A stretch of 47,678 nucleotides of DNA from Candidatus Kuenenia stuttgartensis. GTDB taxonomy: Bacteria > Pseudomonadota > Alphaproteobacteria > SMXS01. Shown here in pieces: positions 1 through 47,678 of the stretch (the stretch's first letter is position 1; each line of letters opens with the position of its first letter). The stretch is from NCBI GenBank assembly GCA_943329845.2, contig CALQFM020000027.1, positions 1-47,678 of the forward strand, given 5' to 3'. The position numbers were made by a program, and so were the translations under genes. The notes below the pieces were generated by a model that had not been told where the DNA came from, ran no database searches, and saw only the letters and a list, made by a program, of their open reading frames with translations.

Positions 1-169
1 CCAGCAACGCTATCGTCGACCATGGCGGGCGTGGCACTTTCTGTCCGGTGTTCGAGAGTGGTCTAAGCGCCTATTCTCTACACCAAATCAGTAGGTTAAG
101 CTACGTTCGCCGACCCGGAATAGCCCGGCTGATGAATAATTCGGGTTAGCGAGAGCACGCCGGTTTTAG
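1..169. other. No gene seen at window start
   Basis: I see no convincing coding sequence, RNA or terminator here. The stretch is less GC-rich than the rest and has stops in every frame. It lies directly before a stretch that reads as the interior of an M50 protease, so it may be the non-homologous side of a truncation junction. The N-terminal HExxH-coding part of that protease is not present in any frame. Confidence 0.5.
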
Positions 170-298
170 TTCATTCACCGGAGGGCCCACGCCGATATCG
201 GTGGTTGGGTCCTTGCAACTTGCCGGCGCCCGGAAGACTGGAGACGAGGAAGGTTTCTATATCCCGCCGGTGGCCTCCTGGCGAATTTTGCGTGCTGC

Positions 299-991
299 GT
301 GGTCGTGTTCGTGGTCTTGGGATATAGCCATTTGGGTGAGCCCGCCGCACCGTTGCTGGCCGCATTTGGGCTCGTGTCGCTCATGTTGGCCTTCGGTAAC
401 CTGATGCCTTACTGGAACCTGAACGGAACGCGTACCGATGGCGCGTACCTCATCGATGTGGCGCGCGGGCGATGGGGTGGCAGGGAAGAGCGGGCACTTA
501 TCCTCGTGGGATTGGCGTTCGACGGCGTTCCATTCAAAGACTGGGATACCGCGTTGGTCCACCGGATCGATGAGGAAACCGCCGACGGCAGCGGCTCGGC
601 TTGGATCTACGTCACTATCAAGGGCTACTACTTGGCCACCGCCGACGTGGATCGGGCGCTTGCCTTGGTGGAAAGGCTGGTTTCCGGCCTCGACAGGGTG
701 TCGGACGATCTCAAGATCGATCTCGCGTTCCTTGTCGCCTTGGTCCGACGGCAGGGCGCGAGGTCGCTGGAACTTCTGGAGAGCGTCGACTCGATCCGGA
801 GCAACGACTATGGGTACTGGCGTGCCTATGTTACGGCGCTCGATGCTGAAGGACAGAGCGCGGCAGTTATCGAAGCCATCAAGCAGGCAAGGCTGGTCGC
901 CGAAAAGACGAGCGCGAGGCTGGACGATGACGACTGGAATTTGCTTGATAGCCTGGAGCAGCGGGCAAAGGCGGCGCTGAACGGCGGGTAA
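299..991 (+). CDS. M50 site-2-protease-like membrane protein, C-terminal part (probably 5'-truncated)
   Basis: The first usable start is GTG 299, giving 230 residues. The frame is open back to 170, and the untranslated-looking part still reads like an M50 protein: FLYPAGGLLANF followed by a hydrophobic segment, matching the family's GPxxN region. Inside the predicted protein, a membrane stretch (about residues 1-37) leads to NLMPYWNLNGTRTDG, which resembles the second M50 motif (NLxP...DG) that supplies the metal-binding Asp. The rest is a helical, TPR-like tail with no recognised catalytic residues. The first motif, HExxH, is absent, so the product could not be an active protease. This is either a decaying fragment or a regulatory relic. 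The family assignment comes from motif similarity only; the truncation is inferred. Confidence 0.5.
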   Translation: MVVFVVLGYSHLGEPAAPLLAAFGLVSLMLAFGNLMPYWNLNGTRTDGAYLIDVARGRWGGREERALILVGLAFDGVPFKDWDTALVHRIDEETADGSGSAWIYVTIKGYYLATADVDRALALVERLVSGLDRVSDDLKIDLAFLVALVRRQGARSLELLESVDSIRSNDYGYWRAYVTALDAEGQSAAVIEAIKQARLVAEKTSARLDDDDWNLLDSLEQRAKAALNGG

Positions 992-1048
992 AACGCGCCT
1001 GCATTGTAGCCTTCGCCTTCGAGTTGATCGCTTGAACGCGAAACCCGC

Positions 1049-1483
1049 TCATTCTTGCAAATCCGTCACGATCGAAATCTGCGCCGAGCGGTGCAGCGAG
1101 CTGTGCGTGCGCGTCAGGAAGAACCAGCGGCCGTCCCGCTTCACCAACACGTCGTCGTAGTAGCCGGTGGAGCTGTATGTCCGTCCGTCGTTCAGCTCGA
1201 TGTCTTCCTTGAAGTAATTCTTGCTGGTGGCGGTGTCGCCGTCGACGTCGACGGCGACCATCATCGGGAAGAAGCTGATCGACTTCACCGCGCTCATCAT
1301 TTCGGTCCAGCGCGACACGATGAAGTCCCTGCCGTCCATCGGGTTGCCGTACATCACCCAGGACGCGCCGTCCGCGGCCCATGTCGTCGCCCAGAGGGCA
1401 GGGTCTTTCAGCATCACGGCGTCGCAATAGCGCTCGACCAGCTCGCGGATGGCGAGGACGTCTTCTATCGGTCCGGTGGACAT
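1049..1483 (-). CDS. SnoaL-like/NTF2-fold protein
   Basis: The protein has 144 residues with the pattern of the SnoaL-like (NTF2) cone fold. It opens with a helix (IEDVLAIRELVERYCDAV), then an aromatic W-x-x-x-WAADGASW strand region, and ends with DGRWFFLTRTHSSL. These small cytosolic proteins act as isomerases, cyclases, dehydratases or binding proteins for hydrophobic substrates; the exact reaction cannot be read from sequence. AGGGGAG lies just ahead of ATG 1483. It is the last gene of a minus-strand operon: the flavin monooxygenase ends 16 bases upstream and an SDR precedes that. This context fits breakdown or modification of a cyclic ketone, terpenoid or steroid-like compound. Confidence 0.8.
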   Translation of the reverse strand: MSTGPIEDVLAIRELVERYCDAVMLKDPALWATTWAADGASWVMYGNPMDGRDFIVSRWTEMMSAVKSISFFPMMVAVDVDGDTATSKNYFKEDIELNDGRTYSSTGYYDDVLVKRDGRWFFLTRTHSSLHRSAQISIVTDLQE

Positions 1484-1499
1484 GGCGGTTTCTCCCCTG

Positions 1500-2945
1500 T
1501 CATTTTAACGTGTACTCGCCAAACCGCACCTTCCGCATGTCCCACCAGTAGCGGATCGTGCTGTGCGGCCAGAGCGTGGTGATCTTGCCGTTCCGGTCCT
1601 GGTACCAGCTTTTGCAGCCGGCCTGCCAGATGGTGCCGGCCAGGCCGCGCTGAATGGCGGCGTCGAACCGGGCGGCAGAGTCAGGGCGCGGCTCGATGGT
1701 GCGGCGCTCGACCAGCTTCCAGATGCATTGCAGCACATAGCGCACCTGCTGCTCGACCATGAAGATGATCGAGCTGTGGCCCAGGCCGCTGCCCGGGCCA
1801 AGCAACGTGAAGTAGTTGGGGAAGCCGGGCACGGCCACCGTCCGGTGTGCCGCCATGCCGTCCTTCCAGGCTTCGCGCAGGGTCAGGCCGCCGCGGCCGG
1901 TGATCTCGGTCCTCGGCACGTCGGTGGTGCGGAAGCCGGTGGCGAGGATGATCACGTCGGCGCGGTGCAGCGCGCCGTCCGCGGTGACGATGCCGTCGGG
2001 TTCGATCCGGGCGATGGGATCGGTCACCAGGTCCGCGTTATCACGCGTCAGCGCCGGATAGAAATCGTCGGACACCAGGATGCGCTTGCAGCCGGGCGGA
2101 TAGTCGGGCGTCAGCTTCGTCCGCTGTTCCGGATCGGGCACCTGCGCCTCCAGGTGGCGCAGCGCCAGCCGCTTCTCCTGCTCGTTGCGCCGGTTGCGGC
2201 GCAGGAACAGCGGGAAGCGGCTCTCCAGCATCCAGTAGAGCTGCCAGCGGTGCAGCCGGCCGAGGAACGGAACGCTGCGGAACGCGCGCTTCCAGGAGGC
2301 CGGATAGGCGCGGTCGAGGCGCGGGATGATCCAGTTAGGCATGCGCTGGAACACCTCCAGGTGCGCGACCCTGTCGACGATGGCGGGCACGATCTGCACC
2401 GCGCTCGCGGCGCTGCCGATCACCGCGACCCGCTTGCCGGCAAGGTCGATGTCGGGGTTCCACGAGGCCGAATGGATCATAGTCCCGGCAAAGCCGTCCA
2501 GCCCGTCGATCTCGGGGTAGTTCGGCACGTGCAGCGCGCCGATGGCGCTGACCAGCACGTCGGTGGTGTCGTGCTCGCCGGCGCCGGTGGTCAGGCGCCA
2601 GCGGTTAGCGCCCTCATCGAAGCGCGCGTCGGTGACCTCCCGGCCGAGCCTTATATGCGGCCACAGACCGTACTTGGCGGCGCAGCGCTCGAAATATTGC
2701 TGGATTTCGGCGCCGGGCGAATAGACGTGGCTCCAGTCCGGATTGGGTGCGAACGAATAGGAATAGAGGTGGGACGGCACGTCGCAGGCAACGCCGGGAT
2801 AGGTGTTCTCCCACCAGGTGCCGCCCACATTGGCGCCCTTCTCGTAGATGACGAAGTCCTCCAGCCCGGCCTGCCGGAGCGCGATGCCCATGCACAGGCC
2901 GGACATGCCGCCGCCGATGATCGCGACCCTGGGACCCGTTCCCAT
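1500..2945 (-). CDS. Flavin-containing monooxygenase, Baeyer-Villiger type
   Basis: The 481-residue protein is of normal length for a class B monooxygenase. An FAD-binding Rossmann motif GGGMSG is at residues 11-16, and GGTWWENTYPG at 41-51 is typical of Baeyer-Villiger enzymes. The diagnostic FxGxxxHxxxW fingerprint is present (F152, G154, H158, W162), followed by a second dinucleotide site (VIGSAASA, from about residue 175) for NADPH. Such enzymes insert oxygen next to a carbonyl, turning ketones to esters or lactones. It lies 14 bases behind an SDR that could make the ketone and 16 bases ahead of a SnoaL-like protein, so an oxidation operon is likely. The substrate is unknown; cyclic ketones, steroids or terpenoids are all possible. 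Confidence 0.9.
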   Translation of the reverse strand: MGTGPRVAIIGGGMSGLCMGIALRQAGLEDFVIYEKGANVGGTWWENTYPGVACDVPSHLYSYSFAPNPDWSHVYSPGAEIQQYFERCAAKYGLWPHIRLGREVTDARFDEGANRWRLTTGAGEHDTTDVLVSAIGALHVPNYPEIDGLDGFAGTMIHSASWNPDIDLAGKRVAVIGSAASAVQIVPAIVDRVAHLEVFQRMPNWIIPRLDRAYPASWKRAFRSVPFLGRLHRWQLYWMLESRFPLFLRRNRRNEQEKRLALRHLEAQVPDPEQRTKLTPDYPPGCKRILVSDDFYPALTRDNADLVTDPIARIEPDGIVTADGALHRADVIILATGFRTTDVPRTEITGRGGLTLREAWKDGMAAHRTVAVPGFPNYFTLLGPGSGLGHSSIIFMVEQQVRYVLQCIWKLVERRTIEPRPDSAARFDAAIQRGLAGTIWQAGCKSWYQDRNGKITTLWPHSTIRYWWDMRKVRFGEYTLK

Positions 2946-2959
2946 CCGCTACCGTGCCC

Positions 2960-3709
2960 TCATCTGCCGCCGTCCACGGTCAGCACCGCGCCGCTGGTGT
3001 AGCTGGAGGCGTCCGACGCGAAGTAAAGCGCCGCGCCCACCACCTCGTTCGGCTCGCCGATCCGCTTGAGGGCGTAGTTCTTCGCGCGGGCTTCGGCGGC
3101 GTCCATGTCCCACGCTTTCGACACGTCGGTGCGGAACGCGCCGCAGCAGATGCAGTTGACCCGCACGTTCGGGCCGTAGGCGAAGGCATAGGCCTGGGTC
3201 ATGGCGTTGAGCCCGGCCTTGGCCGCCGCATAGGGGATCACGTTGGCCGTCGGCCGCAGCGAGGCGATGCTGGAGATGTTGATGATCGAGCCGCCGTCGC
3301 CCTTCACCATCCGGCCGCCGACCAGCGCGCTCAGCCGGAAAGGTCCTTTCAGGTTGATGTCCAGCACCTTGTCGTAGAGCGCTTCGGTCACCTCGTCAGG
3401 CGACGGGTACAGCGGCGACATGCCGGCGTTGTTGACCAGGATGTCGACCTTGCCGAACGCGCCATAGGCGGCCTCCACCAGGCCGTCCAGCTCGTTCCAG
3501 TTGCCTACGTGTACGCCGTAGGCCAGCGCCTTGCGGCCGAACCGTTCCCGGACCTCGGCGGCCAGCGCCTCGCAGTTCTCCAGCTTGCGGCTGGCGATGA
3601 TCACGTCGGCGCCGGCCTCGGCGAAGGCCAGCACCATCTCCTTGCCCAGGCCGCGGCTGCCGCCGGTGACCAGCGCCACCTTGCCCGTCAGGTCGAACCG
3701 TCCGCTCAT
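2960..3709 (-). CDS. Short-chain dehydrogenase/reductase (SDR)
   Basis: This is a classical 249-residue SDR. The cofactor motif TGGSRGLG is at residues 15-22, NNAG near residue 93, the catalytic Ser in the NISS strand, and the YxxxK pair in PYAAAK. The C-terminal SGAVLTVDGG is typical of the FabG-like branch. It should interconvert an alcohol and a ketone using NAD(P)H in the cytosol. As the first gene of the minus-strand operon with the Baeyer-Villiger-type monooxygenase and the SnoaL protein, it probably supplies the ketone substrate of the monooxygenase. The substrate cannot be told from sequence. Confidence 0.9.
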   Translation of the reverse strand: MSGRFDLTGKVALVTGGSRGLGKEMVLAFAEAGADVIIASRKLENCEALAAEVRERFGRKALAYGVHVGNWNELDGLVEAAYGAFGKVDILVNNAGMSPLYPSPDEVTEALYDKVLDINLKGPFRLSALVGGRMVKGDGGSIINISSIASLRPTANVIPYAAAKAGLNAMTQAYAFAYGPNVRVNCICCGAFRTDVSKAWDMDAAEARAKNYALKRIGEPNEVVGAALYFASDASSYTSGAVLTVDGGR

Positions 3710-3888
3710 GTGTTTCTCCCCGCTTGTCGATTGGCGCGGGTCTCCCTTCCCGCGCCGGTCAGGATGCGTCGTTCTTCTCGCGCCTCCAAGGATTTATCGG
3801 GGTGGCGGGCGCGGAATCCTGCGCTAAGGTTGCGGGCCGCGCGGTTCGCCCGGGCCGCGGCGGCTCATATCAACCAGAGGGGGGAGAC

Positions 3889-4515
3889 ATGGCCCTTTCG
3901 GTCATCGGCGCTGGCTTCGGCCGCACCGGCACGCTGTCGCTCAAGGGAGCGCTCGAAAGACTCGGCTTCGATCCGTGCTATCACATGATGGAGGTGATCC
4001 AGGGCGGCTTCGCCCAGGTCTGGCACGACATCGTGTTCGGCGGGACGCCGGACTGGGAGGCGGTGTTCAGGGGCTACAAGGCCACCGTGGACTGGCCGGC
4101 CTGCAACTACTATCGGGAGCTGGCCGACCGCTATCCCGACGCCAAGGTGATCCTCAGCCTGCGCGATCCCGACAAGTGGTTCGACAGCTGCCAGAACACC
4201 ATCTTCCGTGCCATGCAAATGGACCATGCCCATGCGCCGGCCAATATCCGCACCCAGATAGCGATGGTGCGCAAGCTGGTGGTCGAGGACACCTTCGGCG
4301 GCAACATCGACGACCGCGCGCATGCCATTTCGGTCTTCAACCGCCACAACGAGACCGTGCAGAAGGTGATCCCGAAGGAGCGGCTGCTGGTGTTCCAGGC
4401 ATCCGAAGGCTGGGAGCCGCTATGCCGCTTCCTTGGCGTGCCCGTTCCGGACGAAGCGTACCCTAAGGTGAATACCACCAAGGATTTTCAGCAGCTCTTC
4501 AAGCAGGTTACCTGA
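3889..4515 (+). CDS. Sulfotransferase-family protein (P-loop)
   Basis: ATG 3889 is chosen because a GGGGAGA ribosome-binding site sits just ahead and the protein then begins directly with the family's first motif; the frame itself is open further upstream. The 208-residue product starts MALSVIGAGFGRTGTLSL, the PAPS 5'-phosphosulfate loop typical of the short Sulfotransfer_4-type family, and has a second motif LSLRDPDKWFDSC near residue 90 (3'-phosphate binding). The family is found next to degradative and lipid genes in alphaproteobacteria and its true acceptor is usually unknown. It stands alone on the plus strand, divergent from the SDR/monooxygenase operon. Its end lies only about 40 bases from the point where the kinase's PAS sequence begins. 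Confidence 0.8.
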   Translation: MALSVIGAGFGRTGTLSLKGALERLGFDPCYHMMEVIQGGFAQVWHDIVFGGTPDWEAVFRGYKATVDWPACNYYRELADRYPDAKVILSLRDPDKWFDSCQNTIFRAMQMDHAHAPANIRTQIAMVRKLVVEDTFGGNIDDRAHAISVFNRHNETVQKVIPKERLLVFQASEGWEPLCRFLGVPVPDEAYPKVNTTKDFQQLFKQVT

Positions 4516-4556
4516 CGCTTCCGGCGTTCGGCCTGGGGTCTTTACCCGGCCTGTAA

Positions 4557-4700
4557 CAAAGTGCAATATCAAGAAAATACGGCAGGGACATCATCGGGCG
4601 GTCCCACTACGAGATTTTTCCCGACCTGAACGAGACGCGCCGCGACCGGCACCGCCGCTGTCTGGCGGGCGAGACCATCAGTCTGGGTTCCGACGACTAT
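4557..4700 (+). other. Coding-like PAS remnant with no start codon
   Basis: In frame with the downstream kinase, the 48 codons after a TAA at 4554 read as a PAS core: DIIGRSHYEIFPDLNE, then RHRRCLAGE, leading into the strand that continues past ATG 4701. No ATG, GTG or TTG occurs in this stretch. The N-terminal half of the PAS fold (about 50 residues) is not found upstream, where the sulfotransferase gene ends at 4515. The simplest reading is that the kinase lost its 5' end by deletion, with the junction near 4557-4585. Confidence 0.55.
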
Positions 4701-7700
4701 ATGCTGCCCAGTGGTGCGCGGCTGACGGTGAAGTGGGATTATGTCCCGTGGCGCGACGCCCAGGGCGACATCGGCGGCATGATCATTTTCTCCGAGGTGC
4801 TGACCCGCCAGCGCATGCTCGAGGAACTGGTCGAGTCCGAGGCCGACCGTCTGCACCGGGCCGAGATCGTCAGCAAGTCCGGCGCCTGGGAATGGGACGT
4901 CGCGACCAATGTCGTCACCTGGAGCGAGGGCCTGTCGGTCCTGCTGGGGCTCGATGACGATAGGGCCGCGGGCGACCGGCCGAGCTGGACCAGGCTGGTG
5001 CATCCCGACGACCGAGACGCCGTCATGGCCCAGGTCGGGCGGGCCTTGCAGGGCGAGATTCCCTACGACATCGAAATGCGCATGCTGCGCGACGACGGGA
5101 TCATTCTCGATGTCCGCGTGATCGCCGAGATCACCCGCGACGAACGGGGCAACCCGTTGTCGGTGATCGGCGCCATACAGGACGTCACCGAGCTGCGGCG
5201 CAAGGGGCGCGAACTGTCGACGGTGCTCCGCCGCTACCGGCTTGCCAGCGAGGTGTCCGGGACGGCGGCATGGGAGATCTACCCCACGGAACGGCGGATT
5301 CTCGGGGACGAGAACCTGGCGCGGCTCATCGGACGCTCGGGCCACCCCACCACCGAGGATCTCGACGAGTGGCTTCTGGCATTCCCGCCGGACACGCGGA
5401 GGAAGCTCAACCGCATGTTCGACGAGATCAACAGCGGCAGCCGCTCCGTCTACGACGTGACCCTGCGGACCAGGTTGCCGGACGGCCGGACGATCTGGCT
5501 CAGCTCCTACGGCAAGGTGCTGGGCGGCAAGGCGGGAGAGCCGATGCGGATCATCGGCACGACCCGCGACGTCACCGAGATCAAGCTGGCGGAAATGGCG
5601 CTGCAGAACAGCGAGCGCAACCTGCTGGTGGCGCAGCAGATCGCCCAGGTTGGAAGCTGGGAATGGGATGTCGGCAGCGAGACGCTGAACTGTTCGCCCG
5701 AAATGCTGCGTCTCTATGGCTTCCCGACCACGCGCCAGGCGCTGCGTCTCGATGACTTGATGGGGCGCATCCATCCCGACGACCTGGAGCGTATCACGCG
5801 CGAGGTCGGGCAGCTGCAAACCGGCGAGGCCGAGATTGTCGAGAACGAGATGCGGCTGGTGCGGCCTGACCAGGGCACTGTCTGGATCCGCGCGGTCGCC
5901 CGCGGATTCACCAACGAGACCGGCCGCCTCGTGCGCATGAACGGCGCGGTGCAGGACATCACCGCGCGCAAGGTTGCCGACCACGAGATCGCCCTGCGCG
6001 ACAGCGCGCTCCGGACCTCGGCCGGCGCCGTTGGCATGGCCGGCATGGATGGCTTTTTCGTCTATGGAAACCAGGCGTTCATGGATCTGCTGGGGCTCGA
6101 CGGCATCGACAGCCTGAGAAAGGTCAATGCTCTCGAAACGGTCCGTGATCCCGAGGCCGCGGCCGCGGCGTTCGGAAGTCTGGTGGGAGAACCGGGCCGC
6201 TGGAATGGCGAGTTGCCCATCGTTCGCGTCGACGGCGAGCACCGCGACGTCCTGGTAACCGCCACGGTGCACAAGGCCGAGGGCGAAGAACCGCTGATCA
6301 TCGCGTCCTATATGGATGTCACCGAACGCAATGCGGCATTGCGCGAACTGGCGCGGCACGAATTGCAGCTCCGCCAGGCGCACGCCATGGCGCGCATGGG
6401 CGAGACCCATTACGACGCGGTCTCGAGGCTTTATTCGATGCCGCGCGAGACGCGAGAAGTCCTGGGACTTGGCGACGACTACGCGACGTTCGACGCCGCC
6501 ACCGGCAGGCGGTTGATTCATCCCGACGACTGGGCGCTCATCGACGACGGTGCCCGCAAGCTGATCAAGGGTCAGGCCGACCGGGATGAGACGACATACC
6601 GTTTCCTGTCGCCAACCCGCGGGATGCTGCACGTTCAGACCGTCAATTACGTGGAGCGGAACGAGGCCGGCGGGGTAACCGGGATGAACGGAATCATTCA
6701 GGACGTTACCCATATCAAGCAGGCCGAAAGCGAGGCCCGCGACGCCCGACGGCGCGCCGAGCGCTACCTCGACATCGCCGGCGCCATCATCATCGCGCTG
6801 GACCGGGACGGTCGTATCAATCTCATCAACCGGCAGGGCCGTCAGTTGCTCGGTTACGCGGACGAGGACCTGCAGGGCCAGGACTGGTTCGAACTCGCGG
6901 TGCCGCCCGAGTTGCGTGACGAACTGCGCCTCTACGCGTCACAGCGTATGGCCTCCGGACAGGAAGACTACGACCAGCGGGAAGGATACGTGATCACCCG
7001 TGCCGGCGAACGTCGCCTGATCGAATGGATCACGACGCCGTTGAAGGACGACAGCGGCGAGATCATCGCCATTCTCAGCTCCGGCCGCGACCTGACCGAC
7101 CTGCGCCAGGCCGAGCAGTCGCTTCGGGACAGCGAAGCGCGCACGCGGGCGGTCATGGAGGCCGCGTCCATTGGCATCGTAACGTTGGACGAGAACGGGA
7201 TCGTGGTCTCGCTCAATCCGGAAGCCGAGAACATCTTCGGCGTGGACGAGTCGGTTCTCGCGGGACGTGAACTGGGCGATTTGTTCCTGCCCGCCGAACG
7301 GGAGAATTGCGCCGCCATGCTGCTGCCTCCCGACGGCGAGGCGAAGACCGGCCTCGGACTCCTCTGCGAGTTCAACGTGCCGCGTACTGATGACGAGCCG
7401 ACACCGGTGGAGATGTCGGTCACCGCCATGAACATCGGCGGACACCGCGCTTATGTCGCCGCTATCCAGGACATAACCGAGCGCAAGCGCGCCGAAGCAA
7501 AGCTGCAGCAGGTGCAGCGGCTGGAAACCATCGGCCAGCTCACCGGCGGCGTCGCCCACGACTTCAATAATCTGCTGATGGCGATGCAGGTGAACCTGGA
7601 ACTGCTCAAGGAACTGGTCGAGCACGACCCGGAGGGCAACGAATACGCCGACGCGGCGCTCGCTTCGGTCGGGCGCGGCGCCGAGCTGACCCGGCGGCTG

Positions 7701-8645
7701 CTGGCCTTCTCGCGCCGCCAGCCGTTGCAGCCCAAGGTGATCGACATCAATGGCCTGGTCATCGACACGGTGCGCATCCTGAAGCGGACGCTCGGTGAGC
7801 AGATCATACTCGAAAGCCTGCTCGAGGACGAATTGTGGCCCGTCGAGGTCGACCGCGCCCAGCTCGAGAATGTGCTGATGAATCTCGCGGTAAACGCGCG
7901 TGACGCCATGCCGCTGGGGGGCCGGATCACCATCGAGACGGTGAACACCCAGCTCGACGAGCACTATGCCGTGACCCATGGCGAGGTCGAGCCCGGCGAC
8001 TACGTCATGTTGGCGGTCACAGATACCGGCATGGGCATGACGCCACAGGTACTGGCACGGGCTTTCGAGCCGTTCTTCACAACCAAGGACGTCGGACGCG
8101 GCAGCGGCCTGGGCCTCAGCATGACCTACGGCTTTGTCAAGCAGTCGGGCGGCCATGTGAAGCTCTACAGCGAGCCGGGCGAGGGCACCACGATCAAGAT
8201 TTATTTCCCGCGCGAGCGGCGCAGTGTCAAGGCCGAGGCATCCCAGGCCGCCAAGCCCGCTGCCCGCACCGGCGACGAAACGATATTGCTGATCGAGGAT
8301 GATTCGGGGGTGCGGCAGACCGTAACCCATCTGCTCAAGTCGCTCGGCTATACGGTGATCGTGGCGTCCGACGGCCCGGAAGCGATCCAGCTCGTCCGGG
8401 ACGGCATCAGGCCGGACCTGCTGCTGGCGGACATCGTCCTTCCGAGGGGAATGACCGGACGGCAGGTGTCCGACGCCATTGCCAGCCATCTGCCGGGGAT
8501 CAAGACCCTGTACATGTCCGGCTACACGGAAAACGCCATCATCCATCATGGCCGACTCGACGAAGGCGTTGTGCTGCTGTCAAAGCCGTTCCCGCGCAGC
8601 CAGCTTGCGGAAAAGCTCCGCGAAGTGCTGGAATCCCGGCAGTAA
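4701..8645 (+). CDS. Multi-PAS hybrid histidine kinase with C-terminal receiver
   Basis: The product has 1314 residues from ATG 4701. After a partial first PAS, I count seven more PAS/PAC units at about 50-172, 175-300, 303-430, 433-550, 552-680, 685-805 and 810-930; several end in the typical DVTE or DITE motif. A HisKA domain follows, with the phosphoacceptor His953 in GGVAHDFNN. The HATPase spans about 1050-1172 (N box NLAVNARDA, DTGMGM, FEPFFTTK, GLGLSM). A receiver spans about 1193-1313 with Asp1244 and LSKPF. No membrane segment is visible, so it should be a cytosolic sensor of redox, light or small ligands; PAS ligands cannot be predicted. No clear ribosome-binding site precedes 4701 and homologous sequence continues upstream, so the 5' end is probably missing. 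Output partner unknown; an OmpR-type regulator lies at 9781-10584. Confidence 0.88.
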   Translation: MLPSGARLTVKWDYVPWRDAQGDIGGMIIFSEVLTRQRMLEELVESEADRLHRAEIVSKSGAWEWDVATNVVTWSEGLSVLLGLDDDRAAGDRPSWTRLVHPDDRDAVMAQVGRALQGEIPYDIEMRMLRDDGIILDVRVIAEITRDERGNPLSVIGAIQDVTELRRKGRELSTVLRRYRLASEVSGTAAWEIYPTERRILGDENLARLIGRSGHPTTEDLDEWLLAFPPDTRRKLNRMFDEINSGSRSVYDVTLRTRLPDGRTIWLSSYGKVLGGKAGEPMRIIGTTRDVTEIKLAEMALQNSERNLLVAQQIAQVGSWEWDVGSETLNCSPEMLRLYGFPTTRQALRLDDLMGRIHPDDLERITREVGQLQTGEAEIVENEMRLVRPDQGTVWIRAVARGFTNETGRLVRMNGAVQDITARKVADHEIALRDSALRTSAGAVGMAGMDGFFVYGNQAFMDLLGLDGIDSLRKVNALETVRDPEAAAAAFGSLVGEPGRWNGELPIVRVDGEHRDVLVTATVHKAEGEEPLIIASYMDVTERNAALRELARHELQLRQAHAMARMGETHYDAVSRLYSMPRETREVLGLGDDYATFDAATGRRLIHPDDWALIDDGARKLIKGQADRDETTYRFLSPTRGMLHVQTVNYVERNEAGGVTGMNGIIQDVTHIKQAESEARDARRRAERYLDIAGAIIIALDRDGRINLINRQGRQLLGYADEDLQGQDWFELAVPPELRDELRLYASQRMASGQEDYDQREGYVITRAGERRLIEWITTPLKDDSGEIIAILSSGRDLTDLRQAEQSLRDSEARTRAVMEAASIGIVTLDENGIVVSLNPEAENIFGVDESVLAGRELGDLFLPAERENCAAMLLPPDGEAKTGLGLLCEFNVPRTDDEPTPVEMSVTAMNIGGHRAYVAAIQDITERKRAEAKLQQVQRLETIGQLTGGVAHDFNNLLMAMQVNLELLKELVEHDPEGNEYADAALASVGRGAELTRRLLAFSRRQPLQPKVIDINGLVIDTVRILKRTLGEQIILESLLEDELWPVEVDRAQLENVLMNLAVNARDAMPLGGRITIETVNTQLDEHYAVTHGEVEPGDYVMLAVTDTGMGMTPQVLARAFEPFFTTKDVGRGSGLGLSMTYGFVKQSGGHVKLYSEPGEGTTIKIYFPRERRSVKAEASQAAKPAARTGDETILLIEDDSGVRQTVTHLLKSLGYTVIVASDGPEAIQLVRDGIRPDLLLADIVLPRGMTGRQVSDAIASHLPGIKTLYMSGYTENAIIHHGRLDEGVVLLSKPFPRSQLAEKLREVLESRQ

Positions 8646-8818
8646 TTGCCGGGGTGCACGCATGACCGCGAGCAAGAAATGCCGGGTCCGCGCGAATTTT
8701 ATTTAATTGTTTTTGAAAAAACAAATCTTAACCATATTTTGGACTTGTTTGGCCACAATCACCTTGATTGACCATTTCCCGAGCCCCTAAATGATTTTGT
8801 GGAAGTGTAGTGTTTCCT

Positions 8819-8923
8819 CGAAATGGCAAACCGCCGGGAATGGCGGGACGCAAAGCCTCCGGCCCAGCCTCGGATGTTCCGCCTGATGGAATCGCCGAAA
8901 GGGTAGCGGGGTTTCCGAAAGGG
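8819..8923 (+). promoter_or_regulatory. Cyclic di-GMP-I (GEMM-I) riboswitch aptamer
   Basis: The conserved GEMM-I core is easy to read: GGCAAACC at 8825, a hairpin CCGCC/GGCGG, GGGACGCAAAGCC at 8845, CCGGCC, a variable second hairpin, then GGTAGCGGGGTTTCCG at 8902-8917. These match the two hairpins and the invariant GACGCAAAGCC and GGTAGCGGGGTTNCCG blocks of class I c-di-GMP riboswitches. The outer P1 stem can form between 8818-8823 and 8912-8918. The ribosome-binding sequence GAAAGGG (8917-8923) lies at its 3' edge, 7 bases before ATG 8931, so control of translation initiation is the likely mechanism. No terminator lies between aptamer and gene. Confidence 0.9.
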
Positions 8924-8930
8924 CCGACCC

Positions 8931-9686
8931 ATGTCTACTCAGCCTGCTGGCCGTACGTGGCCGTGGCTCGGTATGATGACCGCGTCGATCGCGGCGTTCA
9001 TGCTTCTCGCCGCTCCCGCATCCGCTGCGGATGGCGAGCCTTCACGTACCGTTCTCAAGCGCATGGCCGTCGCCGTCGATCCGTTGACAGAAGCGTTCGG
9101 CGCCCGCGTGGTCATGCCGCTCGATGTGAAAAACGCCAGCCGCTGGGATGATGTGCTGCGCCGCCAGGAAGCCTCGGCTGCCGCGCGGGCGCCATGCGCC
9201 GATCCCGCCGCCGACAAGTGCTTCGCCACCTTCTGGGCGCAGACCGTCGCCGAGTTGAAGACCTTGTCCCGAGACGGCCAGGTCCGCCGGGTCAATGACC
9301 TGGTGAACCGGATGGGTTACTGGTCCGATTGGGACGTCTACCGCAAGGCCGACTACTGGGCCACGCCGGAAGAGACGTTCGAGAAGATGGGCGGTGACTG
9401 CGAGGACTTCGCCCTGTTCAAGTATTTCCTGCTCCGCGCCGCGGGCGTGCCGGCCGAAGATCTGCGCATGACCCTGGTCGCCTCCGACGACCAGGCCCAC
9501 ATGGTGGCGCTGGTCATGGTGGATGGCGCACCGGTGGTGATGGATTGCGTCGTGTTGCGGGCCACGCCGCCCGCAGAGCTGCGACAGTACCAGGCGGTTT
9601 ACTCCCTCAGCGAGACCGGCGCCTGGTTCCTTGCCGCCAGCCGGCCGGCAGGTGTCCAGACCGCGATGACGGACCTGGCGCACTAA
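8931..9686 (+). CDS. LapG-like periplasmic transglutaminase-fold cysteine protease (BTLCP)
   Basis: This 251-residue protein begins with a signal peptide ending around AAPASAA (residue 33). It carries the bacterial transglutaminase-like cysteine proteinase pattern: MGYWSDWDVYRKADYWATPEET, then the catalytic Cys157 in GGDCEDFALFKYF, His190 in DDQAHMVAL and Asp205 in VVMDC. Asp133 and Asp135 align with the calcium-binding acids of LapG. LapG cleaves large surface adhesins in the periplasm and is held inactive by the c-di-GMP receptor LapD; here no LapD or adhesin gene is in the window. Instead, the gene sits 7 bases behind a c-di-GMP-I riboswitch, so the same second messenger would control its synthesis. 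A terminator follows at 9709-9767, making it monocistronic. The substrate is unproven. Confidence 0.88.
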   Translation: MSTQPAGRTWPWLGMMTASIAAFMLLAAPASAADGEPSRTVLKRMAVAVDPLTEAFGARVVMPLDVKNASRWDDVLRRQEASAAARAPCADPAADKCFATFWAQTVAELKTLSRDGQVRRVNDLVNRMGYWSDWDVYRKADYWATPEETFEKMGGDCEDFALFKYFLLRAAGVPAEDLRMTLVASDDQAHMVALVMVDGAPVVMDCVVLRATPPAELRQYQAVYSLSETGAWFLAASRPAGVQTAMTDLAH

Positions 9687-9708
9687 CCCGGTTCCCCAGT
9701 CCCAAAGT

Positions 9709-9767
9709 GGCGGGATCCACACGAGGCCTCCCCCCGGCCCCGACCCCGTGGATCCCGCCCGATTTTT
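9709..9767 (+). terminator. Rho-independent terminator
   Basis: A 12-13 bp stem, GGCGGGATCCAC (9709-9720) against its complement at 9747-9759, encloses a C-rich loop and is followed by GATTTTTAT. It ends the riboswitch-protease transcript. It lies only 13 bases from the end of the convergent response-regulator gene and may serve both directions. Confidence 0.88.
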
Positions 9768-9780
9768 ATGACTGCGGCGC

Positions 9781-10584
9781 TCAACCGGCCGCGGCGCTGA
9801 CGAACCGGTAGCCTTTGCCGCGCACGGTGTGGATGGTGTTCTCATTGAGGCCCACGTCACGGAACTTGCGGCGGAGACGCGCCAGGTGCACGTCGATGCT
9901 GCGGTCTTCGGGCTGCCATGGGCGGCCCAGTGCGAACATGCTCAGGCTGTTCTTGTCGACCAACTCGTCCTGGCTCTGGATCAGCCGCGACAGGATGAGG
10001 GTTTCGATCTCCGTCAGGTCGGCAGGGCTCTCGGCCACGCCGCCGAGCTGGTTGTTCACCGGATCGAGCGTGAGGTTGTGCACCCGCCACACGTGGACAC
10101 CGTTTCCGTTGGCTCTGCCGGCGCGGGTGCGGCGGATGACCGCTTTGACCCGGGCAAGCAGCTCCTCGGGTGCGGCGGGCTTCACCAGATAGTCGTCGGC
10201 GCCGGTGTTGAGGCCCTCGATGCGGGCACTCACTTCGCCCTTGCCGGACAGGATGATGATCGACGCATCGGATATGCTGCGCAGATATCCGGCCAGTGAG
10301 AGGCCATCGCCGTCCGGCAAATTGCGATCGAGGATGAACAGGTCCACATGGTGGGAGTCCGCGATGGCCCGGGTCTCCCGGCACGACGCACCGGTGATGA
10401 CCTCGAATCCCGACAGCGTGAAATACTCGGACATAGCCCGCGAGAGCGCGGGATCGTCTTCGATCAACGCAATAACAGTTCCAGCATCTACCACCGACGG
10501 CCCCGTCATGGTTGTGATGATATGCGGAGCCGTCAGGCTCCGATGTTCTGGCCGGCTTCGCCCCCACGTCACCGGCCGCATCAT
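9781..10584 (-). CDS. OmpR/PhoB-family response regulator
   Basis: ATG 10584 is chosen for its AAAAGGG ribosome-binding site, giving 267 residues. ATG 10509 (242 residues) starts closer to the receiver domain but lacks such a site. The receiver holds the acidic pair IEDD, phospho-acceptor Asp86 in LFILDRNLPDGDG and the conserved Lys in YLVKPAAP. A winged helix follows, with the typical DVHLARLRRKF recognition region and the TVRGKGYRF wing. It should bind direct repeats in DNA when phosphorylated. No classical partner kinase adjoins it. The multi-PAS hybrid kinase 1.1 kb away is possible but would need a phosphotransfer protein. It is divergent from the GT4/YbhN-like gene pair, a plausible target. 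Confidence 0.93.
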   Translation of the reverse strand: MMRPVTWGRSRPEHRSLTAPHIITTMTGPSVVDAGTVIALIEDDPALSRAMSEYFTLSGFEVITGASCRETRAIADSHHVDLFILDRNLPDGDGLSLAGYLRSISDASIIILSGKGEVSARIEGLNTGADDYLVKPAAPEELLARVKAVIRRTRAGRANGNGVHVWRVHNLTLDPVNNQLGGVAESPADLTEIETLILSRLIQSQDELVDKNSLSMFALGRPWQPEDRSIDVHLARLRRKFRDVGLNENTIHTVRGKGYRFVSAAAG

Positions 10585-10757
10585 TCTACCCTTTTGCGGC
10601 GCATATGGCAAAACAGTACAACCGAAAGGCGTATTTATGGAACCTGCGGCGCTGTCGTTCTGTTGATGCGTGATCGTTGCGGCGCCATGTGCCATCAACG
10701 CGGCTGGCGAGCCTTGGTCCATTGTTCCGCCCGCCGCCGATGCCGTAAGATGGATCG

Positions 10758-12005
10758 ATGCCGAACAAGGTCACTCAACCGGCCATGCCAGATCAAACAC
10801 TTCGCGTCGCGCTGTTCTCGGGAAACTACAACTACGTCACCGACGGCGCGGCCATCGCGCTCAATCATCTGGTTGCCCATCTGGAGCGCCAAGGGATCGA
10901 ATCCCTTGTGTTTTCGCCCACGGCGGACCCGCCAGCCTTCGAGCCGGCCGGCACCCTCGTCTCGGTGCCCTCCATCTCGTTTCCGGGCCGTTCGGAGTAC
11001 CGGGTGGCGCTGGGCCTGCCGCGCGAGCAGCGCCGCCGGCTGAAGGCCTTCCGCCCAACGCTGATCCATCTATCGGCGCCCGACCTGCTCGGCTACGCGG
11101 CCCGCGGCATAGCGCGGAAATGGGGCGTGCCTCTGGTCGCATCGTTCCACACCCGTTACGACACCTATTTCCGTTACTATCACATGGCCTGGCTGGAAGG
11201 CACGGTGACCCGCTACCTCCGGCACTTCTACCGGCCGTGCGAGCACGTCTATGTCCCGTCCGAGTCGACCGCCCAGGTGCTGCGCGCGCAGCACATGGCC
11301 CGCGACGTGCGGATCTGGAGTCGGGGCGTGGACGACATCCGGTTCAATCCGGGGAGGCGTGACCTCGAATGGCGACGCGCGCTGGGACTCGGCGACGGTG
11401 AGACCGTCGTGGCCTTCGTCGGCCGGCTGGTGCTCGAGAAGGGCATCGATTCCTTCGCTCGCACGGTCGCCGGGCTGCGCGAACGCGGCGTCGCGCACCG
11501 GGTTCTGGTGGTCGGCGACGGTCCGGAACGGGCGCGCTTCCGGGACCTGCTGCCCGCCGACGCCGTCTTTGCCGGCTATCTCGATGGCGACGACCTGGCG
11601 CGGGCCTATGCGTCGTCGGACGTGTTTCTCAATCCCAGCGTCACCGAGACATTCGGCATCGTCACCCTGGAGTCCATGGCGGCGGGCCTGCCGTCGGTCT
11701 GCGCCGACGCCACCGGGTCGCAGTCGCTGGTCGCCGATGGCGAGACCGGCTTCCTGGTGCGGCCCGGGGACGACGCGGGCTATGTGGATGCCGGCGGCCG
11801 GCTGATCGGCGATCCAGAGTTGCGCGCCCGGATGGGCGCCGCGGCCCATGAGCGGTCGCGCCGCTATACCTGGGACGCCGTGATCGATGCGCTGGTTGAG
11901 CAATATCGCGAGGTGCTGGACAGGCGCCGCATCGGCGCCGCGGACGGTGCGTCCGATGCCGCCGCCCGGCGAGGCATGCTGGTCGACGACGCGGCGCTGA
12001 CCTGA
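10758..12005 (+). CDS. GT4-family glycosyltransferase
   Basis: This 415-residue enzyme has the two-Rossmann GT-B layout. The N-terminal LRVALFSGNYNYVTDGAAIALNHL binds the acceptor. VAFVGRLVLEKGID begins the donor domain, and SVTETFGIVTLESMAAGLPSV contains the E-x7-E motif of retaining GT4 enzymes. It resembles the diacylglycerol-linked mannosyl/sulfoquinovosyl-transferase branch (VASFHTRYDTYFRYY), so a glycolipid product is possible, but the donor sugar is not readable. ATG 10785 is an alternative start. The next gene, a YbhN-like membrane protein, starts 84 bases downstream in the same direction, so they are probably co-transcribed. The divergent OmpR regulator may control the pair. Confidence 0.87.
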   Translation: MPNKVTQPAMPDQTLRVALFSGNYNYVTDGAAIALNHLVAHLERQGIESLVFSPTADPPAFEPAGTLVSVPSISFPGRSEYRVALGLPREQRRRLKAFRPTLIHLSAPDLLGYAARGIARKWGVPLVASFHTRYDTYFRYYHMAWLEGTVTRYLRHFYRPCEHVYVPSESTAQVLRAQHMARDVRIWSRGVDDIRFNPGRRDLEWRRALGLGDGETVVAFVGRLVLEKGIDSFARTVAGLRERGVAHRVLVVGDGPERARFRDLLPADAVFAGYLDGDDLARAYASSDVFLNPSVTETFGIVTLESMAAGLPSVCADATGSQSLVADGETGFLVRPGDDAGYVDAGGRLIGDPELRARMGAAAHERSRRYTWDAVIDALVEQYREVLDRRRIGAADGASDAAARRGMLVDDAALT

Positions 12006-12088
12006 CGCCGGGCTTCCCAAGTACCGGGCAATCCAGTATCTCCCTCGCCAGTATCTCCCACAAAGGTCACGCAAACACGGGGACGCGG

Positions 12089-13081
12089 TTGCCTGCAGAG
12101 CGGAAATCGCGAATCTTCTCGGCGACGGCTTGGAACGAGTGGCTGTCGCGCCGGTCAGTCAAGCTGTCGCTGAAAGCGCTGCAGTTCCTGCTGGTGGGCG
12201 GCGTGGTGATCTATCTCATCGGCCGCGTGTCCGAAATCGGCTGGGGCGAAGTGCGCCGCTCGCTGCCCGAGTCCATCTGGTTCTACCTGCTGTTCGGGGT
12301 GATGTACTTCGTCATCCCGGTGTCCGAGCTGGTCAGCTACAAGGCCATGCGCTGGCCCATCGGCTTCTCCAGCCTGCCGATGTTCGTGCGCAAGCGCGTC
12401 TACAACTACGCGGTGATGAGCTATTCGGGTGAGGCCTACATGTTCCTGTGGGCCAAGCGCCACCTGAGCTTCCGGGGCCGGCAGATCCTGTCCATGGTCA
12501 AGGACAACAACCTGCTGTCGGGGCTGGCGTCCAATTCATTCACGCTGCTGCTCGTCGCCGCGTTCTTCGCCACCGGCCAGCTCGACACCATCACCCGGGC
12601 CGAGCCCGACGCGGGCAGCTACATTGCCGCCACGGTGCTCGTCGGCGTACTGATGGTGCTGGTGGTGCTGGGCCTGAACCGCCGGATCATGAGCGTGCCG
12701 TTCCCCATGGCTGCGCGTGTCACCAGCATCCATGCCGCTCGCGTGGTGCTGATACTGCTGCTGCAGACGGCGCAGTGGGCGGTGGTCTTTCCGCATGTGC
12801 CATTCCTCACCTGGCTGCTGTTCCTGACCGCCCAGATGGTGATGACCCGGCTGCCGTTCCTGCCCAACCAGGATCTGATGATGGTCGGTCTTGGCATGAG
12901 CCTGACCCATTATGTGGACGCGCCGGAAGCGGCTGTCGCCGGCATGTTCCTGGTGTCGGGCGCCCTGTTCCAGGCGGTCAATCTGGGGTGCTTCCTGCTG
13001 ACTTCCGTGGGCGACCACGCGCCACGCCACGAAGCCATCGATCCCGAGGACATGGTCGAGGAAGAGCAGGAAGCGGCGTAG
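12089..13081 (+). CDS. YbhN/UPF0104-like integral membrane protein (LPG synthase TM-like)
   Basis: The 330-residue protein starts at TTG 12089 with GGGGACG ahead. I see about seven to eight hydrophobic segments (such as ALQFLLVGGVVIYLIG, WFYLLFGVMYFVIPVS, AATVLVGVLMVLVVLG, VVLILLLQTAQWAVVF) and an acidic C-terminal tail (DPEDMVEEEQEAA). The pattern resembles the flippase-like TM domain of lysyl-phosphatidylglycerol synthases and YbhN proteins, which often accompany glycosyltransferases and may move or present lipid-linked products. Placement behind the GT4 gene supports a shared glycolipid role. Two copies of the 12-mer CCAGTATCTCCC (12033 and 12048) lie just upstream with no obvious function. 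Confidence 0.65.
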   Translation: MPAERKSRIFSATAWNEWLSRRSVKLSLKALQFLLVGGVVIYLIGRVSEIGWGEVRRSLPESIWFYLLFGVMYFVIPVSELVSYKAMRWPIGFSSLPMFVRKRVYNYAVMSYSGEAYMFLWAKRHLSFRGRQILSMVKDNNLLSGLASNSFTLLLVAAFFATGQLDTITRAEPDAGSYIAATVLVGVLMVLVVLGLNRRIMSVPFPMAARVTSIHAARVVLILLLQTAQWAVVFPHVPFLTWLLFLTAQMVMTRLPFLPNQDLMMVGLGMSLTHYVDAPEAAVAGMFLVSGALFQAVNLGCFLLTSVGDHAPRHEAIDPEDMVEEEQEAA

Positions 13082-13100
13082 AGCCGCTTGCCGCAAGCGA

Positions 13101-13481
13101 TCAAGCGCGGTTGCGCACCGTCTCGGCGATGCGGAAGAAGGGTGCCTTGGCGGCCTGGCGCAAATCCTCCGGCGCGCCGACATCCTCCAGCGCCTGCTCC
13201 ATGCAGCGCAGCCACTGGTCGCGCTCGCTTTCGCCGATGGCGTAGGGCGCGTGCGGCTTGGTCAGGCAGAAGCCGCCATATTTCTGACGGTAGAGATGCG
13301 GTCCGCCCAGCCATCCGGAGAGATACTCGAACAGCTTCTCCCTGATCGGCGCCAGGTCCTCGCCGTGCATCCGCCGGATATCGGCGGCGTCGGGCCGGTT
13401 TTCCATGGCGTCGTAGAAGGCATTGGCGAGGGCGCGCACGCCGTCCTCGCCGCCAAGCAGTTCATAGGGTGTGGTGCCCAT
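13101..13481 (-). CDS. Group II truncated haemoglobin
   Basis: The 126-residue protein matches the 2-on-2 globin family. Tyr23 is at the B10 position (NAFYDAM), the proximal haem ligand is His77 (KPHAPYAIGESERDQW), and Trp90 at G8 marks group II (trHbO-like). Such globins bind O2 and can protect against NO and peroxide. It lies 70 bases downstream of the acyl-CoA ligase on the same strand, so it may be the last gene of that unit. The neighbouring monooxygenases use O2, which makes an oxygen-supply or protective role plausible, but this is inference. Confidence 0.93.
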   Translation of the reverse strand: MGTTPYELLGGEDGVRALANAFYDAMENRPDAADIRRMHGEDLAPIREKLFEYLSGWLGGPHLYRQKYGGFCLTKPHAPYAIGESERDQWLRCMEQALEDVGAPEDLRQAAKAPFFRIAETVRNRA

Positions 13482-13551
13482 CTCGCTGTCTCCCGCTTTG
13501 GACTATCGGGCAGAGCCTAGGCGTGCCAAATCCAGCCGTCGTTGCGCAGGA

Positions 13552-15105
13552 TCAACCGACGCGGCTGGCCTGGTTCTTCCAGTAGGGCTCGCGCAGCTCG
13601 CGCTTCAGGATCTTGCCGGAGCCAGTGCGCGGGATGTCGTCGATGAAATCCACCGACCGCGGCACCTTGTAGCCGGCCATATGGTCGCGGGCATAAGCCA
13701 TCACCTCCTGAGGCGTCAGGTGGCTGCCGGGACGCGGCACCACGATGGCGTGGACGCTCTCGCCCCATTCCTCGCTGGGAATGCCGAACACGGCCACATC
13801 CATCACGTCCGGATGGTGTTCCAGGGCGTCCTCGATCTCGGCCGGATAGATGTTCATGCCGCCGGAGATGATCATGTCCTTCTTCCGGTCGCAGATGTAG
13901 TAGAAGCCTTCCTCGTCGAAATAGGCCACGTCGCCCACGGTCTGCTTGTCGCCCTTGCGGTCCTTCAGGAACTGCTCGCGCGCCTTGTAGTACTCGGTGA
14001 ACACGCCCGGGCTGCGGATGAATAACTCTCCCGGCGTGTGCGGCGTGGTGACGATGTTGCCGTCGTCGTCCAGCAGGAAGATTTCCACGCCCGGCGCCGG
14101 CTTGCCGCAGGACCCCGGCTTCGACAGCTGGTATTCGGGCGTCAGGATGGTGTTCACGCCCAGCTCGGTCGAGCCGTAGACCTCGAACAGCGACAGCTTT
14201 GGGAACTTGTCCAGGTACATCTTCTTCAGCGCATAGGACCACGGCGCCGCGTTGGCGATCAGCACCCGCATGGAGCTGACGTCGTAGCGGGCGAACACGG
14301 CGTCGTCGACCTGGCAGATGCGCCGCACCGGCGTCGGCGCCGAGAAGGTGGACGACACCTTGTACTTGTCCACCAGCCGCAGCCAGTCCTCGGCGTCGAA
14401 CTTCCGCTGCAGGATCACGGTCTGGCCCATGCCCAGGCCCATGCTCATGAACGAGGACGGACCCGAGTGATAGAGCGGGCCGGTGGTGATGTAGATGTCG
14501 TCGGGCCGGTAGCCGATCAGTTCCATCAGCTTTGCCGCCAGTTCGGCATTGCCCATGTTGTCGCGGTACGCGCCTTTCGGCCGCCCCGTGGTGCCCGAGG
14601 TATAGATCATGGAATTGGCCTGGCCGGGGAGGAGGCGGGGCAGGATGGTGTCGGCGGTCGAGTTCGCGATCAGTTCCTCGGCGCTCAGCATGTCCTTGCC
14701 GGGCGGGCCGTCGAAGATGACGATCTGGCGCACCTTGGGGATGTCCTTGCGGATCTGCTCGAGCACCGGCGCGAACTCGGCGTCGGCGAAGATGAAGTCG
14801 GCGTCCGAATTATCGGCGATGTAGGCGACTTCCTCGGGCGCCAGCCGGTAGTTCATCGGTACCGATGTGGCGCCGCATTTGCGGCCCGCGGCCATCATGG
14901 CGACGATCCAGGGCGAGTTGCGGCCGAACCACACCACACGCTGCTTCGGCTCCAGCCCCAGCTTGAGGAAGGCATTGCCCAGCTTGTTGGCGTTCTCCTC
15001 CAGCTGGGCATAGGTCCAGGCGATGATCGTGCCGTCGGGCCGGTCGTCGATCACCGCGAGTTTGTCCGGCTGCGCGCGCGAGATGTCGGTCAACGGATCG
15101 TTCAT
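13552..15105 (-). CDS. Acyl-CoA synthetase (AMP-forming)
   Basis: ATG 15105 (517 residues) is chosen because GGGGAA precedes it, although the frame is open to 15177. ANL-family motifs appear in order: the P-loop YTSGTTGRPKGAY (about 168-180), VYGSTELG, GDVAYFDEEGFYYICDRKKDMI with the hinge, and the C-terminal PRTGSGKILKREL carrying the catalytic Lys. The enzyme activates a carboxylic acid to its CoA thioester via an acyl-AMP. It lies 79 bases behind two EthD genes and close to a P450, so the substrate may be an oxidised terpenoid, steroid side chain or aromatic acid rather than a plain fatty acid. The chain specificity is unknown. Confidence 0.93.
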   Translation of the reverse strand: MNDPLTDISRAQPDKLAVIDDRPDGTIIAWTYAQLEENANKLGNAFLKLGLEPKQRVVWFGRNSPWIVAMMAAGRKCGATSVPMNYRLAPEEVAYIADNSDADFIFADAEFAPVLEQIRKDIPKVRQIVIFDGPPGKDMLSAEELIANSTADTILPRLLPGQANSMIYTSGTTGRPKGAYRDNMGNAELAAKLMELIGYRPDDIYITTGPLYHSGPSSFMSMGLGMGQTVILQRKFDAEDWLRLVDKYKVSSTFSAPTPVRRICQVDDAVFARYDVSSMRVLIANAAPWSYALKKMYLDKFPKLSLFEVYGSTELGVNTILTPEYQLSKPGSCGKPAPGVEIFLLDDDGNIVTTPHTPGELFIRSPGVFTEYYKAREQFLKDRKGDKQTVGDVAYFDEEGFYYICDRKKDMIISGGMNIYPAEIEDALEHHPDVMDVAVFGIPSEEWGESVHAIVVPRPGSHLTPQEVMAYARDHMAGYKVPRSVDFIDDIPRTGSGKILKRELREPYWKNQASRVG

Positions 15106-15184
15106 CGCCAGTTCCCCATTGTTACCGTGCGGTTCTTCCCCGACCGCAGCAGACCAGCAGGGACGGCGGGCCGTCAAGCCTCGA

Positions 15185-15760
15185 TCAGGCCTTAATGACG
15201 AACTCCTTGACGATCATGATCTCGAGGCTGGCTGGATCCTTCATCGCCGGCGCCGCGACATGGGCGACGCCCGGATTGGCGAACCAGGTTGAATCATAGC
15301 CGGCGCAGAATGCCGGCTCGCCGCGCAGCGTGTTTCGCGCATAGCGCGCGACCGTCGGCATGGCGAACACGGGCGGCACCTTGTTTCCCATGCTGCGCAG
15401 GGTGCGCAGGATCTTCATGCCCTCGCGCGGCCATTTGGCGTTCTTGAGCACCTTCTCGTCGACCGGCAGCACGACCTGGCTGTCCGGGTCGATGAACATG
15501 GCCTCCTCGAAGGCCACCTCCTCCCAGAACGGCGAGCCCGGCTCGCGGATCAGCGCGTCGGCGCTTTCCAGCCAGACCTCGGCGACGCCGTGGAAGCTGG
15601 ACGCCGCGTTAAGCGTACCGGGCAGCGGATGATTTTGCACGTAGCGCACCAGCCCCGGCATCCGCATGACCAGTTCGGCATGGGTGCCGATCCAGTATTC
15701 GTGGAACTCGTCATGGCCGATGTCCGGCCGCTTGCGGAAGAACGAGGCGAATTTCAGCAT
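15185..15760 (-). CDS. EthD-domain protein, second of a tandem pair
   Basis: The 191-residue product starts MLKFASFFRKRPDIGHDEFHEYWIGTH, the EthD (dimeric alpha-beta barrel) pattern with the conserved RKRP..HDEFHEYW and PGLVRYVQNH stretches. A degenerate second half (residues about 110-191) resembles the second barrel of its upstream paralogue. The start codon overlaps the upstream stop as TGATG, implying translational coupling. EthD proteins were found with the P450 system for ethyl tert-butyl ether breakdown; their biochemical role is not settled. Here they are divergent from a P450, which repeats that association. Confidence 0.85.
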   Translation of the reverse strand: MLKFASFFRKRPDIGHDEFHEYWIGTHAELVMRMPGLVRYVQNHPLPGTLNAASSFHGVAEVWLESADALIREPGSPFWEEVAFEEAMFIDPDSQVVLPVDEKVLKNAKWPREGMKILRTLRSMGNKVPPVFAMPTVARYARNTLRGEPAFCAGYDSTWFANPGVAHVAAPAMKDPASLEIMIVKEFVIKA

Positions 15761-16431
15761 CAGGCCTTGATCACGTGTTCGGTCACCATCATGCGGATGG
15801 TCGCGGCGGTATCCTTGAACGCCGCCTCGTCGGCGTCCACCGCCTTGTGCTCTCGCGTCGGGCCGGAGGCGCGCGCATCGGCCAGGCTGTCGAACCAGGT
15901 AGCGCCGTAGCCGTCGCAGAAAACCGGGGCTCCCGAGCGATAGGCGCCGGCCTTGACGTGGTTCTGCACATGCCGGCGGACGCCCGGAATGGCGGCGACC
16001 AGCGGGCCGTGGACGTCCTTCCAGTGCTTCTGGAACGCCGCGATGTCCATGCCCGCCTTGTGCGTGGTGGTCTTGATGCTTTTCACCCCCGCGCGTGGCC
16101 ATGTGCCGTCGAGGATGGTGTGCTCGTCGACCAGCAGCAGGGCAAGCGACGGCCGGTCGATGAACTTCATCTCGTCGGCGACCACTTCGGGCCAGTAACT
16201 GCTTTCGGTATTCCGCTTCAGTGCGTCGGCGCTCTCGAACCAGACCTCGACGACGCCGTCATAGGGCGGCGTCACGCCGGCGCGGGTTTCTGGCAGCGGA
16301 TGATTCTGGGTGTAGCGGACGAGCCCCTGCAGGCCCATCACCACCTTCGAATGATTGGCCAGCCAGTAGTCGTAGAACTCGTCGTCGGGCATGCCCGGTC
16401 GTTTCCGGAAGAACTCAACGGCCTTCAGCAT
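15760..16431 (-). CDS. EthD-domain protein, first of a tandem pair (two-domain)
   Basis: ATG 16431 is set by GGGGAGAG immediately upstream and gives 223 residues. Two EthD-like halves are visible: MLKAVEFFRKRPGMPDDEFYDYW with GLVRYTQNHPLPE, and a second with DIAAFQKHWKDVHGPLVA and GVRRHVQNH. It closely resembles the next gene (RKRP, YTQNHPLP/YVQNHPLP, EVWFESADAL/EVWLESADAL, and the shared C-terminus HVIKA/FVIKA), so the pair arose by duplication. It is divergent from the P450 at 16598, and the shared 166-base gap must hold both promoters. Confidence 0.87.
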   Translation of the reverse strand: MLKAVEFFRKRPGMPDDEFYDYWLANHSKVVMGLQGLVRYTQNHPLPETRAGVTPPYDGVVEVWFESADALKRNTESSYWPEVVADEMKFIDRPSLALLLVDEHTILDGTWPRAGVKSIKTTTHKAGMDIAAFQKHWKDVHGPLVAAIPGVRRHVQNHVKAGAYRSGAPVFCDGYGATWFDSLADARASGPTREHKAVDADEAAFKDTAATIRMMVTEHVIKA

Positions 16432-16597
16432 CGTATTCTCTCCCCATGTCCCGGTGCATTTCAGCACGCGGCTCCGGTACGGTCACGCGTGAATTTCCAT
16501 GGACTCGCCTCACCGCCTGACGCATCCTTACCCCGGATGCGAGGGGAGCGCGACCGTGGGGATCGCTTGCGCTCCGCAGACTTTTGAGGAGAGAGCA

Positions 16598-17893
16598 GTG
16601 ACCGACGTCGAAGTGAACCGCATGGCCGACCCCATCCGGCCCGACTCTCCCGATCAGGTGAATCTCCTCGACGTCGAAACCCAGGAATGTCCGTACCACG
16701 CCTACAAGGTGCTGCGCGACGCCGCGCCGATCTGGAAGGACCCGGTCACCGGCTTCTACACCGTCACCCGCTATGAAGATCTGCGCCAGGTGCTGATGGA
16801 TACGGAGGCGTTCTCCAGCGACCGGAGCGTCGAGGACACCCGCATCAACACCGAGCGCGCACAGCGCATGAAGAAGCTCTATGAGGAAAAGGGCTGGCTG
16901 CCCGCCGCGACCCTCGCCGCCCGTGACGATCCGGACCACCGCGCGCTGCGCAACCTGTTCGACAAGACCTTCCGCGCCGGCAAGATCAAGGAGCTGGACG
17001 GCGATGTCGAGGCGCTGGCCTACCGGCTGATCGACGACTTCATCGCCGACGGCCACTGCGACTGGGTGCGCCAGTTTGCCGTGCCGCTGCCGCTGATCAT
17101 CATCGGCCGCCAGATGGGCGCCAAAGAAGAAGACATCTGGCAGATCAAGGCGTGGACCGACGCCTGGGTGAAGCGCCTCGGCATGATGCAGACCGAGGAG
17201 GAAGAGCGCTGGTCCGTCGAGATGGAGCTGCAGCAGCAGCACTATTTCCAGCCGATCATCGAGAAGCTGCGCCTCGAGCCCAACGACAGCCTGCTGTCGG
17301 ACCTGGTCAACACCTTCATCCCCGAATGGGGCCGCACGCTGAACAACAACGAGCTGCAGGCCGAACTCACCGGCGACACCTTCGTCGGCGGCTCCGAGAC
17401 CAGCACCAACGCGCTGTCGGCCGGCATCATGCTACTGGCCGAGGACAAAGACAGCTGGGTCAAGCTGAAATCGGACCCGGACAAGTACCTGAAAACCTTC
17501 TGCGAGGAGGTGCTGCGCCTGGAAGGCCCGGTGCAGGGCCTGTTCCGCGTCGCCGCCCGCGACATCGAGATGCACGGCGTCACCATCCCGAAGGGTGCCA
17601 TCATCAACACCCGCTATGCCGCCGCCAACCGCGACGAGCGCCATTTCGACAATCCGGACAAGCTGGACCTGGACCGCAAGAACGCCGGCAGCCATCTGGC
17701 GTTCGGCTCGGGCATCCATCATTGCCTGGGCGCGCCGCTGGCCCGCCGCGAGCTGTTCTGGGGCTTCAAGGCGTTCGTCGACAAAATCGAAGACTTCTGG
17801 CTGGCGCCGGGCCGCAACAACCTGCGCCACCAGCCGAACTTCTGCCTGCGGGCGCTCAAGGAACTGCATATCGAATTCACGCCTAGAAAATAG
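16598..17893 (+). CDS. Cytochrome P450
   Basis: GTG 16598 (431 residues) is chosen because GAGGAGAGA precedes it and bacterial P450s have this length. The oxygen-binding I helix reads GDTFVGGSETSTNA with Glu267-Thr268; the K-helix ExxR is EEVLR; the haem loop FGSGIHHCLGAPLA supplies the thiolate Cys376. The protein has no membrane anchor, so it is a soluble class I enzyme needing ferredoxin and a reductase, neither of which is in the window. Neighbours (AhpD-like protein 11 bases downstream, divergent EthD pair and acyl-CoA ligase) suggest hydroxylation in a degradation pathway for a hydrophobic compound. Confidence 0.95.
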   Translation: MTDVEVNRMADPIRPDSPDQVNLLDVETQECPYHAYKVLRDAAPIWKDPVTGFYTVTRYEDLRQVLMDTEAFSSDRSVEDTRINTERAQRMKKLYEEKGWLPAATLAARDDPDHRALRNLFDKTFRAGKIKELDGDVEALAYRLIDDFIADGHCDWVRQFAVPLPLIIIGRQMGAKEEDIWQIKAWTDAWVKRLGMMQTEEEERWSVEMELQQQHYFQPIIEKLRLEPNDSLLSDLVNTFIPEWGRTLNNNELQAELTGDTFVGGSETSTNALSAGIMLLAEDKDSWVKLKSDPDKYLKTFCEEVLRLEGPVQGLFRVAARDIEMHGVTIPKGAIINTRYAAANRDERHFDNPDKLDLDRKNAGSHLAFGSGIHHCLGAPLARRELFWGFKAFVDKIEDFWLAPGRNNLRHQPNFCLRALKELHIEFTPRK

Positions 17894-17904
17894 GAGCCGA
17901 ACCA

Positions 17905-18495
17905 ATGACCCGAGTTGCCAAGGTGGAGATCGAGAACTGGGATCCGGAACTGCGCGCCATGACCCGCGCCGACGAGGCGACGCCGCTGGAGCAGGGCCTG
18001 ATGCGCATCTTCGCCAACGTGCCCGAACTGGCGAAGGCTTTCGTCGGCTTTGGCGGCGCCATGAAGCGCACCCGCACCCTGTCGCCCCGGCTGGTCGAGC
18101 TGGTGCGCCTGCGGGTGGCATTCCACAACCAGTGCCGGTCGTGCATGGCCATCCGCTACACCGAGGCCGCCAATGACGGTGTCACCGAGGACCTGGTCTG
18201 CTCGCTGGAGCGCCCGGCGCAGGCAACCAACCTGACCGACGCCGAAAAGGCCGCCATCGACTATGGCGAGCGCTTCGCCACCAACCACCTGTCGATCGAC
18301 GACGCGGTCTACGACAATCTGCGCAAGCACTTCACCGAGGCGCAGATCGTCGAGCTGGGCACCACCGTGGCGTTCTTCGTCGGCTTCGGACGCCTCGCCG
18401 CCACCTGGCACATGGTCGAGGAACTGCCCAAGACCTTCCAGGAGAGCAAGGACGTCATCGCCCCTTGGAAGCAGGAAGCCATTCTGGTCCGCTAA
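17905..18495 (+). CDS. Carboxymuconolactone decarboxylase/AhpD-like protein
   Basis: The 196-residue protein has the AhpD fold signature: helical PRLVELVRLRVAFHNQCRSCMAIR with the redox pair Cys77 and Cys80, followed by the typical LTDAEKAAIDYGERF stretch. The CxxC points to the AhpD-like thiol-reductase or peroxidase-helper branch rather than to true lactone decarboxylase. It starts 11 bases after the P450 stop and is surely co-transcribed, so it may manage peroxide or thiol stress from P450 turnover or act on the product. The function is uncertain. Confidence 0.87.
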   Translation: MTRVAKVEIENWDPELRAMTRADEATPLEQGLMRIFANVPELAKAFVGFGGAMKRTRTLSPRLVELVRLRVAFHNQCRSCMAIRYTEAANDGVTEDLVCSLERPAQATNLTDAEKAAIDYGERFATNHLSIDDAVYDNLRKHFTEAQIVELGTTVAFFVGFGRLAATWHMVEELPKTFQESKDVIAPWKQEAILVR

Positions 18496-18506
18496 AGCTT
18501 TCTTCC

Positions 18507-18538
18507 GTCCTTGCGAGCCGCGCTTCGCTCGCAAGGAC
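18507..18538. terminator. Bidirectional hairpin between convergent genes
   Basis: GTCCTTGCGAGC (18507-18518) pairs perfectly with 18527-18538. A weaker outer pairing TTCTTC/GAAGAA flanks it. It sits between the AhpD-like gene (plus) and galE (minus). There is no long T tract, so it may be a factor-assisted terminator or a dispersed palindrome of REP type. Confidence 0.55.
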
Positions 18539-18553
18539 GCTCGAAGAAGGGCT

Positions 18554-19540
18554 CTAACCCAGCCCGATCCGCTTGCGTTCCCAGTCCAGCGCGGTCCTGA
18601 CGATCAGTTCCAGGTCGTCGTGCTCGGGTTGCCAGCCCAGCAGGCCGCGGATGCGGCCGGCCTCGGCGACCAGTTCGGCCACGTCGCCGGCGCGCCTCGG
18701 CGCCATTTCGACGGGTATCTTGCGGTTCGATACACGCTCGAGCGCGGCGATCACCTGCTTTACCGAGCTGCCCTTGCCGTAGCCGCAGTTGAGTACCTGG
18801 CTGTCGCCGCCGCCGCGCAGATAGTCGAGCGCCTTGACATGGGCGTTGGCCAGGTCGACCACGTGGATGTAGTCGCGGACGCCGGTGCCGTCGTCGGTCG
18901 GATAGTCGCCGCCGAAGATCGACAGCTTGTCCCGCTGGCCGGTCAGCACCTCGACCGCCAGCTTGATCAGGTGGGTGGCGTTCTTCGACGCCTGGCCGCG
19001 CCGTGCCTTCAGGTCCGCGCCCGCCACGTTGAAATAGCGCAGCGCCACGTAACGCAGGCCGTGGGCCGCCGCCGTGTCGCGCAGCATCCATTCGGTCATC
19101 AGCTTGGACGACCCATAGGGCGAGATCGGCAATGTGGGCGCATTCTCGGGCACCGGCACCAGCGTCGTCTCGCCATAGACCGCCGCCGTCGACGAAAAGA
19201 TGAACCTGCCGATACCGTGCTCGACGCACGCCTGCAGCAGGCCGTGGGTGTTCAGCGTGTTGTTGCGGTAGTAGCCCAGCGGATCGGCGACGGATTCCGG
19301 CACCACGATCGAGCCGGCAAAATGCAGCACCGCATCGATCCCGCCGCCCAGGATTTCCCCCAGCAAGGCTTGATCGGCGAGGTCGCCCTCGATAAACCGC
19401 GCGCCGTCGGGCGCCATGGCGCGATCGCCGTTCGACAGGTTGTCGAGGATGACGACATCGTTCCCGGCATCGAGCAGCCGCTGCGCCGTGTGGCTGCCGA
19501 TGTAACCCGCGCCGCCGGTGACCAGAACCCTGCCGTTCAT
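18554..19540 (-). CDS. galE: UDP-glucose 4-epimerase
   Basis: ATG 19540 follows GGGGAACAGC and gives 328 residues. The NAD-binding motif TGGAGYIGSH is at residues 8-17; the catalytic SSTAAVYG (Ser117/Thr118) and YGSSK (Tyr142, Lys146) are intact; YFNVAGAD and GGDYPTDDGTGVRDYIHV are typical of GalE. It interconverts UDP-glucose and UDP-galactose in the cytosol, providing donor sugar. It is divergent from the outer-membrane barrel gene that opens the exopolysaccharide locus, so galactose or a derivative in the polymer is likely. Confidence 0.93.
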   Translation of the reverse strand: MNGRVLVTGGAGYIGSHTAQRLLDAGNDVVILDNLSNGDRAMAPDGARFIEGDLADQALLGEILGGGIDAVLHFAGSIVVPESVADPLGYYRNNTLNTHGLLQACVEHGIGRFIFSSTAAVYGETTLVPVPENAPTLPISPYGSSKLMTEWMLRDTAAAHGLRYVALRYFNVAGADLKARRGQASKNATHLIKLAVEVLTGQRDKLSIFGGDYPTDDGTGVRDYIHVVDLANAHVKALDYLRGGGDSQVLNCGYGKGSSVKQVIAALERVSNRKIPVEMAPRRAGDVAELVAEAGRIRGLLGWQPEHDDLELIVRTALDWERKRIGLG

Positions 19541-19598
19541 GCTGTTCCCCGTAGATGAATCTGTGTACCCATGTGCCGAAGACGTGGCGAGGTGCCGT

Positions 19599-19608
19599 GA
19601 CATATGTC
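19599..19608. promoter_or_regulatory. Palindrome in the divergent galE/EPS control region
   Basis: GACATATGTC is a perfect 10-bp palindrome within an AT-richer patch between galE and the EPS barrel gene. It could be an operator or simply chance. No clear sigma-70 promoter pair was recognised beside it. Confidence 0.25.
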
Positions 19609-19775
19609 GCGGAATCAAATATGTATCGTAACAACGAACACTGCCGCTAGCATGGTTCGTCAGGGCCAGCGTGAGATCGGGCGCGTCTAGAGGGCGCGTC
19701 CTGATGCAGCCAGACGGAACCCAAGGGGGATTCCGCGGACCTGACGTCAGCCGGTGGTGGGCAAGGGGGTCCAGA

Positions 19776-21074
19776 ATGTCGACAGCGGCTAGGTTTTGCA
19801 TGGCGACGGCGATAGCCGCGGGCGCTCGCGCGGCTGTTCTCGTCTCGACCATGGCGGCGGGCCTCGCGTTCTGTGCGCCCGCCGGAGCCGTGGAGTTCGG
19901 CAGGGCGGTAATTGGCAATACCGTGCAAGGCCGTGTGCACCAGGAATACGAGCCCATCGGGATTAGGGCCGGCAGTTTCATGTTCTTCCCGAGTATCGAT
20001 CTGCGCGGCGAGTATTCCGACAACATCTATGCCACGACGGGTGCCAAGGTTGACGACTTCATCTTCGGTATCCGGCCGCAGATAAGCGGTCGGTCGCTGT
20101 GGAAGCGCCATTCGCTGCGCATGTCGGCCTTTGGGAACTTCGGTCTCTATGCGGACAACCCAGACGAGAATTTCAATGATGCGGGTGTCAACACCGACGC
20201 CACCATCGACATTGCCGAGAACAGCCAGATTACCGCCAGACTGGCGGCGACGCGCGACCACGAGCGGCGCGATTCTCCCGACGATGCGCGCGGCATCAAT
20301 CCGACGATCTACTACCGGATCACCCCGGAGCTGAAGTTCGACCAGCGGATCAACCGCGTCGCGCTGAGACTCAGGGCATCGGCCGACTACATCGACTTCA
20401 ATGACGTCGCAACCGGCACCGGTACCATCCTCAACGAGGACGACCGCGACCGCCTGACCTGGGTGCTGGAGGGGCGCGCCGGCTACGACGTGTCCCGGAA
20501 CGTGCAGCTCTATGTGAGCGCGCTGACCGACCACCGCACCTACGACGAGCAGTTCGACGATGACGGTGTCGAGAGGGATTCCAACGGTTTCGGCGTGTTC
20601 GGCGGCATCATCGTCGACCTCGCCGGCACGCTTTCGGCCGAGGCCTATGTCGGCTACCGGCGACAGTCATTCGCCGATGCATCGCTGGTCAACGTCAGTG
20701 GCGTGGCCGGCGGCCTCAACCTGATCTGGGCGCCGACAAAGCTCACGACCGTCACCCTGACCGGTGAACGTACTGTCGAGGAGACCACGCTGACGGGCAG
20801 CACGGCTTCGCTCAATACCGCCTTCGACGTTTCCATCGATCACGAACTGCGCCGCAATCTCGTCATCACCGTGTCCGCTGGCTACCTGAACCGGCACTAC
20901 GAGGGCATCGCGCGCGACGACGACAATTGGCGGGGAAGCATCGCGGTGCAGTACCTCATCAGCCGCCACTTCCGGTTGCGGTGCGGGTACAGCTACAATG
21001 CGCGCAGCTCGAACGTGCCCGGCACCGCCTACGACACCAACTCTGCTTATGTGAATCTCCATGTGGACTACTAA
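19776..21074 (+). CDS. Outer-membrane beta-barrel protein of the EPS export locus (BBP2-like)
   Basis: ATG 19776 lies behind CAAGGGGG; the 432-residue product starts with a long signal peptide ending near APAGA (about residue 36). The mature part has alternating-hydrophobicity strands rich in Tyr, Asp and Asn (FFPSIDLRGEYSDNIYAT, VGYRRQSF, SAGYLNRHYEG, RCGYSYNARSS) and ends in VNLHVDY with a terminal aromatic, as outer-membrane barrels do. It matches the putative beta-barrel porin 2 type that accompanies Wza genes. It nearly touches the OPX gene downstream, so the two probably form the outer-membrane exit for the polymer. Confidence 0.82.
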   Translation: MSTAARFCMATAIAAGARAAVLVSTMAAGLAFCAPAGAVEFGRAVIGNTVQGRVHQEYEPIGIRAGSFMFFPSIDLRGEYSDNIYATTGAKVDDFIFGIRPQISGRSLWKRHSLRMSAFGNFGLYADNPDENFNDAGVNTDATIDIAENSQITARLAATRDHERRDSPDDARGINPTIYYRITPELKFDQRINRVALRLRASADYIDFNDVATGTGTILNEDDRDRLTWVLEGRAGYDVSRNVQLYVSALTDHRTYDEQFDDDGVERDSNGFGVFGGIIVDLAGTLSAEAYVGYRRQSFADASLVNVSGVAGGLNLIWAPTKLTTVTLTGERTVEETTLTGSTASLNTAFDVSIDHELRRNLVITVSAGYLNRHYEGIARDDDNWRGSIAVQYLISRHFRLRCGYSYNARSSNVPGTAYDTNSAYVNLHVDY

Positions 21075-21093
21075 CAATATACGGACGCCTCGC

Positions 21094-21642
21094 ATGCCGC
21101 ACCGCCTGCTGCTGATCGCCGCCGCGCTCGCCCTGGCGCTTGCCGGATTCGCGCGGCCGGTCGATGCGGAGACTGTCGACCGGCAGCAATATCTGCTCGG
21201 CCCGGGCGACCAGATCCGTCTGACCGTGTTCGGCGAGAACGATCTGTCGGGTGAGTTCAAGGTCGGTGACGACGGTACGGTGGCATTGCCGCTGCTCGGT
21301 CAGATTCCGGCCGAGGGGCAGACCCCGGGGCAACTGGAGAAGCTCATCGCCCAGAGGCTGCAGCCCGACTATGTGCGCAATCCGCAAGTCAGCGTCGAGG
21401 TGATGACCTACCGGCCGTTCTTCATCATCGGCGAGGTCAACAGGCCCGGCAGCTATCCCTACCAGAGCGGCATGACCGCGCTGGAGGCGGTGGCGCTCGC
21501 CGGCGGCTTCACCTATCGCGCCAAGACCGAGCAGGTTCTGATCAAGCGGACGGTGGGCAACAACGCGCAGGAAAACCTGCTGCCCATCGAAACGGCGGTC
21601 ATGCCCGGCGACGTCATCAAGATCCGCGAACGGTATTTCTGA
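21094..21642 (+). CDS. Short polysaccharide export protein (Wza/GumB-like OPX)
   Basis: The mature protein starts after a signal peptide (MPHRLLLIAAALALALAGF, cleavage near VDA); ATG 21061, overlapping the previous gene, is an alternative start. A Poly_export domain (YLLGPGDQIRLTVFGENDLSGEFKVGDDGTV) is followed by one SLBB domain (FFIIGEVNRPGSYPY to VLIKR). At about 183 residues it lacks the C-terminal helix that forms the outer-membrane pore in E. coli Wza, and there is no lipobox Cys. Such short OPX proteins need a separate barrel, and one is encoded directly upstream. Confidence 0.92.
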   Translation: MPHRLLLIAAALALALAGFARPVDAETVDRQQYLLGPGDQIRLTVFGENDLSGEFKVGDDGTVALPLLGQIPAEGQTPGQLEKLIAQRLQPDYVRNPQVSVEVMTYRPFFIIGEVNRPGSYPYQSGMTALEAVALAGGFTYRAKTEQVLIKRTVGNNAQENLLPIETAVMPGDVIKIRERYF

Positions 21643-21778
21643 CCATGACAGCCTGTCCGGTCGGCCCCCGCCACCGTCGTCGCGATCAGTCCGCACGCCG
21701 CGTGCCGGCGCGCTCTCGCAGTCAAACAATGCGCCGTGACCTGACGGGCCGGCGCGGAACCAAGGTATCGTCGAGCTG

Positions 21779-23986
21779 ATGAACGAGCAGTCCGAGACAA
21801 GACGCCGCAGCCTGCTGTCATTGTATGGTATGTGGGGTGGGCAAAACCAGGAAGAGGCGGCGTTCCGCGACCTGTTCAGCCTGCTCTGGCGCCGGCGCTG
21901 GGTCGTCGCGGCGACCATGGCCGTGATCTGCGCGGGGACGGTCATCGGGCTGATGATGACCACGCCGAAATACCAGTCGACGGCCCTGATCCTGATCGAG
22001 CCACGCGTCAACCGGGTCGCCGAAACCACCTCGGTGCTGTCGAACCTGCCGGCCGACTTCGAGACCGTACAGACCGAGTTGGAGGTCATCACCTCCTACG
22101 GCCTGCTCAACAAGGTGGCGCGCGACCTCTACCTGATCAAGGATCCGGAGTTCAACAGCAGCCTCAAGCCGGTCTGGTTCGGCAGGCGGATCCTGAACAA
22201 TCTCTTCTCGAGCGAAGGTCCTCCGCCAACGCAGGAGCAGCTCGAACGCGACGCGACCAACACCCTGCTTGCGTCGACGGCCGCCAGCAGCAGCGGCCGC
22301 AGTCGCGTGGTGTCGCTGACCGTCGAGGCGGAGTCTCCCGCCAAGGCGGCCAAGCTGGCCAACGCCGTCTCCGACGCGTATCTGGTGTCGCAGCTCGACG
22401 CCAAGTTCGAGGCGACGCAACGCACATCGATCTGGCTCAACAAGCGGCTTCGCGAGCTCAAGGAGCAGGTCCGAGCCTCCGAACAGGCGGTGGAGCAATA
22501 CCGTCAGGAAGCCGGACTGATCGAGGGAAAGAATTCCTCGCTGTCCACCGCCGACCAGATGATGTCGCTGAACAACCAGATCGTGCTGGCGGGCACCCAG
22601 CGCGCCGAGGCCGAAGCCCGGCTGTCCAGCGTGCGTTCGGTCATGGGCAACCCGGAAGCCATGAGTTCGGTTTCGGTGATCATGGGCAACGACATGATCC
22701 AGCGCCTGAAGGGCGAGGAAGCCACGATCCGCCGCAACGTGGCGTCGCTCAGCCAGCGCTACGGACCCAAGCATCCGCAGATCCTCCAGGCCGAAGTCGA
22801 GCTGGCCGACATCCAGCAGAAGATGAACCTCGAGACGTCGAAGATCGTGGCCTCGCTGGAAAGCGACGTCGCCATGGCGCGGTCCCGCGAGAACTCCCTG
22901 ATCGGCGCCCAGAACCGGCTCGAGTCCAACATGTCGAGCCAGAACCAGCGCGGCATCAAGCTGCGCGAGCTGACGCGCGAATCCGAAGCCAACAGGGCCT
23001 TGATGGAAACGTTCCTGGGGCGCTTCAAGGAACTGAGCGACCAGAGCAACATGCAGACAACGGACGCCCGGGTGATTTCGCGGGCGCAGCCTCCCGCCTC
23101 GCCCAGCTCGCCCCAGACGCGCTTTATCCTTTTGCTTGCGCTGATGGCCTCCGCGGGCATCGGCATCGCCCTCGCGGTGGTGGTGGAACGGCTCGACAGC
23201 GGTGTTCGTACCGGACGCGACATCGAACGCTGGACCGGCCTGTCGGTGCTGACCATCGTGCCCGAACTGAAGGGCAAGGGCAGCCCGGCCAACAAGTCCA
23301 TGCAGGTCGTCACCGCGCCCATGTCCCGCTATACGGAGAGCTACCGGAACCTGCTCGTGGCGCTGAATCTGTCCAATGTGGACAATCCGCCCAAGATCAT
23401 CGCGGTCACCTCGGCCAATCCCTCGGAAGGCAAGACCATCACCAGTATCTCGATGGCGGCCGCGGCGGCGGCGACCGGCAAACGGGTGTTGATCCTGGAT
23501 TGCGATCTCCGGCGGCCGCGGCTGCACCAGGAGCTGGGCGTATCGCGCGGTCCGGGTCTCGTCGATTACCTGGCCGGCCAGGCCGAACTCGAAGCCGTCA
23601 TGCGCACGGACGAGCGCTACAACTTGCAGTACATCACGGCGGGTAGTGAGACCCAGAACGTGCTGAGCCTGATCGAGTCCCAGAAGCTGCGGGCGCTGCT
23701 GACCCAGATGAAGCCGCATTTCGGACTGATCGTCGTCGATACGCCGCCGCTGCTGGCGGTCGCCGACGCCAAGGTGCTCGCCGAGCGCTGCGATTCCGTG
23801 GTGTTCGCGGTACTCTGGGGCAAGACCTCGCGCAACACCCTGATCGATGGCCTCAAGCATCTCGAGGGCAACGCCGCGCCGGTGGCCGGCGTGGTCATGA
23901 CGCGCGCGGACATGGACCGGCTGTCATCCTATCAATACGGCACCTCGTATTACGGCAAGGCTTACAAGAGCTACTATTCGTCCTGA
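21779..23986 (+). CDS. Polysaccharide co-polymerase/tyrosine autokinase (Wzc-like)
   Basis: This 735-residue fusion has a Wzz-type N-terminus with a first membrane helix (WVVAATMAVICAGTVIGLMM), a long periplasmic coiled coil with a GNVR-type region (RGIKLRELTRESEANR), a second helix (FILLLALMASAGIGIALAVVV) and a cytosolic BY-kinase. Walker A SANPSEGKT (Lys552), Walker A' ILDCDLRRP and Walker B LIVVDTPPLL are intact. The tail YQYGTSYYGKAYKSYYSS carries seven tyrosines for autophosphorylation. It controls chain length and assembly of the Wzy-dependent export machine with the OPX protein 136 bases upstream. Confidence 0.95.
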   Translation: MNEQSETRRRSLLSLYGMWGGQNQEEAAFRDLFSLLWRRRWVVAATMAVICAGTVIGLMMTTPKYQSTALILIEPRVNRVAETTSVLSNLPADFETVQTELEVITSYGLLNKVARDLYLIKDPEFNSSLKPVWFGRRILNNLFSSEGPPPTQEQLERDATNTLLASTAASSSGRSRVVSLTVEAESPAKAAKLANAVSDAYLVSQLDAKFEATQRTSIWLNKRLRELKEQVRASEQAVEQYRQEAGLIEGKNSSLSTADQMMSLNNQIVLAGTQRAEAEARLSSVRSVMGNPEAMSSVSVIMGNDMIQRLKGEEATIRRNVASLSQRYGPKHPQILQAEVELADIQQKMNLETSKIVASLESDVAMARSRENSLIGAQNRLESNMSSQNQRGIKLRELTRESEANRALMETFLGRFKELSDQSNMQTTDARVISRAQPPASPSSPQTRFILLLALMASAGIGIALAVVVERLDSGVRTGRDIERWTGLSVLTIVPELKGKGSPANKSMQVVTAPMSRYTESYRNLLVALNLSNVDNPPKIIAVTSANPSEGKTITSISMAAAAAATGKRVLILDCDLRRPRLHQELGVSRGPGLVDYLAGQAELEAVMRTDERYNLQYITAGSETQNVLSLIESQKLRALLTQMKPHFGLIVVDTPPLLAVADAKVLAERCDSVVFAVLWGKTSRNTLIDGLKHLEGNAAPVAGVVMTRADMDRLSSYQYGTSYYGKAYKSYYSS

Positions 23987-24005
23987 CCGCCAAGGATCGA
24001 AGACA

Positions 24006-25160
24006 GTGTCCAGCGCTGTGAACGAGGTCTCGCGCGAGCCATTGACGGGCGGCCTCGATGTGCTGTTCGTCATGCCGCATTTCCGGGCCGGCGGTGCCGA
24101 GCGCGTCAGCCTGCTGCTCGCCAACGAGCTGGCGGCGCGGGGCGTTCGGGTGGGAATCGCGGCCTATGAGAAGAAGGGCGAGTTCCTCGACCGGATCGAT
24201 TCCCGGGTGCGTCTGGAGGAAATCGGCGGTTCCGGATGGTTCGCGGCGATCCTGCCGCTGTCGCGCCTGGTCCGGCGCAGCCGTCCTCGGGCGCTTGTCG
24301 GGGTCATGGTTTCGTGCAACGTGGCGGCCGTGGTGGCGGGGCGCCTCGCGCGGACCGGCGCCAGGATCGTCCTCACCGAGCATAACCAGGTGGACAAGAG
24401 CGCGGATTTCTTCGGCGGCAACAGCCGTTCCTACCGCGCGATCCCGTGGGTCTATCCGCACGCCGACACCATCGTCTGCGTCTCCGACGGGGTGCGGGAT
24501 TCACTGTGCCGCTATTCGGGCATGACGCCGGACAAGATGCGGGTGGTGCACAATCCCATCGTCTCCAGCGACCTGATCGACAAGGCCACGCAGCCTTGCC
24601 CTCACCCCTGGGCCAACGATCCCCAGGTGCCGTTGATCCTGGCGGTGGGCCGGCTGGCGACGGCCAAGAACTATCCCATGATGCTGCGGGCGTTCGCCAT
24701 CCTGCGCCGGCAGCGCCGTGCCCGGCTGCTCATCCTGGGGAACGGCCCGGTCCGTGACAGCCTGGCCGCGCTGGTCGACGAGCTCGGCGTCGCCGATGAG
24801 GTCGAGATGCATGGCTACACCAGCAATCCCTATGCCTTCATGTCGCGCGCCAGCCTGTTCGTGCTGTCGTCGTCCTGGGAAGGGTTCCCCACGGTGCTGG
24901 TGGAGGCGCTGGCCTGTGGCAGCCCGGTGGTCTCGACCGACTGCCCGAGCGGCCCGCGCGAAATCCTGGTCGATGGTAAACTGGGCGAACTGGCGCCGGT
25001 CGGCGACGAGGCGGCGCTTGCCAGCGCGATGATGCGCACGCTCGATGCGCCGCCGGACCGGGAGGCGCTGATGGCGCGCGGCCGCAGCTTCTCGGTCGAG
25101 CATGCGACCGACATCTACGCCCGCCTGCTGCTGGGCGAGACGGCGCAGGCCGCGCCATGA
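24006..25160 (+). CDS. GT4-family glycosyltransferase
   Basis: GTG 24006 follows AAGGATCG and gives 384 residues. The N-terminal motif LFVMPHFRAGGAERVSLLLANEL is typical of GT4 enzymes of EPS loci; VSDGVRDSL and LILAVGRLATAKNYPMML begin the donor-binding half, and SSWEGFPTVLVEALACGSPVV holds the E-x7-E residues. It should add one sugar of the repeat unit on the cytosolic face. It starts 19 bases behind the Wzc-like kinase, and its end overlaps the next gene by four bases (ATGA). Confidence 0.92.
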   Translation: MSSAVNEVSREPLTGGLDVLFVMPHFRAGGAERVSLLLANELAARGVRVGIAAYEKKGEFLDRIDSRVRLEEIGGSGWFAAILPLSRLVRRSRPRALVGVMVSCNVAAVVAGRLARTGARIVLTEHNQVDKSADFFGGNSRSYRAIPWVYPHADTIVCVSDGVRDSLCRYSGMTPDKMRVVHNPIVSSDLIDKATQPCPHPWANDPQVPLILAVGRLATAKNYPMMLRAFAILRRQRRARLLILGNGPVRDSLAALVDELGVADEVEMHGYTSNPYAFMSRASLFVLSSSWEGFPTVLVEALACGSPVVSTDCPSGPREILVDGKLGELAPVGDEAALASAMMRTLDAPPDREALMARGRSFSVEHATDIYARLLLGETAQAAP

Positions 25161-25888
25161 ATGAGCGGCCGCCCATCGTCGTCCTCGGGGCCAACCACGC
25201 CGGGACCCGTCTGGTCGTCGATATCCTGCGCACCCTCGGCAGCGCTGCCGGCCGTATCGACAACGAATGGCTCGAGGACGAGACCTTCCTGGAGATTCAC
25301 CGCCGACTGATCGGGCGGGTAGCCGGCAAGGGCTGGACAGACACGATCTTCGACATGGAGTTCGTCCAGAGCTACCGCGACGACGCGCGGTTGGTGCCCG
25401 AAATGCGCGACTGGCTGGCGCAGTCGCTCTCCGACAGTTTTCCCGACCGGACCGCGCCCTGGCACTGGAAGTGCCCGACGGCGGTCATGTTCCTGCCGTC
25501 CTGGACCGAGATTTTCCCGGAGGCGCTGTTCGTCCACATCGAACGGGATTCGACGGAAGTCGCGCGCAGCCTGGTGCGCCGCCGCCAGTTCCTGGGCTTT
25601 GGCCGCGCCGCGGCGTTCTACGAGGCCATGAACCGGCGCATCCTCGAGGCGCGCGGGACCATGAAGAACTATGTGCGCCTGTCCATGGAATCGCTCGGCG
25701 ACGGCCTGCCGGCGCTGGTGGAAATGGCCGGTCTCGACCCGGGGCAGGAGGCGCTGCTCAGGGCGCGCCGCGGTATCCGGCTCGATCCCGCGCGCGGCTG
25801 GCGTGCCGATCGCTCCGTGCTGGGCAACCTCTGGGAAGCTGCCACCAATGCCCGTGCCGCCGTTCGGGGCCGCAACGGCAAAAGATAG
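25157..25888 (+). CDS. Sulfotransferase-family protein
   Basis: The 243-residue protein begins IVVLGANHAGTRLVVDIL, a PAPS 5'-phosphosulfate loop variant, and has a second motif FVHIERDSTEVARSLVRRR matching the 3'-phosphate-binding strand. Trp and His residues near HWKCPTA may line the acceptor site. Translation is coupled to the upstream glycosyltransferase by an ATGA overlap, so it probably modifies a sugar placed by that enzyme. The P-loop is less canonical than in the other sulfotransferases of the locus; a non-sulfotransferase role for the fold cannot be excluded. Confidence 0.7.
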   Translation: MNERPPIVVLGANHAGTRLVVDILRTLGSAAGRIDNEWLEDETFLEIHRRLIGRVAGKGWTDTIFDMEFVQSYRDDARLVPEMRDWLAQSLSDSFPDRTAPWHWKCPTAVMFLPSWTEIFPEALFVHIERDSTEVARSLVRRRQFLGFGRAAAFYEAMNRRILEARGTMKNYVRLSMESLGDGLPALVEMAGLDPGQEALLRARRGIRLDPARGWRADRSVLGNLWEAATNARAAVRGRNGKR

Positions 25889-25896
25889 GGAAGTAG

Positions 25897-26017
25897 ATGA
25901 TCCGCCTCGTTGCGCTGCTGACGGCTGTCCTGACGATGGCGGCCGCGACTCCATCCCGCCAGTGCCCGCTACCTGTCGCTCGCGATCGAGGATCGAACCC
26001 GAAGTATCAAGCTTGCC
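25897..26017 (+). pseudogene. 5' fragment of an interrupted secreted-protein gene
   Basis: GGGAAGTAG stands directly before ATG 25897, eight bases after the sulfotransferase stop. The first codons read MIRLVALLTAVLTMAAAT, a signal-peptide-like start. After about 20 codons the frame becomes unrecognisable, and from 26018 the DNA is occupied by the convergent lyase gene. The plus-strand operon therefore seems to have been cut here. Codons near 25966-26020 in another frame (RYLSLAIEDRTRSIKL) look more protein-like, so a frameshift near 25955 is an alternative reading. Confidence 0.4.
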
Positions 26018-27304
26018 TCACGGGGCGGTGCCACCGGTTGGATGCGACCGCAGTCGGCCATCTGTCGGCTCGTCGACGATCTTGCCGCCGCCTGAAACGA
26101 TCTCTGCGACCAGGCGCCGATCCGTTTCGTCGCGGTCCCAAGGCCGCGCTCCGGCAATCTGTGGCAGGATTTTGTCCAGCGAGGTGGCGGGAATCGGGTG
26201 CAGTTCCTTGCGCTGAACGGGCGCGTTATCCGTCGACACATAGGTGCCATCGGGCATCGGTTCCGCTGGATCGAAGGCGCTTGTTCCCCGTACGACGTTA
26301 CCGGCGAACTCGACGCGGCTGCCAGCCGGTGGGCCCTGCGTGAACCCGGGAAGAATGGGTTTGGTGTCGGGTCCGGCGACGACGAGGTTGTTGACGGCAC
26401 TGACCATCGTTGGCTTGTCGTTGCGCGCCGAGTAGAAGTGCAGCGCGGAGGCACCCGGATTGTAAATCAGGTTGTTCACCACGATAGCGGATGCTCCCGC
26501 CGAGACCACCGGGTTGCGCCAGCGGTTGCTCATCAAAATGCTGTTCTGCACGAGGATGTCCTTGGTCAGCGGGCCGACCAGAACCCCCATGCTGTGCTTC
26601 CCCTTCGGATGGATCGAATTGAACAGACCCTCCGCAACGATGGTGTTCTCGATGGCAATATCGTGAGAGCCCTGGCCATAGACCGCGATGCCTTCATCGA
26701 TCGACCAAGCCACAGAAACATTGCGAACGACGATGTTGTAAGCCGGCTTGCTTCCATCCTTGCTGCCGTCGATGGAGATTCCGTCGCGATTGCCCGCAGG
26801 CGAACGGTCCGGCAGTGCGCCAACCCTGACTCGCAGGTGGCGCACGAATATGTCGTGTCCGCGCAGCCGCAAGCTGTCGCCCATGAGACTGATGCCGGGT
26901 GATGGCGCGGTTTCGCCGACGATGGTCACGAAGGGGCCGCGTACTACCAGTTCGCGCTCCAGCCAGATCTCTCCTCCGACCTTGAATACGATCTTGCGCG
27001 GGCCTGCGGCCTCGACTGCCTCGCGAAGGCTTCCGGTCCCGTGATCCGCCAGCGTTGTTACCTCGATGACACGTCCGCCATCGCCGCCCGAGGTCAGTTC
27101 GACCGGTGCAAGGCCATTCCCGCGGGCAAGGTCTTCGACCTCTCGTGCCGATTGATGAGACGGTTTTTGCGCGCTGGCCGCGACGTTCCACCCGCCGACA
27201 AGAACCAACGTTAACAGCAGCCCGACCCACAACGACGTGGAGCGGGGAACCTTCGGGCAGCTCAGGCCAGACGCACCTGCCGGTTTCTCTCCGCGACGAA
27301 TCAC
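26018..27304 (-). CDS. Secreted pectate-lyase-like right-handed beta-helix protein
   Basis: GTG 27304 overlaps the upstream stop as GTGA, giving 428 residues with an internal hydrophobic export segment (LWVGLLLTLVLVGGW, cut near ASAQ). The mature part opens GGRVIEVTTLADHGTGSLREAVEA, the hallmark of polysaccharide-lyase-1-like proteins. Stacked beta-helix rungs follow (NIVVRNVSVAWS, DIAIENTIVAEG, DILVQNSILMSN, AIVVNNLIYNPG). It probably cleaves or binds an acidic polysaccharide in the periplasm or outside. Lyases in EPS loci trim or release their own polymer. The catalytic residues cannot be assigned from sequence alone. Confidence 0.82.
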   Translation of the reverse strand: MIRRGEKPAGASGLSCPKVPRSTSLWVGLLLTLVLVGGWNVAASAQKPSHQSAREVEDLARGNGLAPVELTSGGDGGRVIEVTTLADHGTGSLREAVEAAGPRKIVFKVGGEIWLERELVVRGPFVTIVGETAPSPGISLMGDSLRLRGHDIFVRHLRVRVGALPDRSPAGNRDGISIDGSKDGSKPAYNIVVRNVSVAWSIDEGIAVYGQGSHDIAIENTIVAEGLFNSIHPKGKHSMGVLVGPLTKDILVQNSILMSNRWRNPVVSAGASAIVVNNLIYNPGASALHFYSARNDKPTMVSAVNNLVVAGPDTKPILPGFTQGPPAGSRVEFAGNVVRGTSAFDPAEPMPDGTYVSTDNAPVQRKELHPIPATSLDKILPQIAGARPWDRDETDRRLVAEIVSGGGKIVDEPTDGRLRSHPTGGTAP

Positions 27305-28137
27305 GGAATCTGGGACCGGGCCTTGGCGAGCCAGGCGAAGGGGCCCGCGACGAAATTGATATAGGCCTTGCGTAGTGGAGTAAGGCCCGTCTCCCAGCTG
27401 TGGTCGACCTTGATCGTGCTGACGCTCGTCGCCCGGCTCCGGTTGCCGCTGATGTTGTGCCTGTCGGCGTGGGCCCAATCGAGTTGGCGCGCCTCGAAAT
27501 CCAGACCGAGCTTCGGCATGATCGAACGCAGCCATTCTTCGGGAGTGGAAGCGATCTGTTCGTATGTAGTGAAGATCGTTTCCGCCTTCTGGGCCTGACG
27601 GGTCATTGCCAGAGTGTCGAGCGCGTTACGTACGGCATGGCGGTAGGGGCCGCGGCCTGAGCGCTTCATGTGCGAATAAACTTGCCCCCCCGGATTACGC
27701 ACCAGGTGCACGATGGTCACAGGTGCGAAATCGGCGTCCAGCAGGGCGCGAAGACGTGCCGGTTGCTTGCTCGAATCCACCAGCAGCGTCGCGCCGGTCT
27801 CTGCGGCCACAGCGTCGAACAACAGCTTGTTGTCACGGGCGAACGTCGCGGGGTCGTTCGACGCAGTGTCGAGCTCCCGCAAGCTCATCCCCGAGGCCTC
27901 TCGGACGCCCGCGTCGACTTTGGGCCAGAACGTGCACTGCCAGATGTCTGGAGCGCCGCAGGTGCAGGCATTGCCAAGCGCCGTCTTGTGCGATATTTCG
28001 AGTTGTAGCTGCGCGTACGAGCGCAGCTTCCACGGCTCACCCAGACAGAACGACGCGCTATGCGCCCCGAGAAGGGTTCCGCACAGTGTCGATCCGCTGT
28101 GCGGGAGGCTCATGATGTACGCAATGCGATAGGACAT
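27301..28137 (-). CDS. Sulfotransferase
   Basis: The 278-residue protein has the PAPS loop MSLPHSGSTLCGTLLGAHS at residues 9-27 and the 3'-phosphate motif IVHLVRNPGGQVYSHMKRSG. A Cys pair (ACTCGAPDIWQC) may bind a metal or form a disulfide. It should transfer sulfate from PAPS to a sugar hydroxyl in the cytosol. It is the first gene of a two-gene unit with the lyase (GTGA overlap). The 181-base AT-rich gap upstream probably holds the promoter. Its lower third-position GC than the housekeeping neighbours suggests separate acquisition. Confidence 0.85.
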   Translation of the reverse strand: MSYRIAYIMSLPHSGSTLCGTLLGAHSASFCLGEPWKLRSYAQLQLEISHKTALGNACTCGAPDIWQCTFWPKVDAGVREASGMSLRELDTASNDPATFARDNKLLFDAVAAETGATLLVDSSKQPARLRALLDADFAPVTIVHLVRNPGGQVYSHMKRSGRGPYRHAVRNALDTLAMTRQAQKAETIFTTYEQIASTPEEWLRSIMPKLGLDFEARQLDWAHADRHNISGNRSRATSVSTIKVDHSWETGLTPLRKAYINFVAGPFAWLAKARSQIP

Positions 28138-28318
28138 TAGACGCTTTCCGAAGCTTAGGGAGAAATATCATTCCGCAATGCAAAATGGCAAGACCTATCG
28201 GCGGAACTCAGAGGGAAAGTAGCTGATGTCCGCGGATATGATATGTTATCTCAAGTTAATACGAGAACAATATTCTTGAGTTAAGAATGTTGCCAGCGGT
28301 GATACTTCGAAATGGATA

Positions 28319-29224
28319 CTAATCAGACAACCCCCAAGTGAATTCTTGGCTGGCGATGGCGCGCAACTCCGCATTGGCGGGTTCGAAGAACCGCCGCAGC
28401 CGGTCGCGGTCCGACGCTTGCATTTCCGGCTTTCCCCGTGTGCTATTCTGCCAATGTGGCTTCATCGCTGTCGTGTTCGGCAAACCCAGGAAGTCGACGA
28501 CACGACCGAACATCTCTAGCGGATTCCGTTGCATATCCTCCGCCTGCAGAATCAGGAACCGGTCGCGTGGGAAATGCTCGAACCATCGCGCCAATTGCCG
28601 CGCGTAGATGCCTCTCGTCTGGTACGCTTGGTAGCGGTGGGCATGGCTAAGATAGCGCGGATTCGCTAAAATGCGATCTTCCTCGCCCCGCAACCGGGAG
28701 GCCTCCGCCTCAAGCGCCTCCGAGAACTCAAGCGGCTCCAGTCCGCGCTGCCGAGAGTGCATGTATTCCGACCACGCGCGCTCCACGGGATCGCGCAGAA
28801 GGGCGATGAACCGAGCATCAGGAAGCAGCGCCTTGACCCGCGCTGGTACGGCCGGATGAAAGAGATAATACGGACTCGCCTCGATATTAAGCACAGGCGC
28901 TCCGGGCTTCGCCGGTTTGAAGAACGACCTATACCAGTTGGGGCCCAGATGGTGCTTCAGGTCGAAATAGTGCACTTCCTTGCGTGCCGCGGCCGCGATC
29001 TGCGGATGATGGATCATGTTATAGTAGAGCCATGTGGTCCCAGCCCGTTTCGCGCCTATGATCAGGCAGTCCGGCAGGGGATTGTTCGGCGACGTGAAAA
29101 GTCGGTTGCGCAGATTGATTGCCCGATCGATCTGCTCGTGCAGCAGGCGACGGTAGCGCGGAGTCAACAGACGCCGCTTTATGGTGGGTTCGACCGGAAT
29201 GAATGGGTCGGGTGGGCTCGTCAT
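28319..29224 (-). CDS. Sulfotransferase (heparan-sulfate-type domain)
   Basis: ATG 29224 is used because family similarity starts soon after; the frame is open to 29299. The 301-residue product has the PAPS loop DCLIIGAKRAGTTWLYYNM near residue 55, EVHYFDLKHHLGPNWYRSFF and the 3'-phosphate motif RFIALLRDPVERAWSEYMH. This layout is that of Sulfotransfer_1 enzymes related to heparan/NDST sulfotransferases acting on carbohydrate. It is on the minus strand, separated by 181 bases from the next sulfotransferase, and divergent from the GT4 gene at 29438. Confidence 0.9.
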   Translation of the reverse strand: MTSPPDPFIPVEPTIKRRLLTPRYRRLLHEQIDRAINLRNRLFTSPNNPLPDCLIIGAKRAGTTWLYYNMIHHPQIAAAARKEVHYFDLKHHLGPNWYRSFFKPAKPGAPVLNIEASPYYLFHPAVPARVKALLPDARFIALLRDPVERAWSEYMHSRQRGLEPLEFSEALEAEASRLRGEEDRILANPRYLSHAHRYQAYQTRGIYARQLARWFEHFPRDRFLILQAEDMQRNPLEMFGRVVDFLGLPNTTAMKPHWQNSTRGKPEMQASDRDRLRRFFEPANAELRAIASQEFTWGLSD

Positions 29225-29437
29225 GGCGATACCATAGCGCCATTGTTTCGACGCTGCATCTCGAAATTCCCGCAAGCCGCCCGGGCTGGCGGGGACCACA
29301 TCACTTGGCTATACAGGAGGGGGGCGGGCAAGGGATAAACATGACTTTCCAATCTATGGACAATGGCGCGCATGCGGCCTGACCCGAAAGAATTTCCATC
29401 GTCGGCCGCCGAAGGACGCAATGAAAAGTGCCCCGGA

Positions 29438-30532
29438 ATGCGCATCGCCTTCGTCGTCTCGTTCTGGTCGCTCGGCGGTGCGCCCGAGGTCGCCGCGCGC
29501 GTCGCCAGGGCGCTGCAGTCTCGTGGGCACGAGGTCGAGGTCTTGTATCTCTACCGCAGGACCGACCATCCTCTACCGCCCGGCCCTTGCCGGTTGCTGG
29601 TCGACGGGGATGTGTCCCGTTCGCCGGGTTATGTCGCGTTGCCCTCGCTGCTGTTGAAGGCGCTTCGCCGCTTCCGTCCCGACACGGTGATCAGCTTCTC
29701 CCCGCTTGCCCATGTGCTCGGGCAGACTGCGGCGGCGCTGACCGGCGTGACCGGGCGGGTGGCCGCGCACCGGGTGGTCTGCTCGGAATACTCTCTGGCG
29801 CTGCGTGTGCTGGACAGGGTCCTGGGCACCATCGGAATCTATACCGGCATCGTCGCGGTCTCGAAGGCCGTCGAACACTCGGTCGCCCTCTATCCATCAT
29901 CATACCGCCGGCGGGTCCGGATCATCCATAACGGGGTCAGCCGCGTGCCCAGTCCGATCAGCCGCCGGGAGGCGCGAGCGGCATTCGGCCTACCAGAGGA
30001 AGAGGGCCTCGTGCTGGCCGTGGGCCGCCTTGCGGATCAGAAGAATTATCCGTTGCTGATCGATGCGATCTCGCGGCTGGAGCGAACGCACCTGGTGGTG
30101 GCCGGCACCGGCCAGCGGCGCGAGGCGCTCGAGCGGCACGCCGCCGAACTCGGCATGCCGGACCGGCTGCACCTGCTAGGCCATCTGTCCACCCAGGGCC
30201 TTTCGGACCTTTTTCGGGCCTGCGACGTTTTCGCCCTTGCCTCGCTTTACGAGGGCCAGAGCAACGCGCTGCTCGAAGCGATGGCCGAGGGCATGCCCAT
30301 CATCGCCAGCGACATCCCCGAGCAGGTCGAAACGCTGCGCGGCCCGGACGGTCGGGACGCTGCCATTCTGTTGCCGGTCGGTGATGCGGCGGCATGGACC
30401 CGGGCTATCCATGCGCTGCTGGGCGACGCTGATCTCCGCGCCTCGCTGGGCGCGGCGGCACTCGAGCGCTCCCAGTATTTTACGACCGACAGGATGGTGG
30501 ACTCCTTCGAGGCCGCTGCATGCGGCGACTGA
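29438..30532 (+). CDS. GT4-family glycosyltransferase
   Basis: The recognisable enzyme starts MRIAFVVSFWSLGGAPEVAARVARAL at ATG 29438 (364 residues); ATG 29363 would add 25 residues with no clear role. IIHNGVSRV and LVLAVGRLADQKNYPLLIDAI open the donor domain, and ASLYEGQSNALLEAMAEGMPI carries the E-x7-E pair. It adds a sugar to the lipid-linked repeat unit. It restarts the plus-strand EPS gene order after the minus-strand lyase/sulfotransferase block. Confidence 0.9.
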   Translation: MRIAFVVSFWSLGGAPEVAARVARALQSRGHEVEVLYLYRRTDHPLPPGPCRLLVDGDVSRSPGYVALPSLLLKALRRFRPDTVISFSPLAHVLGQTAAALTGVTGRVAAHRVVCSEYSLALRVLDRVLGTIGIYTGIVAVSKAVEHSVALYPSSYRRRVRIIHNGVSRVPSPISRREARAAFGLPEEEGLVLAVGRLADQKNYPLLIDAISRLERTHLVVAGTGQRREALERHAAELGMPDRLHLLGHLSTQGLSDLFRACDVFALASLYEGQSNALLEAMAEGMPIIASDIPEQVETLRGPDGRDAAILLPVGDAAAWTRAIHALLGDADLRASLGAAALERSQYFTTDRMVDSFEAAACGD

Positions 30533-30599
30533 TCAAATGCGGCGATCTTGCGTGCGCGGTCTTTCATGCCGGGCGGCGTGAGCGTATGAATAGGCGTCG

Positions 30600-31964
30600 T
30601 TGGGCAAATTGCGCGATCGGTGCGTGTCGGCCGTGGGAAAACAAACAGAGTTGACGCAAACGGTCCCACTTTGGGAGCGGATTTTTGTCGTGGTGGTCTT
30701 CGTGACAGCCTGCCGGGCTTTTGTCTCGTTGCAGGGCCTGTTCGGCGGCAATCATAGGGGCACTTCCGAATTGGGCGACAGCTCTCCCGCCCGCTTCGCC
30801 TGGCTGGCCATTCTCTACGGCATCGGGCTGGTGCTGCTGGTCGCGCATCACCACCGGGAAATCCTCAAGCTGGTGTCGCAGAACAAGCTGCTCGTTTTGG
30901 TCATCGCCTACATCCTGTTGTCTACGACCTGGGCGTTCGATCCGAACGCGTCGCTGAGGCGCGCCGCCGCCTTCGGACTGACGGCGGCTTTTTGCGCTTA
31001 TCTGGCACTGAGATACTCACCTCTGGACATCCTCAAGCTGGCCGGATGGAGTCTGCTAGTAGTCGCGGTGCTCAGCCTGGTCTCCGCGGTGCTGTTTCCC
31101 GAATTCGGCCTCGAGCTGTACGGTCGCAAAATGGGCTGGTGGAAGGGCATCTGCGGCATCAACACCGCCTTCGGCCGCTTTATGGCGCTGGGCATACTGG
31201 TCATATGGTGCCTGCGGCGGGCCGACTGGAGGCTGCAGCGTTTCGACGTGCTCGTGTTTGGCCTGTTCCTCCTGTGCACTTACCACGCCCACGCCGCCTC
31301 GTCGCTCGCGGCGGTGTTCGGCGCCTTTTGTAGCATCCTCGCCATCTGGTCCAGGTCCGTGTTCAACATCGAGCTGGCGCCGAAGGTGCTCATCGGCACC
31401 TTGGTCGGGCTGGTGCTGCTCGCGACCGTTCCGTTCTATTTCGGCGACGTGCTGTTGCTGCTGGGCCGCGACGAAACCCTGACCAACCGCGTGTTCATCT
31501 GGCGTGCCGCTTTCGAACAGGGATGGCACAATCCGATCTTCGGCGTCGGCTATAGTTCGTTCTGGATCGAGGGCAACGCGGCGTCGGCCTTCCATAACAT
31601 GTTCGGCAGCGCCAACACCGAGGTCGGCAACGGCCACAACGGCTATCTGGACGTCTGGCTGGAGCTGGGCTTCGTGGGCCTGGGCCTGCTACTGCTGCTG
31701 ATGGTCCAGGCCTTAACCCGTGTCATCCGGTACCTGGCCGTCAGCGGCGAACCCTTCGCCGAGTTCTATGGCGGCCTGCTGGTGTTCATCGTGATCTACA
31801 GCATCGCTGAAAAGGTGATCTTTGTGCACTCGGAGTTCACCTGGATGATGTTCATGACCGGACTGATGGTGCTTCGCTGGCGCCACGGGATGGCGACGCA
31901 CAAAGAGAACGTCCGTCCGGAGTGGGACGGCGCCTTGCCGAACATATCGCGGCGCGTCCCGTAG
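30600..31964 (+). CDS. Wzy-like O-antigen/EPS polymerase
   Basis: The 454-residue integral membrane protein (TTG 30600; GTG starts a few codons later are possible) has about ten to twelve hydrophobic segments. A large periplasmic loop contains NRVFIWRAAFEQGWHNPIFGVGYSSFW and GNGHNGYLDVWLELGFVGLGLLLLL, the Wzy_C/O-antigen ligase signature with its HNxxLxxxxExG-like region. It joins flipped repeat units in the periplasm. It lies 67 bases after the GT4 gene and is convergent with the WecG-like gene, only 7 bases away. Confidence 0.87.
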   Translation: MGKLRDRCVSAVGKQTELTQTVPLWERIFVVVVFVTACRAFVSLQGLFGGNHRGTSELGDSSPARFAWLAILYGIGLVLLVAHHHREILKLVSQNKLLVLVIAYILLSTTWAFDPNASLRRAAAFGLTAAFCAYLALRYSPLDILKLAGWSLLVVAVLSLVSAVLFPEFGLELYGRKMGWWKGICGINTAFGRFMALGILVIWCLRRADWRLQRFDVLVFGLFLLCTYHAHAASSLAAVFGAFCSILAIWSRSVFNIELAPKVLIGTLVGLVLLATVPFYFGDVLLLLGRDETLTNRVFIWRAAFEQGWHNPIFGVGYSSFWIEGNAASAFHNMFGSANTEVGNGHNGYLDVWLELGFVGLGLLLLLMVQALTRVIRYLAVSGEPFAEFYGGLLVFIVIYSIAEKVIFVHSEFTWMMFMTGLMVLRWRHGMATHKENVRPEWDGALPNISRRVP

Positions 31965-31971
31965 GGCGCTG

Positions 31972-32772
31972 TTATTCGGGTCGTCGCCGGGTGCGGGTGG
32001 CGATCAGATACAGCGCGTGCGGGTTCGTCGTCAGATATCGCCAGATCAGGTATTTCGGCCCGAACACCATGCGGTGAAGCCATTCCAGGCCGGCTTCCTG
32101 CATCCAGAGTGGCGCACGCGCGTAGTCGCCTGTCAGGTAGTGGAAGCAGCCGCCGCAGGTGATTATCCATCCGGCGCGGATCCGGCTGCGGTTGCGCACG
32201 CAGAACCTCTGCTCCAGGGGTTTGCCCAGGCCGACCCAGACGACGTCGGCGGCGGACTCGTTGATCTGTGCGCAGACCTCGTCCTCGTCCTCGAAATAGC
32301 CATGGTGGCGGCCGGCGATGGTAATGCGGGGATAGAGCTCCTGCAGCCGCTCCGCCGCCGCCCTGTTGATCTCCTCGGTCGAGCCCAGCAGGAAGAACCG
32401 CAGTCCGCCCGCCTCCGACCCGACCTTCGCCGCGTGATGGATGAAGTCGGTGGTCGCGGTGCGCCCGGGGATCGGCGCGTGCGTCAGCCGCGAGGCCCCG
32501 ACGATCACGCCGCCATCAGCATGGATGATATCGGCCTTCAGCAGGTCGTCGCGGAAATTCGTGTCCAGCGCCGCCGTGGACAGAGTATGGCCGTTGGTGG
32601 AAAACACCATAGTCGGCCAGCGGTCCGGATCCTGGCGGTGCGCCACGCAGTCGGACACCATGCGATCGGCCAGTCCGTCCAAGCCCAGAACCGCCGTGCG
32701 CACGCCGCCGATAAGGATATGCCGCACCGATTGCCGGGTGACGGGATCGCCGGTACTTGTTCTCGTAGGCAC
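31972..32772 (-). CDS. WecG/TagA/CpsF-family glycosyltransferase
   Basis: GTG 32772 is chosen for the GAGGAAC ribosome-binding site; GTG 32727 is an alternative. The 266-residue protein shows the GT26 pattern: TMVFSTNGHTLSTA, DADIIHADGGVIVGASR-like segment, FFLLGSTEEINRAAAERL, HGYFEDEDEV, VVWVGLGKPLEQRF and GGCFHYLTGD. GT26 enzymes add ManNAcA, ManNAc or glucosyl residues to polyprenyl-linked sugars. It is 65 bases downstream of the flippase gene on the same strand, so both are likely co-transcribed. The sugar donor is not readable. Confidence 0.93.
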   Translation of the reverse strand: MPTRTSTGDPVTRQSVRHILIGGVRTAVLGLDGLADRMVSDCVAHRQDPDRWPTMVFSTNGHTLSTAALDTNFRDDLLKADIIHADGGVIVGASRLTHAPIPGRTATTDFIHHAAKVGSEAGGLRFFLLGSTEEINRAAAERLQELYPRITIAGRHHGYFEDEDEVCAQINESAADVVWVGLGKPLEQRFCVRNRSRIRAGWIITCGGCFHYLTGDYARAPLWMQEAGLEWLHRMVFGPKYLIWRYLTTNPHALYLIATRTRRRPE

Positions 32773-32837
32773 TCGGTTCCTCGCTGGCCGCCGATCGAGC
32801 GCGTTATACCAGCGGCGGCCGCAGGCAACAATCCTAC

Positions 32838-34367
32838 TCACCCGTCGAGGGTCTCGCCGGAGCGGTAATGCCGGACGACATTCAGGCCGAGCCTGAACGA
32901 GTGCCGACCTGCCGGAAAAAGCCAAGCGGTACTCCAGACAATAGCATAGGAAAGGACCAGCCCCATCGGCAAAGCGATCCAGCGGGAAATTCCCTGAACG
33001 TTTGCAAGGGCAACCAGCGTCGCTGCGGCAAGCACCATTCCCGGGAGTAGGAACAGAAACGTGCGTCCGATGTCGGACATCTTGATGTATGACCAGCGTG
33101 TGACGGTAATTACCTGAAAGGGCAGAAGCAGGAGCAGAAAAGCGCCGGCATAGGCGGTGGCAACTCCCAGCCCTCCCCAGGGAAGACCCGCCGCAAATGA
33201 ACCGATCAACACGCTAGTCTTGAACATTGCCCATGTCCTGAACTCGCGGCCGCGGCCCTCGGCAATATAGAGCCACTCGATCATTATTGTCTGGAATCGC
33301 ACCAGCGTGGCGACGCCGAAGGCCTGGAAAATCGGAATGACGGGGTCCCAAGCGTCGCCGTAGACCAGAGGAATCAGCAGATGCGCCATCACGAAGGCGA
33401 ATATCACGCCTGGAACCGCCGCGAGCAGTACCAGCCGCATCATGCCCAGCACCCATCGTCGATAAAGTTCCGGCCTATCGATCAATCTGGCGAACACGGT
33501 TGGGACCATGCCGGACAACGGCGATGTGATTAGGCTCGTCGGCGCGACCATCAGCCGGAAAGCGCGGTCGTAGTAGCCCAGCACCACTTCGCCCCACGCC
33601 TTTCCGATCATCACCGAATCGGCGTTGGCAGCCATGTAAGTGAGAAATCGGCCCGTTGCCATGTTGCCGCCGAAGCCTACCATGTCCCGCACGTCTGTCT
33701 TCCGGTCGGGCAGCCCCGGCCGCCAGCCGCTGAACAGCCACGACAGCATGGTTCCGGCGATGCTTCCGGCGATCGGGATGGCGATCAGCGCCCAGTAGGT
33801 CCGCCACTCGACGGCGATGAAGATGCCGACGCACAGGCCGAACAGCGTGGCGGACAGCTTGATGAAGCCGACGCGGGCGAATTGCAGGCGCCGGATCTGT
33901 ACAGCCCGCTGCAGCGATCCCAGGCCGTTGAATACGAACAGGCTGCAATAGACCGCCGCCGCCAAGCTCAGCTCCGGCCGGCCGTAGAGCAGGCCGACCA
34001 GCGGGGTCAATGCCAGGAACACCAGCATCAGGGCCAGGTGGAACGCCAGCGACACCCAGAACATGTTGGACAGGTGCTCACGGGTCAGGTCCCTGCGCTG
34101 CAGCACGGCTTGTCCGAGCCCCAGGTCGCTGAACACCCCGATTGCCACCATTAGCGGTGCGACCATGGCGGCCAGGCCGAAGTCCGACGGCATCAGTAGC
34201 CGCGCCAGGATCACGGTCGAGGCGATCTGCAGCACAATCAGGCCCGCTTGGCTGACCGCGAGGCCCATGCCGCCGCGGAAGGACTTCCGCTTCACTGAGC
34301 CGATATCGTCGTCGAACGCCAGTCCATCGTCGGAGTCGCCGGGTTTTCGCAACGGACCGCATCCCAT
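32838..34367 (-). CDS. Wzx-type polysaccharide flippase
   Basis: The 509-residue protein has 12-14 membrane segments and the Polysacc_synt_3/MOP-family start SFRGGMGLAVSQAGLIVLQIASTVILARLLMPSDFGLAAM. LVYGDAWDPVIPIFQAFG is also typical. It moves the undecaprenyl-linked repeat unit across the inner membrane. The 156-base gap to the divergent initiating transferase at 34524 must hold promoters for both. Together with Wzy, Wzc, OPX and the initiating transferase it completes a Wzx/Wzy pathway. Confidence 0.92.
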   Translation of the reverse strand: MGCGPLRKPGDSDDGLAFDDDIGSVKRKSFRGGMGLAVSQAGLIVLQIASTVILARLLMPSDFGLAAMVAPLMVAIGVFSDLGLGQAVLQRRDLTREHLSNMFWVSLAFHLALMLVFLALTPLVGLLYGRPELSLAAAVYCSLFVFNGLGSLQRAVQIRRLQFARVGFIKLSATLFGLCVGIFIAVEWRTYWALIAIPIAGSIAGTMLSWLFSGWRPGLPDRKTDVRDMVGFGGNMATGRFLTYMAANADSVMIGKAWGEVVLGYYDRAFRLMVAPTSLITSPLSGMVPTVFARLIDRPELYRRWVLGMMRLVLLAAVPGVIFAFVMAHLLIPLVYGDAWDPVIPIFQAFGVATLVRFQTIMIEWLYIAEGRGREFRTWAMFKTSVLIGSFAAGLPWGGLGVATAYAGAFLLLLLPFQVITVTRWSYIKMSDIGRTFLFLLPGMVLAAATLVALANVQGISRWIALPMGLVLSYAIVWSTAWLFPAGRHSFRLGLNVVRHYRSGETLDG

Positions 34368-34523
34368 CGTTCGCGCTAGTTCGCCAGCATGGCATACATC
34401 GGCAGCCGACCTGCACGCAATCCTATCGCCATTCGAGAACGACGCGTTTTGACTTGGCAGTGAGGACGTTTTGAACGTAAAATGCCCCAGGGCAAAAAGT
34501 AGGCACAGACGAGGGCATCGCGC

Positions 34524-35969
34524 GTGCTTCAGGTGGGCAAAGAGTGGGGCGTTATCACCGGCGGAGCGTCAGCTCGGTCAACGGGTTTCCGTTGGACTGC
34601 GAGGATGATCGAGTTCGCGGCCATGGCTGGCGATGTCGTCATCATCCTCGCGGCCGCGATCATGGCCTCGCAGCTGAGGTTCGACGAACTGGAACTGGCG
34701 CCGAACTACCTCTTCCCTGTGTTCCTGGGCGCGATCCTGTCCGTCAACATCTTCCGGTGGCGCCAGCTCTATTCTCTCGAAACTTATGCCAAGCGCGCCC
34801 AGCAGACCGTGATGCTGATCGGCGCCCAGCTGCTGGTGACCCTCATCCTGCTGGGCATCGGGTTCGGTTCCAAGACCTCGGCCGACTTCTCCCGCATATG
34901 GTTCACCCTTTGGATGACCATCAGTTCGGTCGGGCTGATCGGATGGTTCTTCGTCCGCGCCGGGTTCGTGCGCGCGGCCCAGGCCAAAGGCGCGCTCTGC
35001 GACCGGCTGCTGCTGGTGGGCGATGCCGAACGGATCGCCAGCTTCACCGTCTGGCTCGAAGTCAAGAACTCGCGCATGCTCAAGGTGCTCGGCGTGGTTT
35101 CCGTGGGTGACCAGCTGCCGACGCCGGTTGACGGCTGTCCCGTGCGGGCCGGCGTGGAGCATCTGGCCGACCTGGCGGAGGCGCTATCGCCGGACCGTGT
35201 CGTGCTGCTATTCAACTGGCGCGAGCCCGAGATCATCGATCGCTGCGTCACGTCGCTCCGCAGCCTTGCGCTCGACGTGGACCTGATGCTGCCTAGGCTG
35301 GGTCACGAATGGATCGGGCGGCCCATCGCCACGTTGGGCGGCCTGCCGGCGATGAATTTGATGCGCAGCCCGCTATCCATGCATGGGCGGCTCATCAAGC
35401 TGGGCGCGGACTATCTGGTGTCCATCATCCTGCTGCTAACCGTGCTGCCGTTGCTGGTCGCCGTCGCGATCCTGATCAAGCTCGATTCGCGGGGACCGGT
35501 GTTCTACATGCAGCGGCGGATCGGGTTCCAGGGCCGCGAGTTCTCGATCATCAAGTTCCGCACCATGTACACCGACGGCGAAGCCGGCTTCAGGCAGGCC
35601 ACGAGGGGCGACCCGCGGATCACCCGGATCGGACGGCTGCTGCGCGCCTCGAGCATCGACGAACTGCCGCAGCTGCTGAACGTGCTGCGCGGCGACATGT
35701 CGCTGGTCGGTCCGCGCCCGCACGCGGTCTGCATGAACGCCGAGTTCGCCGTCCAGATCGATGACTACCTGGCGCGCCATAAGATCAAGCCCGGCATCAC
35801 TGGCTGGGCGCAGGTGAACGATGCCCGCGGCGAAACCCGGTCGATCGAGGACATGCAGCGCCGCGTCGCCTACGATCTCGCCTATGTGGACAACTGGTCG
35901 CTGTGGCTGGATGTGCAGATCATCCTGCGCACGGCATCCGTGGTGCTGTTCCACAAGAACGCTTACTAG
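34524..35969 (+). CDS. Undecaprenyl-phosphate hexose-1-phosphate transferase (WcaJ-like)
   Basis: GTG 34524 gives 481 residues, the normal length for this family. Four N-terminal membrane segments and a Rossmann-like middle (DRLLLVGDAERIAS) precede the catalytic bacterial-sugar-transferase domain from about residue 290. That domain has the re-entrant helix (YLVSIILLLTVLPLLVAVAILIKLDSRGPVFYMQRRIGFQG), KFRTMYTDGE, RITRIGRLLRASSIDELPQLLNVLRGDMSLVGPRPHA and PGITGWAQVN. It starts repeat-unit assembly by moving a hexose-1-phosphate, most likely glucose, onto undecaprenyl phosphate. Confidence 0.95.
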   Translation: MLQVGKEWGVITGGASARSTGFRWTARMIEFAAMAGDVVIILAAAIMASQLRFDELELAPNYLFPVFLGAILSVNIFRWRQLYSLETYAKRAQQTVMLIGAQLLVTLILLGIGFGSKTSADFSRIWFTLWMTISSVGLIGWFFVRAGFVRAAQAKGALCDRLLLVGDAERIASFTVWLEVKNSRMLKVLGVVSVGDQLPTPVDGCPVRAGVEHLADLAEALSPDRVVLLFNWREPEIIDRCVTSLRSLALDVDLMLPRLGHEWIGRPIATLGGLPAMNLMRSPLSMHGRLIKLGADYLVSIILLLTVLPLLVAVAILIKLDSRGPVFYMQRRIGFQGREFSIIKFRTMYTDGEAGFRQATRGDPRITRIGRLLRASSIDELPQLLNVLRGDMSLVGPRPHAVCMNAEFAVQIDDYLARHKIKPGITGWAQVNDARGETRSIEDMQRRVAYDLAYVDNWSLWLDVQIILRTASVVLFHKNAY

Positions 35970-36025
35970 GCGCTTCAGACTCTGTACCGACACGACCTGG
36001 TGGAATGCCGAGGCCCAGCCGTGAT

Positions 36026-36877
36026 TCAACGAGATGGCTTCTCGTTGTTCAGCCAGTTATCGAGATTGCGCCCAGTAAAGTCTGAAAGCAGTTCCACTTC
36101 GTCGGCATAGAACGCAGCGAGCCTTGTCCGAATGCCGTCATCGAAGGGAGGATAGGTTAGGCTACTAGAGACGGCGCGCAGCAGCGTCCTTCCCAAAGGC
36201 GAACTTCTCAACGACTTCCCTACCCCGCGACGCCAGCGTTCCGAGCGCATGAAGGCGCCTAGCAATTTGTTGTAGACTGGCTTGATACCATGCGATTTTC
36301 TCGCATTGTATCGAAACTTCACGCTTGCACTGTCAAACGTGTGAGGTGCGGCAAGGAATTTACTGATGTCGCTTAGCAACTCGATCGGCCGCGCGCTGAT
36401 GTCGTCATGGATGGCGATGTGCAACCTCTCGCGCGGGAAGCGCTCTAGGAATCGACCAAGCTGCTGAGTGTAGAGGCCATTTTCGAGAATCTCGCGTGCC
36501 CGCGCATTGGCAGGGTCCAATTCCCGGTTGATGTCGGCACTCACCAAACCACGATCCAGCCGCATGCAGTAGCCTGAATAGGCGCGCTCGACGGGGTTGC
36601 GGAGGATTGCCAGCAATTTCACATTGGGCAATTCTCGAAAAATCCGCGCGGGAGCGCGGGGATCGGTCATATAAGTGTTAGAGCGTTCGCCAGCCACCTG
36701 TCCGGGTTGACGGTCGGCGAAGAAACCCGAGTACCACTCGATGGACTTCCTTTCGTAGTAGCGGCTGAAATAGTGGATTTCAGCAGGAGGGACGAAGAAA
36801 CTGGGATTTTTGCCGAGATTGTTGGCGAGCCAACTGGTGCCGGATTTAGCGGCGCCAATAATGATAAAATCCAGCAT
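36026..36877 (-). CDS. Sulfotransferase
   Basis: ATG 36877 has a perfect AGGAGG box in front. The 283-residue product has the PAPS loop MLDFIIIGAAKSGTSWLANNL, EIHYFSRYYERKSIEWYSGFF and the 3'-phosphate motif LLAILRNPVERAYSGYCMRL, as in Sulfotransfer_1 carbohydrate enzymes. It is convergent with the initiating transferase. It is clearly more AT-rich at third positions than most neighbours, a sign of recent acquisition. It is the fourth sulfotransferase-type gene of the EPS locus. Confidence 0.9.
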   Translation of the reverse strand: MLDFIIIGAAKSGTSWLANNLGKNPSFFVPPAEIHYFSRYYERKSIEWYSGFFADRQPGQVAGERSNTYMTDPRAPARIFRELPNVKLLAILRNPVERAYSGYCMRLDRGLVSADINRELDPANARAREILENGLYTQQLGRFLERFPRERLHIAIHDDISARPIELLSDISKFLAAPHTFDSASVKFRYNARKSHGIKPVYNKLLGAFMRSERWRRGVGKSLRSSPLGRTLLRAVSSSLTYPPFDDGIRTRLAAFYADEVELLSDFTGRNLDNWLNNEKPSR

Positions 36878-37078
36878 GTATCCTCCTACGCTATTTAACG
36901 GCATTGCAGGCGATACGGGCGGTCAATGGAACGGTCCGCCTCGTCAGACCGCTCAAGACCAGCCCCCGGAATGCCCTTGATAGCTCAGGAGACTAGATCA
37001 TCCCGCGGCCGGGTGGAATCACCGGAATGTGGAAAATTCGGCCGGGTGTCGCCGGTCCCCGGCCTGCTTGAACGCGGC

Positions 37079-37114
37079 GCAAACAAATGCCCGCCCGGCA
37101 GGTGCCGGGCGGGC
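37079..37114 (-). terminator. Rho-independent terminator (minus strand)
   Basis: GCCCGCCCGGCA (37089-37100) pairs with 37103-37114 to form a perfect GC-rich hairpin. Read on the minus strand it is followed by ATTTGTTTG. It ends the DUF6515 gene transcript, whose stop lies 17 bases upstream. Confidence 0.8.
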
Positions 37115-37130
37115 GATCGTGTCTTCCGGC

Positions 37131-38420
37131 TCAGAAGCGGACGCTGATGAACACTTCGCTGCCGTCGTCCCGGTAGTCCGGACGGTACCAGGTATCGCCG
37201 TAGCGGTAATACAGGTCGCCGTCACGATACTCGGTTTCATAGCCGTCGGGCAGGTACTCCACCGCCAGGCCATCGGGCGGCGCCACGACCTGATACTGGC
37301 CGTAGCGCGCATCCCATACATAGTAGGTGCCGTAGTAATAATAGTAGGGCTGGCCGTCGTAGTAGATCGTGCTGTAGCCGATCGGCAGGCTCGCCAGCAG
37401 TGCGCCGAACGGCGCCGTCACCACGGTGTATCCGGCCGACCCGCGGGCGTAATACAGGCCCTCATAGTAGTAGTAGTCGCGGTAGCCTACCCGCAGCGGG
37501 CGATAGCCGCGCGGCAGGTAGCCGATCGAGAAGCCCGGGCGGTACCAGTCATAGCTCCGATGCGGCGCCCGGTGCCAGACCCAGCCGTGATCGTGCCGGT
37601 TGCGCTCGTACCAGCGGCGCTCCCAGGTGCGACGGTCGTGGCGCCAGTCGTTGCGGTCGTTCCGCCAGTGGTCGTGGCGCCAGTCGTTGCGGTTGTCGCG
37701 GGCTTCCCGCCGATCACCGCGATCCTCGCGGCGATCCTGCTTGTAGTCCCGCCTGTCATCACGGCGTTCCTCGCGGTAGTCCCGCTTGTCTCCTTTGTCC
37801 CAGGTGCCGGCGCGCCGCTCTTCATGCCGGTCGGCGCGATCCTCGCGACGATCCTGCTTGTAGTCCTGCCTGTCGTCGTGGCGTTCCTCGCGATACTCCC
37901 GCTTGTCTCCTTTGTCCCAGGTGTTGCCATACCGGTTGCGATCGTCGGCGCCACCCTGCTGCCAGTTGTTCCGGTTGCCGTCGGTGCCGCGATTGTTCTG
38001 CCAGTCCCGGGCTGCGTCACGCTGCGACGGGCTCTGCTGCTGGGGCTGCTGGATGTAGTTCCGCGGCCGGTCCTGCTGCTGCTCGTAGGTGCGCCTGTTG
38101 TCATTGCCGCGGTTGTTGTCGTTGCCGCGGCCGTTCTGCCAGTCGCGGGCGGCATCGCGCTGCGACGGACTCTGCTGCTGCGGTTGCTGCCACTGTTGCT
38201 GTTGCGGCTGCTGCCACTGTTGCTGCTGCTGGCCGCCACCGCGGGGATTACGATCGCTCCTGTCCTGATGGCGCTCGGCCTTTTCCTGCTGGCGTTCCTG
38301 CTTCTGGCGCTGTTTCTCTTCGTCGTCGCGGGCAAAGGCCGCCGACGATCCCAGAAGCAGCGCGCAGGCCGTGCCCGATATCAGCGCAGTCTTGAGGGTG
38401 GACGTTAAACTCCTTCGCAT
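37131..38420 (-). CDS. Secreted low-complexity DUF6515-like protein
   Basis: ATG 38420 lies behind GGGAGAGA; the 429-residue product has a signal peptide (TALISGTACALLLGSSAAFA). A Gln-rich section (QQQQQWQQPQQQQWQQ) is followed by Arg/Asp/Lys-rich repeats. The C-terminal 150 residues are Tyr-rich (YYYYEGLYYARG, YYYYYGTYYVWDARYGQYQVV, PPDGLAVEYLPDGY), the DUF6515 pattern. The middle resembles RcnB-like charged linkers. Its role is unknown; cell-envelope location is likely. It has its own terminator and stands alone. Confidence 0.82.
   Translation of the reverse strand: MRRSLTSTLKTALISGTACALLLGSSAAFARDDEEKQRQKQERQQEKAERHQDRSDRNPRGGGQQQQQWQQPQQQQWQQPQQQSPSQRDAARDWQNGRGNDNNRGNDNRRTYEQQQDRPRNYIQQPQQQSPSQRDAARDWQNNRGTDGNRNNWQQGGADDRNRYGNTWDKGDKREYREERHDDRQDYKQDRREDRADRHEERRAGTWDKGDKRDYREERRDDRRDYKQDRREDRGDRREARDNRNDWRHDHWRNDRNDWRHDRRTWERRWYERNRHDHGWVWHRAPHRSYDWYRPGFSIGYLPRGYRPLRVGYRDYYYYEGLYYARGSAGYTVVTAPFGALLASLPIGYSTIYYDGQPYYYYYGTYYVWDARYGQYQVVAPPDGLAVEYLPDGYETEYRDGDLYYRYGDTWYRPDYRDDGSEVFISVRF
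37711..37923. repeat. Two 96-bp direct repeats inside the DUF6515 gene
   Basis: 37711-37806 and 37828-37923 are near-identical 96-base units. Each encodes about 32 residues of the form TWDKGDKR(E/D)YREER(H/R)DDR and the following DYKQDRREDR. The 21-base spacer encodes HEERRAG or a similar linker. The units are in frame and prone to copy-number change. Confidence 0.85.
37987..38189. repeat. Second direct-repeat pair in the DUF6515 gene
   Basis: About 37987-38051 and 38124-38189 both encode QQQSPSQRDAARDWQN followed by (G/N)RG. Differences are mainly at third codon positions, so this pair is older than the 96-bp pair. Confidence 0.75.
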
Positions 38421-38711
38421 CGGTCTCTCCCTGGCGGGTTGAAGGTGGAAGCCGGGCGGACTTTTCTCGTGTCCCGGCGTCACCCATGCATTGCAGTCTG
38501 GTCCGTGGGTGCTGAACCCGAAATGAACCGATGATGGCCGATTCATGGCACGGCGATTTCAACGGAACCCCTTGCTGTGCCGCCGCGTTCTTTCACCGAT
38601 CCCGGCAACCGGGGACGGACCGACAAAGTTCCGGACAGCACCGTGGAATTTTCCCCGTTTGGTCAATGCGATGCAAGGGGTCCTGTCACGGCGCCACATG
38701 AAGGACCAGCC

Positions 38712-39317
38712 ATGATTACATTGCCTGCCTTGCCTTACGACTATGACGCGCTGGAGCCGTGCATTTCGCAGCGGACGCTCACGCTGCATCACAAGAAGCA
38801 TCACGCCGCCTATGTCGACAAGACGAACGAACTGATCGAGGGAACCGCGCTTGCCGGCGCAGATCTGGAAACGATTATCCGGCAGACACATGGGGACGAA
38901 AGCCACAAGCAGCTGTTCAACCAAGCCGCGCAGGCCTGGAATCACGGATTTTACTGGCATTCGCTGTCGCCGGACGGCGGCGGTAAACTAGGCGCCGCGT
39001 TCGACTCGCTGCTGGCCGACGGCTTCGGCGGCTTCGATGGGCTGCGCGACTCGCTGGTAGAGGCGGCAGTCGGCCATTTTGGCAGCGGCTGGGCGTGGGT
39101 GACGCTGGAAGGCGGCGCGCTGCGCATTCGTGACACCCACGACGCGGTCCCGCCGTTCTGCGAGGGCGACGCCGTGCCGCTCCTGTGCATCGACGTGTGG
39201 GAGCACGCCTACTACCTAGACTACCAGAATGTGCGCCCCGACTATGTAAAGGCGGTGATCGACGAATTGCTCAACTGGGAGTTCGCCGCCGCCAATCTGC
39301 GCGCGGCGCGGCGCTGA
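38712..39317 (+). CDS. sodB: Superoxide dismutase, iron type
   Basis: The 201-residue protein starts MITLPALPYDYDALEP. The metal ligands are visible: His26 (LTLHHKKHHAAYV), the His in AWNHGFYWHSL, and Asp and His in DVWEHAYYLDY. The Gln in FNQAAQAWNH sits where iron enzymes carry their active-site Gln, so Fe is favoured over Mn. It removes superoxide in the cytosol. It stops 7 bases short of the convergent ECF sigma gene. Confidence 0.95.
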   Translation: MITLPALPYDYDALEPCISQRTLTLHHKKHHAAYVDKTNELIEGTALAGADLETIIRQTHGDESHKQLFNQAAQAWNHGFYWHSLSPDGGGKLGAAFDSLLADGFGGFDGLRDSLVEAAVGHFGSGWAWVTLEGGALRIRDTHDAVPPFCEGDAVPLLCIDVWEHAYYLDYQNVRPDYVKAVIDELLNWEFAAANLRAARR

Positions 39318-39324
39318 CCGACGG

Positions 39325-39846
39325 TCACGCGGCGCGCGCTTGCGGCACGCCCGCAACGCCGTCGAGGCGGTCGCGCAACTTCTCCCGCGCACGGAATAGG
39401 CGGGATTTCACCGTACCGGTTCGCAGCTTGAGCAATGCGGCGGTACTCTCGTAGGACCGTCCCTCGACGGCAATCATATAAAGGATCTGGCGGTCGCGGT
39501 CGGGCAGCGACTTGAACGCGCGGGTAAGGTCGCGCATCTCGAGCGCGTCCTCCTGCCGTCCATTGACTCGCAGCTCGCTGTGCCAATCCTCCAGCTGCAC
39601 GCTGATTCCCCGGCGATTGCGGCACCGGAGACCGCTGATGAACTCGTTGTGTATGATGGTGAACAGCCAGCTGCGAAGATTGGTGCCGCGCTGAAACAGC
39701 TCGAACCGGCGGATTGCGCGCTCCAGGCAGGTCTGAACGATATCATCGGCCTCATCCGCATTTCGGGTCAGCGACTGTGCGTAGCGCTTCAGGGCGGGAA
39801 TATGCGCTTCCAGGTTGGCTGCGTCCGTGGCGGTCAGAGTCGACAT
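39325..39846 (-). CDS. ECF-family RNA polymerase sigma factor
   Basis: ATG 39846 (173 residues) has AAGGA upstream; ATG 39873 is an alternative. Region 2 reads RYAQSLTRNADEADDIVQTCLERAIRRFELF with the RSWLFTIIHNEFI core-binding helix. Region 4 reads LPDRDRQILYMIAVEGRSYESTAALLKLRTGTVKSRLFRAREKL with its helix-turn-helix. It resembles the general-stress (EcfG-like) group in sequence and size, but no NepR anti-sigma or PhyR gene is nearby. The AT-rich upstream stretch holds a perfect inverted repeat at 39929-39941. Confidence 0.9.
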   Translation of the reverse strand: MSTLTATDAANLEAHIPALKRYAQSLTRNADEADDIVQTCLERAIRRFELFQRGTNLRSWLFTIIHNEFISGLRCRNRRGISVQLEDWHSELRVNGRQEDALEMRDLTRAFKSLPDRDRQILYMIAVEGRSYESTAALLKLRTGTVKSRLFRAREKLRDRLDGVAGVPQARAA

Positions 39847-40275
39847 GATGAATGTCCTTGAACGGTTCAGCATGACGAAGATGTTGGGGGCCCTCAGATA
39901 CCTTTCAACCCAACAGGCTTATGAACACGTGTCAATGACACAATATGTCGAGAATATGGCGATATTGGTACAATAACAAATCCATGTTGTCGAACTATAA
40001 TATTTAATATTAATGGGCATGATGCGGATATTAATCTGGTCCTAATCATTGAAATGGACGCGCCTGGGAGGAATTCAGGACGACGATCCGTATGGATATC
40101 ATGTCATTTTTGCTGCGATCCGTCCGGATTTTGGCTGAACCCCGCGCGATCCCTGGGTGTGTGCGATCCGGCGATGGCGTGGCCATGTGCGCTCAAAGTT
40201 GGCCGGGAACCAAAAAGCAGCTTCGGCTCATGACGAATTCGGGTAACGTGGCGCGGCAGTTAACAATAAGCACGA
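39847..40275. other. AT-rich intergenic region between ECF sigma and efflux genes
   Basis: This 429-base divergent region is far more AT-rich than its surroundings, especially 39940-40060 (runs such as ATAATATTTAATATTAAT). It probably holds the promoters of both flanking genes. A 68-codon open frame at 40092-40298 has no ribosome-binding site or recognisable features, so I do not call it a gene. Confidence 0.6.
39929..39941. promoter_or_regulatory. Inverted repeat upstream of the ECF sigma gene
   Basis: GTGTCAATGACAC has 6-bp arms around one base. It lies 83-95 bases before the sigma start codon, a reasonable place for a repressor or activator site. No matching second copy was seen near the efflux gene. 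Confidence 0.3.
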
Positions 40276-41337
40276 ATGACGGAAAACTGGGGAGATAGCA
40301 GTCTGGTGCGACCTGTGCACCGTCGCCGCACCGTGCGCATCGCCCTGCTCGTGCTGGGTCCGCTCGTCGCGCTGGCCGTCGCCGGCTATTTCTATGCTAC
40401 CGGCGGGCGCTACGTGACCACCGACAACGCCTATGTGCGCGCGGGCATGGTGTCGGTGGCGGCCAATGTGAGTGGCGAGATCGTCCAGATCATGGTCCGC
40501 GAGAACCAGGTCGTTAAGGCCGGCGACGTGCTGTTCCAGATCGATCCGGAGCCGTTCGAGATCGCCGTGGCCGAGGCCGAGGCCGAATTGGCCGAGACCA
40601 GGCTCGACGTGGAGTCGCTGAAGGCCAAGCTGGACATGAAACGTTCGGAGCTGGCGACGTCGTCGTCGGACGTGGAGTACCAGCAGAGCGAGTTCGGCCG
40701 GTATTCCCGGCTCGCCCAGTCGAACACGATCTCGCGGGCCAAGCTGGAGGAGGTCGAACACCGGCTTACCGAGGCCCGCAACCGCGCCGCGACCGCCAGG
40801 CGCGACATCGACACGGTCATTGCCGAGCTTGGCGCTGGCGGCACGCCCGACAAGTATCCCAAGGTGCTTAAGGCCCGGACCCAGCTGGAGGAGGCCAGGC
40901 GCAACCTGCGCAACACGACGGTCCGCACGCGCGTCAACGGCATCGTCGCCAAGACCGGCCTGCAGCCCGGCGAATATGTGACCGCGGGGCAGACCATGTT
41001 CCCGCTGATGGCAACCGACTCGATGTGGATCGAGGCCAACATCAAGGAAACCGACCTCACCCATGTGCGCCCCGGCCAGAAGGCGACGCTGGTGATCGAC
41101 ACCTACCCCGACCGGGAGTTGCAGGCGGTGGTGTCGGGCATCTCGCCGGCGGCGGGCTCGGAATATTCGGTATTGCCGGCGCAGAACGCCACGGGCAACT
41201 GGGTCAAGATCACCCAGCGCGTGCCGGTGCGCCTCGAACTGACCGGCGATCCGCGCGGCGTGCCGCTGCGTGCCGGCATGAGCGCGAACGTGTCCATCGA
41301 CACCGGCCGCAAGCGCGGCCTTCCGTTCGGCGGCTAG
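40276..41337 (+). CDS. emrA: HlyD/EmrA-family membrane fusion protein
   Basis: The 353-residue protein has one N-terminal membrane helix (VRIALLVLGPLVALAVAGYFY), then the EmrA signature YVTTDNAYVRAGMVSVAANVSGEIVQIMVRENQVVKAGDVLF (biotinyl-lipoyl half), a coiled coil (about residues 95-190), and a second half LQPGEYVTAGQTMFPLMAT with a beta-barrel. It links the inner-membrane transporter encoded next to an outer-membrane channel. No TolC or MarR-type regulator gene is in the window. Confidence 0.93.
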   Translation: MTENWGDSSLVRPVHRRRTVRIALLVLGPLVALAVAGYFYATGGRYVTTDNAYVRAGMVSVAANVSGEIVQIMVRENQVVKAGDVLFQIDPEPFEIAVAEAEAELAETRLDVESLKAKLDMKRSELATSSSDVEYQQSEFGRYSRLAQSNTISRAKLEEVEHRLTEARNRAATARRDIDTVIAELGAGGTPDKYPKVLKARTQLEEARRNLRNTTVRTRVNGIVAKTGLQPGEYVTAGQTMFPLMATDSMWIEANIKETDLTHVRPGQKATLVIDTYPDRELQAVVSGISPAAGSEYSVLPAQNATGNWVKITQRVPVRLELTGDPRGVPLRAGMSANVSIDTGRKRGLPFGG

Positions 41338-42914
41338 TGTCCGCCGCCGTTCCAGCCGCGGCGCCGGGCCAGCCGTTCAGGCTGGGCTTCCGCAACACCA
41401 TGGTGGTGGTGTTCATCATGATCGGCGCCACCATGCAGTCGATCGACGGCACCATCTGCAATGTGGCGTTGCCCTACATGCAGGGAACGCTCGCCGCCAC
41501 GATCGACCAGATCGCCTGGGTGCTGACCAGCTACATCGTCGCCTCGGCGGTGGGCACGCCGCTGGTTGGCTGGCTGGCGGCACGGATCGGACAGAAGAAG
41601 GTGCTGCTCGCCTCGCTTGCCGGCTTCACGGTTACGTCCGTGCTGTGCGGGATCGCCGCGACGCTGGAACAGATGGTGCTGTTCCGCGCGCTGCAGGGCC
41701 TGTCGAGCGCGGCGCTCCTGCCGCTCGCCCAGGCGGTGATGATGCGCATCTACCCGCGCGAATACTTCGCCAAGGCCATGGCGATCATCGGCGTCGGCAT
41801 GATGATGGGTCCCATCCTGGGGCCTACCGTCGGCGGCTACATTACCGAGGTCGCCAACTGGCGATGGGTGTTCCTGGTCAACGTGCCGCTCGGCCTGATC
41901 TCCATGGCCGGCGTCTGGGTGTTCCTCGACGAGTACCAGTCGAGCACCGACACCCATTTCGACATCTTCGGCTTTGCCATGCTGATCATCGGCATCGCCT
42001 GCTTCCAGCTCATGCTGGATCGGGGCGAGACCGTGCAGTGGTTCGAATCGACCGAGATCAAGATCTATGCGGGCCTGGCGGCGCTGTCGTTCTATATGTT
42101 CGTGGTGCAGATGGTCACGGCGGCCAAGCCGTTCGTCAGCCGCGCCCTGTTCCTCGACCGCAACTTCATCACCGGCTCGGTGCTGTTCGTGGTGGTCAGC
42201 TCCAACATGTACATCACCGTCGCGTTGCAGCCGCCCATGCTGCAGAACGTCATGGGCTATCCGGCGCTGACCGTGGGCTACGTGCTGGCACCACGCGGCG
42301 TCGGCACCATGATCGGCATGATCCTGTCGGCCAGGCTGATGAACCGCATCGACGTCAGGTGGATCGTCATCGCCGGCCTGGCGCTCGCGGCGCTGGGCCT
42401 CTGGGATCTGTCGCGGCTGTCGACCCAGATCAGCCAGTGGGACATCGTGAGGTCTGCGTCGATCCAGGGCCTCGGCCTTGGCCTGGTCTTCGTCCAGCTC
42501 AACACCATCGCCTTCGCCAGCCTGCCGCGCCACCTGCATGTGGAGGCCGCCACCATGTTCAACCTGACCCGCGCCATGGGCACGTCGGCGGGACTGTCGA
42601 TCGGCGTGGCGCTGCTGTCCCAGTACACCCAGCTCAACCACGCTGAACTCAGCCAGTTCATCTCGCCCTACTATGAAAGCTGGCGCCTGGCGGGAACGGG
42701 AATGCCCGAGAGTTTCGCGGCGCTTACCGATCCCCGGTCGCTGGAGATTCTCAACCACGAGGTGACCCGTCAGGCGATGATGATCAGCTTCGTCAACAGC
42801 TATCACTGGCTGATGCTGTCGGCGCTGGTGGCGATCGTGCTGATGCTGTTCGTGCGCATCCCGCGCGCCATGCCGTCTTCGGGCGCAAACCAGACGGCGC
42901 ACGCCGAATTCTGA
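41337..42914 (+). CDS. emrB: DHA2-family MFS drug transporter (EmrB-like)
   Basis: GTG 41337 shares its G with the upstream TAG stop (TAGTG), so translation is coupled to the fusion protein. The 525-residue product has 14 predicted membrane segments and the DHA2 motifs QSIDGTICNVALPYMQG (first helix), WVLTSYIVASAVGTPLVGWL and GPILGPTVGGYITEVANWRWVFLVNVPLG. It should use the proton gradient to export hydrophobic compounds through the EmrA-TolC route. The substrate cannot be told. Confidence 0.94.
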   Translation: MSAAVPAAAPGQPFRLGFRNTMVVVFIMIGATMQSIDGTICNVALPYMQGTLAATIDQIAWVLTSYIVASAVGTPLVGWLAARIGQKKVLLASLAGFTVTSVLCGIAATLEQMVLFRALQGLSSAALLPLAQAVMMRIYPREYFAKAMAIIGVGMMMGPILGPTVGGYITEVANWRWVFLVNVPLGLISMAGVWVFLDEYQSSTDTHFDIFGFAMLIIGIACFQLMLDRGETVQWFESTEIKIYAGLAALSFYMFVVQMVTAAKPFVSRALFLDRNFITGSVLFVVVSSNMYITVALQPPMLQNVMGYPALTVGYVLAPRGVGTMIGMILSARLMNRIDVRWIVIAGLALAALGLWDLSRLSTQISQWDIVRSASIQGLGLGLVFVQLNTIAFASLPRHLHVEAATMFNLTRAMGTSAGLSIGVALLSQYTQLNHAELSQFISPYYESWRLAGTGMPESFAALTDPRSLEILNHEVTRQAMMISFVNSYHWLMLSALVAIVLMLFVRIPRAMPSSGANQTAHAEF

Positions 42915-43107
42915 AGACAGCAGGCGCTCTTTCCCGCGAGAAAGTCGCGCTGGACCTTTGCCCCGCCGCGTCCGAAAAATTCGCAGCGTTTAGACGGGAT
43001 TACCATGGCCGGGCCCGCGCTGGCGGGCCATTCTGGGATTTACTTTTCAGGCGCGCCACATAGACTGCGCGACTCGAACGACACCCATTTTCATGAGAGA
43101 CCAATAC

Positions 43108-43857
43108 ATGGCGACCGCCGCGACCAAGGATTCAGAACGCAGCCTCCCGCTGTTCTACAAGAAGCCGGAAGTGCTCCGCGCCGACAAGCACAAGAACATC
43201 AGCCTTGATCCCGAGGTGAAGTTCGATTTCGCGCGCACGGCCAACTCGTTGCCGATCAACGCCGCGGAAATGCCGCGTGCCGTGCGTCACTATCCGATCG
43301 TGTTTACCGACACGGTCAACCCGTTCCCCGTCGCCGTCGTCGGACTGCGCCAGGGTTCGAACCTGTTCATCGAGAAGGACGGCAGCTGGGCCAAGGGCAT
43401 CTACGCGCCGGCCTATGTGCGCCGTTTTCCATTCGTGTTCATGCGCAATGCGAACTCGCAGACGCTGACGCTGTGCATCGAACGCAACTCGTCCCGGGTG
43501 ATGGAGAACCGCGACAATCCCTTCTTCATCGACGGCAAGCGCACCGACGTGACCCAGAACGCGCTCAAGTTCTGCCAGGCCTACGAGGTCGAGCACCAGA
43601 AGACCGCCGAGGTCTCGAGGCTGCTTGCCAAGCACGACCTGTTCACCAGCAATCGCGGCACGTTCACGCTGGAGAGCGGCGAGAAGGTCTCGCTCACCGG
43701 ATTCAAGCTCGTCGACGAGAAGAAGGTCAACGACCTGCCTACCGCCGCCTTCGAGGAACTGCGCGCCGCCGGAGCGGTGCCGGTCATCTATTGCCACCTG
43801 CTGTCGATGCATAGCTGGCAGAACCTGATCTCCCGCGAGGACGCCAAGGGCATCTGA
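43108..43857 (+). CDS. SapC family protein
   Basis: ATG 43108 is used; ATG 43093 is 5 codons earlier. The approximately 249-residue protein shows the SapC family order: LPLFYKKPEVLRADKHKNISL, LPINAAEMPRAVRHYPIVFT, PVAVVGLRQGSNLFIEKDGSW and YAPAYVRRFPFVFM. The family name comes from a Campylobacter surface-array locus; many alphaproteobacteria carry it as a single gene and its role is not settled. It stands alone, with a hairpin 28 bases after the stop. Confidence 0.88.
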   Translation: MATAATKDSERSLPLFYKKPEVLRADKHKNISLDPEVKFDFARTANSLPINAAEMPRAVRHYPIVFTDTVNPFPVAVVGLRQGSNLFIEKDGSWAKGIYAPAYVRRFPFVFMRNANSQTLTLCIERNSSRVMENRDNPFFIDGKRTDVTQNALKFCQAYEVEHQKTAEVSRLLAKHDLFTSNRGTFTLESGEKVSLTGFKLVDEKKVNDLPTAAFEELRAAGAVPVIYCHLLSMHSWQNLISREDAKGI

Positions 43858-43884
43858 TCCGCCCTCAACCGGCTGGAATGGCGC

Positions 43885-43910
43885 GGGGCCGCATCGCAGG
43901 GTGCGGCCCC
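43885..43910. terminator. Hairpin between convergent SapC and SDR genes
   Basis: GGGGCCGCA (43885-43893) pairs with 43902-43910. Three weaker hairpins follow before 44005 (AGTGG/CCACT, CCAAGG/CCTTGG, GCTGAA/TTCAGC). None has a T run, so factor-dependent or bidirectional termination is likely. Confidence 0.5.
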
Positions 43911-44005
43911 GTTGCCGATCTGGACGCCGGAGTTGTTTCAGCGAGTGGCTCCGCCACTCTGGCATTGACGAGCACCAAGGCGCTTCCACCTTGGCTGAAA
44001 GCGCT

Positions 44006-44791
44006 TCAGCGAACCTGACCGCCATCGACCACGATGGTGGCGCCGGTCACGAAGCTGGCCCGGTCCGACGCCAGCCACAACGCTGCGTCCGCGATCTCCT
44101 CGACCCTGCCGAAGCGCTTGAGCGCGACTTCACGGTCGATCCAGCGCTGCCACGATTCCGGCCGGCTGGCGGTGATCTTCTCCCATCCCCCGCCCGGGAA
44201 CAGGATGTTGCCCGGCGCAATCGCGTTGACGCGGATGCCGTCCTTGCCCACCAGCTTGGCCATGGCGCAGGCGGCGTGGTTGATCGCCGCCTTGGTGGCC
44301 GCGTAGGGAATGGCGGTGCCCATGGCGTCGACGCCGGCGATCGACGAGATCATGATCACGTTGGCTCCGTCCCGGTCTCCGGGCGCGCGCTCCAGCATGC
44401 GTTTGATGGCGTCGCGGGCCAGGAACATGGAGCCGGTGAGGTTTTGTGCGATGTCCGCGTCCCAGTCGGCGTCGCTGACGTCCACGCCCAGCGGTGCCTT
44501 GCCGATGCCCACATTGGCGACGGCGCAGTGGATGGGGCCCAGCTTGGCCTCGGTGCGGTCGAGCGAGCGGCCGATATCCGCCGACCTGGTCATGTCGCCC
44601 GCCACCGCCACCACGTTGTCCTTGCCGGCAATGGCCGAGAGCGCGGCGCGCGCTTCCTCGAGCGACTCCTCGGTCCGGCCGGTGATGGCGACTTTCGCGC
44701 CCTCGCGTGCGAATGCCTCGGCCATGGCCCGGCCGATGCCGCGCGATGCGCCGGCGATGAATATCACCTTGTCCTTCAGCCCCAGTTCCAT
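44006..44791 (-). CDS. Short-chain dehydrogenase/reductase (SDR)
   Basis: ATG 44791 has GGAGGA in front and gives 261 residues. The cofactor loop AGASRGIG (residues 14-21), the Ser strand MISSIAG and PYAATKAAI with catalytic Tyr and Lys are intact, and the C-terminus TGATIVVDGGQVR is typical. The usual NNAG is replaced by ANVG, an uncommon but tolerated change. It is an isolated oxidoreductase of unknown substrate. Confidence 0.9.
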   Translation of the reverse strand: MELGLKDKVIFIAGASRGIGRAMAEAFAREGAKVAITGRTEESLEEARAALSAIAGKDNVVAVAGDMTRSADIGRSLDRTEAKLGPIHCAVANVGIGKAPLGVDVSDADWDADIAQNLTGSMFLARDAIKRMLERAPGDRDGANVIMISSIAGVDAMGTAIPYAATKAAINHAACAMAKLVGKDGIRVNAIAPGNILFPGGGWEKITASRPESWQRWIDREVALKRFGRVEEIADAALWLASDRASFVTGATIVVDGGQVR

Positions 44792-44892
44792 TCGGTCCTC
44801 CGTTCGGTTGGCAGGCACTATGGCGTGCGCAGGCGGCCGACTCCAACAGAAGATGACGGGACGCCAGGCCGGGAATCATCTAGGCTGGCGCC

Positions 44893-45387
44893 ATGCCCGA
44901 CATGCTCGCCAAACTCTATGATCTGCCCGACCTCGACGAGGCGCTGGCCGGCATGGCGGCCGGCGGCATCGACGTCCGCCCGGCGCTGGTGCTCGAGAAA
45001 CCCGCGGTGCTGGCCTGGGTGGCGGCCCGGTTTCCCGGCTGGGTGGCCGAGGCCGACGTGTCGTTCTCGCGCCTCCCTGTCGCCTGCCACATCGCCGTCA
45101 AGGACAGGCAGTTGCTGGGGTTCGCCTGCTATGATGCCGCCGGCCGCAACTTTTTCGGGCCGATGGGGGTGGCGGAGACCGACCGCGGGCAGGGAGTGGG
45201 CCGGGTGCTGCTGCTGTCGGTCTTGCATGCGCAGCGCGCGCAGGGTTATGCCTATTCCATCATCGGCGGGGTTGGTCCGGCTGATTTTTATGCACGTACG
45301 GTCGGTGCCGTGCTGATCGACGGGTCGGAGGCCGGATTGCTGGCGCCGCTCGTCGCCGGGAAAACCTTAATTAACTCAACTCGATAG
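44893..45387 (+). CDS. GNAT-fold acetyltransferase-like protein
   Basis: The 164-residue protein has a GNAT core: strand HIAVKDRQLLGFACYDAAGRNFFGPMGVAETDRGQGVGRVLLLSVL, with the acetyl-CoA loop RGQGVG, and a C-terminal YSIIGGVGPADFYARTVGA. The N-terminal helical part (LAGMAAGGIDVRPALVLEKPAVLAWVAARF) is not recognised. The substrate is unknown. It is divergent from the SDR and 154 bases ahead of the kinase gene. Confidence 0.78.
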   Translation: MPDMLAKLYDLPDLDEALAGMAAGGIDVRPALVLEKPAVLAWVAARFPGWVAEADVSFSRLPVACHIAVKDRQLLGFACYDAAGRNFFGPMGVAETDRGQGVGRVLLLSVLHAQRAQGYAYSIIGGVGPADFYARTVGAVLIDGSEAGLLAPLVAGKTLINSTR

Positions 45388-45494
45388 GGCCAAATTCCCG
45401 GCCCTTCCGACACCGGAACATTTTGTGACCGGCAACGCTTGCTGCGGCGCAGAATCTTTGCTGATTCCCATTGTCTGCACTAGAGTTAAGCCGC

Positions 45495-45545
45495 ATGGAG
45501 GTTGCCTTTCAGGATTCAGGCGAAAGGCGCAGGAGGCTTGCATGA
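45495..45545 (+). CDS. Possible 16-codon leader peptide overlapping the kinase start
   Basis: ATG 45495 opens MEVAFQDSGERRRRLA and stops at TGA 45543, overlapping the kinase ATG as ATGA. The kinase ribosome-binding site AGGAGG lies inside this frame. Translation of the leader would clear structure and couple to the kinase. Its own ribosome-binding site is weak, so this is tentative. Confidence 0.2.
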   Translation: MEVAFQDSGERRRRLA

Positions 45546-47678
45546 CTGCTGAGACTACGGAGACCAAGTCGATCGGCCGCTATCTGGTCGATGGCATGAT
45601 CGGCGAAGGCGCCATGGCCGAGGTCTTCAAGGCCTACGATCCCGAGATTGATCGCACCGTTGCGATCAAGGTCCTCAAGGATGCGCTCTGCATCGACGAG
45701 GAATACATGAACCGGTTCCTGCGCGAGGCGCGGGCGGCCGGCGCCATCTCGCATCCCAACATCGTCACCATCTTCGACGTGGGCCGCGTCGGGCGTAAGC
45801 CATACATCACCATGGAGTTCCTGGAGGAGCTCACGCTCAGCGACCTTCTTGAGAAGAACGAGAAGATTCCGCTCAAGCGCATCGTTTCCATCGGCATCCA
45901 GCTCGCCCAGGCGCTGGATTACGCCCATCGCCTCGGCATCATCCACCGCGACATCAAGCCGGCGAACATTCTGTTCATGCGCGGCAGCGAGAACATCAAG
46001 GTCGCCGACTTCGGTATCGCCCGGCGCGACAGCGGCGACGACATGGGCAAGACCCATGCGGGCACCGTGCTGGGCACGCCGCGTTACATGTCGCCGGAAC
46101 AGGCGCTGGGCGACAAGATCGACGGGCGCTCGGACCTGTTCTCGGTCGGCGTTATTCTCTACGAGCTGTTCACCGGCGCCAAGGCGTTCAATGCCAGCAC
46201 CATGACCTCGCTGCTGCTGCAGATCACCCAGCAGGACCCCGAGCCGATCAAGAAGACGGCCCCGGAACTGCCCGTCGGCCTGCAGCGCATCGTCACAAAG
46301 CTGCTCAACAAGCGGCCGGAGAAGCGTTACCAGACCGGTGCCGAACTCGCGGAAGCGTTGCAGCGCGAGCTCAACGTGCTGCTCGACCAGGAGCAGGAGG
46401 CCGCCGCCAACAAGTACATCCCGCTCAAGGTCAAGTGGGCGGCGGGCATGGGCGGCATCCTGGCGGTGTTCATGATCGCGGCCATGTTCACCGTGTTCCA
46501 TTTCCAGGGCAAGGCCATCCAGGAGCAGGAGCTGGATTCCGGCTCGTCACTGGCCAAGTTCATCGCCACGGAATCCGCCATTCCCGTGCTGAGCGAGGAC
46601 TGGATCAGGCTGGAGACCTTCGTCCAGGACGCCAGCGAGCGCGATACCTTCGCCAATCTCGCCGTTGTCGACCATACCGGCACCATCCGCGCCGCCAGCG
46701 ATCCGTCGCTGGCCGGAAAGCCCTATGTGGCGCCCAAGAGCATGGAGATTCTGAAGCGGTCGCCTGACGTCACCGCGTCCTCCGTCGAACTGGCGAACGG
46801 CGCCAGCGTGTTCAGCTTCGACACGCCGATCCTGTTTCAGAACAAGGAGGTCGGCCGCATCTACATGAGCACCTCGAAGGCCGGGCTGGACCGGGTAATG
46901 GCCATTACCCGGCTGCTGATGATGGGCGTGGTGGTGCTCACGGTCGCCGCCGTGGTGGTAATGCTGTACGTCTTCGGCGGCCTGATCGCCAAGCCGATGA
47001 AGCGGCTGCGCCAGGTCATGCTGGCGGTAGCCGCCGGCGACTTCGACCAGCGCATCTCGGAAGTCCGGCGCGACGAAATCGGCGAGTTGTTCAACACGTT
47101 CAACCGCATGACCGAGGCGCTCAGCGGCCTTGTCGCCAAGCACGCCGCCGAGGCCGCCAATGTGCCCGACGTCTCGAGCAGGCCGATCCCCGCCATGTGG
47201 CGGGACGACGACGATTCGCCGTCAGCCGATGGCGATCTGACCACCATATCGGCCGGCCCGGCCGTGCGGCCGGTGATCGACGCTACCCTGATCGCGCCGG
47301 CCGGCGCGTCGGCGCCGGCTCCCAGCAGCGACAACCCGTTCCTGGAAGCCGATCCGTTCAACGAGAACGAGCCGGTGCATGAGAACGATCCGTTCGCCGA
47401 TGCGCCCGACGACACCGGTGCGGCGGCGCGGTCGAAGAGAAGCGCTGACCACATGGCGATGACGAGGATCCTCACGCGGCTGGCTTCCGCGATGGCGTTC
47501 GCGGCGCTGGTCGCCGGCTGCGCCACCGAGCAGGTCCGGGTCGAAGCGCCGCGCGAGACCGTGGTCGCGCGCACCGATGAATTCGTCCTGGTCCGCGCGG
47601 GCGCCAAGGACACGCCGCGCACGCTGGCGAAGACCTATCTCAACGACGAGAACAAGTTCGGCGCGATCACCAGCGCGA
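45542..47678 (+). CDS. Membrane Ser/Thr protein kinase with sensor and HAMP tail (runs off window)
   Basis: ATG 45542 follows AGGAGGCTTGC. An N-terminal PknB-like kinase (residues about 14-285) has the glycine loop IGEGAMAEV, VAIK Lys43, the HRDIKPAN Asp137 and DFG Asp156, and an activation loop ending GTPRYMSPEQ. A membrane helix (WAAGMGGILAVFMIAAMF, about 299-320) leads to a periplasmic Cache-like sensor of about 130 residues. A second helix (about 452-477) and a HAMP domain (about 482-530, GDFDQRISEVRRDEIGELF) follow. An acidic, Pro/Asn-rich cytosolic linker comes next. The frame then runs without a stop into a lipoprotein-like signal and LysM-like stretch up to the window end. With kinase first and HAMP last, the signal would pass from sensor back to the N-terminal kinase or out to the linker. 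Seen: all motifs and the open frame. Inferred: the mechanism. Confidence 0.88.
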   Translation, partial: MTAETTETKSIGRYLVDGMIGEGAMAEVFKAYDPEIDRTVAIKVLKDALCIDEEYMNRFLREARAAGAISHPNIVTIFDVGRVGRKPYITMEFLEELTLSDLLEKNEKIPLKRIVSIGIQLAQALDYAHRLGIIHRDIKPANILFMRGSENIKVADFGIARRDSGDDMGKTHAGTVLGTPRYMSPEQALGDKIDGRSDLFSVGVILYELFTGAKAFNASTMTSLLLQITQQDPEPIKKTAPELPVGLQRIVTKLLNKRPEKRYQTGAELAEALQRELNVLLDQEQEAAANKYIPLKVKWAAGMGGILAVFMIAAMFTVFHFQGKAIQEQELDSGSSLAKFIATESAIPVLSEDWIRLETFVQDASERDTFANLAVVDHTGTIRAASDPSLAGKPYVAPKSMEILKRSPDVTASSVELANGASVFSFDTPILFQNKEVGRIYMSTSKAGLDRVMAITRLLMMGVVVLTVAAVVVMLYVFGGLIAKPMKRLRQVMLAVAAGDFDQRISEVRRDEIGELFNTFNRMTEALSGLVAKHAAEAANVPDVSSRPIPAMWRDDDDSPSADGDLTTISAGPAVRPVIDATLIAPAGASAPAPSSDNPFLEADPFNENEPVHENDPFADAPDDTGAAARSKRSADHMAMTRILTRLASAMAFAALVAGCATEQVRVEAPRETVVARTDEFVLVRAGAKDTPRTLAKTYLNDENKFGAITSA
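47453..47678 (+). other. Lipoprotein-signal plus LysM-like segment in frame with the kinase
   Basis: From ATG 47453 (or 47459) the frame reads MTRILTRLASAMAFAALVAGC, a lipobox with Cys at kinase residue 660, then a LysM-like LVRAGAKDTPRTLAKTYLNDENKFGAI. This looks like the start of a separate lipoprotein gene (for example a LysM/polysaccharide-deacetylase type), yet no stop codon separates it from the kinase. The upstream GAAGAGAAG is a weak ribosome-binding site. It could be an internal start, a true fusion, or the result of a lost stop or frameshift. Confidence 0.45.

Follow-up and report, generated by a model that had tools for sequence, protein, structure and literature searches.

Synechan of Synechocystis PCC 6803 is a proven sulfated exopolysaccharide of the Wzx/Wzy type. 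Its repeat unit carries two sulfates, and its xss locus encodes two sulfotransferases of different subfamilies as well as GT26-type and GT4 enzymes (PMC8205485). Sulfate has also been demonstrated by NMR in the capsules of Cobetia marina KMM 1449 and Vibrio KMM 8419, whose polysaccharide loci contain both sulfotransferase and PAPS genes (PMC11766843, PMC11641403). Further sulfated polysaccharides have been predicted for Ca. Phaeomarinobacter (PMC4110880), for S. meliloti, where a pSymB cluster was proposed in 2017 as a sulfated-polysaccharide locus under Clr control (PMC5498481), and for Actinoplanes, in a 2026 paper that calls bacterial sulfated polysaccharides exclusive to cyanobacteria (PMC13390465). 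The initial annotation of the DNA studied here considered such polymers rarely traced to defined bacterial loci. They are indeed rare, but less so than this implies, given the synechan xss locus, the Cobetia and Vibrio capsules and the clusters proposed in S. meliloti and Actinoplanes.

We analyzed a stretch of 47,678 nucleotides (the window), which spans all of contig C27 in a 3.68-Mb assembly of 107 contigs. We conclude that it very probably harbors a locus that makes and exports a sulfated exopolysaccharide, with uronic acid as a probable component. This reading builds on the gene set, the fold and active-site conservation of the sulfotransferases, the supply of PAPS by the genome, and the conservation of the locus in the genus and in distant Alphaproteobacteria, all as read from sequence.

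A complete Wzx/Wzy locus with four sulfotransferase genes

The sulfotransferase-bearing Wzx/Wzy locus spans positions 19776 to 36904 and is complete (Table 1). Every step of the pathway is encoded there, by a barrel, a short OPX protein, Wzc, a WcaJ-type initiator, two GT4 enzymes, one GT26 enzyme, a flippase and a polymerase, in addition to four intact sulfotransferases. Profile searches thus recovered the initiating phosphoglycosyltransferase, Wzx, Wzy, Wzc and OPX together, the combination that marks a Wzx/Wzy-dependent exopolysaccharide locus, and the sulfotransferase genes lie inside it, as they do in synechan synthesis. The complete pathway had been proposed in the initial annotation, and each part that it named was found near the position given there. 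The sulfotransferases placed at 25157, 27301, 28319 and 36026 all scored above Pfam cut-offs, and the ATGA coupling of the first one to a glycosyltransferase gene was confirmed, with GT4a ending at 25160 and ST1 starting at 25157. As for the bounds, 19776 to 36877, the start was retained while the end had to be corrected to 36904.

A second overlap, GTGA, was read directly from the sequence at the junction of ST2 and the PelZ-like gene. The pathway genes lie on both strands, and their co-expression is therefore not assured. The secreted beta-helix, pectate-lyase-like gene and the GalE gene were absent from the initial annotation; GalE adjoins the locus in the relatives seen as well. Plus-strand open reading frames at 14038, 18263 and 37029 were rejected as genes, being antisense to genes with family matches.

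Table 1. Features of the locus and its left edge (positions in the window; profile scores in bits)
Feature	Position	Strand	Evidence and remarks
UDP-glucose 4-epimerase (GalE)	18554..19540	-	TIGR01179 440 bits, cut-off 262; divergent from locus at left edge
Outer-membrane beta-barrel (BBP2_2)	19776..21074	+	PF10082 323 bits
Short OPX protein, Poly_export + SLBB, 193 aa	21061..21642	+	PF02563 91 bits, PF10531 42 bits
Wzc, co-polymerase with BY-kinase domain	21779..23986	+	PF02706, PF13807, PF13614; TIGR01007 131 bits, cut-off 108
Glycosyltransferase GT4a	24006..25160	+	PF00534 129 bits
Sulfotransferase ST1	25157..25888	+	PF13469 35 bits, cut-off 27
PelZ-like secreted beta-helix protein (predicted polysaccharide lyase/depolymerase)	26018..27304	-	NF041900 202 bits
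Sulfotransferase ST2	27301..28137	-	PF13469 47 bits
Sulfotransferase ST3	28319..29299	-	PF00685 72 bits, cut-off 22; start possibly ATG at 29224
Glycosyltransferase GT4b	29363..30532	+	PF00534 107 bits
Wzy polymerase candidate (Wzy_C family)	30600..31964	+	PF04932 60 bits
WecG/TagA/CpsF glycosyltransferase (GT26)	31972..32925	-	PF03808 169 bits; true start probably downstream of 32925
Wzx flippase	32838..34367	-	PF13440 224 bits
Initiating hexose-1-phosphate transferase, WcaJ type	34524..35969	+	TIGR03023 418 bits, curated WcaJ cut-off 411
Sulfotransferase ST4	36026..36904	-	PF00685 46 bits

The family of the polymerase candidate, PF04932, spans polymerases and WaaL-type ligases alike. If the Wzy_C protein were a ligase, the product would be a sulfated O-antigen or an LPS-bound capsule and not a free exopolysaccharide. 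We regard this as improbable, as a Wzc with BY-kinase domain, an OPX protein and a dedicated barrel are hallmarks of exopolysaccharide or capsule export.

Identity of the sulfotransferases

The Arg-x7-Ser site that holds the 3'-phosphate of PAPS was read in all four proteins and is invariant in the alignments. The 5'-phosphosulfate loops of ST3 (KRAGTT) and ST4 (AKSGTS) contain Lys/Arg, while those of ST1 (NHAGTR) and ST2 (PHSGST) have His in its place. This is a real deviation from the usual Lys/Arg and speaks to some degree against ST1 and ST2 as PAPS-dependent enzymes, though it need not disqualify them.

Searched by sequence against the PDB, ST3 matched the heparan sulfate 3-O-sulfotransferase 3-OST-3 (1.4e-28), and ST4 matched 3rnl (9e-21) and 3-OST-5 (about 3e-19; 2.6e-19). 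Overall, the matches of both proteins to heparan sulfate 3-O-sulfotransferases ranged from 1e-28 to 1e-14. In the alignment of ST3 with 3-OST-3, the loop Lys/Arg, the catalytic Glu and Arg-x7-Ser are all kept; this Glu is the catalytic base of heparan sulfate 3-O-sulfotransferases. The corresponding residues of ST3 (E108, R169, and S177) are invariant among ST3, ST4, the S. meliloti, Roseibium and Parasedimentitalea homologs, and the first sulfotransferase of the synechan cluster. ST3 and ST4 thus both have the catalytic Glu and the PAPS residues of the heparan sulfate enzymes, a likeness from which we do not claim membership of that family.

ST1 is the most divergent of the four. Its R130, S138 and GANHxGT motif are unchanged across relatives, and its AlphaFold (AF2) model, built from four sequences, reached a pLDDT of 72. 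When this model was compared with the PDB by Foldseek, the best 15 matches were all PAPS-dependent sulfotransferases, with VIA Z scores of about 11 against them. The initial annotation had named grouping with non-sulfotransferase P-loop families as the outcome that would speak against its reading; the matches of ST1, ST3 and ST4 all point to sulfotransferases instead. The model of ST2, from one sequence, had a pLDDT of 39 and was too poor for fold comparison. Its probable identity as a sulfotransferase rests on its Pfam score and on its relatives, the closest of which (41% identity over 97%) are encoded on Skermanella plasmids next to cysD, cysNC and a beta-helix gene.

About nine sulfotransferase genes exceed a Pfam cut-off in the 3.68-Mb genome, and four of them lie within 12 kb at the locus. 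By a hand estimate (Poisson), such clustering would arise by chance with a probability of about 1e-5 over the genome; chance is no explanation for it. Inspection by eye revealed no evident signal peptide or membrane segment in any of ST1 to ST4, so sulfation is most likely cytoplasmic and directed at the lipid-linked unit.

Supply of PAPS and, possibly, of a uronic acid precursor

A genome check for PAPS synthesis genes, as the initial annotation had suggested, was positive. The genome encodes CysD, CysQ (above cut-off) and a fusion of CysN with CysC in which the APS-kinase domain is intact (NF004035, 1064 bits), all outside the locus. CysD shares 82 to 88% identity with plasmid copies from Rhodobacterales and Sphingobium, and on this ground we assign the genome to the Alphaproteobacteria; a search of the assembly for ribosomal RNA found none. 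The sole CysH carries the CC...CxxC cluster motif of iron-sulfur APS-type reductases, and no specific APS or PAPS reductase model exceeded its cut-off. Judging from this motif, sulfate assimilation probably has no need for PAPS. If CysH is indeed of the APS type, sulfation is the best explanation for the APS kinase. The genome also has a nucleotide-sugar dehydrogenase, which could supply UDP-glucuronate.

Conservation and turnover in relatives

The locus is syntenic in four congeners (G005, G002, G003, and G006) and in a sister-genus genome (G007), each with one or two sulfotransferases. G004 has a partial copy, and G001 has only a Wzc paralog at 35% identity. Within the genus, Wzc of the complete loci is 67 to 80% identical. 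ST1 and ST3 are found in G005, G002 and G007, one different sulfotransferase is found in G003 and G006, and ST2 was not found in any congener. The export scaffold is hence stable among relatives, and the modification genes turn over.

This variation bears on how many of the four enzymes work. The initial annotation took their number to imply several distinct sulfation positions, which is one of the weaker parts of its reading: related loci have one or two, and when one of the two synechan sulfotransferases was deleted, bloom and yield were barely affected (PMC8205485). The polymer may be sulfated by just one or two active enzymes, the others being drifting remnants of past acquisitions, and the differences in number and kind between relatives, the lack of ST2 from all congeners and the dispensable synechan enzyme would all fit. 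We hold this to be possible, although all four reading frames are intact and keep both residues of the 3'-phosphate site, Arg and Ser, and purifying selection acts on ST1 and ST3 (dN/dS against a congener of about 0.21 and 0.24, respectively).

In two congeners, G005 and G002, the slot of ST4 is occupied by a gene for an exported type I sulfatase that has a CKPAR formylglycine motif as well as a twin-arginine-like leader and is related to arylsulfatases and to iduronate-2-sulfatase. The window's own genome gave zero sulfatase matches. It is difficult to see why one biosynthetic locus should encode both sulfotransferases and a sulfatase if its product carried no sulfate. The other Wzc loci of G001, G003 and G008, read as a control, contained no recognizable sulfotransferase, and the paralogous Wzc locus of G006 showed just a weak ST3-like match at its edge.

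Sulfotransferases in and outside Wzx/Wzy loci

PF00685 was detected in 122 of 240 genomes of a class-wide sample. Any Wzx/Wzy gene occurred in 4 of 60 sampled PF00685 neighborhoods, clearly so in one (L143 of G018), which had been chosen from an earlier ST3 search, so that the true background is lower still. We therefore rejected the idea that sulfotransferases are common in exopolysaccharide loci throughout the class. Similarly, no Wzx/Wzy gene was seen in 18 further neighborhoods of ST3-like genes from relatives and the class. The sulfotransferase fold alone is thus uninformative on the substrate.

Could the locus then make an ordinary acidic polymer, with the sulfotransferases as mere neighbors acting on LPS, a glycolipid or a small molecule? 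Characterized alphaproteobacterial sulfotransferases do target LPS (LpsS), Nod factor (NodH) and capsule (PMC5498481, PMC11625862), and most members of the class that have the fold carry it outside Wzx/Wzy loci. Nevertheless, a sulfotransferase is kept inside the syntenic locus of every relative read past GT4a, and the same partners recur in distant clades. Together with the coupling of GT4a and ST1, the sulfatase in the locus of two congeners and the paralogous exopolysaccharide loci of relatives without sulfotransferases, this makes the neighbor hypothesis quite unlikely in our judgment, and we retain sulfation of the exopolysaccharide itself.

Distant parallels were sought with the window proteins on annotated plasmids. 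Plasmid pQS-1 of Parasedimentitalea psychrophila combines four sulfotransferases and a PelZ-like protein with Wzx, OPX, a sugar transferase and a polymerase of the O-antigen-ligase type, and similar gene sets are present in Ruegeria sp. B32, Roseibium aggregatum and Leisingera sp. S132. The plasmid search returned no relatives of ST1, and an ST3 scan of genome contigs returned only a Steroidobacteraceae metagenome-assembled genome, with Wzx/Wzy partners absent nearby. These gene sets, including the S. meliloti pSymB cluster, point to sulfotransferases, a PelZ-like lyase and Wzx/Wzy as a recurrent type of alphaproteobacterial locus.

A PelZ-like gene within the locus

The beta-helix protein matched NF041900 over 341 residues, with a score well below the equivalog cut-off of 840 bits (Table 1). 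By this measure it is a distant relative of the pectate lyase PelZ and not PelZ itself. In the PDB it matched pectate lyase 9buj (2e-20) and VexL (0.0045), and its N terminus resembles a signal peptide. The gene is present in all four congeners that were read through the locus. ST2 and the PelZ-like gene may or may not have arrived together as a cassette; in the PelZ tree, the window copy is placed without support (0.49). Pectin-catabolism loci (Novosphingobium) also encode PelZ-like proteins, which fits an activity on uronate-containing chains.

Secreted beta-helix enzymes are likewise encoded within biosynthesis loci in the case of the depolymerases WceF (PMC7949094) and VexL, and loss of WceF in stewartan synthesis leads to longer chains (PMC7949094). 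The window protein differs in that it belongs to the PelZ/pectate-lyase family, and its activity is predicted.

Proposed pathway

We propose that the WcaJ-type transferase would place hexose phosphate on undecaprenyl phosphate, and that the two GT4 enzymes and the GT26 enzyme would lengthen the repeat unit. With one initiating and three further glycosyltransferases, the unit could comprise about four sugars. The four cytoplasmic sulfotransferases would move sulfate from PAPS onto the sugars of the lipid-linked unit before it is flipped by Wzx, with ST1 probably acting right after GT4a. Wzy would then polymerize under the control of Wzc, and the chain would be exported via the short OPX protein and the separate beta-barrel. 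Finally, the secreted PelZ-like enzyme may trim or release the finished chain in the periplasm or outside, similar to WceF (PMC7949094). We infer from the genes which molecule is sulfated (the polysaccharide of the locus), at what stage this happens, that a uronic acid is part of the polymer and what the lyase-like protein does.

More tentatively, sulfation might be edited in two compartments. The cytoplasmic sulfotransferases would write several sulfates, the resulting chain would be cut by the translationally coupled secreted PelZ-type lyase, and a periplasmic sulfatase, encoded in the ST4 slot of sister species, would take sulfate off again. Close relatives would then tune the charge of one polymer through the exchange of writer and eraser at a single slot of a locus that is otherwise fixed. 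We consider this conceivable and put it well below the core proposal of a sulfated exopolysaccharide.

Bacterial polymers that are multiply sulfated, with matched sulfotransferases, lyase and sulfatase, would serve the production of heparin-like material, and their sulfate decoration would parallel that of seaweed and animal polysaccharides.

Comparison with known systems

Among solved structures, the heparan sulfate 3-O-sulfotransferases come closest, or nearly so, to ST3 and ST4, and their catalytic Glu and PAPS residues are retained. They are nevertheless distant in sequence, and these animal enzymes act on finished chains. The Cobetia and Vibrio capsules differ from our locus by ABC-transporter export and by PAPS genes inside the cluster. 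Synechan is closer in pathway. ST4 matches the first sulfotransferase of its cluster (2e-16), and the catalytic Glu, Arg and Ser are common to both. However, synechan is made by a cyanobacterium with two sulfotransferases instead of four, eight glycosyltransferases and regulators of its own, and its sulfate is chemically proven; no lyase or sulfatase was seen in the annotated stretch.

The S. meliloti pSymB cluster (about SMb21237 to SMb21249) has, on one strand, an ST2-like gene and after it a PelZ-like gene, in the order found in the window. The 1021 record is unannotated in this region; the gene order agrees with that of the cluster proposed in 2017 (PMC5498481), and the gene names (SMb21237, SMb21243, and SMb21249) were assigned by order. 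The cluster also has an ST4-like gene (37%), Wzc, OPX, a WcaJ-like transferase, an O-antigen-ligase-type polymerase, GT4 enzymes and three sulfotransferases, at about 26 to 40% identity to the window. It differs by PAPS-synthesis genes beside the cluster (nodQ and cysQ), by aminotransferase and deacetylase genes, and in that no ST1 and no GT26 enzyme were found; in the annotated strain R14, there are likewise three sulfotransferases, with nodQ-cysQ flanking one side. The recurrent locus type thus reaches a genetically tractable species.

Overall, related gene sets already exist in other bacteria, and the locus is a well-supported new example. Its unusual features are the number of sulfotransferases (four), the coupling of a PelZ-like gene to one of them and, between sister species, the exchange of a writer for an eraser.

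Genes flanking the polysaccharide locus

The P450 gene and the following carboxymuconolactone-decarboxylase-family (CMD) gene lie outside the polysaccharide locus. They rank among the most conserved gene pairs of the genus, with identities of ~92 to 95% (P450) and 93 to 99% (CMD), and are accompanied by an AMP-ligase gene. The gene encoding the DUF6515 protein, which adjoins a superoxide dismutase gene, is the right-hand neighbor of the locus in several congeners. The window also encodes a hybrid histidine kinase and a Ser/Thr kinase, and the gene of the latter is incomplete and extends past the contig end.

Features in the window and a second sulfotransferase
Feature	Position	Strand	Remarks
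Hybrid histidine kinase	4701-8645	+	1314 residues; several PAS domains, receiver domain
AMP-ligase	13552-15177		
P450, then CMD	16499-18495	+	
Conserved protein	37131-38546	-	DUF6515 at its end; apparently exported
SapC	43093-43857		Near Ser/Thr kinase gene
Ser/Thr kinase	45425-47677	+	Eukaryote type; Cache and HAMP domains
Second sulfotransferase (L064)	G000:C92:6255-7091		53% identity to ST4; grouped with L056 and L057

Sulfotransferase genes outside the locus

Relatives of the second sulfotransferase (L064) were found in G001 and G004, and no recognizable exopolysaccharide locus surrounded this type of gene in the DNA read. An L064-type sulfotransferase is a possible source of ST4, the sulfotransferase at the right end of the locus.

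In two loci from other alphaproteobacterial families (L147, G010:C96; L055, G090:C4), an ST3-like gene has a sulfatase-like sequence at most a few kilobases away. Vibrio phage vB_ValP_VA-RY-3 (MW900438.1, 21760-22089) resembles a sulfotransferase N terminus (30% over 110 residues, 9e-8), the similarity being confined to a short segment of a hypothetical protein.

On Skermanella megaplasmids (L175 and L179), cysD, cysNC, and glf adjoin genes that encode a sulfotransferase, a glycosyltransferase, and beta-helix proteins, and this group looks like a separate sulfated-polysaccharide island.
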